DNA from: Flavobacterium sp. TR2
GTDB lineage: Bacteria > Bacteroidota > Bacteroidia > Flavobacteriales > Flavobacteriaceae
Assembly (NCBI RefSeq): GCF_025252405.1
Contig: NZ_CP104307.1
Span: 4,278,001 to 4,342,000 of the forward strand
DNA length: 64,000 nucleotides
Direction: 5' to 3'
Shown: in pieces, positions 1-64,000 of the stretch
How the letters are laid out: each line of letters starts with the position of its first letter
Position numbering within the stretch: position 1 is the first letter of the stretch
The notes under the pieces: generated by a model
Told to the model about the DNA's origin: nothing
Database searches by the model: none
What the model saw: only the letters and a program-made list of their open reading frames with translations
Made by a program: the position numbers and the translations under genes

Positions 1-2944
1 CATTATTAAAACTGCTTGCAGTAGATAGCCAGCGAGGCATTGGAGAATCGGCATTTGTATTATCAGCTGACCAATAAGATCCTTGATCGTAAACCACGTG
101 ATTCTGTTCGGACAAACTGGTTAAAACCACTTGTCTGGTAACATTGCTTACACCGTAAAACTGAACAAATGCACTGAAGCCTTTCCAGTTTACTCCAAAA
201 GTGGTGTTGTATGTATTTTGGGGTGTCCCAGAATATCCGAACGGAATATTATCCTTCGCATCTATAACACCATCTGCATTAAAGTCTAGGATATTATAAT
301 TGCCTGGTAATTTTTGTCCATCATTTGTGCTATGAATAGTGCTGGCGTATAATTCATCCCATGTATTGTAGAAGCCATTGCTAACATACGAGTAACTCTG
401 TCCAATTGCTTTTCCTTCTCCTTTTTGGTAATCTGGCAGCAACTCGGGATTATCGGCACTTATGATTTTGTTTTTGGCGTGCGTAATGCTGGTGTTCAGC
501 CACAGATTCAGGCCACTTCCAAAAGTATAATTAAATTTAAGCTCAAGCTCATAACCTCTATTCTGAACCTGTCCAAGGTTGGCAACTGGAGCTACTGCAC
601 CATAATAAGAAGGTATTGCTCTTCTAAGACCGTCCAATAAGATATCGCTACGGTCTTCACTATACCAATCAAAGGTACCTGAAACCAATCCTTTGAAAAA
701 CCCAAAGTCAACCCCAATATCACTCTTTTTAGCTACTTCCCAGTGAACATCAGGATTACCGACTGAAGCTTCCTTATACCAAGTGTACGGACTCTGTTCT
801 GCAGCTTCGCCTGTCACTCCCATCAGTGCATTGCCTCCATAAGCCCACTGCGACATATATAGCCATCTTCCGTTAACGTTGTCATCACCAATCTCTCCAT
901 AAGTGGCACGCAATTTTAACAAATCTAGAAATGATGCTGTTCCTTTCATGAAATTTTCTTTGGTAACGATCCAGCTTACCCCACCAGAAGAGAAAAATGC
1001 AAAACGATTTTCTTTATCAAATTTCTCCGATCCATTGTAGGCTCCGTTATATTCAATAAAATATTTGTCGGCGTAGTTATAAGTGGTACGGAAAACCCAA
1101 TCTTCTCTGAAGTGCGGAATTTCACTTCCTGTAGCAGTCTGATATCTGTTAAAAAGCCCCAAAGCACCAATGTCATGTTTCTGGGCAATTTTGGTATGAT
1201 AATTTAATTGCAGCTGATAGAAAAGATTACGAACTGAAGCCCCATCATTTACAGTACCTGCACTAGGCGACCACTTAACCCCTTCTTGAAAATCAAATCG
1301 GTTATTAAAGTCAAAACTATTTTTATAAAGCACCAGTCCGGTGTTTGGATCTATCCATTTCTGCTGTACATCATTATATAAATCGTTTACCCCTCTGTTA
1401 TTCTCCACAAAAGTATTATCAAGAGCAATCATTCCTTTAAAACTAAGCCCTTTAACTACTTTATCTAAGTTTTGCTCCAGCGTAAAATCGGTATTTAACT
1501 TTGTATTGGTTACATATTGCACCCCACTTATCGCTAAATTCAGTACAGAGTTAGAAGCTTTTCCCTGATTTGGCGCGTAATACCCCCAAGAACCGTCTGC
1601 ATAAAAAGGCAGGAACACATCTGGAGCTGTCGAATAAGCCGCATCCCACATTGGATACTCACTTCCCGAAGCTCCCCAAGGGCTTTTCTTAACACCATGA
1701 GAACCGGCAAGTCCAACTTTAAAGACAGTGCTTGGCGTAATCTGAAAATCTAAATTGCTTCTAACATTTAAACGGTTATAACCGTATCCCGCATCATATC
1801 CTCTATTATTGTTATATTTTTTAAAAAGATCTCCTTCACTTACAAAATCGGCACTGGCAAAATACTTCACATATTTGGTTCCTCCGCTTACATTCAAACT
1901 TGCATTGTAAGACATTGCATAATCTTTAAAAAGCGTTTTCTGCCAGTCAACATTCGGATAGCGTTCAGCTTCAGCAGTATTAGCAGGATATCTGTATTTA
2001 TCAATTATAGCCTGTGGCAGATAATCGTTCCAGCTTGAAGGACTTAACGCCAATTCGTATTCAATTGCCCTATTTTTAACCATAAGCGCATCATAAGCAT
2101 CCAGTTTGGCTGGCAATTCTGAAGGCACTTTTACTGTAGTATTGACAGTGGTTCTGATTAGTGCAGCACCAGAACGGCCTCGTTTGGTCGTAATGAGAAT
2201 TACACCGTTAGCCCCTCTAACTCCGTAAACTGCAGTAGCAGAGGCATCCTTTAAAACCGAAACAGATTCTACAGAAGTGATTTCGACACTATTCATTGAT
2301 CTTTCGACCCCATCTACTAAAATAAGTGGCTGTGCATTGTTCCAAGTACTGGCTCCACGAATAAAAAGCTGCGGATCTTCTTCACCTGGCATACCAGTAC
2401 TGGCAGAAGTGATTAATCCAGGCACATTACCTGTCAAGGCAGCACCAATACTGTTAACCCCTCCTGCACGTTCTAGCGTTTTACCAGAAACCTGTGCAAT
2501 GGAGGCAACCAGACTTGCTTTTTTCTGTTTTCCGTATCCAACAATAATTACTTCTCCCAAATCGGTCTGATCTTGCTTCATTTCTGCATTAATTTCAGAC
2601 TTACCTTCTACGGCTATCTCCAATGGCTTAAACCCTACGCTTGTAAAAACCAAAATCGATTTTGACGACGGAACTTTTATAACATACTTACCGTCTATGT
2701 CAGTAACAGCAATCGCATTCGGCACGTTTTTTACGGCAACATTTACCCCCGGAATTCCCAAATGGTCATTGGCAGAGGTTACACGTCCTGTTATTATAAT
2801 TTCTTGATTAGTCTGGAATACTGCTTTTTCGAAAGGTTTCGCCTTCTCAGCAGCCTGCAATGCACCTGTAAACAAAAACTGAAACAAAACTCCTAAAGGC
2901 AGATACTTCAAGCCAATAAAAATTCCACGTAATTTTATTCTCAT
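1..2944 (-). CDS. SusC/RagA-family TonB-dependent outer-membrane receptor, partial (3' end outside window)
   Basis: The reading frame opens at the ATG at 2944-2942 and runs off the window without a stop, so only about 981 residues are seen. It begins with a signal-peptide-like stretch. Next comes a carboxypeptidase-regulatory-like domain (ITGRVTSANDHLGIPGVNV), the SusC plug signature (GEVIIVGYGKQKKASLV; then VLKDASATAVYGVRGANGVI around residue 235) and a long beta-barrel region. The last visible residues (SYWSADNTNADSPMPRW) are typical of the extreme C-terminus of SusC proteins, so little is missing. SusC proteins import oligosaccharides across the outer membrane together with a SusD lipoprotein, which would be expected just beyond position 1. 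It has its own promoter and two copies of the CAACCGATTG operator. It is separated from the upstream enzyme operon by a terminator, so it is probably a second transport system in the same regulon. Confidence 0.93.
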   Translation of the reverse strand, partial: MRIKLRGIFIGLKYLPLGVLFQFLFTGALQAAEKAKPFEKAVFQTNQEIIITGRVTSANDHLGIPGVNVAVKNVPNAIAVTDIDGKYVIKVPSSKSILVFTSVGFKPLEIAVEGKSEINAEMKQDQTDLGEVIIVGYGKQKKASLVASIAQVSGKTLERAGGVNSIGAALTGNVPGLITSASTGMPGEEDPQLFIRGASTWNNAQPLILVDGVERSMNSVEITSVESVSVLKDASATAVYGVRGANGVILITTKRGRSGAALIRTTVNTTVKVPSELPAKLDAYDALMVKNRAIEYELALSPSSWNDYLPQAIIDKYRYPANTAEAERYPNVDWQKTLFKDYAMSYNASLNVSGGTKYVKYFASADFVSEGDLFKKYNNNRGYDAGYGYNRLNVRSNLDFQITPSTVFKVGLAGSHGVKKSPWGASGSEYPMWDAAYSTAPDVFLPFYADGSWGYYAPNQGKASNSVLNLAISGVQYVTNTKLNTDFTLEQNLDKVVKGLSFKGMIALDNTFVENNRGVNDLYNDVQQKWIDPNTGLVLYKNSFDFNNRFDFQEGVKWSPSAGTVNDGASVRNLFYQLQLNYHTKIAQKHDIGALGLFNRYQTATGSEIPHFREDWVFRTTYNYADKYFIEYNGAYNGSEKFDKENRFAFFSSGGVSWIVTKENFMKGTASFLDLLKLRATYGEIGDDNVNGRWLYMSQWAYGGNALMGVTGEAAEQSPYTWYKEASVGNPDVHWEVAKKSDIGVDFGFFKGLVSGTFDWYSEDRSDILLDGLRRAIPSYYGAVAPVANLGQVQNRGYELELKFNYTFGSGLNLWLNTSITHAKNKIISADNPELLPDYQKGEGKAIGQSYSYVSNGFYNTWDELYASTIHSTNDGQKLPGNYNILDFNADGVIDAKDNIPFGYSGTPQNTYNTTFGVNWKGFSAFVQFYGVSNVTRQVVLTSLSEQNHVVYDQGSYWSADNTNADSPMPRWLSTASSFNN

Positions 2945-3201
2945 ATTAATTAAGATGTTTGAACTAATTATTTATTTATCTCTTCCTTAATTGATAAGCA
3001 GTATAAATACAAGGAAAAAACTTCTCCTGTCGAACAATAGATAGCTGCTTATAATTATCATTGCTTCATGTCGAATTGTGAGTCATTATTTTGCGGTTTA
3101 AAAGATTGGTTAGTAAGTTTTTTATAGTTCATCTGACTCCATTATTTGATTAATGAAATCTTCGGTTTGCTTTTGAGAAATGAATGTGAATTTTATGTTA
3201 A

Positions 3202-3231
3202 CAAAAATATATAAAAAAACGAATTACACAA
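3202..3231 (-). promoter_or_regulatory. Bacteroidota-type promoter of the partial susC
   Basis: On the minus strand the -7 box is TATTTTTG (3209-3202), matching TAnnTTTG. Exactly 19 bp upstream is TTG (3231-3229), matching the -33 element. That TTG is part of the palindromic operator at 3229-3238, so repressor binding should block the promoter. The same geometry is found at the other susC. Confidence 0.65.
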
Positions 3232-3238
3232 CCGATTG
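3229..3238. promoter_or_regulatory. LacI-type operator, CAACCGATTG, overlapping the susC -33 box
   Basis: A perfect palindrome of the CAA(C/T)CG(A/G)TTG family with a central CG. It is one of nine copies in the window, all intergenic. It overlaps the -33 element of the partial susC. Confidence 0.7.
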
Positions 3239-3527
3239 TTTGAAATTTCATTGATTATTTAATAAAAAAATGAATAAATAAAAACGCATTAAACATTTTT
3301 TATTACAATTTTATGAATATTTGATAATTTAAAAACAGTTTCAACTAGAAACAATATTGGTTTTTCAACTAATCCTCAAAATTATTAACAATTGTATATT
3401 TTACACTTAATATTCTAAGCAGTCCTACATTGTAAGCATATTACCACAATAGATTCATAAAATCAGTACATTAGCCCAAAATTGAAGCGTAATAGATTCA
3501 ATAGAAAGTAAATTTAGAAGCTAAAAA

Positions 3528-3537
3528 CAACCGATTG
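3528..3537. promoter_or_regulatory. LacI-type operator, CAACCGATTG, second copy upstream of susC
   Basis: Same palindrome, 299 bp upstream of the copy that overlaps the promoter. It lies just past the terminator of the preceding operon. It may be an auxiliary site for looping. Confidence 0.55.
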
Positions 3538-3581
3538 TAATAATTGCATCACATCAAAAAACATGGATGCTACTTGGAAAG

Positions 3582-3611
3582 AAAAAGCCAGCTTAACCAA
3601 TAAGCTGGCTT
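3582..3611 (-). terminator. Rho-independent terminator of the susCD/enzyme operon
   Basis: A perfect 11-bp stem (3585-3595 with 3601-3611, loop ACCAA) is followed on the minus strand by a T run (the A run at 3582-3586 of the plus strand). It sits 26 bp after the stop codon of the GH97 gene, at the end of the 25-kb co-directional gene run. Confidence 0.85.
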
Positions 3612-3637
3612 ATATAAGAATGGAGCAGTAAAACGTT

Positions 3638-5578
3638 TTAATTTGTGATTACTATACCTCCATTTTTCGGTATTTTTAGTTCAACTTCTTTGTTTTTGCC
3701 TACTATCAATTTATTTACTTTTCCGTTTAACTGATCGTCATCAGCATAATAATTTACTGTCGCTCCAGAATTAAGCATTTCTAACTTTATTTTTATCTTC
3801 AACAGTTTATTTTCAGCATTAATTCCAGCTATATACCACTTTGCTCCTTTTCTTCTGGCCATCACAGCATATTTGCCTGGATATCCTTCCAGAAAGCGGA
3901 CTTCATCCCAGACTGTCGGCACTTCTTTCATAAATTTTACGGCCCAGTCTGGAGCATCATATAAATTATTAGGCGCCAAAGCAAAATGCTGCACACCGCT
4001 CTGAAAAAGCACTGAAGTTGCTAGAGCAAATACATCTGAAGTCATTCTTTTAGAGCCTTTGTTGGGAATGTTATCGCTATTGTAGAATTTGTTCAAAGCG
4101 CTTCCGCCAAAATCCATGCTTCCCACCGCATTTCTTATAAAAGTATGCGTTGCTGCATTTACAGCTTCATTATCGCAGCTCTGCTGTCCGAAATGCAGAT
4201 TCTCGCTTGCCAGAACCGCTTCGCTGGAGGCGTAGTTCGGATACATTCGTTCCCAGCCTCGAGGCAGGGTGCAGCCGTGAAAAATAACCATTATTCCGAA
4301 TTCGTTGGCATCCGTCAGAATGTCTTCATACAGTTTCATGGTCACCTGCTTGTCGCCGCCAAAAAAGTCTACTTTTATTCCTTTGATTCCGATGCTTTTC
4401 ATCCAAGCCATTTCTTTTCTTCTGATCGCCGCATTATCCATCAATCCTCTCGGGCCTTGCGGAGCATTATTCCAATACCCGTTTGAATTGTACCATAAAT
4501 AAAGCCCAACGCCCTTCTGCTTTCCGTATGCCGCTAATTCTTCTATTTTATCGCGGCCAATCTGCGTATCCCAAAGCGCATCGACTAAAATGGTTTCATA
4601 TCCCAGTGAAGCGCTGAAATCAATATATTGCTTCTGCACAGGAAACGTAGTGTTGTTATCCATTTTGATAATCCAGCTCCAAGTGCCTTTTGTGTACTGG
4701 TATTCTTTAGAGGCCTCATATTTTGGCTTAACCAGGTCAAACGGAATCGTGGTCTCCACTATCGGAGCAAGCGTTTCTCCAATTGTAATGGTGCGCCATG
4801 GCGTTTCTCCCGGAAGCGGGATTCCCGGCGATGTCGTCCCGTTTCCGTTATTTTCTCCCGGCATCGGAAATCCGATTGAATATAATCCGTTCTCATGTCC
4901 GATCAGCCTGCTGGCACAATAGCCGCTGTCGACTCCCGTTTCAGAAATTAAGACCCATCCGTCGTTTACTTTAAACAGACACGGGAACGTATATCCATTT
5001 CCCCAGCCATTTTTTCCGACGGCATCACCCAGCGTATAGGAAGTCTCATAACTGGGAGCTGTGTTTGCGAATCCGGTCATCGGATTGCTTTGCGGACACA
5101 GAAATGTCGTGGTTCCTTTTGGCATCAGAAATCCCGAAGCCTCTTCCTGAACCACGCAGGAAAGCGTCTCTTTTTGCGGATATATTTTATATTTAAATGC
5201 CAGATTATTATTGCTCACCCTAAAAATCACATCAAGAGCCGGTCTGCCCTCTTTTGTGAACGAAAAAACAGCTTCGTTGGCCGTATAATGCACGCTGCTT
5301 TTTTTGATGTTGCGAAGCTGATACGATTCGTCAATTTTATTTTGGATGCTATTTGCTTCCAAAGTTAATCCAGAGCTGAAATCTCCCGCATTTGTTTTTA
5401 AACCTAATGGCGATTTTTCTATAAACGTTTTTTCATTGAATGTTACACTATACTGGGGCATTCCGTTGTTTACAGAAACCGACACGGCAAGTTTTCCATC
5501 CGGACTTTTTACCACTGATTGGGCGTTTAGTTTAAAGAAACTAACTAAACACAAGAATAATATTTTTTTAAGATTCAT
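3638..5578 (-). CDS. GH97 glycoside hydrolase (retaining-type, alpha-galactosidase-like)
   Basis: 646 residues with an N-terminal signal peptide ending near LNAQ. Residues 20-290 form the beta-sandwich typical of GH97 and the (beta/alpha)8 barrel follows (TWSWIIKMDN, then DFSASLGYETILVDALW). GH97 has two mechanisms. Inverting alpha-glucosidases (SusB) lack the nucleophile, whereas the retaining branch has an Asp in a KVDF motif and a Glu further on. Here IKVDFF gives Asp404 and SSEAV gives Glu453, placing it in the retaining branch. Characterised retaining members include alpha-galactosidases, and some in Bacteroides act on other alpha- or beta-L-arabinopyranosyl ends. It is the last gene of the operon, 68 bp after a GH43, and is a paralogue of the GH97 at 8853-10775. 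The exact linkage cut is not determined. Confidence 0.9.
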   Translation of the reverse strand: MNLKKILFLCLVSFFKLNAQSVVKSPDGKLAVSVSVNNGMPQYSVTFNEKTFIEKSPLGLKTNAGDFSSGLTLEANSIQNKIDESYQLRNIKKSSVHYTANEAVFSFTKEGRPALDVIFRVSNNNLAFKYKIYPQKETLSCVVQEEASGFLMPKGTTTFLCPQSNPMTGFANTAPSYETSYTLGDAVGKNGWGNGYTFPCLFKVNDGWVLISETGVDSGYCASRLIGHENGLYSIGFPMPGENNGNGTTSPGIPLPGETPWRTITIGETLAPIVETTIPFDLVKPKYEASKEYQYTKGTWSWIIKMDNNTTFPVQKQYIDFSASLGYETILVDALWDTQIGRDKIEELAAYGKQKGVGLYLWYNSNGYWNNAPQGPRGLMDNAAIRRKEMAWMKSIGIKGIKVDFFGGDKQVTMKLYEDILTDANEFGIMVIFHGCTLPRGWERMYPNYASSEAVLASENLHFGQQSCDNEAVNAATHTFIRNAVGSMDFGGSALNKFYNSDNIPNKGSKRMTSDVFALATSVLFQSGVQHFALAPNNLYDAPDWAVKFMKEVPTVWDEVRFLEGYPGKYAVMARRKGAKWYIAGINAENKLLKIKIKLEMLNSGATVNYYADDDQLNGKVNKLIVGKNKEVELKIPKNGGIVITN

Positions 5579-5646
5579 AAACTTTGAAGATTTTTCTTTT
5601 TGTAATGATTACACTCTTTTTACTGAAGTAGGGTTAGCTAAAAATG

Positions 5647-7017
5647 TTATTTCGAAAACATCCAATAATCAAAATACATGATTTTTTCAGCGGCATTGCC
5701 TTTGTATATAAAATAAAGATCGTGCACTCCAGAAACCTTTTTGATATCTGCTGTAACGAGAGCCCACCTATCATTTCCTCCCGTCATAGGAACTTTTACT
5801 GTTCCTATCAATTCTCCCTCCAGACTATCAAGTCTAATTTCCATTGATACATTTCCATTGTGCGTAGTACCTACACGAGCTATAAATTTTGAAGCACCCG
5901 ATTCACGAAAATCAACATCTCTGACTTTCGTGAAGGCATTGTTTTTCATAGCTGTAATAAAAACGCCAACTTCCTTATTCTGCATAGATTTTACATCTTT
6001 AGACCAAGCTATCGTTTCTGCTTCTGACTTAGCATACGGATTCAGAGTTCCGATTCCTTTTTTAATTCCCTCTGTCATGTTCATTTCTTTGACTTTACCG
6101 TCAGAATTAAAAAACAATTCTTCAACTGCCACAGATCTAGTAAAACCGCTGCCTCCTGGTAAAGCTCCATTATGGTAAAAGAAATATGTTTTTCCTTTAA
6201 AATCTACTACTCCAGGATGATTGGTAAAACTCTCTCCCTGTGTTGGCATTACAACTCCTTGATATTTCCACGGCCCAATCGGACTTTTGCTTGTAGAATA
6301 CCCTATATGCTCGGAAATAGGTCCAGCAGCAAAAAATAGATAGTATAATTTGTTTCTTTTATAAAGCCACGGCCCTTCTTCGTAAGTGGTAGGTCTGCGG
6401 GGATCTTCTTTTCCGGTACGCTTTCCAAACGATTCAATTGTGTTTGGAAATATCTTTACCTCATCGGTATAAGAAATCATGTCTTCGTTTAATTTCACAT
6501 AATGGCAAACCGGATTGCCCCACAATAAATAAGCCTGTCCATCATCGTCGATAAAAACGGTTGGATCAATATCTGCGTCACTATTTTGCACCAGAGGTTT
6601 TCCTAACGGATCTATAAATGGCCCATACGGACTGTCAGATACTGCAACACCAATGCCATTTCGCCCTTGATTATCTGTAATTGGCGCATACAAATAAAAC
6701 TTCCCTTTTCTTTCTATGCATTGAATTGCCCAAGCATTCATTTTAGCCCAGCTAAAATCTTTATACGATAATACCGCTCCATGATCTGTCCAGTTTACCA
6801 TATCTTCTGTAGTGTACAATTTCCAGTCGTTCATGGTAAACCAAGTAGAATGGTCTTCGTCATGCGAAGTATACAAATACAGTTTATTATTGTAAACCAT
6901 TGGCGCCGGATCTGCTGTATAGCTTGTCTGTACAATAGGGTTTTGGGCAAAACCGCATACAGAAATGCTAAATGCTGTTAAAAACCTTAAATTTTTTAAA
7001 TAAATTTTAATTGACAT
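5647..7017 (-). CDS. GH43 family enzyme with C-terminal CBM6-like domain
   Basis: 456 residues with a signal peptide ending at CGFAQ. The five-bladed propeller of GH43 carries the three expected acids: Asp36 in TADPAPM (general base), Asp151 in DIDPTVF (pKa modulator) and Glu214 in YEEGPW (general acid). A beta-sandwich of CBM6 type occupies about residues 330-456 ([14 protein letters not shown] start, here [13 protein letters not shown], ending in FDYWMF). The family removes alpha-L-arabinofuranosyl or beta-D-xylosyl groups, and this domain layout is common in arabinoxylan loci. It follows a close paralogue (7055-8392) by 37 bp and precedes GH97 by 68 bp in the same operon. Periplasmic or outer-membrane-associated; the specificity (arabinofuranosidase or xylosidase) is not settled by sequence. 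Confidence 0.92.
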
Positions 7018-7054
7018 CTTCCTTATTTTTTACTTTTTAAACTAGAACTAAAAA

Positions 7055-8392
7055 TTATTTAAAAGTCCACCAGTCTAAATTAAACATTGATTTTCCCTCA
7101 CCCTTAAATACAAAAAAGACATTATGAAGACCTTTTACGTTTTTAACCTTACAGGCAAAATCTTTCCAATTATTCACGCTTCCAGTGTTTTTTATATCGC
7201 ACACTCCTAAAAGTGCTCCATCTTTATCATCTAGATGTATTTCTATTCTACCTCCCAAAACAGAAGATGCATTTACAAAAAATTCTTTTGGTGATTTCTT
7301 AAAATTAACTGCTTTAACTTCTATGTAATCATTATTGTCAATCTGGGTTATAAAAACTCCTTTTTGATCCTTTTTGTCTGACTTCACTCCTTCACTCCAA
7401 GCAATTGTTTCGGCTTCAACACGGCTAAAAGGATTAATATCTCCTACAGCAGTAGGTCCATCAACGGAGAAATACAACAGTGTTTTTATCGTTCCGTCAG
7501 GATTATAAATGATTTCATCCAGATCCACCGAGCGTCTTTCATAAAATGTAGAAGTTTGTCTTTTTATGACATCATAGCTATGCCCAAAAACATACGATTT
7601 TCCTTTATAATCAATAATTCCCGGATGATTCCCTCTTGTTTTTTCGCTGGCTTCTATGACCATTCCCTTGTATTCCCACGGTCCTGTTGGAGAATTGCTC
7701 ATAGCATATCCAATTCCTTCCGGACAGCAGGTTGAAGCATAAGACAGGTAATATTTTCCTTTTCTTTTGTAAATCCATGGTCCTTCCTGATAATTCTTCG
7801 GTTTAGTCGGTTCTTTTATCACATCGCCCGAATAAGAGATCATATCCTCATTTAATTTTACGTAATAAACATCCGGATTACCCCAATACAAATAAGCTTG
7901 TCCATCATCGTCTATAAAAGGAGATGGGTCAATATCATTCCATTTATGATCAGTATCTATTAATCGTTTTCCCAATGGATCTTTAAAAGGCCCATAAGGA
8001 CTATCTGAAACTAAAACGCCTATTCCATTTCCATGCATTGGTGCATATAGATAAAATTTCCCATTACGCTCAATAGTCTGGATTGCCCAAGCTCCGTTGT
8101 CTTGTCTTGCCCAGCTAAAATCTTTTAAAGAGGCTACAGCTCCCCTATCGGTCCAGTTTACCATATCTGTGGAAGTATACAAAAGCCAGTCAAGCATTTT
8201 GAAACCTTTTGCATCATCTTCATCATGAGAAGTATATAAAAAAACAGTATCCTTGTAAACCATTGGAGCTGGATCAGCAGTATATTTTGTCTGGATTATC
8301 GGCTTTTGCTTAATATCGCTTTGGGCAATTCCTTGAAAAGAAAGCATTATAAGAAAGCAGAAAACTATAATTTTATGGGTGCTTTTATTCAT
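7055..8392 (-). CDS. GH43 family enzyme with C-terminal CBM6-like domain (paralogue)
   Basis: 445 residues with an export signal ending near QGIAQ. Catalytic triad: Asp40 in TADPAPM, Asp155 in DIDPSPF and Glu203 in YQEGPW. The CBM6-like domain spans about residues 320-445, starting FSRVEAETIAW and ending FNLDWWTF. It matches the next gene along its whole length, including the shared block SHDED and the SDSPYGPF motif, so the two arose by duplication. It has a shorter insertion between the second and third catalytic acids than its partner, which may mean different side-chain preference. Expected role: removal of arabinofuranose or xylose from (arabino)xylan fragments. It lies 52 bp after the GH31 remnant. 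Confidence 0.92.
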   Translation of the reverse strand: MNKSTHKIIVFCFLIMLSFQGIAQSDIKQKPIIQTKYTADPAPMVYKDTVFLYTSHDEDDAKGFKMLDWLLYTSTDMVNWTDRGAVASLKDFSWARQDNGAWAIQTIERNGKFYLYAPMHGNGIGVLVSDSPYGPFKDPLGKRLIDTDHKWNDIDPSPFIDDDGQAYLYWGNPDVYYVKLNEDMISYSGDVIKEPTKPKNYQEGPWIYKRKGKYYLSYASTCCPEGIGYAMSNSPTGPWEYKGMVIEASEKTRGNHPGIIDYKGKSYVFGHSYDVIKRQTSTFYERRSVDLDEIIYNPDGTIKTLLYFSVDGPTAVGDINPFSRVEAETIAWSEGVKSDKKDQKGVFITQIDNNDYIEVKAVNFKKSPKEFFVNASSVLGGRIEIHLDDKDGALLGVCDIKNTGSVNNWKDFACKVKNVKGLHNVFFVFKGEGKSMFNLDWWTFK

Positions 8393-8444
8393 AATATTTA
8401 ATTTAAAAAATTTTGAATTATATGATTTGATACTTTATTATTCA

Positions 8445-8842
8445 TTACAACTTTACCGAAATTTGATTTCCGTTATAACTAATTATTTTTTCCAATTCTT
8501 TTGCAGATGCACCTGATTCTAAGTGATCTGAAGATATTTTTATAATTTTAAATCTGCGTTGCTTTATCATCTCAGGAAATGATCCTTGCTGTTTATTGAT
8601 GCAACTTTAAAAACGGGAACAGCAAGGTTCTCTATCAAAATCAGCTCTTGCAGTTCTTTTGTGTTTTCGGCACGTAACTGAATTCTAATAGAGTTCTCCG
8701 TTATAGGAATGATATGCAGCATTCCTTCTTTTAACGGAATCAAAAGACGGTCTTTTTCTAGAATATAACTTTTATCTATATTTTTAAAACCAAATAAAAA
8801 TATCAGAAAAAAAGGAGCTATAAGTTTAAGTTTAAAAAGCAT
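8445..8842 (-). pseudogene. GH31 (alpha-xylosidase-like) remnant: N- and C-termini joined by a large internal deletion
   Basis: From the ATG at 8842 the first ~80 codons encode a signal-like segment and a GH31 N-terminal domain start (LKEGMLHIIPITENSIRIQL, then ENLAVPVFKV). The frame ends at 8567. In the adjacent frame, from about 8605 to the stop at 8445, the sequence encodes a typical GH31 C-terminus: QGSFPEMIKQRRFKIIKIS and then SYNGNQISVKL before the stop. GH31 enzymes have about 700-950 residues, so the entire catalytic barrel is missing and the two ends sit in different frames. This is an inactivated gene. It lies exactly where an intact alpha-xylosidase or alpha-glucosidase would fit, 10 bp after GH97 and 52 bp before GH43, so the deletion did not break the operon. 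Confidence 0.75.
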
Positions 8843-8852
8843 ATAACATTCA

Positions 8853-10775
8853 TTATTTGTTTACTACTAACATCGCTGCAAAACCTCCCTGATTTAACAT
8901 TTTAATATCAACAGAACTTGTTTTGCTTACCAATAAATATTGGGTATTAAAAGCTTTATCATGATTCCCGTCGGCAATTAAGGTGAGCTTAAACGTTTGT
9001 CCATCTGGTAAAAAATCAAATTTCAACTTCTGGATTTTTTCTTTTCTTCCTGAATTAATACCGCCAATAAACCAATCTGCTCCTTTTCTTCTAGCGATAA
9101 CCGTATATTTCCCTGGATATCCATCAACTAAAATTGTATCGTCCCAAGATGCGGGAACGCTCTTTAGAAAAGTTTTGGCCGCATCTGGCAATTCATAGTA
9201 TCCTTCTGGTCTATCAGCCATATGCTGTATACCTGATTCAAATGCAACACTTAATGCCAGTTCATGTCCATAAGAGGTGATATGCGGAAATTGAGAATTT
9301 GTAAACGTTACAGGAGTGTAATCCATTGATCCTACGACATTACGGGTAAAAGCCAATGTATTGTTATGTTCTGGTGCCGTCGTAGTTAATTCAGGCCCAT
9401 TGTTGTACCATTCGGCACCACGGACAGCTTCATAAGTCATAAGATGCGGATAAGTTCTCTGCCATCCGCGCGGCACCAAACATCCGTGAAAATAGACCAT
9501 GATTTTATACTTCGCAGCATCTTCTAAAAGATCCAAATAATACTTTATGATTTCTTGTTTTTCACTTAGAAAAAAATCAACCTTTATCCCGTAAACGCCA
9601 AGCTTATTTAACTTCTCAAATTCTTTAACTCGGTTTTCGTGAGTCAGCATTCGGTCAACAGGTGTAGAAGTGATCCATTTAAATTTACCTGAATTATACC
9701 ACATTAAAGGTTTGATTCCTTTTGAATGAATATATTTTATAGCATCTTCTAAATTACCGCCATTTTCCATCTGATCCCATTCCCAATCCAAAAGTGTATA
9801 AGGCCAATTCATGGCCGCTGCTAAATCGGCAAATTGAGTCACCGTTTTAAAATCTTTTGTTCCGTGGTTATTCGACCAATAATTCCATGACGCAACACCC
9901 GGCTGAATCCAATCTGTATTATTTAAAACAGAAGGTTTCGACACATCATCCACTAATGTAGATTTGACAATATCTCCAAGTTCTCCCACAATTACAACCC
10001 TCCAAGGCGATTTCCAAGGCAATGTTATTTTAGCAAAAGGCTCTCCTACGCCTTCTTCTGTTCCAGGAAGCGCTACTTTATACTGGTTTTTATTTTGGGT
10101 ATTAGCCAGTTTAGAAGCAGCATAATTTCGGTCTAAATCGGCTTCATGAATCAGATACCAGCAAGGGCTATTTTTTGCTTTAAACAACGCTGGATAACAC
10201 CAATCCTGCTGTACATCACCATTGTTCATGCTATTGTAAAGCCCTTCATTGGACAAATCAAACTTTTCCAGCCATCTTTCTGTACTTTCAGGAATAGAAT
10301 AAGCCGTTAACTCATCTGAAATGGTATAAGTTCCTTGTTTTTCTGGAAATTCATAACGAAATGCGACTCCGTCATTATACACTCTTAAAATTATGTTTAA
10401 AAGGGATTTCGATTCATTTTCAAAATACAAAACCACTTCATTTGCCGTATTGGAGCGTTCCGATTTTTTGCCGTGCAATGCTTTGTACTGCTCTTTAATA
10501 AGCACAGTTTTGCCAATCTTTTTTAATTTTAAGTCTTTTGAAAAGGTCTGGTCGTTTCGTACAATTCCCAAATCTATTTTTGGAATTATTGCGTCATGTC
10601 TGTCTTTATTGCCGTAATTCACCTGCAAATACCAGCTTCCAGAATTAGTATTCTGACTGTCAAATAATGCAACCACTATTTTTTGATTGGGAGAAGTCAA
10701 AACTGCTTTCTGTCCATACGAATAGGCAATCGTAAACAGAAACAAAGCTAAACTGAATGTAGATTTTATATTCAT
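8853..10775 (-). CDS. GH97 glycoside hydrolase (retaining-type)
   Basis: 640 residues from the chosen start, MNIKSTFSLALFLF, which opens a clean signal peptide ending AYSYGQ. An upstream in-frame ATG (10943) would overlap the preceding GH43 and add a non-signal extension, so it is rejected. Beta-sandwich to about residue 290, then a barrel (WNYWSNNHG, PYTLLDWEWD). The retaining-branch nucleophile is Asp400 in GIKVDFF and the probable acid/base is Glu449 in TYEAV. It parallels the GH97 at 3638-5578 in layout but differs around the barrel (WEWD instead of ALWD), which suggests a different substrate end group. Likely an alpha-galactosidase or an enzyme for another terminal sugar on xylan side chains. 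22 bp after GH43 and 10 bp before the GH31 remnant. Confidence 0.9.
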   Translation of the reverse strand: MNIKSTFSLALFLFTIAYSYGQKAVLTSPNQKIVVALFDSQNTNSGSWYLQVNYGNKDRHDAIIPKIDLGIVRNDQTFSKDLKLKKIGKTVLIKEQYKALHGKKSERSNTANEVVLYFENESKSLLNIILRVYNDGVAFRYEFPEKQGTYTISDELTAYSIPESTERWLEKFDLSNEGLYNSMNNGDVQQDWCYPALFKAKNSPCWYLIHEADLDRNYAASKLANTQNKNQYKVALPGTEEGVGEPFAKITLPWKSPWRVVIVGELGDIVKSTLVDDVSKPSVLNNTDWIQPGVASWNYWSNNHGTKDFKTVTQFADLAAAMNWPYTLLDWEWDQMENGGNLEDAIKYIHSKGIKPLMWYNSGKFKWITSTPVDRMLTHENRVKEFEKLNKLGVYGIKVDFFLSEKQEIIKYYLDLLEDAAKYKIMVYFHGCLVPRGWQRTYPHLMTYEAVRGAEWYNNGPELTTTAPEHNNTLAFTRNVVGSMDYTPVTFTNSQFPHITSYGHELALSVAFESGIQHMADRPEGYYELPDAAKTFLKSVPASWDDTILVDGYPGKYTVIARRKGADWFIGGINSGRKEKIQKLKFDFLPDGQTFKLTLIADGNHDKAFNTQYLLVSKTSSVDIKMLNQGGFAAMLVVNK

Positions 10776-10797
10776 TTTATTATGCGTTTTATGAGGA

Positions 10798-12375
10798 CTA
10801 TTTCGCTTCTGAAATCTTTTCATCAATTCTGAAATAATCAAAATCGGCGAAACCTCCAGCAGTTTTAGTAGCGTAATTGAACAACCCGAATCTATAGCCC
10901 ATAAAATGCGGAATGGTATACGGCATCTTAATAGATTTTCCAATGCTGATCCATTTTTTGCCGTCTAAACTGTAATAAAATCTTCCCTGATCTGCTTGAT
11001 TCCTAAAGTCACATTCGGCTTTAAAATATATTTTGTCCTGATTTAATGGAATACTTTGAACTTCTTTTGGATTTCCCTTTTCAGCATCCATCATCACAAT
11101 TCTTTTTGCTCCCTGATCTACTTTTACTCCAACCAGACCAAAATCTTTTTGGAGCAATGAAAGTCCGGCAAAATCTCCTTCTTTCATATTTGAAAGCTCA
11201 AGCATAGTAGTTCCCGAACATACAGGCCCAAAGGTTCTCTGTGTCAAAATATTTTTTACCTGCGTGAAACTGCTATCGATTCTGGATGTTTTTAGTCTTA
11301 AATAGCCTTTTCTTTCTTTTACAGACCAGTTTGCATTATCTGGGTTATGATTCCATTGCCAAACCAAAGGCAGATCATTTTGTCCTTTTTTACTATTAAA
11401 CTCATCTGAATTTACAATTCCAGGAATTAAGCTTTTATTGGCAGGAAGATCTAAATTTTGAGGCACTTTACCATTTTCGCCCAATATTGGCCAGCCATTT
11501 TCCCATTTTACAGGAACCAGATAAGGAATACGTCCTACACCTCCTGCATCTCTAAATAAATACGAAAACCATCTGCCGTCTGGAGTATCAATAAGCCCGC
11601 CTTGGGCAACGCCCTGATCTTGAAGCCCAATTTTTCCATCCCATGGTCCAGCAATAGTATCTGCTCTGTGTATAATTACAGTGCGCATACCGTTTTTGGG
11701 CCAGCAGATATTAAATAAATAATACTTTCCGTTAATTTTAAAAAGCTGTGATCCTTCTGCCGGCAGCATGATATCACTCTGCGCCGGAGCATTGGCATTT
11801 TCTATTAAAACTTTCTTAGTCTCTTCTTTAACTTCTGACAAGTCTTCTTTTAATTCTACAATTTGAATTTTTCCTCCTCCCCAAACTAAGTACACTTTTC
11901 CATTATCATCAAAGAAAAGAGAATGGTCGTGATAGGAATTGTTTAAAACAGTTCTCTTCCACGGCCCTTTCTCAATATTTTTTGTAAAAAAAATATAAGT
12001 TTTACCCGTTGTTCCCGAAAAAGTGCTTACATAATACACACCATTGTGATAACGCAGACTGCTTGCCCATGAACCTCTTCCGTAGTCATTTTTGCCATAA
12101 TCTAAATTCAGTCGGTCATCATGATCTTCTAAAGTTTGATAGGCATAATTAACAAGATCCCAATTCACTAAATCCTTGGATTTCATAATTGGCACCCCAG
12201 GATTCATATGCATGGTAGTACTGCTCATATAATAAGCATCATTAACCCTAATTATAGATAAATCGGGAACATCTGCAAAAATAATGGGATTATGGGCTTT
12301 GTCTTTTTGAGCTTGGCTTGTGAATACGTTCAATAAAATTATCAGAACAGCATATATAAAATCTTTTGTTTTCAT
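10798..12375 (-). CDS. GH43 enzyme with C-terminal concanavalin-like domain (beta-xylosidase/arabinofuranosidase)
   Basis: 525 residues from the preferred start MKTKDFIYAV, which gives a normal signal peptide ending TSQAQ. An ATG seven codons upstream (12396) is possible but adds acidic residues before the signal. The propeller starts with NPIIFADVPDLSII (Asp general base), has the family motif NPGVPIMKSKDLVNW, YHDHSLFF for the second acid and LPAEGSQLF for the general acid Glu. Residues from about 330 form a beta-sandwich of the type seen in GH43 beta-xylosidases, which closes the active site. Proteins with this layout cut xylosyl or arabinofuranosyl ends. 21 bp after the stop of the GH127-like gene if the longer start is used. 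Confidence 0.9.
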   Translation of the reverse strand: MKTKDFIYAVLIILLNVFTSQAQKDKAHNPIIFADVPDLSIIRVNDAYYMSSTTMHMNPGVPIMKSKDLVNWDLVNYAYQTLEDHDDRLNLDYGKNDYGRGSWASSLRYHNGVYYVSTFSGTTGKTYIFFTKNIEKGPWKRTVLNNSYHDHSLFFDDNGKVYLVWGGGKIQIVELKEDLSEVKEETKKVLIENANAPAQSDIMLPAEGSQLFKINGKYYLFNICWPKNGMRTVIIHRADTIAGPWDGKIGLQDQGVAQGGLIDTPDGRWFSYLFRDAGGVGRIPYLVPVKWENGWPILGENGKVPQNLDLPANKSLIPGIVNSDEFNSKKGQNDLPLVWQWNHNPDNANWSVKERKGYLRLKTSRIDSSFTQVKNILTQRTFGPVCSGTTMLELSNMKEGDFAGLSLLQKDFGLVGVKVDQGAKRIVMMDAEKGNPKEVQSIPLNQDKIYFKAECDFRNQADQGRFYYSLDGKKWISIGKSIKMPYTIPHFMGYRFGLFNYATKTAGGFADFDYFRIDEKISEAK

Positions 12376-12417
12376 TTCGGTTTCGATTTTTGGCATTTCT
12401 AAAGGAAATATGATGTG

Positions 12418-14700
12418 TTACTCTGTTACAATTCTAAGCTGAGAAAACTTTGGACTGATTTTTCCGTCTTTTGCCAGAATTTTAATATTCAGCACTTCCT
12501 TGTTATCTATTTTTATGCTGATTGTCTTTTTATTAGATAATGTTATTACAGCTGGTTTTTCATTAATGAGAATAATAATGTTATCGCTGTTGAATTCATC
12601 TAAAATACTGATTTGCAGCAACTGACCTTTACTGTTCTTATTCAGCATTTGATACGAAATATAAGAGCGCGTATTTCGCCAGAACTTTCCATCCTCGTAA
12701 CCAGAATTGCTTTTTTCACCTTTATACAAATGATCGACTTCTGGCTGCTGTTCACCGCAATTTATTTTATCTATTGTTTTGGCTTCAAGCGCCATAGCTT
12801 CAATTTCCTGCTTCTTCAGCAACTCCTGCTTTTCTTTATATTCTTCTTTGGAGTAGGTTTGAAAATACATTTGATAACGGGCATCGTGCACTTCAAAAAA
12901 AGGTTCCAATTCTAATGAATCTAACCTATATCTTAAGTTCCCTATTTCTTTAAGTTTCGATACATAATCTACTTTATCCCCAACCAATGCATAGGCTTTA
13001 TCAAGTGGCATAAATTTGCCTCTTGCGGCGTGTCCCATTCGGCTGTCATCTGCAAACAATCCGTCTAATCCTTCTGTCGAAGTTTTGGCCGCCAGCACAA
13101 TTGGCCCTTTGACAAATGCACTCCAATTGGAACCGTCTGGTAGATTTTCTAAATGTATTGACGTTTTAAATCTGACACTTATTTTATCTCCTGATTTCCA
13201 TTTTCTTGAAATCGTAATATATTCAGATGGTTTGGATTCGATTTTTTGTTCTTTTCCATTCACTAATATTTCAAAACTTTCAGCCCATTTTGGATAACGA
13301 ATGTTCAAAGCAAAACTTTTTGATTTTTTAAGTTTTAAAACTAATTCTGTCTGATTCTCATATGGAAATTTTGTGGTTTGTTCTACCTCTATTTCCTTTT
13401 CTTTCCATTTTAAAACCGATGGAATAAAAAGGTTTACAAAAAGATCATTTTGCGAATGGCTGTAAATTAATTCTCCATATTTGGTGTGATTTTCAAGTCC
13501 CGTTCCCACACAGCACCACATACTTGTCTGAGGCTGAGAATAAACACGGTAATGATTAGGGCGAATAGGCGTAAAATATACAAAACCTCCTTTTTCGGGA
13601 TGCTGGCTCGAAAGGATATGATTGTAAAGTGTTCTTTCGTAAAAATCCAGATAACGCACATCATTTTTATCGAGAAACAAAGCTTTGGCTAGACGTTCCA
13701 TATTGTACGAATTGCAGGTTTCTGGCCCTTCATTCGATTTGATCATGCCGCTGAAATCGTTAACAGGATTAAAATGTTCTCCAACACTGTTTCCTCCAAA
13801 GGCAACTGTGCGTTTTTGGGTGACATTATCCCAAAAATATTGCACACCATCTGACCATTCTTTATTATCAGAAATATTGGCAATCTTTTCAAAACCAACC
13901 ACTTTTGGTATTTGAGTATTAGCGTGAAGTCCTGTGAGTTTGTCTTCTTTTTGCAATAAGGGATTTAATAAGGCTTTATGCGATAATTTTTCGGCGGTTT
14001 TAAGGTATTTTTTGTTTTTGGTAATGATATACAAATCGGCAAAAGTTTCGTTTATGCCTCCATGCTCTGTAGCTAAGACTTTCTGGACCTGTTCATCAGA
14101 AAGCGGTCCGATTAATTCCATAAACCAATCTCCTAATTTTATTGCTATATCTTTCGCTTGCTCACTTCCAGTGTATTGATAAGCATCAATTAAACCAGCA
14201 AAAAGTTTGTGAATGTTATAAATAGGAACCCAAGTATTATTGAGTCCAAAACTGCTTCCGTCAATATCTCCTTTATGGATACGATCCCAAAAAACCTTTC
14301 CTTGCGGAATACCCCCAACATAACCGTTCCCATTTTTAGCCTGACAGCGCGCCAATTCTGAAAGCATATAGTCTAATCTATCTTTAAGCCCTTTATTTCC
14401 TGTAGATGCATACATCATAGCTAAAGCCGAAAGATAATGTCCGCCGATATGCCCATCCAATCCTATACTTTCCCAATTGCCATAACGATCTGCCTTTGGC
14501 GGAAGCCCAGATTCTAATAAATAAGGTGCTAGAAGTCTATCTGGATCTAAAGCTAAAATATACTTTAGATCTACATCTTGAGCATTTTTAAATGGCCCTT
14601 CTTTTAATTTTACTTCGCTTAAATCAAATAGCTTCATTTGAGCCGATAATTTGGCTCCTATCAATAGGGCGAATAGGCAAAATAAAATTGTCTTTTTCAT
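12418..14700 (-). CDS. GH127-like (DUF1680) beta-L-arabinofuranosidase
   Basis: 760 residues with a signal peptide ending KLSAQ. The alpha/alpha-barrel of the DUF1680 clan begins at KLFDLSEVKLKEGPF. The zinc site and cysteine nucleophile known from the GH127 enzyme HypBA1 are present: Glu327 and Cys329 in PETCNSYNM, and Cys396-Cys397 in MWCCVGTG. Glu308 in VGEHF is a probable acid/base. A beta-sandwich follows, and after a charged helix (EYKEKQELLKKQEIEAMALE) there is a C-terminal domain of about 110 residues as in larger Bacteroidota members. GH127 and GH146 both contain beta-L-arabinofuranosidases, and I cannot choose between them by eye. The activity is unusual for a xylan locus, since beta-L-arabinofuranose is known from extensins, arabinan ends and rhamnogalacturonan II. 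18 bp after GH95. Confidence 0.85.
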   Translation of the reverse strand: MKKTILFCLFALLIGAKLSAQMKLFDLSEVKLKEGPFKNAQDVDLKYILALDPDRLLAPYLLESGLPPKADRYGNWESIGLDGHIGGHYLSALAMMYASTGNKGLKDRLDYMLSELARCQAKNGNGYVGGIPQGKVFWDRIHKGDIDGSSFGLNNTWVPIYNIHKLFAGLIDAYQYTGSEQAKDIAIKLGDWFMELIGPLSDEQVQKVLATEHGGINETFADLYIITKNKKYLKTAEKLSHKALLNPLLQKEDKLTGLHANTQIPKVVGFEKIANISDNKEWSDGVQYFWDNVTQKRTVAFGGNSVGEHFNPVNDFSGMIKSNEGPETCNSYNMERLAKALFLDKNDVRYLDFYERTLYNHILSSQHPEKGGFVYFTPIRPNHYRVYSQPQTSMWCCVGTGLENHTKYGELIYSHSQNDLFVNLFIPSVLKWKEKEIEVEQTTKFPYENQTELVLKLKKSKSFALNIRYPKWAESFEILVNGKEQKIESKPSEYITISRKWKSGDKISVRFKTSIHLENLPDGSNWSAFVKGPIVLAAKTSTEGLDGLFADDSRMGHAARGKFMPLDKAYALVGDKVDYVSKLKEIGNLRYRLDSLELEPFFEVHDARYQMYFQTYSKEEYKEKQELLKKQEIEAMALEAKTIDKINCGEQQPEVDHLYKGEKSNSGYEDGKFWRNTRSYISYQMLNKNSKGQLLQISILDEFNSDNIIILINEKPAVITLSNKKTISIKIDNKEVLNIKILAKDGKISPKFSQLRIVTE

Positions 14701-14718
14701 TATAAATTGAGTTTGAAG

Positions 14719-17175
14719 TTATTGAAAGTAAAAAGTATAGGTTTTCCCTTTTTCAGTCATCCTATCATACAAATAAGATGTGTTAATTTTTAGAAGCTGA
14801 AGGTTTGATTCCTTAGAAATAATTGGTTTTTCGGTTTCTTCCACTGCAAAAAATAGATTTGGATTTTCTCCTGATGCTATTTTCAAATCTTTGCTTTTTT
14901 TTAGTATAAGCTCATTAGGAGTTCTTAATCTTAGATTGCCGCCCAGATTAGAATAAATAGTTAAAGCGATTATTTTTCCATTTTTCCACTTTAAATCTTT
15001 TATTTCAAAACCTCCTCTCGCTTTTAAACCGCTTATTTGTCCGTATTCTTTTAAGGCATCTGGCAAAGCAGGAAGCAGATGCATTGCTCCATCTGAACTC
15101 TGCATCAGCATCTCGGTGATTCCAGAAGTACAGCCAAAATTACCATCGATCTGAAAAGGAGGATGCGCATCAAAAAGGTTATTATAGGTTCCGCCTCCTT
15201 CGTGATTTACGCCAAGCGGTGTCAGCTGATTCTGAATTAAGCTGTAGGCATGATTGCCGTCCTGCATTTTTGCCCACCAGTTTACTTTCCAACCCATGCT
15301 CCATCCTGTAGATACATCGCTTCTTTGCAGCAGTGTATTTTTTGCAGCGGCAAAGAGCTCTGGAGTTCTATACGCCGAAATCTGATTAGACGGATACAAA
15401 CCATACAAATGTGAAATATGGCGGTGATTATCTTTTGGGTCATCCACGTCATCGAGCCATTCTTGAAGCTGATTGTATCTGCCTATCTGCATAGGAGGCA
15501 GTTTCTTTCTCAGTATTTTAAGACTGTCTGCAAATGCTGCGTCTTTCTGTAGAACTTCTGAAGCTTTTATCAGCGTGCTAAAAACATCAAACACAATTTG
15601 ATTGTCCATGGTAGAACCTGCTGTCATTGCCGAATTTTGATGTGCTATTGGCGTATTTTCAGGTGAATTTCCAGGTGCTATGACCAGCCATCCGTTTGCA
15701 GGGTCTTCCACAAGAAAGTCAGCATAAAAAAGAGCTGCTCCTTTTAATATTTCGTAAGCAGACTTTAAATATGCCGCATCGCCAGTATATAAATAATGTT
15801 CCCAAATATGCTGGCTCAGCCATCCTCCGCCCGCATTCCACACTCCCCACGTAGCGCCATCAACTGCGCCATTAACTCTCCAAATATCGGTATTATGATG
15901 CGCCATCCAGCCTCTCGCTCCATACATTACTCTGGCGGTTTCCTGTCCTGTCTCTGAAAGCTCCTGAATCATTTTCAGCAAAGGCTCATGCATTTCAGAA
16001 AGGTTTGTTTTTTCGGCTGGCCAGTAATTCATTTCGGTATTAATGTTGATGGTATATTTGCTGTCCCATGCCGGTGTCATGCTGCGATTCCAGATTCCCT
16101 GCAGATTTGCAGCCTGACCTCCAGGCTGTGAGGAAGAAATTAGCAGATATCTTCCGTATTGATAATACAAGGTTACAAAAGAAGGATCTGAAACATTTCT
16201 AAAATTGGATAGTCTCTCGTCTGTAGGCAATTTAGCTTGTTCTGTAGCTCCTAAATCAAGTTTTACTCTTTTGAAATACTTTTGATACGCAGCAATATGG
16301 GCGGTTTTCATCTTATCATAATTCTTGACAAACGCTTTATCGAGATAAGATTTAGCGAGTTTATTTTCATCACCGCTTAAATCATTATAATTTACAAAGT
16401 TTGAAGCTATAGAAACCATGATTACCGCTGAATCTGCTTTATCGACTTTTAAAGTATTATCAACTGCACTTATATTTCCGCCTTCGACTTTTAACTTTGC
16501 CAATGCATTAAACTGAACCTTTCCTTCTACTCCTTCATGATCACTTGTCTTTCCCCAAAGTGAAATTTCATTATTATTAATTATAATTTTTTGCTTCTTA
16601 TGTTCTGATGTAAAACCAACTGCAAATGATAGCTGTCCAGGCTTATCGGCTGAAAGTCTAATAACTAAAACTCTGTCTGTAAAAGAGGTAAAAGCTTCTC
16701 TCGTAAAAGTCACTCCATTTACTTTGTACATTGTTTTTGCAACTGCATTTTCAATATCCAGTTCACGATAATAATCGGAATGTTTCTGATCTGGGAAATT
16801 CAGTTCCAAATTCCCGACAGGCTGAAACATCTGGCCGTGAGATTTTTTGGTAATGATAGTCTCATTGATGAGTTTTTCGGCTTTTTTATATTCTCCCTGA
16901 AAAAGAAATTGTCTTATCTGAGCCAAAGCTTCTTTTGCCAGCGGATTATCATTTCTGTTAGGGCTTCCGCTCCAAACGGTGCTTTCATTTAACTGAAGAA
17001 TTTCTTTTCCGACATTCCCATAAACCATGGCGCCCTGAAAACCATTTCCTATTGGCAATGCGTTTTCCCAAACATCACCTGACGGAGTTTTGTACCAAAG
17101 TTTAAGATCTGATTGCGCTTGAGCGAATATGGAAATCCCAAAGAAAAACAGCAGATTAAATGAATACTTTTTCAT
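14719..17175 (-). CDS. GH95 alpha-L-fucosidase or alpha-L-galactosidase
   Basis: 818 residues with a signal peptide ending IFAQAQ. The N-terminal beta-sandwich starts LWYKTPSGDVWENALPIGNG, followed by the (alpha/alpha)6 barrel. Catalytic-site motifs match the bifidobacterial GH95 fucosidase AfcA: Asn377 and Asn379 in NINTEMNYWP (the pair that assists the base), Glu506 in APGNSPE (acid) and Asp677 in QIDGNFG (base). GH95 also includes an alpha-L-galactosidase from the Bacteroides ovatus complex-xylan locus, and L-galactose caps occur on cereal glucuronoarabinoxylan side chains. In this operon alpha-L-galactosidase is therefore as likely as fucosidase. It lies 29 bp after the esterase gene and 18 bp before the GH127-like gene. 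Confidence 0.92.
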   Translation of the reverse strand: MKKYSFNLLFFFGISIFAQAQSDLKLWYKTPSGDVWENALPIGNGFQGAMVYGNVGKEILQLNESTVWSGSPNRNDNPLAKEALAQIRQFLFQGEYKKAEKLINETIITKKSHGQMFQPVGNLELNFPDQKHSDYYRELDIENAVAKTMYKVNGVTFTREAFTSFTDRVLVIRLSADKPGQLSFAVGFTSEHKKQKIIINNNEISLWGKTSDHEGVEGKVQFNALAKLKVEGGNISAVDNTLKVDKADSAVIMVSIASNFVNYNDLSGDENKLAKSYLDKAFVKNYDKMKTAHIAAYQKYFKRVKLDLGATEQAKLPTDERLSNFRNVSDPSFVTLYYQYGRYLLISSSQPGGQAANLQGIWNRSMTPAWDSKYTININTEMNYWPAEKTNLSEMHEPLLKMIQELSETGQETARVMYGARGWMAHHNTDIWRVNGAVDGATWGVWNAGGGWLSQHIWEHYLYTGDAAYLKSAYEILKGAALFYADFLVEDPANGWLVIAPGNSPENTPIAHQNSAMTAGSTMDNQIVFDVFSTLIKASEVLQKDAAFADSLKILRKKLPPMQIGRYNQLQEWLDDVDDPKDNHRHISHLYGLYPSNQISAYRTPELFAAAKNTLLQRSDVSTGWSMGWKVNWWAKMQDGNHAYSLIQNQLTPLGVNHEGGGTYNNLFDAHPPFQIDGNFGCTSGITEMLMQSSDGAMHLLPALPDALKEYGQISGLKARGGFEIKDLKWKNGKIIALTIYSNLGGNLRLRTPNELILKKSKDLKIASGENPNLFFAVEETEKPIISKESNLQLLKINTSYLYDRMTEKGKTYTFYFQ

Positions 17176-17204
17176 GTCTTTTTCTCATTTAACAATACAT
17201 TTTG

Positions 17205-19928
<2,724 letters not shown>

Positions 19929-20012
19929 TTATTAAAGTTGTTTTTACTGCCAGAACAAACTGGCTAATATATCTTTTAAATAATGATTACCCCGTTGGAT
20001 GAAATTACTTTT

Positions 20013-20146
20013 AACACATAGAAACATAGCCCCGAAGCATCGTTAAAAAGGCGTTTCACTAATTTCAATTCACATAGCTATGTGTTAAAGCTTGCTTTTT
20101 TTGGTAATCTTAACCAAAGCAATAAAAATCTATGTTTCTATGTGTT
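20013..20146. repeat. Extragenic inverted repeat between the SGNH esterase and CE6-CE1-CE1 genes
   Basis: Two perfect 17-bp arms, AACACATAGAAACATAG at 20013-20029 and its reverse complement at 20130-20146. Between them is a separate perfect palindrome CACATAGCTATGTG at 20071-20084 that reuses the same CACATAG word. The spacer is otherwise non-coding. It may form a long hairpin in the operon mRNA, or be an extragenic repeat of the genome; copies elsewhere cannot be checked here. Confidence 0.75.
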
Positions 20147-20151
20147 TTAAA

Positions 20152-21390
20152 TTAAATTTTAAATAAATTCAAATCTATTACTTCGCCCATTCTCTGATAT
20201 CCCAATTCATTAGGATGCAAAAAATCACCGTCATGCATATTTGCCAAAATGGTTTTAGCGTCTGTTTCCGAAGCCATTTCTTTATCAAAATCTATTACTG
20301 CATCAAAATGGTTGTCTCGTATCCATGCATTTACAACATCTCTTGCTTCCTGTTTAAAAGGTGCATCGTAAAACGACTTTTGAAAAGGCAAAATTGTACA
20401 GCCATATACTTTTATATTTTTGGCGTGTGCTTTTTCTATCATAATTTTGTAAGCGTCTATAATTTCCTGTGCTTTTATAGGTGCATCTTCTGCACGTTTA
20501 ATTCCGCCAATATCATTTATTCCTTCTAAAATTACGAGCCATTTTGTGCCTCTCTGCGAAAGGACATCACGGTCAAAACGGTCCAATGCTGTTGGACCTA
20601 GTCCGCCTTTTACAACGCAATTTCCGCCTATGCCTAAATTTAAAACTCCTATATCTTGAGTTGCTTTATTGGCTGCCAATCTAGCCGCTAGAATATCTGT
20701 CCAGCGATTTTGTTTGTTTGTTCCAGATCCACGGCCATCTGTTATGGAGTTTCCTAAACAAACAATATTTGATGTTTCTTTTGATGCCACGACATCGACG
20801 CCCACTATAGAATACCAATGATCTGTTTTTACAGCCTCAGAGAAAACGTCATTATTGAGATTGTCTCCCGACAAAATATAAGACGTTGTTCTCGATCCAG
20901 GATGCCCGGTTGTTTTTTGCGATGCGTCTCCATAATAAATGGTTATGGCTAGCAGTTGACCTGTTTTTAAATGAAAATTCAGCTCATCTGAAAATACTTC
21001 CTGACCTGGGTTTAATGTTACTTCTTGATTTCCATTAAAGCTGAGATTTTTTTGTGTGTTTTTGTCAATCGTGGGAGCATCAAGAACATTGGCAATGCTT
21101 ATCTTTTTTAAAACTGTAGGCTGATCGCTGAATACATTTGAGAAACGCAGTCGAATATGCTCTCCTCCAATCGAAACTTTTATAATTTGACGAAGTGTAT
21201 TTTCGGCCAAACCTGGAGCTGGAGGCATATTGTTTGGCTCTACAAGCATTGGCGCACAAGCCCATGATCCGACCCAATTTTCAGTGGCTGCTTTTTCGGA
21301 AGAATTTGCTAGTGGCTGATTGGGCTTACATCCTATTATTAAAGTGAAAAGCTGTAAAAGCAATATATATTTTAAATATCTTTTTATCAT
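20152..21390 (-). CDS. SGNH/GDSL-family esterase lipoprotein
   Basis: 412 residues from the start MIKRYLKYILLL, chosen because it opens a lipoprotein signal peptide with lipobox LIIGC. The longer frame from 21429 adds 13 residues that spoil the signal. After an N-terminal beta-domain (VGSWACAPM to HWYSIVGVDVV), the SGNH blocks appear in order: LGNSITDGRG (Ser nucleophile), LGIGGN, EGINDIGG and HDGDFLHPNELG (Asp and His). Such enzymes remove acetyl or other acyl groups from plant polysaccharides. The lipid anchor suggests a position on a membrane surface. It sits between a GH43 and the CE6-CE1-CE1 gene in the operon, so a deacetylase for xylan fragments is the simplest reading. Substrate unproven. 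Confidence 0.87.
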   Translation of the reverse strand: MIKRYLKYILLLQLFTLIIGCKPNQPLANSSEKAATENWVGSWACAPMLVEPNNMPPAPGLAENTLRQIIKVSIGGEHIRLRFSNVFSDQPTVLKKISIANVLDAPTIDKNTQKNLSFNGNQEVTLNPGQEVFSDELNFHLKTGQLLAITIYYGDASQKTTGHPGSRTTSYILSGDNLNNDVFSEAVKTDHWYSIVGVDVVASKETSNIVCLGNSITDGRGSGTNKQNRWTDILAARLAANKATQDIGVLNLGIGGNCVVKGGLGPTALDRFDRDVLSQRGTKWLVILEGINDIGGIKRAEDAPIKAQEIIDAYKIMIEKAHAKNIKVYGCTILPFQKSFYDAPFKQEARDVVNAWIRDNHFDAVIDFDKEMASETDAKTILANMHDGDFLHPNELGYQRMGEVIDLNLFKI

Positions 21391-21477
21391 TTCTACTAAA
21401 ATTTGATGAATGCTGCTATTAAAAAACAACTCCCATAAATCATTTTTTTAATTGAAATAAATGGGAGTTTTAAATTT

Positions 21478-23208
21478 TTATTTCGGATGTGAATTATTAG
21501 ATGAAGTGGCATATAATCCTACCAAAGCTCCTGTAAATCCGCCAGCGACATTTGTTGAGAGAATATCTCCTGAAACAGGATTGCCAAGATTTTCAAAATC
21601 AGCACCATTCAAAGCATAGCTAAACTGATAATTGTCGCCTGTCGCTTTAACTTGCAAGCGTAATGCTCCTTTAATTTCTATTTTTGCGCTTGATACAATT
21701 TCCGATTGTCCGTTTTCTGTTCTTTCCAACAGTATGTAAGTATCTTTTCCTTTCTTCGTAACACCAAAAACATAGTTGTAGTGTTCGTTTTGAAGACACA
21801 CTATTCCTGCCAAATCTTTTTCTGATTCTGGTTTATACTCTAAAGTAGTTGAAAAAGAAAAAGTATTATGCTGCTGTCTGTAAAATAATGTCGACGTTGG
21901 TTTTAATTCTTTAATATTTACCGCAAATGGGGTTATCTGTAAACCCTTTTTAACAATAGAAATAAAATGCTCTCTTGGCCCTCGCAATCCAATCCATCTG
22001 TAGTCTAATTTTTCTGATTTGAAATTCTCAGTGAATGTAAAGTTGCCATTAGGGAAAAAACCATCCTTGCCTGTTTTGTTTACAACACCGTTTGGCATTT
22101 TAAGTTTTGGTCCCATTGGAACTAAACCATTCTCAAAAACAGGAAAAGTTCCTGACCAGTCTACTGGCAGCATAAAAGTTTCACGCCCTGCGTTTACTCT
22201 ATCTTTTTCGTTTGGACGAATTCCTAAAAACACGCCATAATATTTATTGTCTGGACCAAGCACTACATCTGCGTGCCCTGCCCAATCAACTTTGTTGGGT
22301 CTGTTTTGAGGGAAATATCTCTGCGTTAGGATTGGATTATTGCTTGCTGGTTTGAAAGGCCCCTTTGGACTGTCACTAATAAAAACAACTTCGCTATGAT
22401 TTCCTCCTGTACCTCCTTCGGCACACATTAAATAATAATGATTGTCTTTTTTATACAAATGTGGAGCTTCTATCCAAATTGGTTTCTTAGAAAGATCAAC
22501 CCCGCCATCTACAATAATTTTATCTGTTCCCGGAATAACCTGATCTTTTTCTAAATCATATTCCCAAACTTTAATTACGCGATGTCCCTGGTACAATTCT
22601 TTTCCTTTATCAGGAGCATCGTTATGCACGACATACCCTTTTCCATTGTCATCAAAAAAAATAGAAGGGTCTATTCCATCAAAAGCTAATTTAATTGGAC
22701 TTCCCCATCCTTTTTTAGGATCTTTACTTTTTACAATGATATTCCCCAAACCGCCTGTAAAAGCAGTAACAATCATATAAAAAGTATCATTGTGAGGATT
22801 GTATGTAATGCCAGGAGCATAAACCCCAGCGCTAATTCCCGTATCATGAGGATTGAACTCTGAAACTTTATTTAATACTCCACCCAAATCGGTCCAGTTT
22901 ACTAAATCTTTAGAGTGAAAAATGGGCACCCCAGGGAACATCGCAAATGAAGAGCAAACCATGTAATAATCATCACCTTTTCTTGTAATGGCTGGATCAG
23001 GATAACATCCCTGCAGAATTGGAGAATAAAACTCATCTTCTTTTAACGGATTATTTTTATAAATCTGATCATCTCCCACGTAAGTTGCATTTGAAAAAAT
23101 TGGGTCTTTACTGCTTTTCTTTTTTTGTATACTGCTTTCCTGAGCCTGCGTAAGTATAGAGCAAAACAGAACAGCAGCTGATATAAAAATCTTTTTTTTA
23201 TTACTCAT
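21478..23208 (-). CDS. GH43 enzyme with C-terminal concanavalin-like domain
   Basis: 576 residues with a signal peptide ending LTQAQ. Propeller acids: Asp71 in GCYPDPAI, Asp180 in DGIDPSIFF and Glu247 in WIEAPHLY. The FPGVPIFHSKDLVNW motif is typical of exo-acting GH43 beta-xylosidases and arabinofuranosidases. From about residue 390 a C-terminal beta-sandwich follows (NFTFTENFKSEKLDYRWIGLR). It is the first enzyme after the susCD pair, 148 bp after susD. That position and the domain type suggest a main-chain or arabinosyl exo-activity on imported oligosaccharides in the periplasm. Compared with the GH43 at 10798-12375 it has a longer N-terminal linker of about 40 residues after the signal. 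Confidence 0.92.
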   Translation of the reverse strand: MSNKKKIFISAAVLFCSILTQAQESSIQKKKSSKDPIFSNATYVGDDQIYKNNPLKEDEFYSPILQGCYPDPAITRKGDDYYMVCSSFAMFPGVPIFHSKDLVNWTDLGGVLNKVSEFNPHDTGISAGVYAPGITYNPHNDTFYMIVTAFTGGLGNIIVKSKDPKKGWGSPIKLAFDGIDPSIFFDDNGKGYVVHNDAPDKGKELYQGHRVIKVWEYDLEKDQVIPGTDKIIVDGGVDLSKKPIWIEAPHLYKKDNHYYLMCAEGGTGGNHSEVVFISDSPKGPFKPASNNPILTQRYFPQNRPNKVDWAGHADVVLGPDNKYYGVFLGIRPNEKDRVNAGRETFMLPVDWSGTFPVFENGLVPMGPKLKMPNGVVNKTGKDGFFPNGNFTFTENFKSEKLDYRWIGLRGPREHFISIVKKGLQITPFAVNIKELKPTSTLFYRQQHNTFSFSTTLEYKPESEKDLAGIVCLQNEHYNYVFGVTKKGKDTYILLERTENGQSEIVSSAKIEIKGALRLQVKATGDNYQFSYALNGADFENLGNPVSGDILSTNVAGGFTGALVGLYATSSNNSHPK

Positions 23209-23356
23209 TTTATAGGTTTGTTAAAGTGCATTCGAAAAATATTGAAAAGCCGAGAGGATTTCTCCCGGCTTGTTTAAAACTAATTAATAAACCGTAATAA
23301 GATAATTTATAAAATTGATCTTATTTGCTTCGCATTAGTTTTTAGAAAAATAAAAT

Positions 23357-25297
23357 TTAATATCCCGGATTTTGGTAAGCTGCTTTTTCATCAGCAGACA
23401 TTTCCATTCCATCGATTTGTCCCTGCGGAATTGGTCTTAGGTAATGATGCGCATCAATTGTTCTGGTTACTACTTCTGGCGTATGCTGTCCGTAGTTGGA
23501 TCCTCCTATAGAATATTTCCCTGCAATTTCATTCCATTTTTGTGTTCTTACCAAGTCATACCAGCGGTAACCTTCGCCAAAAAATTCGCGTGAACGTTCA
23601 GCAAGAATGTAGTTAATATCAATTACGGCTGGAGTCGCATTGGTCATAGCAGCACTATTATCCTGAATTTTAGCAGTATTACCATTATTATCCCATTTCC
23701 ATTTTCCTGCTCTAGCTCTTAATACATTTACAAGCGATCTGGCACTCCAAGATCCTGTAGCTCCTTTAACAGCTGCTTCGGCTGCAACCAAATATAATTC
23801 AGAGAATTTTGCTACTGGAAATGGTCTTGTGCTTCCGGCATTCGGCTGTCCTAATCCTCCGGCATTGTCTGTTCTATATGGCCCAAGTTTCCAGAAACCT
23901 GGATATACGATTCTGCTAATGCCTTTTGGAGAAATCACATAATCTGCTCTTCCTGGCAATACTCCTGCACCTACTCCGCTGTCACCTTGCCCAGAAGGAT
24001 AAGTGATTGCAGTTGATGGTTCATCATTAAGGAAGCTTAAAACAGCGTCGCCTGGTTTAATTGTCAGACCATTTGCATTAGTTAATGTTGCCACGCCAGT
24101 AAGACCTGTCCCTTGAAGGTTCCAATTCCCTCTGAATACTGTTGTAAAAGTTCCATCATATCTTGAATCATTTGTTTTATCTGCAAAAGTATTCGTAAAA
24201 ACTTCAATAGGCGGAGCCATTCTTGTCCATGGACGTCCTAAAAATTGATTTGCCTCTCTTTGTACTGAAGAAACTGCCGCTGTTCCGTTTTTACTTCTTA
24301 TAGCAGTATAGTTCCAAGTCACCATCCAACCTGAGAAGTTATCTGGAGCACCACCGCTACCGTACGTAAGGCTAGCTCCATTGTAATACTCGCTTTCTTG
24401 CGTATGATCTGCAAAAAGCATCACTTCTTTATTTCTGTCATTTGCTCCTGCATTAACATCATAATAAGAATCAAGCAATCCGTAAGACCCTGGGTTATTA
24501 ATTCCTTCAACAGCCAGATCATAAGCCTTCTGGAAATACCATTGCGCATTATGTCCATCTGGATCTGTTCTTGGAGCATCTGGATAAGTTGGAATATTAT
24601 TTGGGTTTTCTAACCACCAAGCATAAGTAAGATATGCCTTTGCCAAAAATAATCGCGCTACAGTTTTAGTTACCGTACCAGTCAATCTAGGCGCATCTGG
24701 AAGATCCTTAACCGCTGTAACCAAATCTGGAAAAATGGCTTTTGTATATACCTCAGGAACTGTATTACGTTTTGAATATCTTGAAGGCTTGCTGTTAAAC
24801 TTTAATTCCCCAGCGCCTAAATCCAAAGGGATGCCTCCAAAAGTCTGCACTAAAAGAAAATAGTCAAACCCTCTAAAAAATTTAGATTCTGCGATTAAAC
24901 TGCTAGCAACTCCAACGGCTGCACCATTTTCGATAATACCGCTAGCAGTATTGATATCATAATAAGAGTTATTCCATAAAACATCTGAACGGCTTGAAGT
25001 TGGATTAATAATACCCACACCAGATAAATCGTGATCTTTAAAATTCCCGTCTGCACTCTGTGCGTACGTTGCTTCATCTGTCCCTGTTTGGCAAGCGTTG
25101 TAAAAATAAGCCTGTCCGTAAATCCAGCGCAAATGAGCATAGTGGGAAGTCAATCCCTGTTTAACGCCTTGTTCGGTTTTAAAATAACCTGGTTCATAAA
25201 AATCATGAGGTTTTTCCTCCAATATATCGGAACAGCCTGCTAATGAAAGTAAAACGGTTGATCCTATGATTAAATTTTTAAAAATATATAGTTTCAT
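23357..25297 (-). CDS. SusD/RagB-family outer-membrane lipoprotein
   Basis: 646 residues. The signal peptide ends in lipobox LSLAGC with lipidated Cys22, followed by SDILEEKPHDFYEPGYFKT, a standard SusD start. The TPR-like helical core and C-terminal RagB/SusD signatures are present (KFSELYLVAAEAAVKG and LAERSREFFGEGYRWYDLVR). SusD proteins sit on the cell surface and form the lid over a SusC barrel, binding the glycan to be imported. It is 11 bp downstream of its susC partner and followed by GH43. Sequence alone does not show the bound glycan; the operon points to xylan oligosaccharides. Confidence 0.95.
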   Translation of the reverse strand: MKLYIFKNLIIGSTVLLSLAGCSDILEEKPHDFYEPGYFKTEQGVKQGLTSHYAHLRWIYGQAYFYNACQTGTDEATYAQSADGNFKDHDLSGVGIINPTSSRSDVLWNNSYYDINTASGIIENGAAVGVASSLIAESKFFRGFDYFLLVQTFGGIPLDLGAGELKFNSKPSRYSKRNTVPEVYTKAIFPDLVTAVKDLPDAPRLTGTVTKTVARLFLAKAYLTYAWWLENPNNIPTYPDAPRTDPDGHNAQWYFQKAYDLAVEGINNPGSYGLLDSYYDVNAGANDRNKEVMLFADHTQESEYYNGASLTYGSGGAPDNFSGWMVTWNYTAIRSKNGTAAVSSVQREANQFLGRPWTRMAPPIEVFTNTFADKTNDSRYDGTFTTVFRGNWNLQGTGLTGVATLTNANGLTIKPGDAVLSFLNDEPSTAITYPSGQGDSGVGAGVLPGRADYVISPKGISRIVYPGFWKLGPYRTDNAGGLGQPNAGSTRPFPVAKFSELYLVAAEAAVKGATGSWSARSLVNVLRARAGKWKWDNNGNTAKIQDNSAAMTNATPAVIDINYILAERSREFFGEGYRWYDLVRTQKWNEIAGKYSIGGSNYGQHTPEVVTRTIDAHHYLRPIPQGQIDGMEMSADEKAAYQNPGY

Positions 25298-25308
25298 ATC
25301 TGTTCTGA

Positions 25309-28300
25309 TTAAAATGTTAAATTAAGTCCAAATAAATAATTTCTGGTTGCAGGAGTGTTTGTGCCGATAACAGAAAATCTTCTCTGATAAGAGGCAACAG
25401 CCTGATTTTCGTCACCAAATGAATTCGTTTCAGGATCCATTCCAGATTTATCATGATATGGAGAAAATAAAACAAACGGATTCTGCACTGTGAAATAAAG
25501 TCTTAATTTATCGATGCCTAAATTTCTTGTAAAGTCTTGATCAAGAGTATATCCAAGAGTCATTGCTCTAATTTTTACATAAGAAGCATCAAAGTACCCC
25601 ATAGTAGACATATATTTAGGGTTATCACCACTTCTGATACCTCTCGGGTTAGGAAATTCTCCATCTCTGTTATCAGGAGTCCAGTAGTCAACATCAACGT
25701 TGCTTCTACGTCCGTTTAAAAGGTTCATGTAGCTTGCTCCTCCATATAATGTGCTTATTAATACACCTCCGCTTTTAAAGGCACCTACTGCGTTAAAATC
25801 GAATCCTTTGTAAGTTACATTAGTATTGAAACCTCCCTGAAAATCTGGATCTGTTTCTATAATTTGACGATCGCTTGCATTAATAGCACGAGTTGGCGAA
25901 CCGTTAGCATCATGATCTCCTGTATATTTCACTTTGATAGATCCTACGACTGTTCCCTGCTGATTAATTCCTGTTGGCCCTGGCTCAAGAATTGACATAT
26001 ATGGATCGCCTTCTTGCCAAATTCCAATCTTTTCATAATCAAAGATTGAATTAATATTATATCCAACAAACCAGTTGTTTGCTTCATCACGGCTAGCACC
26101 TGATGCCAAAGCAACAAGTTTGTTTTCGTTTTTATAGAAGTTAACTCCCACAGACCATGTCACACCTTTAGGATTATCAAGAATAACTCCGTTCAATGAA
26201 ATTTCATAACCTTTGTTCTCAGTTTCTCCCACGTTAGCCACATAACTGCTTACACCAGACGTTGCCGGAAGTCCTACACGCTGCAATAGATTTTTTGTAT
26301 TTGTTTTATAATATTCAACTGTACCTGATAAACGGTTATTAAAAAATCCGAAATCTAAACCATAGTTCCATGTAGTTGAAAACTCCCATCCTAAATTAGG
26401 ATTTGGAAGCTCAGTAACATATACTCCTGTTGAATTATTGCTTCCAAAATTGTATGGTCTTGTGCTTAAAGCTCCCAACGTTGCATAAGGAGATACCGCT
26501 TGATTTGAAGTTTCTCCATATCCAGCTCTCAATTTCAATAAATCAATGTATTTCACATCTTTTAGGAATGATTCATTTGAAAGTGTCCAACCAGCAGATA
26601 CAGCAGGATAAGTTACCCATTTGTTTCCAGGAGATAATCTTGATGAACCATCAGAACGAACTGTTCCAGATATAAAGTAACGATTATCATAAGAATACAT
26701 TAACCTAGCCATATAAGATGTTAATCCCCATTGCGTATAATCCTGATCTGCAGGATTAATTACAGCTTCTTCTTCGCTTTGCCCTAAATTATAAAATTGG
26801 AAAGCATCAGAAGTAATTCCGTTACGAGTCACTCTCGAACTTTGTCCGGTATATTGTTCGTTAGAATACAGACCAACAAAATTTATTGTATGTTTCTGTG
26901 CAAACGTTTTATCATAAGTCAGCAAATTTTCTAACAGCCATTGTGTAGACCAGCCGTTTGTTATTGCAGCATTAGAAAGTGTTGTCGGGTTTACGTCAAA
27001 AACTCCCTGACCTTCATAGTATCCAGCATTTGATGTACGTAGGTTTAAACCTGTATTTAGTCTATATTTCAAACCATCAACACCAGGAATTTTTATTTCC
27101 GCAAAAATATTATTGTAAGAACTGAAAGCTCTATTTAAGTTAACATAAGCATCTCCTAAATTTTCAATAGATTTTCTAGTATAAACCCATTGGTCATCTG
27201 CTGCCATGCTCACTGTTCTTTTCAAAGAGCCATCTGCATTGTACGGATTAGCAAGAGGTGAAGTCTGCAGTATAGTTCCTGTTCCGATATTATCACCATT
27301 TGTAATACTGTAGTTGCTATTGGTATTAAATCCAATGCGAATAGATCTATTAATCTGCTGGTCTAAACCTGCTCTAAGGCTAAAACGCTCATAGCTCTGG
27401 CCAGGAAGAACTGACTCTTCTTTATAATATCCTAGACCTGCATTGTAAGCGCCTGTTTCGGTTCCTCCAGAAACGCTAACATCATGGCTGATCATTTCTC
27501 CAGAGCCGTACAATGAATTCTGCCAATCTGTATTTACATTTCTTTTCTCGTCAACACCATCTACATATAAACCTGTATAGTCACGAAGAGCAGCAAATTT
27601 AGTAGCATCCATCATAGGATATTTTGAGAAAACCTGTTTAATTCCGCTAAAACCATTGTATGAAAATGTAGCTTTCTGATTTTTCTTTCCTTTTAAAGTA
27701 GTCACTAAGATTACACCATTTGCTCCACGAGAACCATAAATAGCGGTGGCAGAAGCATCTTTCAAGATATCCACAGACTTAATATCTGCAGGATTAATGT
27801 CTCCTATCGAACCCGCAAACGGAACTCCGTCTAGCACTACCAAAGGATCATTGCTACCGGTAAGAGATCTTGTACCGCGAATCCTTATCTGCATTGCGGC
27901 ACCAGGTTTAGAAGAAGTTTGCGTCATCTCGACCCCTGCAAGTCTTCCTTGTAAAGCTTGGGTAATATTAGCGGCAGGCACTTCATTTAATTCTTTTCCC
28001 CCTAATGAAGCAACCGATCCGGTAACAGCCTCCTTAATCTGAGTACCATATCCGATTACAACTACTTCTTTCAAATTATTTGAATCTTCCTCCAGAAGCA
28101 CATTAATCTTTGCCTTTCCATTCACGCTAATCTCTTGGCTTTTAAAACCTATAAAGCTAAAGACAAGAACACCATTTGAAGGAACACTTATAACATAGTT
28201 GCCATCGAAACCTGTACTTACTCCGTTTTTTGCTCCTTTTAGATTGACATTCACACCAGGAATTGGACCATTCGCGTCCGACACTGTTCCTGTAACTGTT

Positions 28301-28398
28301 GTTTGTGCCTTAATTTGCATTGAGACCAAAAACAATAAGATCAAAAAACCGAAGCTTTTTATATGCTTTGATTTACTTGCAATAAAAAAATTATTCAT
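25309..28398 (-). CDS. SusC/RagA-family TonB-dependent outer-membrane receptor
   Basis: 1029 residues, full length. Signal peptide ending MQIKAQ; carboxypeptidase-regulatory-like domain (TVTGTVSDANGPIPGVNV) about residues 33-110; plug with the SusC signature LKEVVVIGYGTQIKEAVTG and DILKDASATAIYGSRGANGV; beta-barrel to the C-terminus (PATRNYLFGLNLTF). It imports oligosaccharides captured by the SusD at 23357-25297. It is the first gene of a 25-kb enzyme operon and has a well-placed promoter whose -33 element lies inside a LacI-type operator. This arrangement predicts repression of the whole operon in the absence of inducer. Confidence 0.96.
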   Translation of the reverse strand: MNNFFIASKSKHIKSFGFLILLFLVSMQIKAQTTVTGTVSDANGPIPGVNVNLKGAKNGVSTGFDGNYVISVPSNGVLVFSFIGFKSQEISVNGKAKINVLLEEDSNNLKEVVVIGYGTQIKEAVTGSVASLGGKELNEVPAANITQALQGRLAGVEMTQTSSKPGAAMQIRIRGTRSLTGSNDPLVVLDGVPFAGSIGDINPADIKSVDILKDASATAIYGSRGANGVILVTTLKGKKNQKATFSYNGFSGIKQVFSKYPMMDATKFAALRDYTGLYVDGVDEKRNVNTDWQNSLYGSGEMISHDVSVSGGTETGAYNAGLGYYKEESVLPGQSYERFSLRAGLDQQINRSIRIGFNTNSNYSITNGDNIGTGTILQTSPLANPYNADGSLKRTVSMAADDQWVYTRKSIENLGDAYVNLNRAFSSYNNIFAEIKIPGVDGLKYRLNTGLNLRTSNAGYYEGQGVFDVNPTTLSNAAITNGWSTQWLLENLLTYDKTFAQKHTINFVGLYSNEQYTGQSSRVTRNGITSDAFQFYNLGQSEEEAVINPADQDYTQWGLTSYMARLMYSYDNRYFISGTVRSDGSSRLSPGNKWVTYPAVSAGWTLSNESFLKDVKYIDLLKLRAGYGETSNQAVSPYATLGALSTRPYNFGSNNSTGVYVTELPNPNLGWEFSTTWNYGLDFGFFNNRLSGTVEYYKTNTKNLLQRVGLPATSGVSSYVANVGETENKGYEISLNGVILDNPKGVTWSVGVNFYKNENKLVALASGASRDEANNWFVGYNINSIFDYEKIGIWQEGDPYMSILEPGPTGINQQGTVVGSIKVKYTGDHDANGSPTRAINASDRQIIETDPDFQGGFNTNVTYKGFDFNAVGAFKSGGVLISTLYGGASYMNLLNGRRSNVDVDYWTPDNRDGEFPNPRGIRSGDNPKYMSTMGYFDASYVKIRAMTLGYTLDQDFTRNLGIDKLRLYFTVQNPFVLFSPYHDKSGMDPETNSFGDENQAVASYQRRFSVIGTNTPATRNYLFGLNLTF

Positions 28399-28496
28399 AA
28401 AAACTGATTTAATTATTAAAATTGGTTTTTGTTGGTTAGTTCTTCAAAATACTTTAACAGTTAAATATACCATTAACCTTATAAGTGTATTTATTA

Positions 28497-28526
28497 CAAA
28501 TATAAAAAAATACTCGTAACACACAA
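28497..28526 (-). promoter_or_regulatory. Bacteroidota-type promoter of the susCD/enzyme operon
   Basis: On the minus strand the -7 box is TATATTTG (28504-28497), a perfect TAnnTTTG. The -33 TTG is at 28526-28524, with a spacer of exactly 19 bp. The TTG belongs to the operator at 28524-28533. The start codon is about 100 bp downstream. Confidence 0.75.
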
Positions 28527-28533
28527 TCGGTTG
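28524..28533. promoter_or_regulatory. LacI-type operator, CAATCGGTTG, overlapping the susCD -33 box
   Basis: Perfect palindrome with central CG. It shares three bases with the -33 element of the main operon promoter. Confidence 0.75.
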
Positions 28534-28871
28534 CGTTAATTTTATTTGTCATTTTAAAAAAAATACCTTCCTAAAAAAACAGATTCCTTTTTTATACTGC
28601 CAAAATATTAAACAATTATTAAAAACAGGATTTAATACAACGAAAACGTTAGAGATAATAAATCGTTTACTTCAAAATCTTAAAAAAAATATAAAAAGTT
28701 AAAATTTAATATTTTTTGAAAAAATACTAAACCGCTGTAGTAAAACTATAAAAGATCTTTCAAACAAAAACCATCACAATTCCATATAAAATAAGAGTTT
28801 TCCAATCTTGCAAACTATAAATCAACAAGTTGAGTATAAAAAAACATATTTCATTCAAAACCAAAAACAAA

Positions 28872-28881
28872 CAATCGGTTG
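28872..28881. promoter_or_regulatory. LacI-type operator, CAATCGGTTG, distal copy upstream of susCD
   Basis: Same palindrome, 348 bp upstream of the promoter copy and next to the tal terminator. It is the partner site of a possible loop. Confidence 0.6.
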
Positions 28882-28893
28882 CTTATATTCCAT

Positions 28894-28930
28894 AAAAAAA
28901 AACTCCCTTCTAAATAACTAGAAGAGAGTT
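28894..28930 (-). terminator. Rho-independent terminator after tal
   Basis: Twelve-base arms (28901-28912 and 28919-28930, one mismatch) around a 6-base loop, followed on the minus strand by at least seven T. It lies 29 bp after the tal stop codon and separates tal from the susCD promoter region. Confidence 0.85.
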
Positions 28931-28958
28931 TTAAAGCTATAAAAAGGAAATAAAAACA

Positions 28959-29615
28959 CTAAAGATTCATCTTCTTCGCATCTTCTACAAATTGTTTTAA
29001 ACCAATATCTGTTAAAGGATGTTTCAGCAAACCTTTAATTGCAGAAAGTGGCCCCGTCATAACATCTGATCCAATTTTCGCACAATTGATAATGTGCATG
29101 GTGTGTCTTACAGAAGCTGAAAGGATTTGAGTTTGATAATCATAATTATCATAAATTTCTCTGATTTCAGAAATTAAGTGCATTCCGTCGGTCGAAACAT
29201 CATCTAATCTTCCTAAAAATGGAGAAACGTAAGTGGCTCCAGCTTTAGCGGCAAGCAAAGCCTGACCAGCAGAAAAAACTAAAGTTACATTGGTGCGAAT
29301 TCCTTTTGAAGAAAAGTATTTGCAAGCTTTTACACCGTCACCAATCATGGGTAATTTGACAACAATTTGCGGATGCAAAGCGGCAAGCTCTTCGCCTTCT
29401 CTTACCATTCCTTCAAAGTCGGTTGAGATTACCTCAGCCGAAACATCTCCGTCAACGATATTACAAATAGCCAGATAATGGTTTAATATATTTTCTTTTC
29501 CTGTAATGCCTTCTTTTGCCATTAAAGACGGATTGGTGGTTACACCGTCTAAAACACCTAAAGCCTGCGCTTCTTCGATGTCTTGAAGGTTGGCAGTGTC
29601 AATAAAAAATTTCAT
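28959..29615 (-). CDS. tal: Transaldolase (small TalC/FSA-like type)
   Basis: 218 residues, the usual length of the short transaldolase/fructose-6-phosphate aldolase family. It starts [16 protein letters not shown] with the TTNPSL motif, and the Schiff-base lysine is Lys87 in [27 protein letters not shown] and SPFLGRLDD are also family motifs. It moves a three-carbon unit between sedoheptulose-7-phosphate and glyceraldehyde-3-phosphate, so it carries xylose-derived carbon through the non-oxidative pentose phosphate pathway. It lies downstream of xylBA on the same strand after a 400-bp gap and is closed by a terminator. Members of this family can also be fructose-6-phosphate aldolases; the transaldolase reading rests on the xylose context. 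Confidence 0.93.
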
Positions 29616-30015
29616 AAGTTTTTTTGGTTTGTGATTAATTGGAGAAACGCACTGCAGTACATCTAAATTTTAGTGAGTCAAAAATGTGCATTTCGATTGA
29701 TTCTGCTCTTCAAAAAACCTTCAATAAAAAATACTCCCTATTATTTTATCAAACTGACTTTTTATTCGTTTCAATTTTCAAAAAATAGCAACTAAACCTT
29801 CAATCTATTTTTCGTAAATCTCGATTCAAAAAAGCCATAATCTTAATACACATTTTCGAAGTTTTCACCTAGAAGAATCCTTCTTTTTAATATTAACGTT
29901 TTATAACTATCATATTTAAAATTTAGATGCTCTTAATTTATTTCTCACTAAGTTATTTTAAGAAACCTTACCGATTTTTAAAACCTGTTAGGTTTAATAT
30001 TAAAATCTAAAGCAA
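29616..30015. other. Non-coding spacer between xylA and tal
   Basis: 400 bp, AT-rich, no gene and no operator copy. The only structure I see is the hairpin at 29963-29995 just after xylA. No convincing TAnnTTTG promoter for tal is visible, so tal may be read through from xylBA or use a weak promoter. Confidence 0.6.
29963..29995. repeat. Imperfect palindrome after xylA
   Basis: AAACCT and AGGTTT ends enclose a near-symmetric core (CCGATTTTTAAAACCTG), allowing a long imperfect hairpin starting 21 bp after the xylA stop. It could act as an mRNA 3' stabiliser or partial terminator, but there is no clear T run. Confidence 0.5.
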
Positions 30016-31341
30016 TTAGATATATTGATTGATAATGTTTTCAAACAATTCTTGTTTACCGCTTTGAAGATTTAACTCTCCATTTTCGTGCGCGATTGTG
30101 TAAAGATCTTTTAGACTTAATTTTCCATCAGCAAAATCTTTACCTTTTCCAGAATCGAATGAACTGTATCTTTCTTTTCTTAATTTTTCGTAAGGAGAAG
30201 AAGCAATAATTTTATCAGCTGTCAGTAAAGCTCTTGCGAAAGTATCTGCTCCGCCAATGTGCGCTAAGAAAACGTCTTCTAAATCTGTAGAGTTTCTTCT
30301 GATTTTAGCATCAAAGTTAACTCCACCACCTTGCAGTCCGCCAGCTTTTAGGAAAACCAGCATCGCTTCAGTAGTCTCCTGAATGTTGTTTGGGAACTGG
30401 TCTGTATCCCAACCGTTTTGGTAGTCTCCTCTGTTGGCATCGATGCTTCCTAACATTCCTGCTTTTGCCGCCACTTCCAATTCGTGCTGGAAAGTGTGCT
30501 GAGCCAAAGTAGCGTGGTTTACCTCGATATTGATTTTGAAATCTTTGTCTAAACCGTATTCTTTCAAGAATCCAATTGCGGTAGCCGAGTCAAAATCGTA
30601 TTGGTGTTTTGATGGCTCCATTGGTTTTGGCTCGATGAAGAAAGTTCCTTTGAAACCTTGCGCTCTTGCGTAGTCCCTAGACATCGCTAAAAATTGCGCC
30701 ATGTGGTCCAATTCTCTTCCCATATCTGTGTTCAGCAAAGACATATAACCTTCTCTACCACCCCAGAATACGTAGTTTTCTCCGCCCAAAGCGATTGTTG
30801 CGTCCAAAGCCAGTTTTACCTGTCCACCCGCTCTTGCCACTACATTAAAATCTGGATTTGTAGCCGCACCGTTCATGAATCTAGGGTTTGAGAAGCAGTT
30901 TGAAGTTCCCCAAAGCAATTTGATTCCAGATTCTGCTTTTTTCTGTTTTAAGTATTCAGTAATAAAAGCCAAACGTTTTTCTGATTCTGCGAAAGTGGCT
31001 CCTTCAGCAATCAAATCGTAATCGTGGAAACAGAAATAATCGAATCCCATTTTGCTTATGAATTCAAAAGCTGCATCTGCTTTATCTTTTGCAGCCTGAT
31101 ACGGATCTGACGAAGCATCCCATGCAAAGTTTTGAGTTCCCGGTCCGAATGGATCGCTCCCTTGTCCGCAGAACGTATGCCAGTAAGCGATAGCAAATTT
31201 AAAGTGCTCGCGCATTGTTTTTCCAGCTACAACCTGATCTGGATTGTAATATTTAAACGCCAAAGGATTATCGGATGCTGCCCCTTCAAATTTAATCTGG
31301 CTAATGCCTTTGTAGTATTCTTTATCTCCTAAAACTATCAT
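30016..31341 (-). CDS. xylA: Xylose isomerase (class II)
   Basis: 441 residues, the length of class II xylose isomerases, and no export signal. Catalytic His106 in [11 protein letters not shown], the substrate/metal motifs [26 protein letters not shown] (metal-binding Glu) and GSIDANRGD are all intact. It converts D-xylose to D-xylulose in the cytoplasm. It lies 11 bp downstream of xylB, in the order xylB-xylA, and is co-transcribed with it. Confidence 0.98.
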
Positions 31342-31352
31342 TTGATTTTTTT

Positions 31353-32834
31353 TTATTTAGTAGTTAATATTAATTCTAATTCTTTTTTCCATTTCTGATA
31401 AGCCGCTTCGTACGGTTCTTTGTTGTGAAGCGGTAAAAACGTCATGACATGGTCGTTGTCGCTTACATGAGCTCCAAACTTGCTGTAATCGCCATCTTTT
31501 AAGCCAACTGCACGCGCTGCGCCGACTGCTCCTGTTGTGTTGTAAATCTCGATTTCGTGACCGATTAAAGTCGCAACGGTATTGGAGAAAATTTCCGAAC
31601 GGAAAAGGTTATCATTTCCGGCTCTTATGACATTTATCGCTGCGTTATCCTCTTTCAGACATTCCATTCCGTACACAAACGAAAAAGCAATTCCTTCAAG
31701 AGAAGCTCTAAACAAATGTGCACTGTTGTGAATATTTAAGTTGAGGTTTAAGAAATGGGTTCCGATCGTTTTATTGTTGAACATACGCTCAGCGCCATTT
31801 CCAAACGGAATTACCACAACGCCCTCTGATCCGATTTCAATATTCGAAGCCTTTTCGTTCATCGCCTCGTAACTCTCGCTGCCCATATTATTTCGGAGCC
31901 ATCTGTACTGAATTCCTGCTCCGTTAATATTTAAAAGCTTACCCACTCTAGGCGTTTCCAATTCGTAGTTTACGTGAACGAAATTATTTACTCTAGTGCT
32001 TTTTCCGGAAGACATCTCGCTTACCGCATAAAAAACGCCCGAAGTTCCGCCTGTGGCCGCCACTTCGCCCGGATTCAAAACATTCAATGACAAAGCATTA
32101 TTGGGCTGATCTCCTGCTCTGTATACGATCGGAATTCCTGCCGGAAGTCCAGATTCTGCAGAAGCTTTTTCAGTGACAGCTCCCTGATTCGTGAAATTTT
32201 CAACGATATTTGGCGTCAAAGACTGATCGATTCCGTAGTAATCCAAAAGCCAGTCGGCTACTTTGTTTTCTTTGTAATCCCAAAGCATTCCTTCAGACAA
32301 ACCGTTTTTGGTAGTGGTTGCTTCGCCTGTCAGTTTCAAAGCGATGTAATCTCCAGGAAGCATATATTTGGCAATTTTATTGTAAACTGCCGGTTCGTTT
32401 TCTTTAACCCATTTCAGTTTCGAAGCCGTGAAATTTCCTGGCGAATTCAGCAAATGCTCCATACATTTTTCCTGCCCAATTTCGGCGAAAGCCTTATTCC
32501 CGATTTCAACCGCGCGGCTGTCGCACCAGATAATTGAATTCCGCAGCGGAGCGCCTTCTTTGTCTACAATCACCAACCCGTGCATTTGGTACGAAATGCC
32601 AATTCCCTGAATTTTAGATGCATCAATATTTGACTCTTTAATTGCTCTTTTCGTTGCGGTGCAAATGTGCTTCCACCAGATTTCAGGATCCTGCTCTGCC
32701 CAATCTGGGTGAATAGACAAGATTTCCATTTCGTTCTGAGGCTCATTCAAAACGATTGCTTTTTTACCCGTTTCTGCTTCTACCAAAGCTGCCTTGACAG
32801 AAGAACTTCCAATATCATAACCGATATAATACAT
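31353..32834 (-). CDS. xylB: Xylulokinase (FGGY family)
   Basis: 493 residues. The N-terminal phosphate-binding motif [16 protein letters not shown], the substrate block [11 protein letters not shown] with SIIWCDSRA, and the second-half ATP-site motif [17 protein letters not shown] are those of xylulokinases. It phosphorylates D-xylulose to xylulose-5-phosphate. Start chosen at MYYIGYDIG, which directly follows (2 bp) the stop codon of a LacI-type remnant. An operator lies 122 bp upstream of the start. Translational coupling to the former upstream regulator gene is likely to have been the original state. Confidence 0.97.
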
Positions 32835-32835
32835 A

Positions 32836-32946
32836 CTATAATGATTCTCTTATTATTAATTTTGTCGGCACATAAAACCTTGTTTCTTCGTCATGCGTAA
32901 TAAATGCCGCTGCTTTGGTTCCCAATTCGTTAAAATCAGTCGAGAC
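32836..32946 (-). pseudogene. C-terminal remnant of a LacI/GalR-family regulator gene upstream of xylB
   Basis: The spacer before xylB translates, in one frame ending in TAG at 32838-32836, as VSTDFNELGTKAAAFITH, DEETRFYVPTKLIIRESL. This is the standard end of LacI-family proteins (NELGTKAA helix, then PTKLIIRES strand). Only about 36 codons remain; the HTH and most of the sugar-binding domain are absent, and upstream the frame has no homologous sequence before the GH43 stop at 32999. The stop is 1 bp from the xylB ATG, as in an operon regulator-xylB-xylA. An operator copy (32956-32965) sits within 10 bp of the break. I read it as a deleted xylose regulator. The homology is by eye only. Confidence 0.6.
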
Positions 32947-32955
32947 ACCACAACA

Positions 32956-32965
32956 CAACCGATTG
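32956..32965. promoter_or_regulatory. LacI-type operator, CAACCGATTG, upstream of xylB
   Basis: Same palindrome with central CG, 122 bp upstream of the xylB start, at the edge of the regulator remnant. No clear TAnnTTTG box is found at the spacing used at the susC promoters. Confidence 0.65.
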
Positions 32966-32998
32966 TAATTTTTGCGAAATTTTTTTACGCAAAAAGCC

Positions 32999-34033
32999 CT
33001 AATCAATTAATCTTCTTATTCCGTATGGATCAATCGTAATAATCGAACCATCTTCCAAATAATCAATTTTGGTCACTTTCATGCTTCTTAAATGTGTCAC
33101 GCCTTTTGACAAACTCGAATCGTGGTAAAACAAATACCATTCACCTTCTACTTCACAAATTGAATGGTGTGATGTCCAACCTACAACTGGATTCAAAATT
33201 CTTCCTTGATATGTAAATGGTCCATACGGATTGTTGCCAATAGCATAACAAATAAAATGCGTGTCGCCTGTCGAATACGAGAAATAATATTTTCCGTTAT
33301 ACTTATGAACCCAAGAAGCTTCAAAAAAACGACGATTGTTATCGCCTGCCAAAATCACTTTTCCGTTTTCATCCAAAATTTGAATTTCTTTTGGTTCTTC
33401 CGCAAATTCCAACATATCATCTCTTAACAAAGCTACTATTGGCCCTAAAGCTTTTTCTTCAGCCAAAGGTTCTTCGTTATTTTGATCGTACTGATTATTA
33501 CGGTACTTCTGAAGCTGTCCGCCCCATATTCCTCCAAAATAAATATAATGTTTACCATCTTCATCTTCAAAAACAGCAGGATCTATGCTGTAACTTCCTT
33601 TTATTGCTTCTTTTTCAGGAAGAAAAGGCCCAACTGGCGAATCCGAAATGGCAACGCCAATCTGAAAAATTCCGTTAGCTCGTTTAGCTGGGAAATACAG
33701 ATAATACTTTCCGTTTTTATGAGCTGCATCAGGTGCCCACATTTGCTTTTCAGCCCAAGCAACATCATCTACATGAAGCGCAACACCATTATCTATTGCT
33801 TCTGATGAAATATCTTCCATAGAAAAAACATGGTAATCTTCCATTCCGAAATGATCGCCATTATCATTAAACGGAATTCCGGCATCAATATCATGTGATG
33901 GATAAATGTAAATTTTTCCGTTGAATACATGTGCCGAAGGATCGGCTGTGTACATATGGGACACTAAAGGCTTTGAAATCGCCAGGTCATTAATTTCCTC
34001 AAAATTAATGTGTTCAATGCTATCTTCAGGCAT
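32999..34033 (-). CDS. Cytoplasmic GH43 beta-xylosidase/arabinofuranosidase
   Basis: 344 residues, a single GH43 propeller without signal peptide or extra domain. Acids: Asp31 in MYTADPSAHVF, Asp151 in YSIDPAVFED and Glu238 in RRFFEASWVHKY. Short signal-less GH43 proteins next to GPH sugar symporters typically split imported xylobiose or arabinoxylobiose inside the cell. It follows the symporter gene by 21 bp, which supports this. Downstream is the regulator remnant and xylB. The released xylose would feed XylA and XylB directly. Confidence 0.92.
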   Translation of the reverse strand: MPEDSIEHINFEEINDLAISKPLVSHMYTADPSAHVFNGKIYIYPSHDIDAGIPFNDNGDHFGMEDYHVFSMEDISSEAIDNGVALHVDDVAWAEKQMWAPDAAHKNGKYYLYFPAKRANGIFQIGVAISDSPVGPFLPEKEAIKGSYSIDPAVFEDEDGKHYIYFGGIWGGQLQKYRNNQYDQNNEEPLAEEKALGPIVALLRDDMLEFAEEPKEIQILDENGKVILAGDNNRRFFEASWVHKYNGKYYFSYSTGDTHFICYAIGNNPYGPFTYQGRILNPVVGWTSHHSICEVEGEWYLFYHDSSLSKGVTHLRSMKVTKIDYLEDGSIITIDPYGIRRLID

Positions 34034-34054
34034 AGTAATATTTTGTTTAAATGA

Positions 34055-35506
34055 TTAAGCTCTTCTTTGTTTTAGTTCGGTTTCGATCTGCACTTCCATT
34101 TCTTTGTTAATTTTATAGAAAAACAGCAATCCGGCTCCAATTAAAAATGGAATTGCAGGAAAAATACTCACCAGTAATTTGATTCCATTTATGGCAGTTT
34201 GAGACTGCTCTGGTGCATTTGGAACGTAATGGAAATAACCCAAAAATAAAGTGGTTAAAGCACCTCCAATGCTTAATCCTGTTTTTAGTCCAACCATCAT
34301 CGCAGAGAAAATAATTGCTGTTGCACGACGGTTATTGAGCCATTCTGAATAATCGGCAACATCGGCAATCATTGCCCAAAGAATCGGAATTGTAATTCCG
34401 TAGAAAAATCCGTGCAGAATTTGAGAGAAAAACATCAGACTAATTGATGTTGAGGGATAAAAATAGAATGCAATAATGAATAAAGTCGAGATGAATAAAA
34501 ACACCCCAAAAACATTTCTTTTTCCGTATTTGTCTGCCAGATTTTTAGACCATGTAATTCCGACAATCATAAAGATAATTCCGCCTGCATTAAAGAGTCC
34601 GAAACCTGCTGAAACAGGATCATTCCCAAAATGATTCAACCCAATATTGGTTAGAAAATCCAAAATAGGCTGAATAAAAGCAGCCAATTGTTCTTTATCT
34701 ACATAATTCTCAAAATAATATACATACGAACCGCCTTTCATTGCCAAAGTCACAAAAACCAAAGTCGTCAGGGAAAGCATAATTACCCACGGTCTATTTT
34801 TGATTAAATCGCTTAAATCTTCTTTTACGCTTGACTTTTGTTCTGGTTTGGGAATTATTCTTTCTTTTGTAGTTAAAAAAGTAATTAAAAGCATGATTGT
34901 TCCAATAATGGCCAACGCAGTCATTACTTTTTCGATTCCGATCGCTTTATCTCCGTTTCCGGCACTTTTGATAATCCCAAGCATAAAAACCTGAACGAAA
35001 AACTGGGCAAACATCACCGCAACAAAACGGTAGGATGACATACTATTTCGTTCTTTCATATCACCCGTAATAACTCCGCTTAAAGCAGAATATGGCAGGT
35101 TGTTTCCTGCATAAAAAAGCAACAGCAAAGTATAGGTGATAACTGCATAAATTACTTTTCCTTTGTATGAGAAATCGGGAGTTGAAAACGCCAATAAAGC
35201 CACTACTCCAAGCGGAATCGCTGTCAATAAAATCCACGGCCTGAATTTTCCCCATTTGGTACTGGTTCTGTCTGCCAAAACCCCAATAATCGGATTAAAA
35301 ATAAAAGCTGCTACTAATCCAACAATCAGCATAATGATCGAAGAATCTGTTGGCGATAAGCCGTAAATGTCGGTATAGAAATACGCCAAATACGTCATCA
35401 AAGTTTGAAAAACTAAATTGGCTGCTAAGTCACCTAAGCTGTATCCGATTTTTTCTTTGATGGATAGTTTTTGTGAAATGTTAGTCATTCGTGGGTTTGT
35501 GGTCAT
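34055..35506 (-). CDS. GPH-family (MFS) glycoside/pentoside-cation symporter
   Basis: 483 residues, strongly hydrophobic with about twelve membrane segments. It has the GPH motif GVLADRTSTKWGKFRPW after the second segment and YSLGDLAANLVFQ at the N-terminus. MTNISQKLSIKEKIGYSLGD, six codons into the frame, is an alternative start (35488). It moves oligosaccharides or pentosides across the inner membrane with Na+ or H+. It is the first gene of a two-gene unit with the cytoplasmic GH43, with two operators 112 and 190 bp upstream, so xylo-oligosaccharide import is the expected role. Confidence 0.92.
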   Translation of the reverse strand: MTTNPRMTNISQKLSIKEKIGYSLGDLAANLVFQTLMTYLAYFYTDIYGLSPTDSSIIMLIVGLVAAFIFNPIIGVLADRTSTKWGKFRPWILLTAIPLGVVALLAFSTPDFSYKGKVIYAVITYTLLLLFYAGNNLPYSALSGVITGDMKERNSMSSYRFVAVMFAQFFVQVFMLGIIKSAGNGDKAIGIEKVMTALAIIGTIMLLITFLTTKERIIPKPEQKSSVKEDLSDLIKNRPWVIMLSLTTLVFVTLAMKGGSYVYYFENYVDKEQLAAFIQPILDFLTNIGLNHFGNDPVSAGFGLFNAGGIIFMIVGITWSKNLADKYGKRNVFGVFLFISTLFIIAFYFYPSTSISLMFFSQILHGFFYGITIPILWAMIADVADYSEWLNNRRATAIIFSAMMVGLKTGLSIGGALTTLFLGYFHYVPNAPEQSQTAINGIKLLVSIFPAIPFLIGAGLLFFYKINKEMEVQIETELKQRRA

Positions 35507-35617
35507 TTTATTGATTAGTTACGTAAGCAAAAGTGGTTTCTAAAAATAAAGTTATTCAATTTTTTTGATCATTTCTCATCCTTTTAACTGCTAATATCAT
35601 AGCAATTTTCATTAAAA

Positions 35618-35627
35618 CAATCGGTTG
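35618..35627. promoter_or_regulatory. LacI-type operator, CAATCGGTTG, upstream of the GPH symporter
   Basis: Same palindrome, 112 bp before the symporter start. A degenerate -7 box GATATTAG (four of six consensus bases) lies at exactly the 19-bp spacing seen at the susC promoters, on the minus strand at 35598-35591. Confidence 0.65.
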
Positions 35628-35695
35628 TGTAAAATTATACAAAAAAACATATTTTACAAATTTACTTTTCTTTATTTAATTTATTTTTCAAATCA

Positions 35696-35705
35696 CAACC
35701 GATTG
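35696..35705. promoter_or_regulatory. LacI-type operator, CAACCGATTG, second copy upstream of the GPH symporter
   Basis: Same palindrome, 78 bp from the neighbouring copy and 40 bp after the GH10 stop codon. The two copies in this 238-bp gap probably control the symporter-GH43 unit. Confidence 0.6.
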
Positions 35706-35744
35706 TTAATTAATTTATAAAAATTCAACTCTTTTTAGCAGTTA

Positions 35745-36851
35745 TTATTTAGTTTCTTTAAGATTTAAAATACTGTCGTAAGCTGGTTTATGCTTTAATT
35801 GCTTGTCAAACGGAAGCGGATAATTGGTTCTTCCTTTAATCGGCCAATCGTTTAGCCAAGATTGTCCATCATGAACGCCCCAAAAAGTAACTCTACTGAT
35901 TTTGTCTTTATGCTTTAAAAATAGTTTAAAAATCGATGCGTAACGTTCTGCCAATTGTGTCTGGACAGAATCGGGTAATCTTTCAGGATATGGATTCATT
36001 TTTGCATTTCCTTCAAATTTCTGATTGACATCTGCTCCTTTCAAATCCCACGGATTTGGCAAAACCGTAATATCTAATTCTGTGAACGCTACTTTAAGTC
36101 CTAAAGCCGAATATTCTAAAATGCTTTTTTCTATTTCTTCGATTGATGGACTTTCCAATCGCCAATGTCCCTGGATTCCAACTCCATAAACTTTTCCGCC
36201 TTCGGCTTTTATTTTTTTGATTAAAGCAATCGCTCCTGCTCTTTTTGCAGGTTCTTCGATATTATAATCGTTATAATATAATTCTGCTTTTGGATCTGCT
36301 TTTGCTGCTAGTTTGAAAGCGTTAACCAAATATTTTTCGCCCAATGCTTTCAAAAAAACAGATTGTCTTAAAGTTCCATCCTCATTCAAAGCTTCGTTTA
36401 CAACATCCCAAGAGTTGATTCTGCCTTTGTATTTGGAAACGATTGTCGTAATATGATCTTGCATAAACGCTTTCATTTCTATACTGTCAGCAATTTTTTC
36501 CATCCAAGGTGCTAATTGGCTGTGCCATATCAGAGTATGTCCATGAATAAACATTTTATTCTTCTCTCCATACGCCACAAATTTATCAGACAAAGTAAAA
36601 TCGTATTTGTCCTTTTGCGGATGCGTAAACATAGATTTCATGATATTTTCGGCCGTAATCGCATTAAACTCTTTTCGAATCAAAGAATCAACTTTTTTGT
36701 CTTTTTCTTCGATCTGATCAACGCTTAAAGCGGTTCCAATGTAGAAATCATCTTTGTAAGCATCTTTTAATGAAGCAGTTTCTTTTTGCGATGTACAGCT
36801 GACAGCCAGCAAAGTTGTGACGGCAACTAAATAAGGTTTAATGCATTTCAT
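35745..36851 (-). CDS. GH10 endo-beta-1,4-xylanase lipoprotein
   Basis: 368 residues. The signal ends in a lipobox (LAVSC, Cys19), so the protein is lipid-anchored. The GH10 barrel carries acid/base Glu153 in WDVVNEAL and nucleophile Glu258 in AFTELDI, plus FIHGHTLIWHSQLAPW for the substrate-binding residues. It cuts internal bonds of the xylan main chain. It is the only obvious endo-xylanase in the window, so it is a candidate for producing the oligosaccharides taken up by the SusCD system, if it is exposed on the outer surface. It follows GH115 by 50 bp and ends the glucuronate/xylanase gene run. Confidence 0.96.
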   Translation of the reverse strand: MKCIKPYLVAVTTLLAVSCTSQKETASLKDAYKDDFYIGTALSVDQIEEKDKKVDSLIRKEFNAITAENIMKSMFTHPQKDKYDFTLSDKFVAYGEKNKMFIHGHTLIWHSQLAPWMEKIADSIEMKAFMQDHITTIVSKYKGRINSWDVVNEALNEDGTLRQSVFLKALGEKYLVNAFKLAAKADPKAELYYNDYNIEEPAKRAGAIALIKKIKAEGGKVYGVGIQGHWRLESPSIEEIEKSILEYSALGLKVAFTELDITVLPNPWDLKGADVNQKFEGNAKMNPYPERLPDSVQTQLAERYASIFKLFLKHKDKISRVTFWGVHDGQSWLNDWPIKGRTNYPLPFDKQLKHKPAYDSILNLKETK

Positions 36852-36901
36852 ATTTTTTGGTTTAAATAGTTAATAGTTTTTTTTCTTAACGGAGATAGTA
36901 A

Positions 36902-39508
36902 TCATTCCTTCCTAAAACTCTCCGGCGGTCCCAAATACGACTGTAAAACTTTTCCTTCTTGGGTTTCAATTACAATTTTTTGAAGCACTAAAGCAGGATC
37001 AATGGCATAAATTTTCAAAACATGATTTCCTGCTTTTTCAATTTTATGAGTTGAGGTTATTATTTTAATATTATTCGCAACAGATTCTGCCCAAGCTTTT
37101 TCCGAAGTATCTGAGTTGAGGTTCATGATTTGCGGTTTCTCATTGTCAAAAGCAATTCCGTATTTTAATCCGTCTCCCTTTTTAAAATTGATTGTTGGCG
37201 AAAAATAGGCATTTACTTTTATTTTTCCTTTGCTAAAAAAACAAACAGTGTACTCTAACCTTGGAGACTGTTCCGAAATCTCAACAGGTTTACTATTCGA
37301 AGGCTTTAAAGTTACTCCTGATGATGTTTTTCCAAGATTTGGAATTATCGTCCATTTTACAGAATCTGAATTTATTGCTTTAGAATAATTTTCACTTTCT
37401 ATTGAAATGTAACCGTTCTCTTCAACAAAACCTTTAATATGATCTGAATCTCTATTTTTAGCATCTAACATCTCCTCCTTTGCAGAATTCTTAGCAGAAA
37501 TTCCTGCTTTGACTTGATTGGGACTTTCGATTATTCTAGTCTTCGGCATCACATTTTTCTCAGGCTGCTGCCAATTATCATAACCTATATGTGTCTGCGA
37601 CATCATGTGATTCCACTTCCCATTGGCTATTTGGGCATGATAATAATTTGTGAGCTCGGCATCTTTTTCAAATAACGCCTTTACTTTTACGCCATAATCA
37701 TTTGCAACGACATTTCCCTGTTCTGCATACAATTGATTTTTAGCCTGCGCTACATACAATTCATTTAAATTAGCGCTTGCCAAAACAGGAAATAAAACCA
37801 GCTGATAAAAAGCATCTTTGTATTCTGGTTTCAATTTTTCATTTACCGAATTAGCTTTTTCAACCAGTCTCTGATATTCTGCAACAATCCTATCTGCTTC
37901 ATTATAATTTGTAATACTATATGTTCTTGAGTCTAATAATTCAGGCTTTCTTCGTGAATTATATTTTGTATATAATTTCAAAATCTCTGCAATTTCAGCT
38001 GTAAACTGATTGTCAAAATTCTTTTTAGCCCAATCTGCATAATACTGTTCTAAATTCCCAGCATTGAACTTTTCAGGGTTCCACGCCATGTTCAAGAAAA
38101 ATTCAATCGGAAATTCCATTGGTTTGATGTCTCCCACATTTACAATCCAGATTTTATCGACACCGTATTGATACGCCAAATCCATTTGTTCCCAAACTCT
38201 TTCAATTTGATTCGTGTTGATCCATTTGTAATTTCTTGGGCCGCCAACATAATCGTAATGATAATAAATTCCATAGCCGCCTTTTCTGGGTTTCGAATCC
38301 AATTCTGGAAGTTTGCGGATATTTCCCCAATTATCATCACAAAGCAAAAGCGTAATATCATCGGGAACTGTCATTCCTTTGTCATAATAATCCTGAACTT
38401 CTTTGTAAAGCGCCCATATTTGCGGAGTTTCCTCCGCTGGCTTTTTCGTAACTTGTGAAATAATATCTCTTTGTGTTTTTACAATATTTTCTAATAACTC
38501 AATCGCAGTTCCTTCCGTCATAGGTTCGTCGCCGTCGCCACGCATTCCAATGGTAACGATGGTTTCCTTGTTTCCCATACGTTTAATTCCGTCTTTCCAG
38601 AATTGAATCAAAGCTTCTGAATTGGCAGTAAAATCCCATTTCCCGTTAGATTTTCCCCATTCGGCATGGGCTCTCGTTAAGGGTTCGTGATGCGAAGTTC
38701 CCATTACAATTCCGTATTCATCGGCCAAAACAGCATTCTGCGGATCTTCTACATAAAACATTCTGCCCCACATTGCCGGCCATAAATAGTTGCCTTTCAT
38801 TCGCAGAATCAATTCAAAAACTTTATCATAGAATTTCGAATTGAATCCGCCAAATTTCTCAAATGCCCAACCTGTAAGTGCTGGAGCTTCATCATTTATA
38901 AAAATTCCTCTGTATTTTACTTTTGGCTCTCCCTGTGAATGAATTCCGGGCAGAATATGCAATTCTGATTGTTTTTTAACCGGAACATCTGCCCAATAAT
39001 ACCAAGGTGAAACGCCAATTTGATTAGACAAATCGTAGATTCCATAAATCGTCCCTCGTTTATCTGAACCTGCAATTACCAGCGCTTTCTTGATTCCTTT
39101 AAACGGATTTTCAACTATCTGCGTGGTAAATTTTTCCCATTTTCCCTGAAGCTGATTCGCGTCTATTTTTCCTTTTTTAGCTAATTGATCGATAATTTCA
39201 CTTTTTCCAAGCGTGCCAATGATAACAACAAAATCTTCTGCTTCTGAAATCTTTTTTATTCTCTTCGAATGTAAATCGGAAATCTTAAAAAGATCATTTT
39301 CTAAATGTCCTGTCACTTTTAGAACTCCTGCATAATCTTTATCGTTAACCAAAATTGAAGCTGTTTTCCCATTACTTACTAAAGGAAAATTTTCACTAGA
39401 AGCCTGATTGACTACATATTTCTCTGGATTTATGGCATACGAATTTGTGCTTAATCCGATTAGGAAAAATAGTAGGATTAGGTATGAAGTTTTAATTTTT
39501 GAACACAT
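36902..39508 (-). CDS. GH115 alpha-glucuronidase
   Basis: 868 residues from the chosen start MCSKIKTSYLILLFFL, which gives a signal peptide ending TNSYA. An upstream in-frame ATG (39556) lies inside an extragenic inverted repeat and adds 16 non-signal residues, so it is rejected. Family motifs are present in order: RGIFINDEAPALTGW (about 200-214), GNYLWPAMWGRMF, GTSHHEPLTRAHAEW, MRGDGDEPM (322-330) and CDDNWGNIR (390-398), with a C-terminal beta-domain after residue 700 (GYISIESENYSKA). GH115 removes 4-O-methyl-glucuronic acid from internal as well as terminal xylose of glucuronoxylan. Located between uxuA and GH10. Confidence 0.95.
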   Translation of the reverse strand: MCSKIKTSYLILLFFLIGLSTNSYAINPEKYVVNQASSENFPLVSNGKTASILVNDKDYAGVLKVTGHLENDLFKISDLHSKRIKKISEAEDFVVIIGTLGKSEIIDQLAKKGKIDANQLQGKWEKFTTQIVENPFKGIKKALVIAGSDKRGTIYGIYDLSNQIGVSPWYYWADVPVKKQSELHILPGIHSQGEPKVKYRGIFINDEAPALTGWAFEKFGGFNSKFYDKVFELILRMKGNYLWPAMWGRMFYVEDPQNAVLADEYGIVMGTSHHEPLTRAHAEWGKSNGKWDFTANSEALIQFWKDGIKRMGNKETIVTIGMRGDGDEPMTEGTAIELLENIVKTQRDIISQVTKKPAEETPQIWALYKEVQDYYDKGMTVPDDITLLLCDDNWGNIRKLPELDSKPRKGGYGIYYHYDYVGGPRNYKWINTNQIERVWEQMDLAYQYGVDKIWIVNVGDIKPMEFPIEFFLNMAWNPEKFNAGNLEQYYADWAKKNFDNQFTAEIAEILKLYTKYNSRRKPELLDSRTYSITNYNEADRIVAEYQRLVEKANSVNEKLKPEYKDAFYQLVLFPVLASANLNELYVAQAKNQLYAEQGNVVANDYGVKVKALFEKDAELTNYYHAQIANGKWNHMMSQTHIGYDNWQQPEKNVMPKTRIIESPNQVKAGISAKNSAKEEMLDAKNRDSDHIKGFVEENGYISIESENYSKAINSDSVKWTIIPNLGKTSSGVTLKPSNSKPVEISEQSPRLEYTVCFFSKGKIKVNAYFSPTINFKKGDGLKYGIAFDNEKPQIMNLNSDTSEKAWAESVANNIKIITSTHKIEKAGNHVLKIYAIDPALVLQKIVIETQEGKVLQSYLGPPESFRKE

Positions 39509-39532
39509 ATCGTCACAAACTTTTTTATTTAA

Positions 39533-39615
39533 TCTCACAAAATCGCAGAGTCGCAAAGCAATTCTTTTTTAAGCTTTTTCAAAACAAAACTTTGTGACTC
39601 TGCGACTTTGCGAGA
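39533..39615. repeat. Extragenic inverted repeat between uxuA and GH115
   Basis: Arms of 26 nt (39533-39558 and 39590-39615) match with three mismatches, all purine transitions that keep G-T pairing on one strand. The core word is TCGCAGAGTC. Related in theme to the repeat at 40835-40920 (compare GCGCTAAGTC). It would form a long hairpin in the leader of the GH115 message. Confidence 0.8.
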
Positions 39616-39648
39616 AATTCTCATCACATTAGATTTAGAAAACTTTAA

Positions 39649-40821
39649 TTACAAATTCAATTTATATCCAATTCCCATTTCCAAACCTCGTAATTCGGCC
39701 AAACCTTTCAATCTACCTGTCAACGAATAGCCTGGATAGGTCTCCGTAGTTTCATCAACTCTATGCAGAAAACCGTGATCTGGACGCATTGGAAGGCTTA
39801 TTTTGGTTTTGTTCATTAGCATCAACAATTTCTCAACAATCACTTCCATTTTAACATCACCGTTTAAATGCTCTGATTCCCTAAAAATAGTTTCGCTTTC
39901 GCGGATGGTATTTCTCAGGTGTAAGAAGTGTATTCGGTCTCCAAAATCGTCTATTATTTTTTCCAGATTGTTTTTTTGATCGGCACTTAACGAACCTGTA
40001 CAATAGCACAATCCGTTTGCTGTTGATGGAACGGCATCAAAAATCGCTTTCAAATCTTCTTCTGTTGAGACAATTCTTGGAAGACCTAAAACCGAAAACG
40101 GGGGATCATCCGGATGAATGGCTAATCTTTGTCCATTTTTCTCCGCAATCGGAGTTACTTCTGATAAAAAATAAATCAGGTTTTCTCTTAGCTTTTGATT
40201 GTCGATTTCAGCATAATTTTCTAAAAGAGACAAAATTTGTTCTGCCGTAAAATTGATTTTACTTCCCGGAAGTCCTAACAAAACATTTTTAAACAATAAT
40301 GCTTTTTCTTCTTCCGATAATTGATTTCCAAACTGTAACGCTTTTTCTTTTTCAGCATCAGCATAATCGTTTTCTGAATTGGGTCTTTTTAAAAGAAAAA
40401 CATCAAAAAACGTAAATGCATCCTGATTGTAAAATAAAGCTTTGCTTCCATCTTCGTTTATAAAATTATGGTTCGTTCGCACCCAATCCAGAATCGGCAT
40501 AAAATTGTAGGTTATGATTTTAATGCCACACTCCGCAAGATTTTGCAAACTGATTTTATAATTTTCAATATATTGCAAATAATTTCCAGAAGCACGTTTG
40601 ATTTCTTCATGAACAGGAAGACTTTCAACTACAGTCCATTCCAATCCGTAAGTGCCAATGATTTCCTGTCTTTCCTTTATTGCTTCAACAGTCCAGATTT
40701 CGCCGACAGGAATTTGATGCAATGCTGTTACAATTCCCGTTGCACCCGCTTGCTTAATATCGATAAGTTTTACGTTGTCTTGAGGTCCAAACCAACGCAT
40801 GGTTTGCTGCATTTTTATCAT
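39649..40821 (-). CDS. uxuA: D-mannonate dehydratase
   Basis: About 390 residues from MIKMQQTMRWFG; MQQTMRWFGPQD (40812) is also possible. The longer frame from 40875 starts within an inverted repeat and is rejected because UxuA proteins begin at the RWFGP block. Motifs: QAGATGIVTALHQIPVGEIW, the metal-site HPDDPPFSVLGLPRI and C-terminal MRPDHGFLHR with TYPGYSLTGRLKGLAELRG. It converts D-mannonate to 2-keto-3-deoxygluconate in glucuronate breakdown. Upstream is the SDR expected to make mannonate, downstream GH115. Confidence 0.96.
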   Translation of the reverse strand: MIKMQQTMRWFGPQDNVKLIDIKQAGATGIVTALHQIPVGEIWTVEAIKERQEIIGTYGLEWTVVESLPVHEEIKRASGNYLQYIENYKISLQNLAECGIKIITYNFMPILDWVRTNHNFINEDGSKALFYNQDAFTFFDVFLLKRPNSENDYADAEKEKALQFGNQLSEEEKALLFKNVLLGLPGSKINFTAEQILSLLENYAEIDNQKLRENLIYFLSEVTPIAEKNGQRLAIHPDDPPFSVLGLPRIVSTEEDLKAIFDAVPSTANGLCYCTGSLSADQKNNLEKIIDDFGDRIHFLHLRNTIRESETIFRESEHLNGDVKMEVIVEKLLMLMNKTKISLPMRPDHGFLHRVDETTETYPGYSLTGRLKGLAELRGLEMGIGYKLNL

Positions 40822-40834
40822 ACTTCTTTTTTTT

Positions 40835-40920
40835 AATGCCACAAAGGCGCTAGGACGTAAAGTTTTTCTCTCCAAAGTTTTTTAAAATAAAACTTCGTGA
40901 CTTAGCGCCTTTGTGGCATT
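40835..40920. repeat. Extragenic inverted repeat between the SDR gene and uxuA
   Basis: 32-nt arms (40835-40866 and 40889-40920) with 27 matches, the outer 18 perfect (AATGCCACAAAGGCGCTA). It fills most of the spacer, ending 7 bp before the SDR stop codon. Confidence 0.8.
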
Positions 40921-40927
40921 TTCTCAA

Positions 40928-41665
40928 TTAAAACCCAATACTATTTCCGCCATCAACAGGTAAAACTGTACCTGTAGTATATTTTGATTCGCTTAAAGCA
41001 AAATAATAAACCGCATCTGCAATGTCTGAAGGTTCACCTAAATAGCCCATTGGCGTTCTTCCCAATACTTTATTTTTTCTTTCCGGATCGTTATCAAGTG
41101 CTGTTGATGACATTTTGGTTTTAATGAATCCTGGAGCAATGCAGTTCGCGCGAATACCAAATTGAGCCAATTCAACAGCCATAGCACGCGTCATCGCTTC
41201 AATAGCGCCTTTGCTTGACGAATACGCAATTACTTTTGGAATTCCATATTGCGATGCCATCGAACTGATATTAATGATGCTTCCGCCTCCGTTTTCTTTC
41301 ATGTTTTTAATGACTTCTCTGCTTACGGCGAAAACGCTCAATAAATTGGTGTGAATTATCGAAAGGAAATCTTCATTAGTTACCTCCGGAATTTCTTTTT
41401 TCATATTGATTCCAGCGTTGTTGACCAAAATATCAATCGGACTATTTTTGGTAATGCTTTCAATCATTGCCGGAATTCCTTTCAAATCATTTAAATCAAA
41501 GATTACAGGAATGGCATTTTCTCCAATTTCTTTACAGGCGTCTTCTGTTTTTTCTTTCGATCTACCAATTATATAAGTTGTGATTCCGTTGTCACAAAGT
41601 TTTTTTGCCGTTGCAAAACCTAATCCCGAATTTCCTCCCGTTACAATTGCCGTTTTCTTACTCAT
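40928..41665 (-). CDS. SDR-family oxidoreductase, probable D-mannonate oxidoreductase (fructuronate reductase)
   Basis: 245 residues. Rossmann motif TGGNSGLG, then NNAG, the catalytic Ser (IINISSMASQ) and YSSSKGA (Tyr and Lys), with the end PVDGGNSIGF usual for classical SDR enzymes. Its place directly upstream of uxuA matches Bacillus subtilis, where the SDR protein UxuB (YjmF) reduces D-fructuronate to D-mannonate beside UxuA; Escherichia coli uses an unrelated long-chain enzyme. This makes fructuronate reduction the best guess. A gluconate or other sugar-acid dehydrogenase cannot be excluded. Confidence 0.85.
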   Translation of the reverse strand: MSKKTAIVTGGNSGLGFATAKKLCDNGITTYIIGRSKEKTEDACKEIGENAIPVIFDLNDLKGIPAMIESITKNSPIDILVNNAGINMKKEIPEVTNEDFLSIIHTNLLSVFAVSREVIKNMKENGGGSIINISSMASQYGIPKVIAYSSSKGAIEAMTRAMAVELAQFGIRANCIAPGFIKTKMSSTALDNDPERKNKVLGRTPMGYLGEPSDIADAVYYFALSESKYTTGTVLPVDGGNSIGF

Positions 41666-41689
41666 AATTTTTATGCTATATTTTTAGTA

Positions 41690-41810
41690 CGCTGATAAAA
41701 CGGATTCACTGTTGCAAAAACGCTGATTTACACAGATTTTTTATTTATCATTTTAATTGGAAAAAATCCGTTTTTTCCTGTGTCTTCGCAATAGCGAATC
41801 TGCGTCATCG
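41690..41810. repeat. Imperfect extragenic inverted repeat between GH67 and the SDR gene
   Basis: Left part 41690-41747 and right part 41761-41810 share an inverted, diverged sequence: GGATTCACTGTTGCAAAAAC on the left matches AGATTCGCTATTGCGAAGAC in the reverse complement of the right. It lies between co-directional genes like the other two repeats of this block. Confidence 0.55.
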
Positions 41811-41832
41811 ATGTTACAATTATCCAATTTAT

Positions 41833-43986
41833 TTATCCATTTCCCGGTGCAAAAGGAAATTTTAATGATTTAAAATACCCTAATGTCTGTGTCGGTTTTT
41901 CTACTCCAGCAGGAAGCTCTTTTCCTGAAAACTGCTGAAAATACAGCAAACAGGCATCGCGCCACCACTTTGCTTCTTTATGCTGAATTTCTAACAACAT
42001 TTTCACTTCACTAAAGCGTTCACTGTCTATATATTTTTCAGTTTTGTCCCAAACATTCTGCATTTCTCTAACCTGATTTACACCTTCCTGATATTTTAGC
42101 GCTAAACCATTCCAAAGCGTTTGTCCGTTTTTCAATTTATAATCCCATGAAAGATGATGAAACCATAAAAGATCTTTTTCTGGACAGGTTTCTAAATTAT
42201 CAAAAAGTCTGGCAACTTCTGGAGCATATTGTGAAACGGCATTTGTACCCGATTTCGATCTGTCAAAACCAATTCCATTTTTGTCTGCTTTATGATAATA
42301 AGTTGGATTCCATTCTGGTCTTGATAAATTGGAAACCCAAGGTCCTGGCCCGTAATGATGTCCCGTATCCATAATATGATGCAAACCCAACGGAGTCATA
42401 TAATTGACAACGGCTTCGCGCGATTCAATCATAATATTTTTTACTGGTTTAATAAAATTTTCATCATTAGAAAATGTACTTCTTAACCACTCCTCAGCGA
42501 TATCTTCAGAATCTAAATACGGATTCCATGCCAATCTTCCGAAACCGTACCAATTGGCTTGCGCAAAAGGATGTCCTGTCCAATTTAAATCGTTTCCGAT
42601 ATTAGCAACACCGGCAATTCCCGTTAGTTTATTTGGATATAAAGTGCCATCAATAACCTTGGCTACAGTTGAACCTTTTCCTTTTTGGTAGGTATCAGAT
42701 TCCAAAACTTCCTGAAATAATTTAGGCAGAAAAACCAAGTGCGTACTAAAACCTAAATATTCCTGTGTGATTTGAAATTCCATCATTAAAGGCGTTTTTG
42801 GCATCGCACCAAATAACGGATGAAACGGCTCTCTTGGCTGAAAATCAATCGCTCCGTTTTTTACCTGAACGATTACATTATCTTTGAATTTTCCGTCATA
42901 CGGCTGAAATTCTGCGTAAGCTTGTTTGGCGCGATCATTGGCATCATGTTCAGAATACACAAAGGCTCTCCACATAATTACGCCGCCAAAAGGTGCAACG
43001 GCATCGGCCAGCATATTGGCTCCGTCAACATGATCTCGTCCATAATTTTGAGGACCTGGCTGACCTTCTGAATTAGCTTTTACCAAAAATCCGCCAAAAT
43101 CTGGAATTCGTTTATAGATTTCAGCCGACTTATTTTTCCACCAATTAATCACTTCAGGATCTTTTGGATCGGCTGTTTTTAGATTTCCGATTTCAATTGG
43201 CGCCGAAAATCTTGCCGTTAGATAGACTTTTATTCCGTAAGGTCTGAAAACATTGGCTAATGCTTCTACTTTTTCCAAATACTGCGGAGTCAGAATTAAA
43301 GCGTTTGCATTTACATTGGTTAAAACCGTTCCGTTAATTCCAATTGAGGCATTCGCTCTAGCGTAATCAATATAGCGCTGGTCTATAAAATCTGGAAGTT
43401 TCTGCCAGTTCCATAACGAAAATCCAGCATAACCACGTTCTACCGTTCTGTCAAGATTATCCCAATGATTTAAGATTCTGATATTTGTTTTTGGAGAATC
43501 AGCAATACTTAAATCTTTAACCGATTTATTGGTTTGCAATATTCTCAGGAAATGAAAAACGCCATACAAAACAGCAATATCATTCTTTCCTGTAATGACT
43601 ATTTGCTTTTTATTTTTAAGTGAAATGGATTTGATAATAAAACCTTCATTATTGATTTTATTCAAATCAGCTTGCAATTCTGTTTTGATTTCGGAACTTA
43701 AATTCATTTGTGAGCCAACAATTAGATTATTCTCTCCTTTTGCGTCTTTTCTGATTTCAGGAATACTTCCTAACATATCCACAAATCCAGTTTTGAGTTC
43801 TTTTTCAGCAATTTTAATGGTTTCAGAATTTCCTAATACTGCAATACCTTTAAGATTGTTCTTGTATTCAGAAGCTACTATTGAATTGGCAACTGTATTA
43901 TACTGAAGCCACAATTTATAATCCTTTTGCGCTACAGTCGAAAAGGAAATAATAAGAAACAGGAAAACAAATCTTAATGAAGTCAT
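41833..43986 (-). CDS. GH67 alpha-glucuronidase
   Basis: 717 residues with a signal peptide ending FSTVAQ. Motifs of GH67: ILNHWDNLDRTVERGYAGFS, VKANSEGQPGPQNYGR with acid Glu307, VKNGAIDFQPRE with Asp381 and MMEFQITQEYLG with Glu409. The spacings 74 and 28 residues agree with the catalytic set Glu292, Asp365 and Glu393 of Cellvibrio GlcA67A. The enzyme removes 4-O-methyl-glucuronate from the non-reducing terminal xylose of oligosaccharides, complementing GH115. It is the first gene of the run GH67-SDR-uxuA-GH115-GH10 and has an operator 120 bp upstream. Confidence 0.96.
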   Translation of the reverse strand: MTSLRFVFLFLIISFSTVAQKDYKLWLQYNTVANSIVASEYKNNLKGIAVLGNSETIKIAEKELKTGFVDMLGSIPEIRKDAKGENNLIVGSQMNLSSEIKTELQADLNKINNEGFIIKSISLKNKKQIVITGKNDIAVLYGVFHFLRILQTNKSVKDLSIADSPKTNIRILNHWDNLDRTVERGYAGFSLWNWQKLPDFIDQRYIDYARANASIGINGTVLTNVNANALILTPQYLEKVEALANVFRPYGIKVYLTARFSAPIEIGNLKTADPKDPEVINWWKNKSAEIYKRIPDFGGFLVKANSEGQPGPQNYGRDHVDGANMLADAVAPFGGVIMWRAFVYSEHDANDRAKQAYAEFQPYDGKFKDNVIVQVKNGAIDFQPREPFHPLFGAMPKTPLMMEFQITQEYLGFSTHLVFLPKLFQEVLESDTYQKGKGSTVAKVIDGTLYPNKLTGIAGVANIGNDLNWTGHPFAQANWYGFGRLAWNPYLDSEDIAEEWLRSTFSNDENFIKPVKNIMIESREAVVNYMTPLGLHHIMDTGHHYGPGPWVSNLSRPEWNPTYYHKADKNGIGFDRSKSGTNAVSQYAPEVARLFDNLETCPEKDLLWFHHLSWDYKLKNGQTLWNGLALKYQEGVNQVREMQNVWDKTEKYIDSERFSEVKMLLEIQHKEAKWWRDACLLYFQQFSGKELPAGVEKPTQTLGYFKSLKFPFAPGNG

Positions 43987-44105
43987 TGGCTTTAATTTAT
44001 TCTTTACAATTTCATTTTTACAACATCAATATTTTACTCCTTATTAAAAGCATATAATAAAATTTTGAACCGAAAAATGCATTATTCTAAATAAAACAAT
44101 AATTG

Positions 44106-44115
44106 CAATCGGTTG
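44106..44115. promoter_or_regulatory. LacI-type operator, CAATCGGTTG, upstream of GH67
   Basis: Same palindrome, 120 bp before the GH67 start codon, a distance similar to that at susC, xylB and the symporter gene (112-126 bp). No clear -7 box at the standard spacing. Confidence 0.65.
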
Positions 44116-44188
44116 CGTAAAAATATAGGATTGTTGTTTAAGAAAAAAATTTTGGATGCCTTTTTTTCAAAAAAATAATTTATTTAAC

Positions 44189-44223
44189 AAAAAAAGCAGG
44201 ATAATTACAAAAACTATCCTGCT
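44189..44223 (-). terminator. Rho-independent terminator of the lacI-type gene
   Basis: Perfect 9-bp stem AGCAGGATA (44196-44204) with TATCCTGCT (44215-44223), followed on the minus strand by a run of seven T. It starts 22 bp after the regulator's stop codon. Confidence 0.87.
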
Positions 44224-44244
44224 CTGTCGTATCTTAAAAAATAA

Positions 44245-45273
44245 TTATTTCTGGGTAGATTCTCTTGCGAGTACTTCTGTATTTAAAAAAGTGATTTCTT
44301 TCGCATCGTCATTTTTAGACGATTTCAAATTCTTAATGATAATTTCAGCTGCTGCTTTTCCCATTTTTTCTGCTGGATGCGTAATAGTCGATATATTTGG
44401 ATCAATAATCTGCGAAATTGGATCATTATTAAAACCAATTACCTTAAACTCTTCGGGGACTCTGATTCCGCGTTTTTTTGCAGTTTGAACTGCGCTTACA
44501 GCCAAAATATCTCCTGGTGCAAACAATCCATCCGGAATTGGCTTTAAATCAAATAAAGCGTTGCTGCCCTTTACCCCGTCTTCATATGTAACCGAATTTA
44601 AGTTGATAATTAATTCTTCTTCCACTTCGATATTATGATCTTTTAAGGCTTCAATATAACCTCTTTTCCTTTCGTTATACAAGTTTCCTAATTCTGAACC
44701 AGCTGAAAAATAGGCAATACGGATACAACCTTGTTCAATAAGATGTTTAGTTGCTTTGTAACCTGCTGTATAATTGTCAATTACAACTCTAAAAGTATTA
44801 TATCCTTTTGGAACTCTATCCACAAAAACCAACGGAATATTATTATTTGAAAACTGATGGAAATGAGCTGTATCGCTTGTTTCCATTGCCAGAGAACAAA
44901 TGACGCCGCTTACGCGATTGCTATATAAAGATTTGGCCATATTTACTTCTTCTTCATATGAGTCGTGCGACTGCATAATAATTACGGTGTAATCCGATTT
45001 TTGAGCCGCGATTTCGATTCCGCTAATCAGAGAAGATAAAAAGGGCTGTGTAACAGTAGGAATCAAAACGCCAATGGTTCTGGTTTTGTTTCCACGCAAG
45101 CCTGCCGCTAAAGTATTCGGGACAAAACCCATTTCTTCAGCGGTTTTTTTCACTTTTTTAATCGTCTTATCACTTATCGTGTGATGATCTTTTAAAGCTC
45201 GTGAAATAGTAGATGTTGCCAGATTAAGCCTCTCAGCAATATCATAAATCGTTACATATTTATTTTCTTCCAT
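44245..45273 (-). CDS. LacI/GalR-family transcriptional regulator, probable repressor of the xylan regulon
   Basis: 342 residues. HTH at residues 6-30 (VTIYDIAERLNLATSTISRAL), hinge helix at about 53-64 (NTLAAGLRGNKT) whose Leu normally intercalates at the central CG of the operator, then a periplasmic-binding-like sugar domain starting TIGVLIPTVTQPFLSSLISG and ending EVLARES. LacI-family proteins bind palindromes with a central CG, exactly the type of site repeated nine times here, including one at 45498 in its own upstream region. The ligand is not visible; xylose, xylobiose or a glucuronate intermediate are reasonable. It is transcribed divergently from the GH3-tkt pair and is the only intact regulator in the window. 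Confidence 0.95.
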   Translation of the reverse strand: MEENKYVTIYDIAERLNLATSTISRALKDHHTISDKTIKKVKKTAEEMGFVPNTLAAGLRGNKTRTIGVLIPTVTQPFLSSLISGIEIAAQKSDYTVIIMQSHDSYEEEVNMAKSLYSNRVSGVICSLAMETSDTAHFHQFSNNNIPLVFVDRVPKGYNTFRVVIDNYTAGYKATKHLIEQGCIRIAYFSAGSELGNLYNERKRGYIEALKDHNIEVEEELIINLNSVTYEDGVKGSNALFDLKPIPDGLFAPGDILAVSAVQTAKKRGIRVPEEFKVIGFNNDPISQIIDPNISTITHPAEKMGKAAAEIIIKNLKSSKNDDAKEITFLNTEVLARESTQK

Positions 45274-45356
45274 TACTATTATGATTAGTCGTAAATTTTG
45301 AATCTAATTTAAAAAGTTAGTACAGCAATTCAATACCGCCTGTTTTCGTTTTACAT

Positions 45357-45386
45357 AACAAATTTACTTATAACAAATTTACTTAT
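45357..45386. repeat. 15-bp tandem duplication upstream of the lacI-type gene
   Basis: Two exact copies of AACAAATTTACTTAT (45357-45371 and 45372-45386). On the minus strand each contains TAAATTTG, a perfect TAnnTTTG -7 box, 86-108 bp before the regulator start. The duplication may give two overlapping promoters; a matching -33 TTG at 19 bp is not evident. Confidence 0.6.
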
Positions 45387-45497
45387 AACCAATAGAAAAC
45401 GTAAACATTTATCATCAAAAATAATTAAAAAAAACAGTAAAATGGCATTATTTATCAAATAACACTCTAAAGTTAAATTATTTTTCTTTTCTTTACA

Positions 45498-45507
45498 CAA
45501 TCGGTTG
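45498..45507. promoter_or_regulatory. LacI-type operator, CAATCGGTTG, between lacI and GH3
   Basis: Same palindrome in the divergent spacer, 65 bp before the GH3 start and 225 bp before the regulator start. It could control GH3-tkt and autoregulate the repressor. Confidence 0.68.
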
Positions 45508-45571
45508 CAATTTATTTTAAAATAAAAAACACAGCACTTCATCAGTCGCAACATCAGTAAAATTTATTTAT

Positions 45572-48199
45572 ATGAAAACAAAAAAAATAAAATATCAGAT
45601 CCTGATATTAATCTCTCTTTGGTGCACTGCACAGAATAAAGATTCCAAATTTCCTTTTCAAAATACTGATCTCACTTTTGAAGAACGAGTAGAAAACTTA
45701 GTGGAGCAATTAACATTAGAAGAAAAAGTAGCACAAATGCTAAATGCGGCGCCTGCTATACCGCGACTGGGAATTCCTGCTTATGACTGGTGGAACGAAA
45801 CGCTTCATGGGGTCGCTAGAACTCCTTTTAAAACAACCGTTTTCCCGCAGGCGATTGCAATGGCTGCTACTTTTGATAAAAATTCACTTTTCAAAATGGC
45901 TGATTACTCAGCTCTAGAAGGCAGGGCCATTTACAATAAAGCTGTTGAACTTAATCGAACCAACGAACGTTATTTAGGACTTACTTACTGGACCCCAAAT
46001 ATTAATATTTTTAGAGATCCTAGATGGGGACGCGGACAAGAAACTTATGGAGAAGATCCTTATCTGACAGCTATTTTAGGCGATGCATTTGTCAAAGGTC
46101 TTCAAGGAGATGATCCTAAATATCTTAAAGCTGCAGCCTGTGCAAAACATTATGCTGTACACAGCGGGCCAGAATCTCTACGCCACACTTTTGATGTGGA
46201 TGTAACTCCATATGAACTTTGGGACACGTATCTGCCTGCTTTTAAAAAATTAATCACCAGCTCTAAAGTCGCAGGAGTTATGTGTGCTTACAATGCCTTT
46301 AGAACCCAGCCTTGTTGCGCCAGTGATATCCTAATGAATGACATTCTAAGAAATGAATGGAAATTTACTGGTTATGTCACATCTGACTGCTGGGCTATTG
46401 ATGATTTTTTCAAAAATCATAAAACACATTCTGATGCTGCATCTGCTTCAGCCGACGCAGTACTTCATGGAACAGATATTGACTGCGGAACTGATGCTTA
46501 TAAATCGCTTGTTCAAGCTGTTAAAAACGGGCAAATTACTGAAAAACAGATTGATGCTTCTGTAAAACGTCTTTTTTTGATCCGTTTTAGACTGGGTATG
46601 TTTGATCCTGTTTCAATGGTTAAATATGCACAGACTCCAAATTCAGTTCTAGAATCAGATGAGCATAAGGATCATGCTCTTAAAATGGCCAGACAATCTA
46701 TAGTACTTCTTAAAAACGAAAGAAATACGCTTCCATTAAGCAAAAAACTGAAAAAAATTGTTGTTTTAGGTCCAAATGCAGATAATTCAATCTCAATACT
46801 TGGAAATTACAATGGAACTCCATCAAAACTAACAACAGTATTACAAGGCATTAAAGAGAAAGTTAGCCCTGAAACTGAAGTGGTTTACGAAAAAGCCATC
46901 ACCTTTACAAATGATACATTACTGGTTTACAAAGATCTAAAGAGCTGTTATTCTTATGAAGGAAAACAAGGCTTTAAAGCTGAATATTTTAGTAACAATG
47001 CACTATCTGGCGAACCTGAAACTACAACAACTGAATCTGAAATAAATAATTTCTGGCAGGAAGGAGAAATGATTACCCAAAACATCAAAGCAAATCATTT
47101 TTCGGTACGCTATACTACCAATTTTAAAGCAGATGAAGATGGTTCTATTACTTTTGAAGTAGCCGCAGATGACGGTTATAGGTTTATTGTTGACGGTAAA
47201 GAAGTTATAGATGCCTGGAAAAAAAACAGATGGGGAGCAAAAACCTACAAACTGCAAACCAAAAAAGATTCAGTTTATAAATTAGTGTTGGAATATTGGC
47301 AAGGTGAAGGAAAAGCTGAAGTGGCTCTGCAAACAGGGAATTTTATAAAAACAGATTTTACGAATTTAATTGAGCGTCATAAAAATGCAGATGCCTTTAT
47401 TTATGTAGGAGGCATTTCTCCTCAGCTTGAAGGAGAAGAAATGCCTGTTGATGCGCCTGGATTTAATGGTGGAGACCGTACTTCCATCCTACTTCCAGAA
47501 GTACAGACAAAACTTCTAAAAGCGCTTCAATCTTCTGGAAAACCAGTGGTTTTTCTAATGATGACCGGCAGCGCAATAGCTGTGCCATGGGAAGCAGAAA
47601 ACATTCCAGCTATCCTAAACATATGGTATGGCGGACAATCTGCTGGAACGGCCTCTTCCGATGTCATTTTTGGCGATTACAATCCTGCAGGAAGACTTCC
47701 AGTTACCTTTTACAAAGACGATTCTGATTTATCTTCTTTTGTTGATTATAAAATGGACAATAAAACATATCGTTACTTTAAAGGCACTCCTCTGTACGGA
47801 TTTGGGTATGGTTTAAGCTATACTGAATTTAAATACAGCGGAGTAAAAGCTCCTGCAAAAATAAAAAAGGGTCAGCCAGCCAATATTTCTGTTAAAGTAA
47901 CTAATACAGGAAAAATGGAAGGAGAAGAAGTGGCGCAATTATACTTAATTACCCCCAATGCATCCATAAAATCTCCTTTAAAAAGCCTCAAAGGATTTGA
48001 AAGGTTCAATTTAAAGCCTGGTCAGAGTACTGTGGTCAATTTTACTCTATCTCCAGAAGACCTTTCTTATGTAACCGAGAACGGAACCTTAAAACCATAT
48101 GAAAGCAAAATTCAAATTGCAGTTGGAGGTTCACAGCCTAATGAAAAAAATCAAACAAAAAGCAATAGTATAATTCAAACTTTAGAAATAGAACAATAA
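45572..48199 (+). CDS. GH3 beta-xylosidase with PA14 insert
   Basis: 875 residues with a signal peptide ending WCTAQ. The N-terminal barrel has YDWWNETLHGVAR and KHYAVHSGPES, and the nucleophile is Asp272 in VTSDCWAID. The second domain is split by a PA14 module at about residues 467-595 (FKAEYFSNNALSG to EVALQTG), and a fibronectin-III-like domain ends the protein (SYTEFKYSG and LKGFERFNLKPGQ). The WNETLHG motif and the overall layout are those of bacterial GH3 beta-xylosidases. It would release xylose from the non-reducing end of xylo-oligosaccharides in the periplasm. It is co-directional with tkt, 72 bp upstream of it. Confidence 0.94.
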   Translation: MKTKKIKYQILILISLWCTAQNKDSKFPFQNTDLTFEERVENLVEQLTLEEKVAQMLNAAPAIPRLGIPAYDWWNETLHGVARTPFKTTVFPQAIAMAATFDKNSLFKMADYSALEGRAIYNKAVELNRTNERYLGLTYWTPNINIFRDPRWGRGQETYGEDPYLTAILGDAFVKGLQGDDPKYLKAAACAKHYAVHSGPESLRHTFDVDVTPYELWDTYLPAFKKLITSSKVAGVMCAYNAFRTQPCCASDILMNDILRNEWKFTGYVTSDCWAIDDFFKNHKTHSDAASASADAVLHGTDIDCGTDAYKSLVQAVKNGQITEKQIDASVKRLFLIRFRLGMFDPVSMVKYAQTPNSVLESDEHKDHALKMARQSIVLLKNERNTLPLSKKLKKIVVLGPNADNSISILGNYNGTPSKLTTVLQGIKEKVSPETEVVYEKAITFTNDTLLVYKDLKSCYSYEGKQGFKAEYFSNNALSGEPETTTTESEINNFWQEGEMITQNIKANHFSVRYTTNFKADEDGSITFEVAADDGYRFIVDGKEVIDAWKKNRWGAKTYKLQTKKDSVYKLVLEYWQGEGKAEVALQTGNFIKTDFTNLIERHKNADAFIYVGGISPQLEGEEMPVDAPGFNGGDRTSILLPEVQTKLLKALQSSGKPVVFLMMTGSAIAVPWEAENIPAILNIWYGGQSAGTASSDVIFGDYNPAGRLPVTFYKDDSDLSSFVDYKMDNKTYRYFKGTPLYGFGYGLSYTEFKYSGVKAPAKIKKGQPANISVKVTNTGKMEGEEVAQLYLITPNASIKSPLKSLKGFERFNLKPGQSTVVNFTLSPEDLSYVTENGTLKPYESKIQIAVGGSQPNEKNQTKSNSIIQTLEIEQ

Positions 48200-48271
48200 T
48201 TAATCATTAGCGCCTTTGGATTTTAATTTTAGTCAAAGGCATATCATTAGCATTTATTAAAAAACCTAAAA

Positions 48272-50326
48272 ATGAATAAGACAATAGACCAATTATCAGC
48301 AGATAATATTAGAGCTTTAGCAATATCAATGGTTGAGAAAGCCAATTCTGGCCATCCTGGAGGATCAATGGGAGGAGCAGATTTTATGCACATTTTATAT
48401 TCTGAATATCTGAAATATGATCCAACCGAAATGAACTGGATTTACAGAGACCGCTTTTTTATGGACGCTGGACATTTATCCGCTTTAATGTACGCTCAGT
48501 ACTATCTTTTGGGAAATTATGAAAAAACAGATCTTGAAAACTTCAGACAATGGGGTTCTGTAACGCCTGGCCATCCTGAAGTTGATGTAAAGAGAGGTAT
48601 TGAAAACACATCTGGTCCATTGGGACAAGGCCATGTTATGGGTGTTGGAGCTGCCATTGCCGCTAAATTCCTATCTGAAAAATTCGATAATCTATTCGAT
48701 CACAAAATATATGGTTTTATAACAGACGGAGGTATTCAAGAAGAAATTTCGCAGGGAGCAGGAAGGATTGCAGGACATTTAGGATTAAACAATTTTATCA
48801 TGTTTTATGATTCTAATGATGTGCAGTTATCTTCTATGACTGACGAAGTAACGAGTGAAAATACGGCCGCAAAATATGAATCTTGGGGATGGAAGGTCAT
48901 CACTATTGACGCTCACAATCATACTCAAATACGCTCCGCATTAAACGCCGCAAATGCCGAATTAAAAAGACCTACGCTTATTATTGGAAGAACAATTATG
49001 GGAAAAGGCTGCGTTACTTCTGACGGAACACTATACGAAGGACAGTGCGAACTTCATGGCAAACCTATTGGAGCAACAAAAGCTGACTTTATAAAAACAC
49101 TTGAAAACTTGGGCGCTGATCCAAAAGATTCTTTTGCCATTTACAGCAGCGTTGAAGGCCATTATAAAAAAGTTTTAGAACAAAAAACTAAGGATGCTGC
49201 AGAAAGGAAATCAAAAATTTTGGCTTGGGAAAAACAAAATCCTGAATCTGCTAAAAAGATAGAGCAGTTTTTCAGCGGAGAACTTCCTGAAATGGATTTC
49301 GGTTCTATAACTCAAAAAGCTAATGCAGCAACACGCGATGCTTCTGCGGAGGTTTTAGGCTATTTGGCTGAAAAAGTAGAAAACATGATTGTTTCTTCTG
49401 CAGATTTATCTAACAGCGATAAAACGGACGGTTTCTTGAAAAAGACTTCAGTAATGCAAAAAGGCGACTTTAGTGGAGCATTTCTTCAAGCTGGTGTTGC
49501 CGAACTTACAATGGCCGCAATTGCAAACGGAATGGCTTTACATGGCGGAGTAATTCCTGTTGTAGCCACTTTCTTTGTTTTTTCTGATTATATGAAACCA
49601 GCCATGCGTCTTGCTGCAATTCAGGAACTTCCTGTAAAATATGTATTGACGCATGATTCTTTTAGAGTTGGAGAAGACGGACCAACACATCAGCCAATTG
49701 AACAAGAAGCTCAGATCAGGCTTTTAGAAAAAATTAAAAACCATTCTGGCCGTCAAAGCTTTTTGGCACTGCGTCCAGCCGATGCGACTGAAACTTCGGT
49801 AGCTTGGCAAATGGCAGTTGAAAATAAAACAACTCCTACCGCATTAATCCTTTCAAGACAAAACATCCAAGATCTTCCGTACAAGGATCCAAAATTTGCA
49901 ACTGCATCACAAGCTAAAAAAGGGGGATATCTAATTAAAGAAAACCAAAATCCAGATCTTACTTTGATCGGAAACGGATCTGAGGTTGCCACTCTTTTAG
50001 AAGCAGCCTCTGAATTGGAAAAAACAAAACAATTAAAAATAAATGTTGCTTCTATAATTTCTGAAGGCGTTTTCAGATCTCAACCAAAAGAATATCAAGA
50101 AAGTATTATTCCTAAAGATGGATTGGTTTTCGGTTTAACGGCAGGGCTTCCTATTAATCTTGAAAGTTTAGCAGGTTCTCGAGGAATTGTATATGGATTA
50201 GATCATTTTGGCTACTCAGCTCCAGCATCGGTTTTAGATCAAAAATTCGGCTTTACCGCTGAAAACATTAGCAATGAAATCGTAAAATATTTAGGAATAG
50301 CACAAAAAACCGAATTTTCAGTTTAA
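48272..50326 (+). CDS. tkt: Transketolase
   Basis: 684 residues, full length. N-terminal MVEKANSGHPGGSMGGADF, NTSGPLGQGHVMGVG and the thiamine-diphosphate loop region ITDGGIQEEISQGAGR. In the second half LTHDSFRVGEDGPTHQPIE (about residues 459-477) holds the residues that contact the cofactor and phosphate. It transfers two-carbon units from xylulose-5-phosphate, so it completes the non-oxidative pentose phosphate path with the transaldolase at 28959. It shares the GH3 transcription unit and presumably its operator. A housekeeping transketolase probably exists elsewhere in the genome. Confidence 0.96.
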   Translation: MNKTIDQLSADNIRALAISMVEKANSGHPGGSMGGADFMHILYSEYLKYDPTEMNWIYRDRFFMDAGHLSALMYAQYYLLGNYEKTDLENFRQWGSVTPGHPEVDVKRGIENTSGPLGQGHVMGVGAAIAAKFLSEKFDNLFDHKIYGFITDGGIQEEISQGAGRIAGHLGLNNFIMFYDSNDVQLSSMTDEVTSENTAAKYESWGWKVITIDAHNHTQIRSALNAANAELKRPTLIIGRTIMGKGCVTSDGTLYEGQCELHGKPIGATKADFIKTLENLGADPKDSFAIYSSVEGHYKKVLEQKTKDAAERKSKILAWEKQNPESAKKIEQFFSGELPEMDFGSITQKANAATRDASAEVLGYLAEKVENMIVSSADLSNSDKTDGFLKKTSVMQKGDFSGAFLQAGVAELTMAAIANGMALHGGVIPVVATFFVFSDYMKPAMRLAAIQELPVKYVLTHDSFRVGEDGPTHQPIEQEAQIRLLEKIKNHSGRQSFLALRPADATETSVAWQMAVENKTTPTALILSRQNIQDLPYKDPKFATASQAKKGGYLIKENQNPDLTLIGNGSEVATLLEAASELEKTKQLKINVASIISEGVFRSQPKEYQESIIPKDGLVFGLTAGLPINLESLAGSRGIVYGLDHFGYSAPASVLDQKFGFTAENISNEIVKYLGIAQKTEFSV

Positions 50327-50589
50327 ACTAAAATCAAATATACTATGGAGTTGGTATCTTTCGGGGCTGTACATCAGAGAATTAAATTTCTTAATCAGAA
50401 TATTCAATATTTTTAATGCATTTGTGACACAAAAAAGCACACCACTACTATAATTCAAACAGTTACATCTTTTAAATTTTGTGTATGATTTAATGTTGAA
50501 ATAATAAAATCTGAATTTGGATGCAGAATAATTGCACTTTGTACAAAGACATTTTATAAAACATAGTTTAGACAGGACTTCATGATATA

Positions 50590-50610
50590 GTTCGAATCCT
50601 GCTCTCCCCA
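50590..50610 (+). other. Truncated tRNA 3' end (T-loop, T-stem half, acceptor half)
   Basis: The bases GTTCGAATCCTGCTCTCCCC plus a final A match a tRNA 3' portion: T-loop TTCGAAT, 3' T-stem CCTGC, acceptor strand TCTCCCC and discriminator A. The preceding sequence does not form a matching 5' half, D-arm or anticodon arm, so the gene is broken. The intact tRNA would have an acceptor 5' strand GGGGAGA; the amino acid cannot be told. tRNA 3' ends are typical attachment sites of integrating elements, but no integrase is in the window. Confidence 0.55.
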
Positions 50611-50615
50611 CAAAA

Positions 50616-50646
50616 CCTGCAAATCTTTGGATCTGCAGGCTTTTTT
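50616..50646 (+). terminator. Rho-independent terminator after the tRNA-like fragment
   Basis: Stem CCTGCAAATC (50616-50625) with GATCTGCAGG (50630-50639), nine of ten paired, loop of four, then C and six T. Spacing of five bases after the tRNA-like end is that of a tRNA gene terminator. Confidence 0.82.
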
Positions 50647-51232
50647 ATTTTATATTGTTTTTCATATTTTTTTAACTGCTCAAAATCTCTATGACTGAAT
50701 CGTGGCACATTGAGTTTTTGAAAACAGAAATCCTGCAAAATTAAGGTCAAAAACGTTTAGGTTTGAAACTGTTGCCATGATCATTTCCTTAGTGATAAAT
50801 CGCTGCCGACAATCATAAAGGACCTCTAGCATAAAAGTAAATCTTGAAACCAAAGCCATAAGCCAGCAAAAAACTTAAAAACAAAAAAATAAGTCTACAC
50901 GCTGCTAAAAAATCCTTTTATTTAGAAAAAATGCTTACAAAATAGGTGCATTTCTTTCACCAAGCAAATAAAACCACCTTAAAGTACTGTTTTTAAGTTT
51001 TTTACAGACAACTACCCTATTGGTAAAAATTGCATTTTTGTTGTTTCATTTTAGAATCTGAAACATAAAAAACAAAAAATCAGTCTTTTATTTTTCTAAT
51101 TTTGAAATACCCCCTGTCTAAATTAACAAACCTTCACTGCAAGTTAAATGCAACATTGTAATTATTAATATAAGGCAGTTTTTAAATCTGTCTTTCATAT
51201 CCTGATTGCTTATGGTTCAGATTTACCTTCTC

Positions 51233-54200
51233 ATGCTGATTAAAAATTTTAACAGAAAACTTTCTCTCCTTATTCTGCTGTTTTTAACCTCTATCGCTAT
51301 AAATGCGCAAAACTGTACTGTAAATGCCGGAGTACTGAATGTCACTATTTGTGAAACTGATGCCTTAGTTTTGACTGGAAATAATCCGACACCGATTATC
51401 GGCACGGTCAAATGGACTCAAATTTCAGGACCTGCAGTAACTATTGATTCGCCGACTAGCGTAAGCACAACAGTTTCAGGCTATACAGGAGGCAATACTT
51501 ATATTTTCAGATATAGCGCAACTTGCAGCGATGGGATTCAATCCTATCAGGATAAAGTGGTTAATGTAAAACCCATAACAATAGCCAATGCTGGTGCCAA
51601 TATTGCCAGCTGCCCTAATAATAATGGGACATTAGCCATTATTGCAAACACTCCTCAAAATACTGGAGAAACAGGATACTGGGAAATCGTAGGCGCAAAC
51701 AATGCAGGAGTTATCATCAATTTTCCAAATCTAGCTACCTCAACAATAACATTGCCAACAACCAGCTGCGGTGTTACAACGCTTCAATGGGTTATTGAAG
51801 GACCAGAATATGCCCCTGGGCAGCGTTGCCGAACCACTTCTCAAATAACCGTAACCAATTATGGAGGTGTAGAACCTGTTTCGGCAGGGCCAGATCAGAC
51901 TTTAAGCAATTGCTATACCACTACGCAGTCTACTAACTTAAGTGGAACTTATGGCGGATGCGGACTTAACGGACAAAATGGACAATGGACATTTGTTAGC
52001 GGACCAAATACTCCAACTATAAGCAACTCAAATGCCTACAATACAGGCATTTCAAATCTGGTTGAAGGAACTTATACTTTCAGATGGACGGTTACGGGGC
52101 CTTGCGCCTCAGGAAATGATACTGTGGTAATTACTGTACCGCCTGCAACTCAGGATGTGACACAACTTCCTGGCGGGGATGAAAATATATATTTTTGCGA
52201 TAATACTATAAATCAAGTTACTCTTGTCGCGCAGACACCTTTGTATGCAGGTGAAACTGTTGCTTGGTCGCAGGTTTCGGGAGATACTGGCGCTGTAATT
52301 GTTTCTCCGACAAATCCTACCACACTTGTTACCAATATTTTTCAGGGAGGAGACCCTTACCGTTTTCGCTATACCCTTACAAATAATAATACGGGCTGTG
52401 TTTTTACCAAAGATTACATCGTGCAATATAATGGCCCAACTAGGACTATTGTTGCAAATGATGGAAAGGATATTGTTGGAAGCTGTAATGCTACTGTATT
52501 TACAATTCCGCTTACGGTAACTGGAACAGGCTCCAATCAATACCGTATTGTAAGCGGTCCTCCACTCTCTCCTTTAGCGCCTTTTCCGACTGCTTTAGCA
52601 GATGTTGGAAATTCTCTTACCTTAACCCTTACTGCCCCGGGTGAATATACTGTTGAATTTATCAGAAAACAAAGTGGAGCCTTAGCTGTTGAATGTGATT
52701 TTGGCTTTGATACTCTCAATATACTGGTTTCTGGCGAACCTACTCCATCTAATGCAGGAACCGATGTCAGTCTGCCTTGCGGCGACACGAGTACTGTTCT
52801 TTCTGGCGTAAGCACAGATGACGGCTTGCATTTTTGGAGCCAGCTGAGCGGTCCCAATACAGCTACAATTGCGGATAATTTTGCGGTAGATACGCCTGTC
52901 ACTAATCTTATTTCGGGTACATATGTTTTTCAGTACATTACAAAAGGCGGTGGTGCTACCTGCGGTTTTTCGGTAGCAACAGTTACTGTTTATGTTTCAG
53001 ACAGTTCAATAGGCAATGTCGATGCAGGAGCTGATCAAGTAACGTGTGCTGGTTCGCAAGTGCCCCTTGCGGCTGTTCAAGCCCCTCGTGGAGAATTTGG
53101 TACTTGGAGCCAAATTTCAGGTCCAGATATCATTACTTTTTCAGATGTAAATGATCCAAATGCTATTGCTTCTGGTTTTCTGACACCTTCTTCTACCTAT
53201 GAATTGCAATGGACAGTTGCTTATTCGCATCCCGGACCTTCTTGCGGAGGAGCAGTTTCTGATAACGTAACTATTATAACCAATAACAATAATGCGCCTA
53301 CAACATCAGATGCAGGACCAGATGCCTGTTATTCTTCAGGCACAACAACTTTTAATCTTAGCGGAAACACGCCAGCGCTTACCGATTCTGGTACTTGGAG
53401 CGTACAACCATCTGCTGGAGTTGTTTTTACAGACGTAAATGATCCAAATACAATGGTGACCGTTCCCGGAAACGGAACCTATATTTTTACATGGTCAATT
53501 ATTTCAATATTGAGAACCTGCCTTCCTAGCGAAAGCAGTGTTTCTGTAACAGTTGCTGAAACTCCGCCAATTGCAGATGCGGGTCCAGATCAAGAAATTT
53601 GCGGCAGTACCGTAACTATGGCAGCAATAAAAAGCGCTGGAACAACAGGTACATGGACTAGGATTTCTGGTGTTGGAAATTATACCATTAGCGACATTCA
53701 TGACCCAAATGCTGTTTTTACCTTTAACTATAGCGGTTATTATATATTCAGATGGACGGTTGATGCCGGCATCTGCGGCGAGGCATTTGACGATATCAAT
53801 CTTACCATCGGGCTTCCGCCTCATCCAGCTGCGGCAGGTCCAGATCAGAACATTTGCAACAACACTACCGCAGTTATGGCTGGTAGCTCCTATGACAGCT
53901 TTTTCGAATCAGGCCAATGGTCTGTACTTACAGGTTCTCCTAATCAGCCTTTAATTGTAGATCCTTCTAAACCGAATACGGCAATTAATGGTCTTATAGC
54001 GGGCACCTATACATTTAGATGGACAATAACTGCAAAAAGCATTTTTTTATGTCCGGGCAGTTTTGATGATGTGGTTGTTGTAGTTGATCCAGCCGCAAAT
54101 GCAGGACCAGACCAAACCTATTGCGATGTTACCAGCGTACAGCTTATGGCCAATGAAAACTCAACTGGAACATGGTCACTGACCAGTACAACTGGAAATC

Positions 54201-57200
54201 CTGCAGATGTAATCATTACACAGTCACCATCAAATAGCTACATTGCCAATGCGACTGTGGTTCCCGGAAATGATTATGTTTTTACATTTACCACCAGCAC
54301 CACTACATTTCCAAACGGTGCGACTTGTACAGCAACTTCAGATTCTGTAAATATTACCATTTTCAGCGGTGCGAGCATTGATCCAAATGCAGGGCCAGAC
54401 CAAACTTTGTGTATCAGTGATGTTGGCGGTGTTGCCACAATGAGCGGAAATGTCCCTCCTCCAGATGTTACTACGTTTGAATGGCGATTTGTCTATCAGC
54501 CGCAAGGAAGCGTAGCAGTTATCGATACCCCATCGGCACCACTGACAACAGTTTCAAACCTAACCGTTCCTGGACTTTACATTCTTGAATGGGTATTCAA
54601 AAGCAATAATTGCCGAACTCTTTCCGATATTGTCCGAATTGAGATGAATGCACCTCCAAGTGCTGCCGATGCGGGGCCTGATGATACTGTTGCCTGCCAA
54701 ACTACTTATAAAACCGCAGCGGTTCCTCCAGCAGTTGGTATAGGTACTTGGACATTTTTCTCCCAGCCTCCCGGAGGAAATGCTGTTATTGACAATCCGA
54801 ACAGTCCTGAAACTACCTTATCGAATATTGATGTTTTGGGCACCTACATCTTAACATGGACCGTAACTAATGGTCCGTTTACGAATCCTTCTCTTTGCCA
54901 GCCTACTTCAGATCAGGTAGAAATAACTTTTAACGATGTGCCACCATCTATAGCAGATGCTGGTCCCGATCAAGAACTATGCGATCCTGGCAGCGCTACC
55001 ATGAATGCTGCAGCAGTAACATCTGGTTTAGGTACATGGACGCAGGTTTCTGGTCCGAATACAGCCGGTATCGCATCGCCGAACAATGAAAATTCTTTAA
55101 TGCTAGGACTAATACCAGGAACTTATGAATTTAAATGGACTGTTACCACAACTAACTCAAACGGATGTTTCTCTGAAGATTCTGTTCTAGTAACGATATA
55201 TGCCAATCCTTCGACTGCCGATGCAGGACCAGATCAGATTGTTCCTCAGTTTTCACCTATCAGCATGAACGCTGTTGCTCCAACAGTCGGCACCGGAAGC
55301 TGGACACAGACTGCAGGCCCTAGCACAATAGGCTTTACTGATCCTTCTAGCCCAACAACAGCCGTAACTGGAACCATCCCTGGCCTTTATACGCTTCAAT
55401 GGAATGTAACAAACGGAAATTGTGCTGTTTCATCAGACACAATGACTCTTAGAATATTAGCTGTTGCTGATTTAGAATTAACCAAAACAGTAACACCAAC
55501 TACAGGAAGCGCTGGCGACGTAGTCACTTTCAATATTAATGTTTTTAATAACAACGCTCAAGGCGGAACGGTTACGGCTACCAATGTTGCCGTACGCGAT
55601 TATATTCCGCTTGGGTTTGCACTTGTAGCGGGATCTGTCACTTCAGCAGGAATTTACAATGTTGGAGACAACACCATTACTTGGAGCGGTTTAACTATTC
55701 CAAGTGGCAGTATTTTAAATTTATCTTTTAAAGCTACTATTCTGCCTTCAGGAGGATCTTATGTAAATACTGCAGAGGTGATTGCCTCAGATCAATTTGA
55801 CCCGGATAGTACGCCTAACAACCAAGACCCTTCCGAAGATGACCAAGACAGTGCCACAGTAGTTCTTGATGTAGCCGACTTATCACTTATAAAAACGGTT
55901 TCTCCGACTACAGTTAGCATAAATGACAATGTGATTTTTACCATTTCAGTAACTAATAGCGGGCCAAATAATGCAACTGGAATAACAGTTTCCGATAAAC
56001 TGCCTCCTGGATACACCTACGTGAGTGACAATGGAGCAGGAAAGTATAATAATCTTACAGGAATCTGGAATGTGGGCAACTTGAACAATGGAAATACACT
56101 TTCTTTGCAGATTACCGCTAAAGTAAATGTTGTGACATCAATGAACGATTACTTTAATACGGCAGAAATACAGACCGCAGATCAGCTCGATCCAGATAGT
56201 ACTCCTGGAAATGGATTGCCAGAAGATGATATCTCCACAGTATCAGTTTCTTTAAAATCAGCAGATTTAGAACTTACGAAATCTGTCACTCCTACTTCTG
56301 CCGCGGCCGGAGAACAAGTTACTTTTACTATAAATGTGACCAACTTAGGCCCTGGAAATGCAACTGGAGTAACTGTAAAAGATATTATTCCTGTAGGCTA
56401 TACTTTAATACCCGGCTCTGTTTCAAACGGCGGCACCTATCAGGTAGCAAGCGCTACTTTGGAATGGAAGGATCTTTCTCTGCCTACCAATTCGAATATA
56501 GATTTAACTTTTAATGCATTTGTCAATCCGTTAGGAAGTTATGTCAACACAGCGCAAATAACCACTAGCGATTTGCCAGACCCTGATAGCGTCCCAAATA
56601 ATAATGTTCCTACTGAAGACGATCAAGATGATGCTGAAGTTATTTTTATTGGTCCATCTGCTGATTTGTCTTTAGTTAAAAACGTGGTGGCTGGAAATAC
56701 GACCCCGGTAGTGGGCAGCCAGATTTCTTTTGAACTTATTATTAAGAATGACGGCCCGAACAACGCAACTGGAGTACAGGTAACCGATTTGCTTCCTTCA
56801 GGCTATCAATATGTAAACTATAGTTCTTCTGCTGGCTTATATAACAGTGCAACAGGTATATGGAATGTGGGTACGGTTGATTCTGGCGTTTCTGAATCTC
56901 TTATTTTGGATGTTAAAGTATTGCCTACGGGCGATTATCTTAACATTGCGCAAGTTACCGCTAGTGATTTGCCCGATCCTGACAGTACGCCAAATAATGA
57001 CGATGGCGATCAAAGCGAGGATGATGAAGATAATGCTATTGTAACACCTATACCTCCATCCGCAGACTTATCATTGACAAAAACGGTTAGCAATGCTACT
57101 CCTCTAGTTGGCTCTACAGTGACTTTCAGCATTATTACAACAAACAGCGGTCCGCAAGACGCAGCTCAAGTTCAGGTAACCGACTTATTGCCTTCTGGTT

Positions 57201-60200
57201 ATACTTTCAGCAGTTTTAATGCTACTAGCGGAACCTATGATAGCGCAACTGGTTTATGGACATTGGATATATTAGAAAGCAGTGAATCTGAAACATTGCA
57301 AATCAATGCCATAGTAAATCCAACAGGAGATTATACTAATATTGCCGAAGTAACTAATAGCGACACTCCTGATCCAGATTCGACACCAAATAATGGCATA
57401 CCGACTGAAGACGATTACGGAACGGCAACAACCACTCCTATTCCGCAATCTTCAGATTTGTCATTAACCAAAACAGTCAATAATCCGACACCATTAGTCG
57501 GCTCTATTGTTACCTTCCAGATTGTGGTTACCAATAATGGGCCTCAGGATAATTTTGGCATTCAGGTAACAGATGTGCTTCCGTCTGGTTATACGTTCAC
57601 TGGATTTACGGTTTCTACCGGAACTTACGATACCGCAACAGGAATATGGAATGTGGGCAATTTAGTGACTGGCGATTCTGAAACGCTTCAGATTGTTGCG
57701 CGAGTTAATCCTAGCGGCATTTATTTAAACACAGCCGAAGTAACCGCAGCCAATCTTCCTGATCCTGATTCAACGCCAAACAACGGAATCACAACAGAAG
57801 ACGATTATGCAGAAGCTACAACAGCACCTATTCCAACATCAGCAGATTTATCTCTAACCAAAACGGTAAGTAATGCTACTCCGCTTGTGGGCGCACAGGT
57901 AACCTTCAGTATTGAAGTGACCAATTCTGGGCCGCAAGAAGCAAATGGAGTTGCTGTCACAGACTTGCTGCCTTCAGGCTACACATACGTATCGTACAGC
58001 GCAACAACAGGAAATTACAATCCATCTACAGGTATTTGGACAGTTGGCAATATGCCTGTTTCAGATTCTTATACATTGCAAATAACTGCTTTGGTAAATG
58101 CCACAGGAAACTATACTAATAGTGCAGAAATTACGGCAAGCAGCCAGCCTGATCCTGATTCTACTCCTAACAATGGCGTTACAACAGAAGATGATTATGC
58201 TGAGGCCACTACAACACCTATAGCTCAAACTGCAGATTTATCATTGACCAAAACAGTAAATAATAATAACCCGCTAGTTGGCTCTCTAGTCACTTTTGAA
58301 ATAATTGTAACTAATAATGGTCCTCAGGATACCTCTGGAGTTACCGTTACAGATTTATTGCCAAGTGGTTATACTTATTCTAATTTTACCATTTCTACAG
58401 GAACTTACAATCCTACTAGTGGCGTATGGACAGTCGGCAATTTGATTAATGGAAAATCAGAAACTTTGCAACTTTTAGCGATAGTAAACCCAACAGGAAA
58501 TTATGTAAATGTGGCCGAGGTTACTTCCAGTGCTCTTCCTGATCCTGATTCAACGCCAAACAACGGAGTTACAACAGAAGACGATTATGCTACCGCAACG
58601 GTTACTCCAAATGCACAAGCAGCAGATTTATCTTTAACTAAAACCGTTAATAATGCAACACCATTAATAGGTTCTTCTGTTATTTTTGAGCTAATTGTGA
58701 CTAATAACGGGCCTCAAAACACAACAGGAGTCGAAGTTACCGATTTGCTTCCTTCTGGATACACATTTGCTAACTACAGCTCTACAAAAGGAACTTATAA
58801 TGCTGCAACAGGTAAATGGGTTATCGGTTCATTAATCAACGGAGATTCACAAGTATTGCGAATAACTGCTGTTGTAAATTCGACAGGAAATTATTTGAAT
58901 ACTGCCGAAGTAACAGCAAGCGCGCTGCCAGATCCGAATTCAACGCCTGGAAATGGCGTTACTACCGAAAATGATTATGCCGAAATTGGAACCGTTCCTA
59001 CAGTTCATATGGCTGACTTATCTCTTACAAAAACAATTGTCGGCGGTAATATTCATCCAATATTTGGTGCAACCATCACTTTTGAGGTAACAGTAACAAA
59101 CAGCGGACCGCAAGACGCAACAGGCGTTAAAGTAATAGATCAGCTCCCAAGCGGATACCAGTACTTAGTCTATAGCGCAACAAAAGGTCAATACGTTGAA
59201 ACAAGCGGAATTTGGAATATCGGCACAATACCAAACGGAAGCTCAGAATCTTTATTAATATCTGCAATAGTTAACTCGACAGGAAATTATCGAAATATTG
59301 CTGAAGTCTATGCCTCAAATGAATTGGATCCTGACTCGACTCCAAACAATCAGGTTGAAGGAGAAGATGATATGAATTCTGCTTTTATAATTCCAGTAGC
59401 GGCACTAACAGATCTTTCGCTAATAAAAGAAGTTGTAAACAACGAACTCACTCCTGCTGTAGGCCAACGAATATCATTCTCGGTAACTGTAAGAAATTCT
59501 GGTCCAAGCATTGCGACCGGCGTTACTATAAAAGATATTCTTCCATCGGGTTATACGTATGTTTTTTACAATTCAACATCAGGAAGCTATAGTCCAATAA
59601 CAGGAATATGGTCACCGGGAATTATACTTCCGGGAAATAGCCATACTTTAATTGTAACAGCTACAGTAAAAAACCCAACTGGAACACCAGACGAATATCT
59701 GAATATTGCAGAAATTATGACCGCTGACCAATCTGATCCTAATAGTACCCCTGGCAACGGTATTACAACTGAAGATGATTATGACAGTATTTCGGTTACG
59801 CCTGTAATTGTAATGGCAGATTTGTCTATCAATAAAACTGCACTAAATCAAAACGCAGTATATGATGTGGGGTCAACCGTTATATTTACGGTCACAGTAA
59901 CCAACGACGGGCCTGGAGATGCATCTGGCGTAAGCGTAAAAGACTTGCTTCCACCAGGATTTGCCTATCAAACCAGCAGTCCGACAAGCGGTTTATATAA
60001 CTATATTACAGGTGTTTGGAATGTGGGCAATATTCCAAATGGAACCGATCAGTCACTGGATATTTACACTACCGTAAATAAACCGACGGGTGCAGCGGGC
60101 GAATACACAAACATTACCGAAGTGATCGCCAGCAACCTTCCCGACCCTGATTCAACACCAAACAATGGAGTTACAACAGAAGACGATTACGACAGTCTGA

Positions 60201-61243
60201 CAATCAAAATCTCTCAGGCAGATTTAAGTCTTGAAAAAACTGTGAGCAATAAAAATGCAAATGTAAACGAAGTTGTAACATACACGATTCAGCTTAATAA
60301 TGATGGGCCAAGTGTAGCGACTGGAGTTGCCGTTGAAGATATAATTCCTCTCGGTCTCAAAAACATTTCTAATATCAACAATGGCGGAATTTTCAGCAAC
60401 AATAAAATAAAATGGGTTAATCTCGCTGTTCCTGTAGGAGGCATTACATTAACCTACCAAGCCACTGTTGTTAATCCGCTTGGATTGGAAAGTACAGATT
60501 ATGTGAATATTGCTCAGGTAACTGCCAGCAATCAATTTGATCCGGATTCTACTCCAAATAACGATAACGGAGATCAAAGCGAAGATGATGAAGATTCTGA
60601 ATTTATCAATGTCCCTGCAACAGATATAGCCATCAACAAGGAAGTAGATAAAACCGATGTTCCAATGGACTCTCAGGTAACCTTTACCATTACAGCAGAA
60701 AATCGAGGTAGCATAACAGCCACAAATGTTGAAGTTCAAGATGCGCTGCCAAAAGGATATTCATTTGTAAGTTCAACTATGAGTTCAGGATCTTATGATG
60801 CTAAAACTGGTATTTGGAGCATTCCTTCTATTAATGCAGGAACTCTGCAGACCTTAACCATAACGGTTAAAGTGGTTGATTTTAATGATTATCTGAACAC
60901 AGCACATTTAACAAAACTGGATCAGATCGATACCAATTCGGCAAACAATCAGGATAGTGCGACCGTTTCGCCAAACTGTCTGAAAATTTACAATGAGTTT
61001 TCACCAAATGACGACGGCCAGAACGATTTCTTCTATATTGACTGTATCGAAAGGTATCCAAATAATCAGCTGGAGATCTTTAACCGCTGGGGTAATTTGG
61101 TTTACTACCAAAAAGGCTATAAAAATACTTGGGATGGAAAAGCAGACGGCTCTGCCAAAACGCTTCCTGAGGGTACCTATTTCTATATTCTTGATTTAGG
61201 AGACGGATCTAAAAAGACCTCTGGATGGGTTTACCTCAAATAA
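51233..61243 (+). CDS. Giant T9SS-secreted adhesin: PKD/Ig-like repeats, 14 DUF11 repeats, type B sorting domain
   Basis: 3336 residues from the start MLIKNFNRKLSLLILL, which opens a signal peptide ending INAQ; nine codons upstream another ATG (51206) is possible. Residues 25-1410 hold about fifteen PKD/Ig-like repeats of roughly 90 residues, most starting with an (D/N)AGPDQ-x-x-C motif and ending in a GTYTFRWTV-like strand. Residues 1411-3245 hold 14 DUF11 repeats of about 130 residues: ADLSLTKTV start, TNNGPQ, VTDLLPSGY, and a linker DPDSTPNNG followed by EDD. Residues 3249-3336 are the gliding-associated type B C-terminal domain (NEFSPNDDGQNDFF, LEIFNRWGNLVY, LPEGTYFYIL). It is expected to be exported by the type IX system and to act at the surface in adhesion or gliding. 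The PorP/SprF gene 48 bp downstream fits a type B cargo. Confidence 0.93.
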   Translation: MLIKNFNRKLSLLILLFLTSIAINAQNCTVNAGVLNVTICETDALVLTGNNPTPIIGTVKWTQISGPAVTIDSPTSVSTTVSGYTGGNTYIFRYSATCSDGIQSYQDKVVNVKPITIANAGANIASCPNNNGTLAIIANTPQNTGETGYWEIVGANNAGVIINFPNLATSTITLPTTSCGVTTLQWVIEGPEYAPGQRCRTTSQITVTNYGGVEPVSAGPDQTLSNCYTTTQSTNLSGTYGGCGLNGQNGQWTFVSGPNTPTISNSNAYNTGISNLVEGTYTFRWTVTGPCASGNDTVVITVPPATQDVTQLPGGDENIYFCDNTINQVTLVAQTPLYAGETVAWSQVSGDTGAVIVSPTNPTTLVTNIFQGGDPYRFRYTLTNNNTGCVFTKDYIVQYNGPTRTIVANDGKDIVGSCNATVFTIPLTVTGTGSNQYRIVSGPPLSPLAPFPTALADVGNSLTLTLTAPGEYTVEFIRKQSGALAVECDFGFDTLNILVSGEPTPSNAGTDVSLPCGDTSTVLSGVSTDDGLHFWSQLSGPNTATIADNFAVDTPVTNLISGTYVFQYITKGGGATCGFSVATVTVYVSDSSIGNVDAGADQVTCAGSQVPLAAVQAPRGEFGTWSQISGPDIITFSDVNDPNAIASGFLTPSSTYELQWTVAYSHPGPSCGGAVSDNVTIITNNNNAPTTSDAGPDACYSSGTTTFNLSGNTPALTDSGTWSVQPSAGVVFTDVNDPNTMVTVPGNGTYIFTWSIISILRTCLPSESSVSVTVAETPPIADAGPDQEICGSTVTMAAIKSAGTTGTWTRISGVGNYTISDIHDPNAVFTFNYSGYYIFRWTVDAGICGEAFDDINLTIGLPPHPAAAGPDQNICNNTTAVMAGSSYDSFFESGQWSVLTGSPNQPLIVDPSKPNTAINGLIAGTYTFRWTITAKSIFLCPGSFDDVVVVVDPAANAGPDQTYCDVTSVQLMANENSTGTWSLTSTTGNPADVIITQSPSNSYIANATVVPGNDYVFTFTTSTTTFPNGATCTATSDSVNITIFSGASIDPNAGPDQTLCISDVGGVATMSGNVPPPDVTTFEWRFVYQPQGSVAVIDTPSAPLTTVSNLTVPGLYILEWVFKSNNCRTLSDIVRIEMNAPPSAADAGPDDTVACQTTYKTAAVPPAVGIGTWTFFSQPPGGNAVIDNPNSPETTLSNIDVLGTYILTWTVTNGPFTNPSLCQPTSDQVEITFNDVPPSIADAGPDQELCDPGSATMNAAAVTSGLGTWTQVSGPNTAGIASPNNENSLMLGLIPGTYEFKWTVTTTNSNGCFSEDSVLVTIYANPSTADAGPDQIVPQFSPISMNAVAPTVGTGSWTQTAGPSTIGFTDPSSPTTAVTGTIPGLYTLQWNVTNGNCAVSSDTMTLRILAVADLELTKTVTPTTGSAGDVVTFNINVFNNNAQGGTVTATNVAVRDYIPLGFALVAGSVTSAGIYNVGDNTITWSGLTIPSGSILNLSFKATILPSGGSYVNTAEVIASDQFDPDSTPNNQDPSEDDQDSATVVLDVADLSLIKTVSPTTVSINDNVIFTISVTNSGPNNATGITVSDKLPPGYTYVSDNGAGKYNNLTGIWNVGNLNNGNTLSLQITAKVNVVTSMNDYFNTAEIQTADQLDPDSTPGNGLPEDDISTVSVSLKSADLELTKSVTPTSAAAGEQVTFTINVTNLGPGNATGVTVKDIIPVGYTLIPGSVSNGGTYQVASATLEWKDLSLPTNSNIDLTFNAFVNPLGSYVNTAQITTSDLPDPDSVPNNNVPTEDDQDDAEVIFIGPSADLSLVKNVVAGNTTPVVGSQISFELIIKNDGPNNATGVQVTDLLPSGYQYVNYSSSAGLYNSATGIWNVGTVDSGVSESLILDVKVLPTGDYLNIAQVTASDLPDPDSTPNNDDGDQSEDDEDNAIVTPIPPSADLSLTKTVSNATPLVGSTVTFSIITTNSGPQDAAQVQVTDLLPSGYTFSSFNATSGTYDSATGLWTLDILESSESETLQINAIVNPTGDYTNIAEVTNSDTPDPDSTPNNGIPTEDDYGTATTTPIPQSSDLSLTKTVNNPTPLVGSIVTFQIVVTNNGPQDNFGIQVTDVLPSGYTFTGFTVSTGTYDTATGIWNVGNLVTGDSETLQIVARVNPSGIYLNTAEVTAANLPDPDSTPNNGITTEDDYAEATTAPIPTSADLSLTKTVSNATPLVGAQVTFSIEVTNSGPQEANGVAVTDLLPSGYTYVSYSATTGNYNPSTGIWTVGNMPVSDSYTLQITALVNATGNYTNSAEITASSQPDPDSTPNNGVTTEDDYAEATTTPIAQTADLSLTKTVNNNNPLVGSLVTFEIIVTNNGPQDTSGVTVTDLLPSGYTYSNFTISTGTYNPTSGVWTVGNLINGKSETLQLLAIVNPTGNYVNVAEVTSSALPDPDSTPNNGVTTEDDYATATVTPNAQAADLSLTKTVNNATPLIGSSVIFELIVTNNGPQNTTGVEVTDLLPSGYTFANYSSTKGTYNAATGKWVIGSLINGDSQVLRITAVVNSTGNYLNTAEVTASALPDPNSTPGNGVTTENDYAEIGTVPTVHMADLSLTKTIVGGNIHPIFGATITFEVTVTNSGPQDATGVKVIDQLPSGYQYLVYSATKGQYVETSGIWNIGTIPNGSSESLLISAIVNSTGNYRNIAEVYASNELDPDSTPNNQVEGEDDMNSAFIIPVAALTDLSLIKEVVNNELTPAVGQRISFSVTVRNSGPSIATGVTIKDILPSGYTYVFYNSTSGSYSPITGIWSPGIILPGNSHTLIVTATVKNPTGTPDEYLNIAEIMTADQSDPNSTPGNGITTEDDYDSISVTPVIVMADLSINKTALNQNAVYDVGSTVIFTVTVTNDGPGDASGVSVKDLLPPGFAYQTSSPTSGLYNYITGVWNVGNIPNGTDQSLDIYTTVNKPTGAAGEYTNITEVIASNLPDPDSTPNNGVTTEDDYDSLTIKISQADLSLEKTVSNKNANVNEVVTYTIQLNNDGPSVATGVAVEDIIPLGLKNISNINNGGIFSNNKIKWVNLAVPVGGITLTYQATVVNPLGLESTDYVNIAQVTASNQFDPDSTPNNDNGDQSEDDEDSEFINVPATDIAINKEVDKTDVPMDSQVTFTITAENRGSITATNVEVQDALPKGYSFVSSTMSSGSYDAKTGIWSIPSINAGTLQTLTITVKVVDFNDYLNTAHLTKLDQIDTNSANNQDSATVSPNCLKIYNEFSPNDDGQNDFFYIDCIERYPNNQLEIFNRWGNLVYYQKGYKNTWDGKADGSAKTLPEGTYFYILDLGDGSKKTSGWVYLK

Positions 61244-61291
61244 GCCATCCAAAAAAAGAAAAATTTAAGAATAGGATTAACCAAAATAGAA

Positions 61292-62221
61292 TTGGCTATG
61301 ATTAAAAATATAAAAAAGGTTTTCGCGATAATTACTCTATTCTCGATATGTGGAGCCTTTGCACAGCAGGACCCGCAATACACGCAATATATGTACAATA
61401 CACTCACCGTAAACTCTGCCTACGCGGGTTCGTTAGGACATCTGGCCATAACAGGCATTTACAGAACGCAATGGGTTGGTATAGAAGGCGCTCCAGATAC
61501 CCAAAGTTTTTCATTAGACACTCCTGTCGGAAAAAATGTAGGTCTTGGAATTTCCATTGTAAACGAAGAAATTGGACCAACAGACGAGCAATACTTAGAT
61601 GCCAACTTCTCTTATACCATTAAATCTGGCGAAACGCACAAACTTTCCTTTGGTCTAAAAGGCGGCGGGCGTGTCATCAATATCGATTGGTCTAAAGGAA
61701 GCTATAAAGATCCCGATGTGCAATTTCGTGAAAACATTACCAACAAATTCCTGCCTGTTGTGGGCGCTGGGTTGTACTGGCATGGAGAAAGAGATTATAT
61801 AGGAGTCTCTATTCCGAATTTCATGACCCGAGAACGCTACACTTATGACGATATCAGCGAAGATTTAGTCAATCAGAGAATACACGTTTATCTTATTGGA
61901 GGTATCGTCTTTGATCTTTCGGCACATACCAAATTTAAACCTGCCGTTTTTGTAAAATATGTTGCAGGAGCTCCTATGATTGCCGATTTTTCAGCCAATT
62001 TCATGTTCAATAATGTATTGACACTTGGAGCTTCTTATCGTACTTCAGATTCTGTAAGCGGTCTTGTCGGAATCCAGATTACACCAATGATTATGGCTGG
62101 CTACGCTTATGATTATACGACAACTGCTTTGCAGAATTACAACAGCGGCACACATGAAATTATGCTTCGTTTTGAACTGGTTTCACGCAAAAAAGGATTA
62201 AAATCACCAAGATTCTTTTAA
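61292..62221 (+). CDS. PorP/SprF-family outer-membrane protein
   Basis: 309 residues; MIKNIKKVF two codons in (61298) is an equally good start. The signal peptide ends CGAFAQ, followed by QDPQYTQYMYNTLTVNSAYAGS, the signature of the PorP/SprF family, and alternating beta-strands to the C-terminus. SprF-like proteins are encoded next to type B T9SS cargo and are needed to export or hold that cargo at the surface. The gene lies between the adhesin and an OmpA-family gene, in the common three-gene order. Confidence 0.94.
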   Translation: MAMIKNIKKVFAIITLFSICGAFAQQDPQYTQYMYNTLTVNSAYAGSLGHLAITGIYRTQWVGIEGAPDTQSFSLDTPVGKNVGLGISIVNEEIGPTDEQYLDANFSYTIKSGETHKLSFGLKGGGRVINIDWSKGSYKDPDVQFRENITNKFLPVVGAGLYWHGERDYIGVSIPNFMTRERYTYDDISEDLVNQRIHVYLIGGIVFDLSAHTKFKPAVFVKYVAGAPMIADFSANFMFNNVLTLGASYRTSDSVSGLVGIQITPMIMAGYAYDYTTTALQNYNSGTHEIMLRFELVSRKKGLKSPRFF

Positions 62222-62233
62222 TACGGATAGTCT

Positions 62234-64000
62234 ATGAAAAGAACAATTACTATACTCGCATTATTGGTTATACAGCTGATTCATTCACAAACCAAAAACA
62301 AAACTGCCGATGCTCTTTTTGATAAGATGTATTATGTGGAAGCCGCAAAATCGTACGAGCTTTCCATCAATAATGGAGACGCATCAAAAGAAACGCTTCA
62401 GCGGCTTGGAGATGCTTATTATTTTAATACAAAAATGTCAAGCGCATCAAAATGGTACGGCAAACTGATTGCGGAATATCCTAATGAAGTTTCGTCTGAG
62501 TATCTATTTCGTTATGCCCAGTCGCTGCAAGGGATTCAAAATTATGAACTTGCCAAGAAATGGATGAAGAGCTTCGCTGAAAAACAAAAATCGACAGACG
62601 CACGAGCCAAGAACTTTTCTCTTAAAAATGTGACATTAGAAGATATTGAAAATATAAAACCATCTTTTGTCCTTGAAAATTTGGACATTAATTCTGCCTA
62701 TTCAGATTTTGGACCAATGTTTTACAGAGGAGATTTAGTCTACTCTACGACAATTGATTCTTCATATTTTAAAACTGAAAAATACGGTTGGAATGATCAG
62801 CCTTACCTTAATATGCAATTAGGAAAAATAAGCGAAACACAATCGAATGTCACTTTTAAAGAACGCTTTGGAAAGGATATTACCACCAAATATCACGAAG
62901 CCTGCATCGCTTTTTCTCCAGACGAAAAAACGATTTATTTTACCCGAAACAATTATAACGGAAAATTAAAACGCGACAGCAAAGGCATCAATAATCTAAA
63001 GATTTTTTCTGCTACAGCAGTTGAAAACGGCAATGGCACAGTTTCTTGGAAAGATATTCAGGAACTGCCTTTTAATAGTGACAGCTATTCTGTTGGGCAT
63101 CCGTCGGTAAGCAAAGACGGCAAAAAGTTATATTTTGTATCGGATATGCCTGGAACAATTGGTTCTACAGATATTTTTGTAGTGGATATTTTAGGCAATA
63201 ATCAATTCTCACAGCCAAAAAACTTAGGCGAAAAAATAAATACAACAGGACGCGAAATGTTCCCGTACATTACCGATCAGGCACTTTACTTTTCTTCTGA
63301 TGGATTCTTGGGTCTAGGAGGTTTAGACGTATTTGAAAGCCGAATAAATGACGGCGTTTTTGATGCTCCAGCCAATCTCGGAGCGCCATTAAACAGCAAC
63401 AGGGACGATTTTGGCTACATTGTAAACGAAGCTACCAATAGAGGCTTTGTTTGCTCTAATAGAAAAACAGGAAAAGGCGATGACGATATTTATTCTTTTG
63501 AAAGATCGTGCAATCAAGCGATAAGCGGTTATGTCTTTGATGCAATTTCAAATAACCGAATTGCCGGAGCTATGGTAACGCTTAAAAATGCAAACGGAAT
63601 AAAAGTCGCTGAAACTGTTTCTCAACTCGACGGAAAATACGATTTTAATAGCAATGTAAATTGCAATACGCCGTATACAATCGAAGTCTCAAAAGAAAAT
63701 TATAACAATAATGCTAAAGCCGTTACAACAGCAAACAGCTCAGGAAGAACTGAAGCTATAGTTGGTTTAGATCCAGCTTTGGTTGTTCGCGAAAATGGTC
63801 TTTTAAAAATAAAAATCGGAATTATTTACTTTGATTTAGATAAATCAGAAATCCGTTATGATGCCGCAATCGAACTAAACAAAGTGGTTCTTTTAATGCA
63901 TCAGTACAATACTGTCGTCATCAAAATCGAATCGCATACCGACTCCCGCGCCAATGACCAATACAATCTGGAATTGTCTGACCGAAGAGCCAAAGCCACA
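62234..64000 (+). CDS. OmpA-family protein with TPR, PD40 and regulatory domains, partial (PorE-like layout)
   Basis: Starts at 62234 with a signal peptide (MKRTITILALLVIQLIHSQ), 12 bp after the previous stop. Visible parts in order: TPR-like helices (about residues 25-125, YYVEAAKSYELSI), a WD40/PD40-like propeller (CIAFSPDEKTIYFTRNNYNG, HPSVSKDGKKLYFVSD, YITDQALYFSSDG), a carboxypeptidase-regulatory domain (ISGYVFDAISNNRIAGAMV) and the start of an OmpA peptidoglycan-binding domain (IYFDLDKSEIRYDAA, ESHTDSRANDQYN). The frame is open at the window end; only the tail of the OmpA domain is missing. The layout equals that of Porphyromonas PorE, which links the T9SS cargo complex to peptidoglycan. 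Confidence 0.93.
   Translation, partial: MKRTITILALLVIQLIHSQTKNKTADALFDKMYYVEAAKSYELSINNGDASKETLQRLGDAYYFNTKMSSASKWYGKLIAEYPNEVSSEYLFRYAQSLQGIQNYELAKKWMKSFAEKQKSTDARAKNFSLKNVTLEDIENIKPSFVLENLDINSAYSDFGPMFYRGDLVYSTTIDSSYFKTEKYGWNDQPYLNMQLGKISETQSNVTFKERFGKDITTKYHEACIAFSPDEKTIYFTRNNYNGKLKRDSKGINNLKIFSATAVENGNGTVSWKDIQELPFNSDSYSVGHPSVSKDGKKLYFVSDMPGTIGSTDIFVVDILGNNQFSQPKNLGEKINTTGREMFPYITDQALYFSSDGFLGLGGLDVFESRINDGVFDAPANLGAPLNSNRDDFGYIVNEATNRGFVCSNRKTGKGDDDIYSFERSCNQAISGYVFDAISNNRIAGAMVTLKNANGIKVAETVSQLDGKYDFNSNVNCNTPYTIEVSKENYNNNAKAVTTANSSGRTEAIVGLDPALVVRENGLLKIKIGIIYFDLDKSEIRYDAAIELNKVVLLMHQYNTVVIKIESHTDSRANDQYNLELSDRRAKAT

Follow-up and report, generated by a model that had tools for sequence, protein, structure and literature searches.

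A candidate LacI-family operator and regulator for a 67-kb xylan island in Flavobacterium sp. TR2

The stretch of DNA analyzed here (the window) comprises 64,000 nucleotides of Flavobacterium sp. TR2 contig NZ_CP104307.1 (C1:4,278,001-4,342,000). It covers much of a xylan island, C1:4,256,740-4,323,507 (67 kb), which begins upstream of the window and in which short, near-identical intergenic sites, the candidate operators, head the gene units (Table 1). A first-pass annotation of this DNA had placed sites at the heads of units, and the xylBA, GH10, GH67, GH3 and symporter units are indeed all headed by them; its account requires amendment in that the susC units and the symporter unit carry two operators each. 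Its figure of some 25 genes under this control grows to about 39 when genes are counted by co-direction. The operon boundaries of this set are putative, and other promoters could lie in a 401-bp gap before the transaldolase gene (tal) and a 230-bp gap before the esterase gene at 17205-19922. An inverted repeat, TTTTTGCG...CGCAAAAA (window about 32968-32999), lies between the stop codon of GH43 and the operator of xylB and is perhaps a terminator. Further along the window is a gene (51212-61243) whose 3343-aa product contains 14 DUF11 stretches as well as a CHU_C type IX secretion tail; the gene after it (61298-62221) is of the PorP/SprF type. The family-search annotation stops short of L018, downstream of the window.

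Table 1. Gene units and candidate operators of the island. Positions are window positions unless marked C1 (contig coordinates).
Feature	Position	Strand	Remarks
SGL-domain gene and divergent ricin-lectin-domain protein with secretion tail			Operators C1:4256740/4257140
susCD-GH43-GH8-esterase unit			Operators C1:4267808/4268119
susC, runs out of window; first gene of tandem susCD-DUF5627-GH10 unit	1..2944	-	ORF C1:4277744-4280944; downstream genes by Pfam
Proximal operator of susC beginning at 2944	3228..3239		TTG 19 nt before TATTTTTG
Distal operator of susC beginning at 2944	3527..3538		299 bp upstream of proximal operator
susCD unit, 12 genes, including GH43, GDSL, esterase, GH95, GH127, GH97	3638..28398	-	
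Proximal operator of susC 25309-28398	28523..28534		TTG 19 nt before TATATTTG
Distal operator of susC 25309-28398	28871..28882		348 bp upstream of proximal operator
xylB, xylA, transaldolase (tal)	28959..32834	-	
Operator of xylB-xylA-tal	32955..32966		122 bp upstream of unit
GPH-type symporter and GH43	32999..35506	-	
Symporter operator, downstream member of pair	35617..35628		112 bp upstream of symporter gene
Symporter operator, upstream member	35695..35706		78 bp from downstream member; TAAATTTG box in between
GH67, SDR, UxuA, GH115, GH10 unit	35745..43986	-	
Operator of GH67 unit	44105..44116		120 bp upstream of unit
LacI-family regulator, 342 aa, proposed repressor	44245..45273	-	PF00356 and Peripla_BP_3/Peripla_BP_1
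Operator between lacI and GH3	45497..45508		225 bp upstream of lacI, 74 bp upstream of GH3
GH3 and transketolase	45572..50326	+	

The pattern CAAYCGRTTG occurs nine times in the window, exactly at the positions that had been reported (3229, 3528, 28524, 28872, 32956, 35618, 35696, 44106 and 45498) and nowhere else in it, compared with 0.26 occurrences expected by chance (sd 0.46; 100 dinucleotide shuffles, maximum 2). All nine are intergenic, as had also been claimed. They do not make up the full set, because four of the 13 island sites lie upstream of the window. In the 5.1-Mb genome, the core pattern was found at 21 places and the reversed pattern at three. The genome-wide motif scan proposed in the first-pass annotation gave the outcome predicted there: 13 of the 21 core sites fall within the island and are intergenic without exception (P about 2e-12, given the intergenic share of 12.4% in a 114-kb stretch), and the remaining eight all lie inside ORFs (0/8 intergenic). 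Intergenic core sites are confined to the island. Scanning 114,000 bases for the extended 12-mer (see below) with one mismatch gave no additional intergenic site and a single additional match; since this match is coding, the regulon is not widened, and degenerate sites were dropped as extra members.

The predicted operator is better written as the 12-mer RCAATCGGTTGY, which is near-palindromic, with one constant asymmetric position pair, and even, with a central CG. According to the available part of PMC4052901, sites of the LacI family are as a rule even palindromes centred on CG, in agreement with the first-pass view of the central CG as a hallmark of that family. Among 99 aligned intergenic sites (13 from the island and 86 from 35 relatives' loci chosen for having sites), A/G precedes the core and C/T follows it in every case, giving RCAAYCGRTTGY; exact-match searches say nothing about whether the core itself is invariant. 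The core of the palindrome first described, CAA(C/T)CG(A/G)TTG, was confirmed, but its free choice of Y and R was not: all 13 island sites are asymmetric quasi-palindromes, CAATCGGTTG or its complement, with one half CAAT and the other CAAC. The symmetric form makes up four of the eight ORF-internal matches elsewhere in the genome, and asymmetry holds for 159 of 171 intergenic sites from 80 relatives' loci picked without regard to the motif. The orientation of the operator to its gene varies among promoters and is constant for one promoter across species, as at GH67 (65/65 distinct operator-bearing promoters) and at the nearest GH3 site (21/21). This constant orientation, together with the asymmetry, fits a dimer that would read both halves and have some reason to avoid a perfect palindrome. 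Outside the 12-mer, the flanks of the 13 island sites share little.

The operators take up particular places in their promoters. The -33 element is TTG, and its spacer to the -7 box is about 17-23. In flavobacteria, the sigma-A -7 box is TAnnTTTG (available part of PMC9723704). With promoters that share their last 150 bp counted as one, and with the count confined to operator-bearing genes, an operator's TTG is followed at 18-20 nt by an exact TAnnTTTG in all 32 distinct susC promoters; at the same spacing, the box follows 66 of 8102 non-operator intergenic TTGs. The TTG of the susC operator thus appears to occupy the place where the -33 element belongs. A second operator is present in 31 of these 32 promoters. 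In 29 of them it lies 299-351 bp upstream of the first; in the other two, L075 (252 bp) and L080 (113 bp), the -7 box is in register with the upstream member of the pair. Two operators precede the symporter gene in 26 of 42 promoters and one only in the other 16; the spacing is exactly 78 bp in 23 of the 26 pairs, and in 22 of these 23 an exact -7 box lies between the operators, 31 nt after the upstream site. The operators at the xylB, GH67 and GH3 promoters of the TR2 island have no exact -7 box in register, and among all operators of the loci examined (both strands, duplicates included) 43 of 501 have one. Because in-register -7 boxes are rare away from susC, occlusion of the -33 element would be chiefly a susC-promoter feature. 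The helical phase of the paired spacings is mixed at 10.5 bp per turn and speaks neither for nor against looping.

The protein encoded at 44245-45273 matches PF00356 with 40.9 bits (cut-off 27) and PF13377 with 107.7 bits (cut-off 26.5); it has the N-terminal LacI HTH and the sugar-binding-type domain that define the LacI family. Its closest PDB relatives are CcpA proteins, and an NCBIfam search reached no equivalog cut-off. In E. coli LacI, the tetramerisation tail is located at the C-terminal end. The match of the regulator to the 360-aa LacI chain stops at residue 305, leaving 29 query residues versus 55 in LacI, and the protein seems to be without this tail. With the tail apparently missing, proteins on paired sites would have to touch through a different surface. 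Of 80 relatives, 78 have NLATSTISRAL as the recognition segment and the other two NLAASTISRAL. Seven LacI-type genes are present in the TR2 genome, and the segment differs in five of the six others, the five whose N-termini were read.

An orthologue of the regulator (E up to 1e-80) was found in the TR2 genome and in 13 of the 119 other genomes searched, all of the same genus. We also examined 80 public loci picked by LacI protein similarity (of 154 loci, the best 80 were kept, each with Flavobacterium, Flavobacteriaceae bacterium or [Flexibacter] as its title; records of the TR2 genome itself may be left out of this list). At least one intergenic 12-mer is present in 72 of the 80, and in the other eight the DNA examined showed no operator. 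Flavobacterium johnsoniae strain CI04 (L169) is one of the records that have both the orthologue and operators. The 12-mers number 171 intergenic and three coding, though 87% of the DNA is coding, and four scrambled palindromes used as a control gave four matches in total over the same loci. This count is free of selection for sites; the figure of 86 intergenic against eight coding sites came from the 35 loci chosen for having sites and is biased. The genes nearest to the intergenic operators of the 80 loci are GH67 (58), symporter (53), SusC (26) and GH3 (13). These relatives are close kin rather than independent samples; among them, the predicted operator and the LacI gene occur together across Flavobacterium.

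As a control, five same-genus genomes from those without an orthologue at E 1e-80 (G004, G007, G030, G047 and G052) yielded 34 asymmetric core sites, of which 32 are coding and three have the R...Y flanks. One exact 12-mer in G052 is intergenic (L114, G052:C49:33962). Core-site counts per genome were also tried as a test and do not track orthologue presence; chance coding matches dominate them, so they are uninformative, whereas the two kinds of genome can be told apart by whether their sites are coding or intergenic. Outside clusters, G006, G015, G008 and G053 have 26 single sites, of which 21 are coding and five intergenic. The site counts leave out one G053 site and all G031 sites, and cover chosen regions of G062, G059, G065, G054, G051, G005 and G049. 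In G006, an exact intergenic 12-mer (L227:6121, G006:C4) lies 54 bp before a 1142-aa gene that has no match to island proteins.

The lacI genes fall into two groups with nearly identical HTH, both of which are present in six of the 14 genomes having a match. The window lacI is a member of the group that mostly occurs at a distance from GH3; nevertheless, it adjoins GH3 with an operator in between. The same lacI-operator-GH3 layout occurs in F. nitrogenifigens (L146), the nearest named record among the best 80 of 154, with 99% identity to the TR2 LacI gene. Elsewhere, G006 carries one lacI group in each of two xylan clusters (L054 and L056). The single lacI of the TR2 genome sits in the GH3 position and is a member of the other group. 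Because site 45498 is common to lacI and GH3, autoregulation is plausible in the TR2 genome. The first-pass assignment of an operator to lacI and GH3-tkt holds here, where the site lies between both genes, but an intergenic operator before lacI itself is found in only 16 of the 80 relatives.

Other types of regulator occur close by. An HTCS gene with susCD, a TIG/CIA30-like protein and GH10 (C1:4242775-4254651; L016:775-12651) adjoins the island outside the window, and the genome-wide motif scan gave no LacI operator in this unit. The first-pass annotation had set the local repressor in place of hybrid two-component or ECF systems; this wording was too strong, given the operator-free HTCS unit next to the island, owing to which two regulators may share xylan. 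In G008 (L226:5152-9936), an HTCS gene with an exact operator 115 bp upstream of it is followed by susCD_b; this susCD_b is 88-90% identical to the TR2 copy, which has its own operators, and the G008 susC_b preceded by HTCS has none. The G008 arrangement may be a LacI-to-HTCS cascade. The G006 xylan clusters contain a GntR-type gene with a Peripla_BP_3 match (L054:3788-4795) and an NrtR-type gene (L056:6326-7036), so LacI need not act alone there; neither type was seen in the TR2 island.

Overall, we consider it likely, on the sequence data, that about 39 genes of the 67-kb island are under the control of a LacI-family repressor, which would act at the 13 operators and be released by a sugar derived from xylan. 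In this putative mechanism, the protein of 44245-45273 would bind RCAATCGGTTGY at the 13 operators and repress the genes of xylan uptake and debranching, those of the catabolism of xylose and glucuronate, the transketolase gene and probably lacI itself. At the susC promoters, the repressor would lie over the -33 element and exclude RNA polymerase, with help from the second operator, which is located about 300-350 bp further upstream; the symporter pair, with its 78-bp spacing, brackets the -7 box. The releasing sugar would be cytoplasmic, either xylose or a xylo-oligosaccharide. The first-pass idea of one local repressor gains support from the genome-wide scan and from the co-occurrence of operator and lacI; that a single local repressor acts is what we infer from them. 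More tentatively, and with rather less than even confidence, we speculate that the susC promoters are long-range repression modules with two operators (the first joined to the -33 element, the other 300-350 bp upstream), on which a tail-less LacI would act through a loop or cooperating dimers, with the asymmetry under selection, to yield an all-or-none switch for the island.

Other readings have to be weighed. A different regulator, for example one of the six other LacI-type proteins, might read the sites, with the island lacI being incidental. The number of LacI-type genes in the genome (seven) and the one intergenic 12-mer in a genome lacking the orthologue would fit this, but the operators cluster around the 44245-45273 orthologue in 72 of 80 loci and the recognition residues differ in the five paralogues that were read, and we regard it as improbable. 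That the repeats are no operators at all, being remnants of promoter duplication or a repeat of mobile origin, is hardly credible: several sites do precede homologous susC genes, yet little is shared by their flanks beyond the 12-mer, and sites are retained at the same genes in many species.

Repression itself could also be questioned. CcpA and Cra can activate at some promoters, and CcpA proteins are the closest solved structures, so that the LacI protein might be chiefly an activator; a susC site covering the -33 position in 32 of 32 promoters and a symporter pair bracketing the -7 box suit occlusion instead, which makes activation very improbable. Alternatively, the HTCS at C1:4242775 may be the main xylan switch, with the LacI protein merely tuning or delaying expression. 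This HTCS adjoins the island, a G008 operator lies before an HTCS gene and susCD_b, and in the available part of a review (PMC10766802) the canonical control of hemicellulase genes is ascribed to HTCS, ECF systems and catabolite repression. However, the HTCS borders its own operator-free susCD-GH10 unit, whereas the 39 genes have operators, and we judge this possibility, like that of a different LacI-type reader, to be improbable. Control by the island LacI protein as a repressor is the reading that we carry forward.

E. coli LacI and GalR use main and auxiliary operators at one promoter. The Flavobacterium promoters resemble them in having two operators in 31 of 32 susC and 26 of 42 symporter cases, and differ in the wider susC spacing (about 300-350 bp) and the seemingly missing tetramer tail. 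A LacI-type XylR with a xyl-box and release by xylose is reported for Caulobacter and Xanthomonas in the available text of PMC10380989; going by that description, the likeness lies in a LacI-family repressor (here predicted) with one box before xylose and xylan genes, and the differences lie in the phylum and in the Flavobacterium targets, which are susCD units with paired operators. Within the same phylum, Bacteroides has LacI-family proteins on uronate genes (KdgR, UxaR, UxmR and UxuR), whereas its xylose genes are assigned to the NrtR-family XylR BT0791 and its polysaccharide genes to HTCS and SusR-like regulators (PMC3878776, as far as available). Here, genes for xylan, xylose and glucuronate together appear to fall under a single LacI-type protein. 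HTCS-controlled Bacteroidota xylan PULs have a similar content of enzymes and susCD (PMC10766802, in part), and a susCD-GH10 unit with an HTCS gene adjoins the island; the predicted regulon differs in that 39 genes carry candidate operators of a one-component LacI-type system.

Several accessible passages of the literature touch on the subject. The LacI-regulon survey PMC4052901 covers one Bacteroides group, and a term search of its accessible main text found neither Flavobacter nor xylan nor XylR. The legend to a Gramella flava xylan locus names a lacI gene (excerpt of PMC5306329), and beta-1,4-xylan systems are described as regulated by LacI-family or HTCS regulators (excerpt of PMC12125979). 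Among the matches listed in the open-licence literature, as far as their text was accessible, none dealt with the operator described here, or with its putative regulator, in Flavobacterium.

The predicted regulon is ordinary in kind, that of a LacI-type sugar repressor; its unusual traits are the many near-identical operators in one island, the -33 overlap at susC, a second site conserved at a distance of about 300-350 bp, and an asymmetry that is nearly constant. The analysis gives a sharp candidate operator and regulator for a large Flavobacterium xylan island that is probably governed by a simple one-protein switch, in contrast to better-studied relatives, which mostly use other kinds of sensor. 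The paired operators and their asymmetry offer a clean case for how a probably dimeric LacI protein could act over 300 bp. The operator would allow regulon prediction in Flavobacterium species having the orthologue, and it offers a basis for the design of xylan-inducible promoters.
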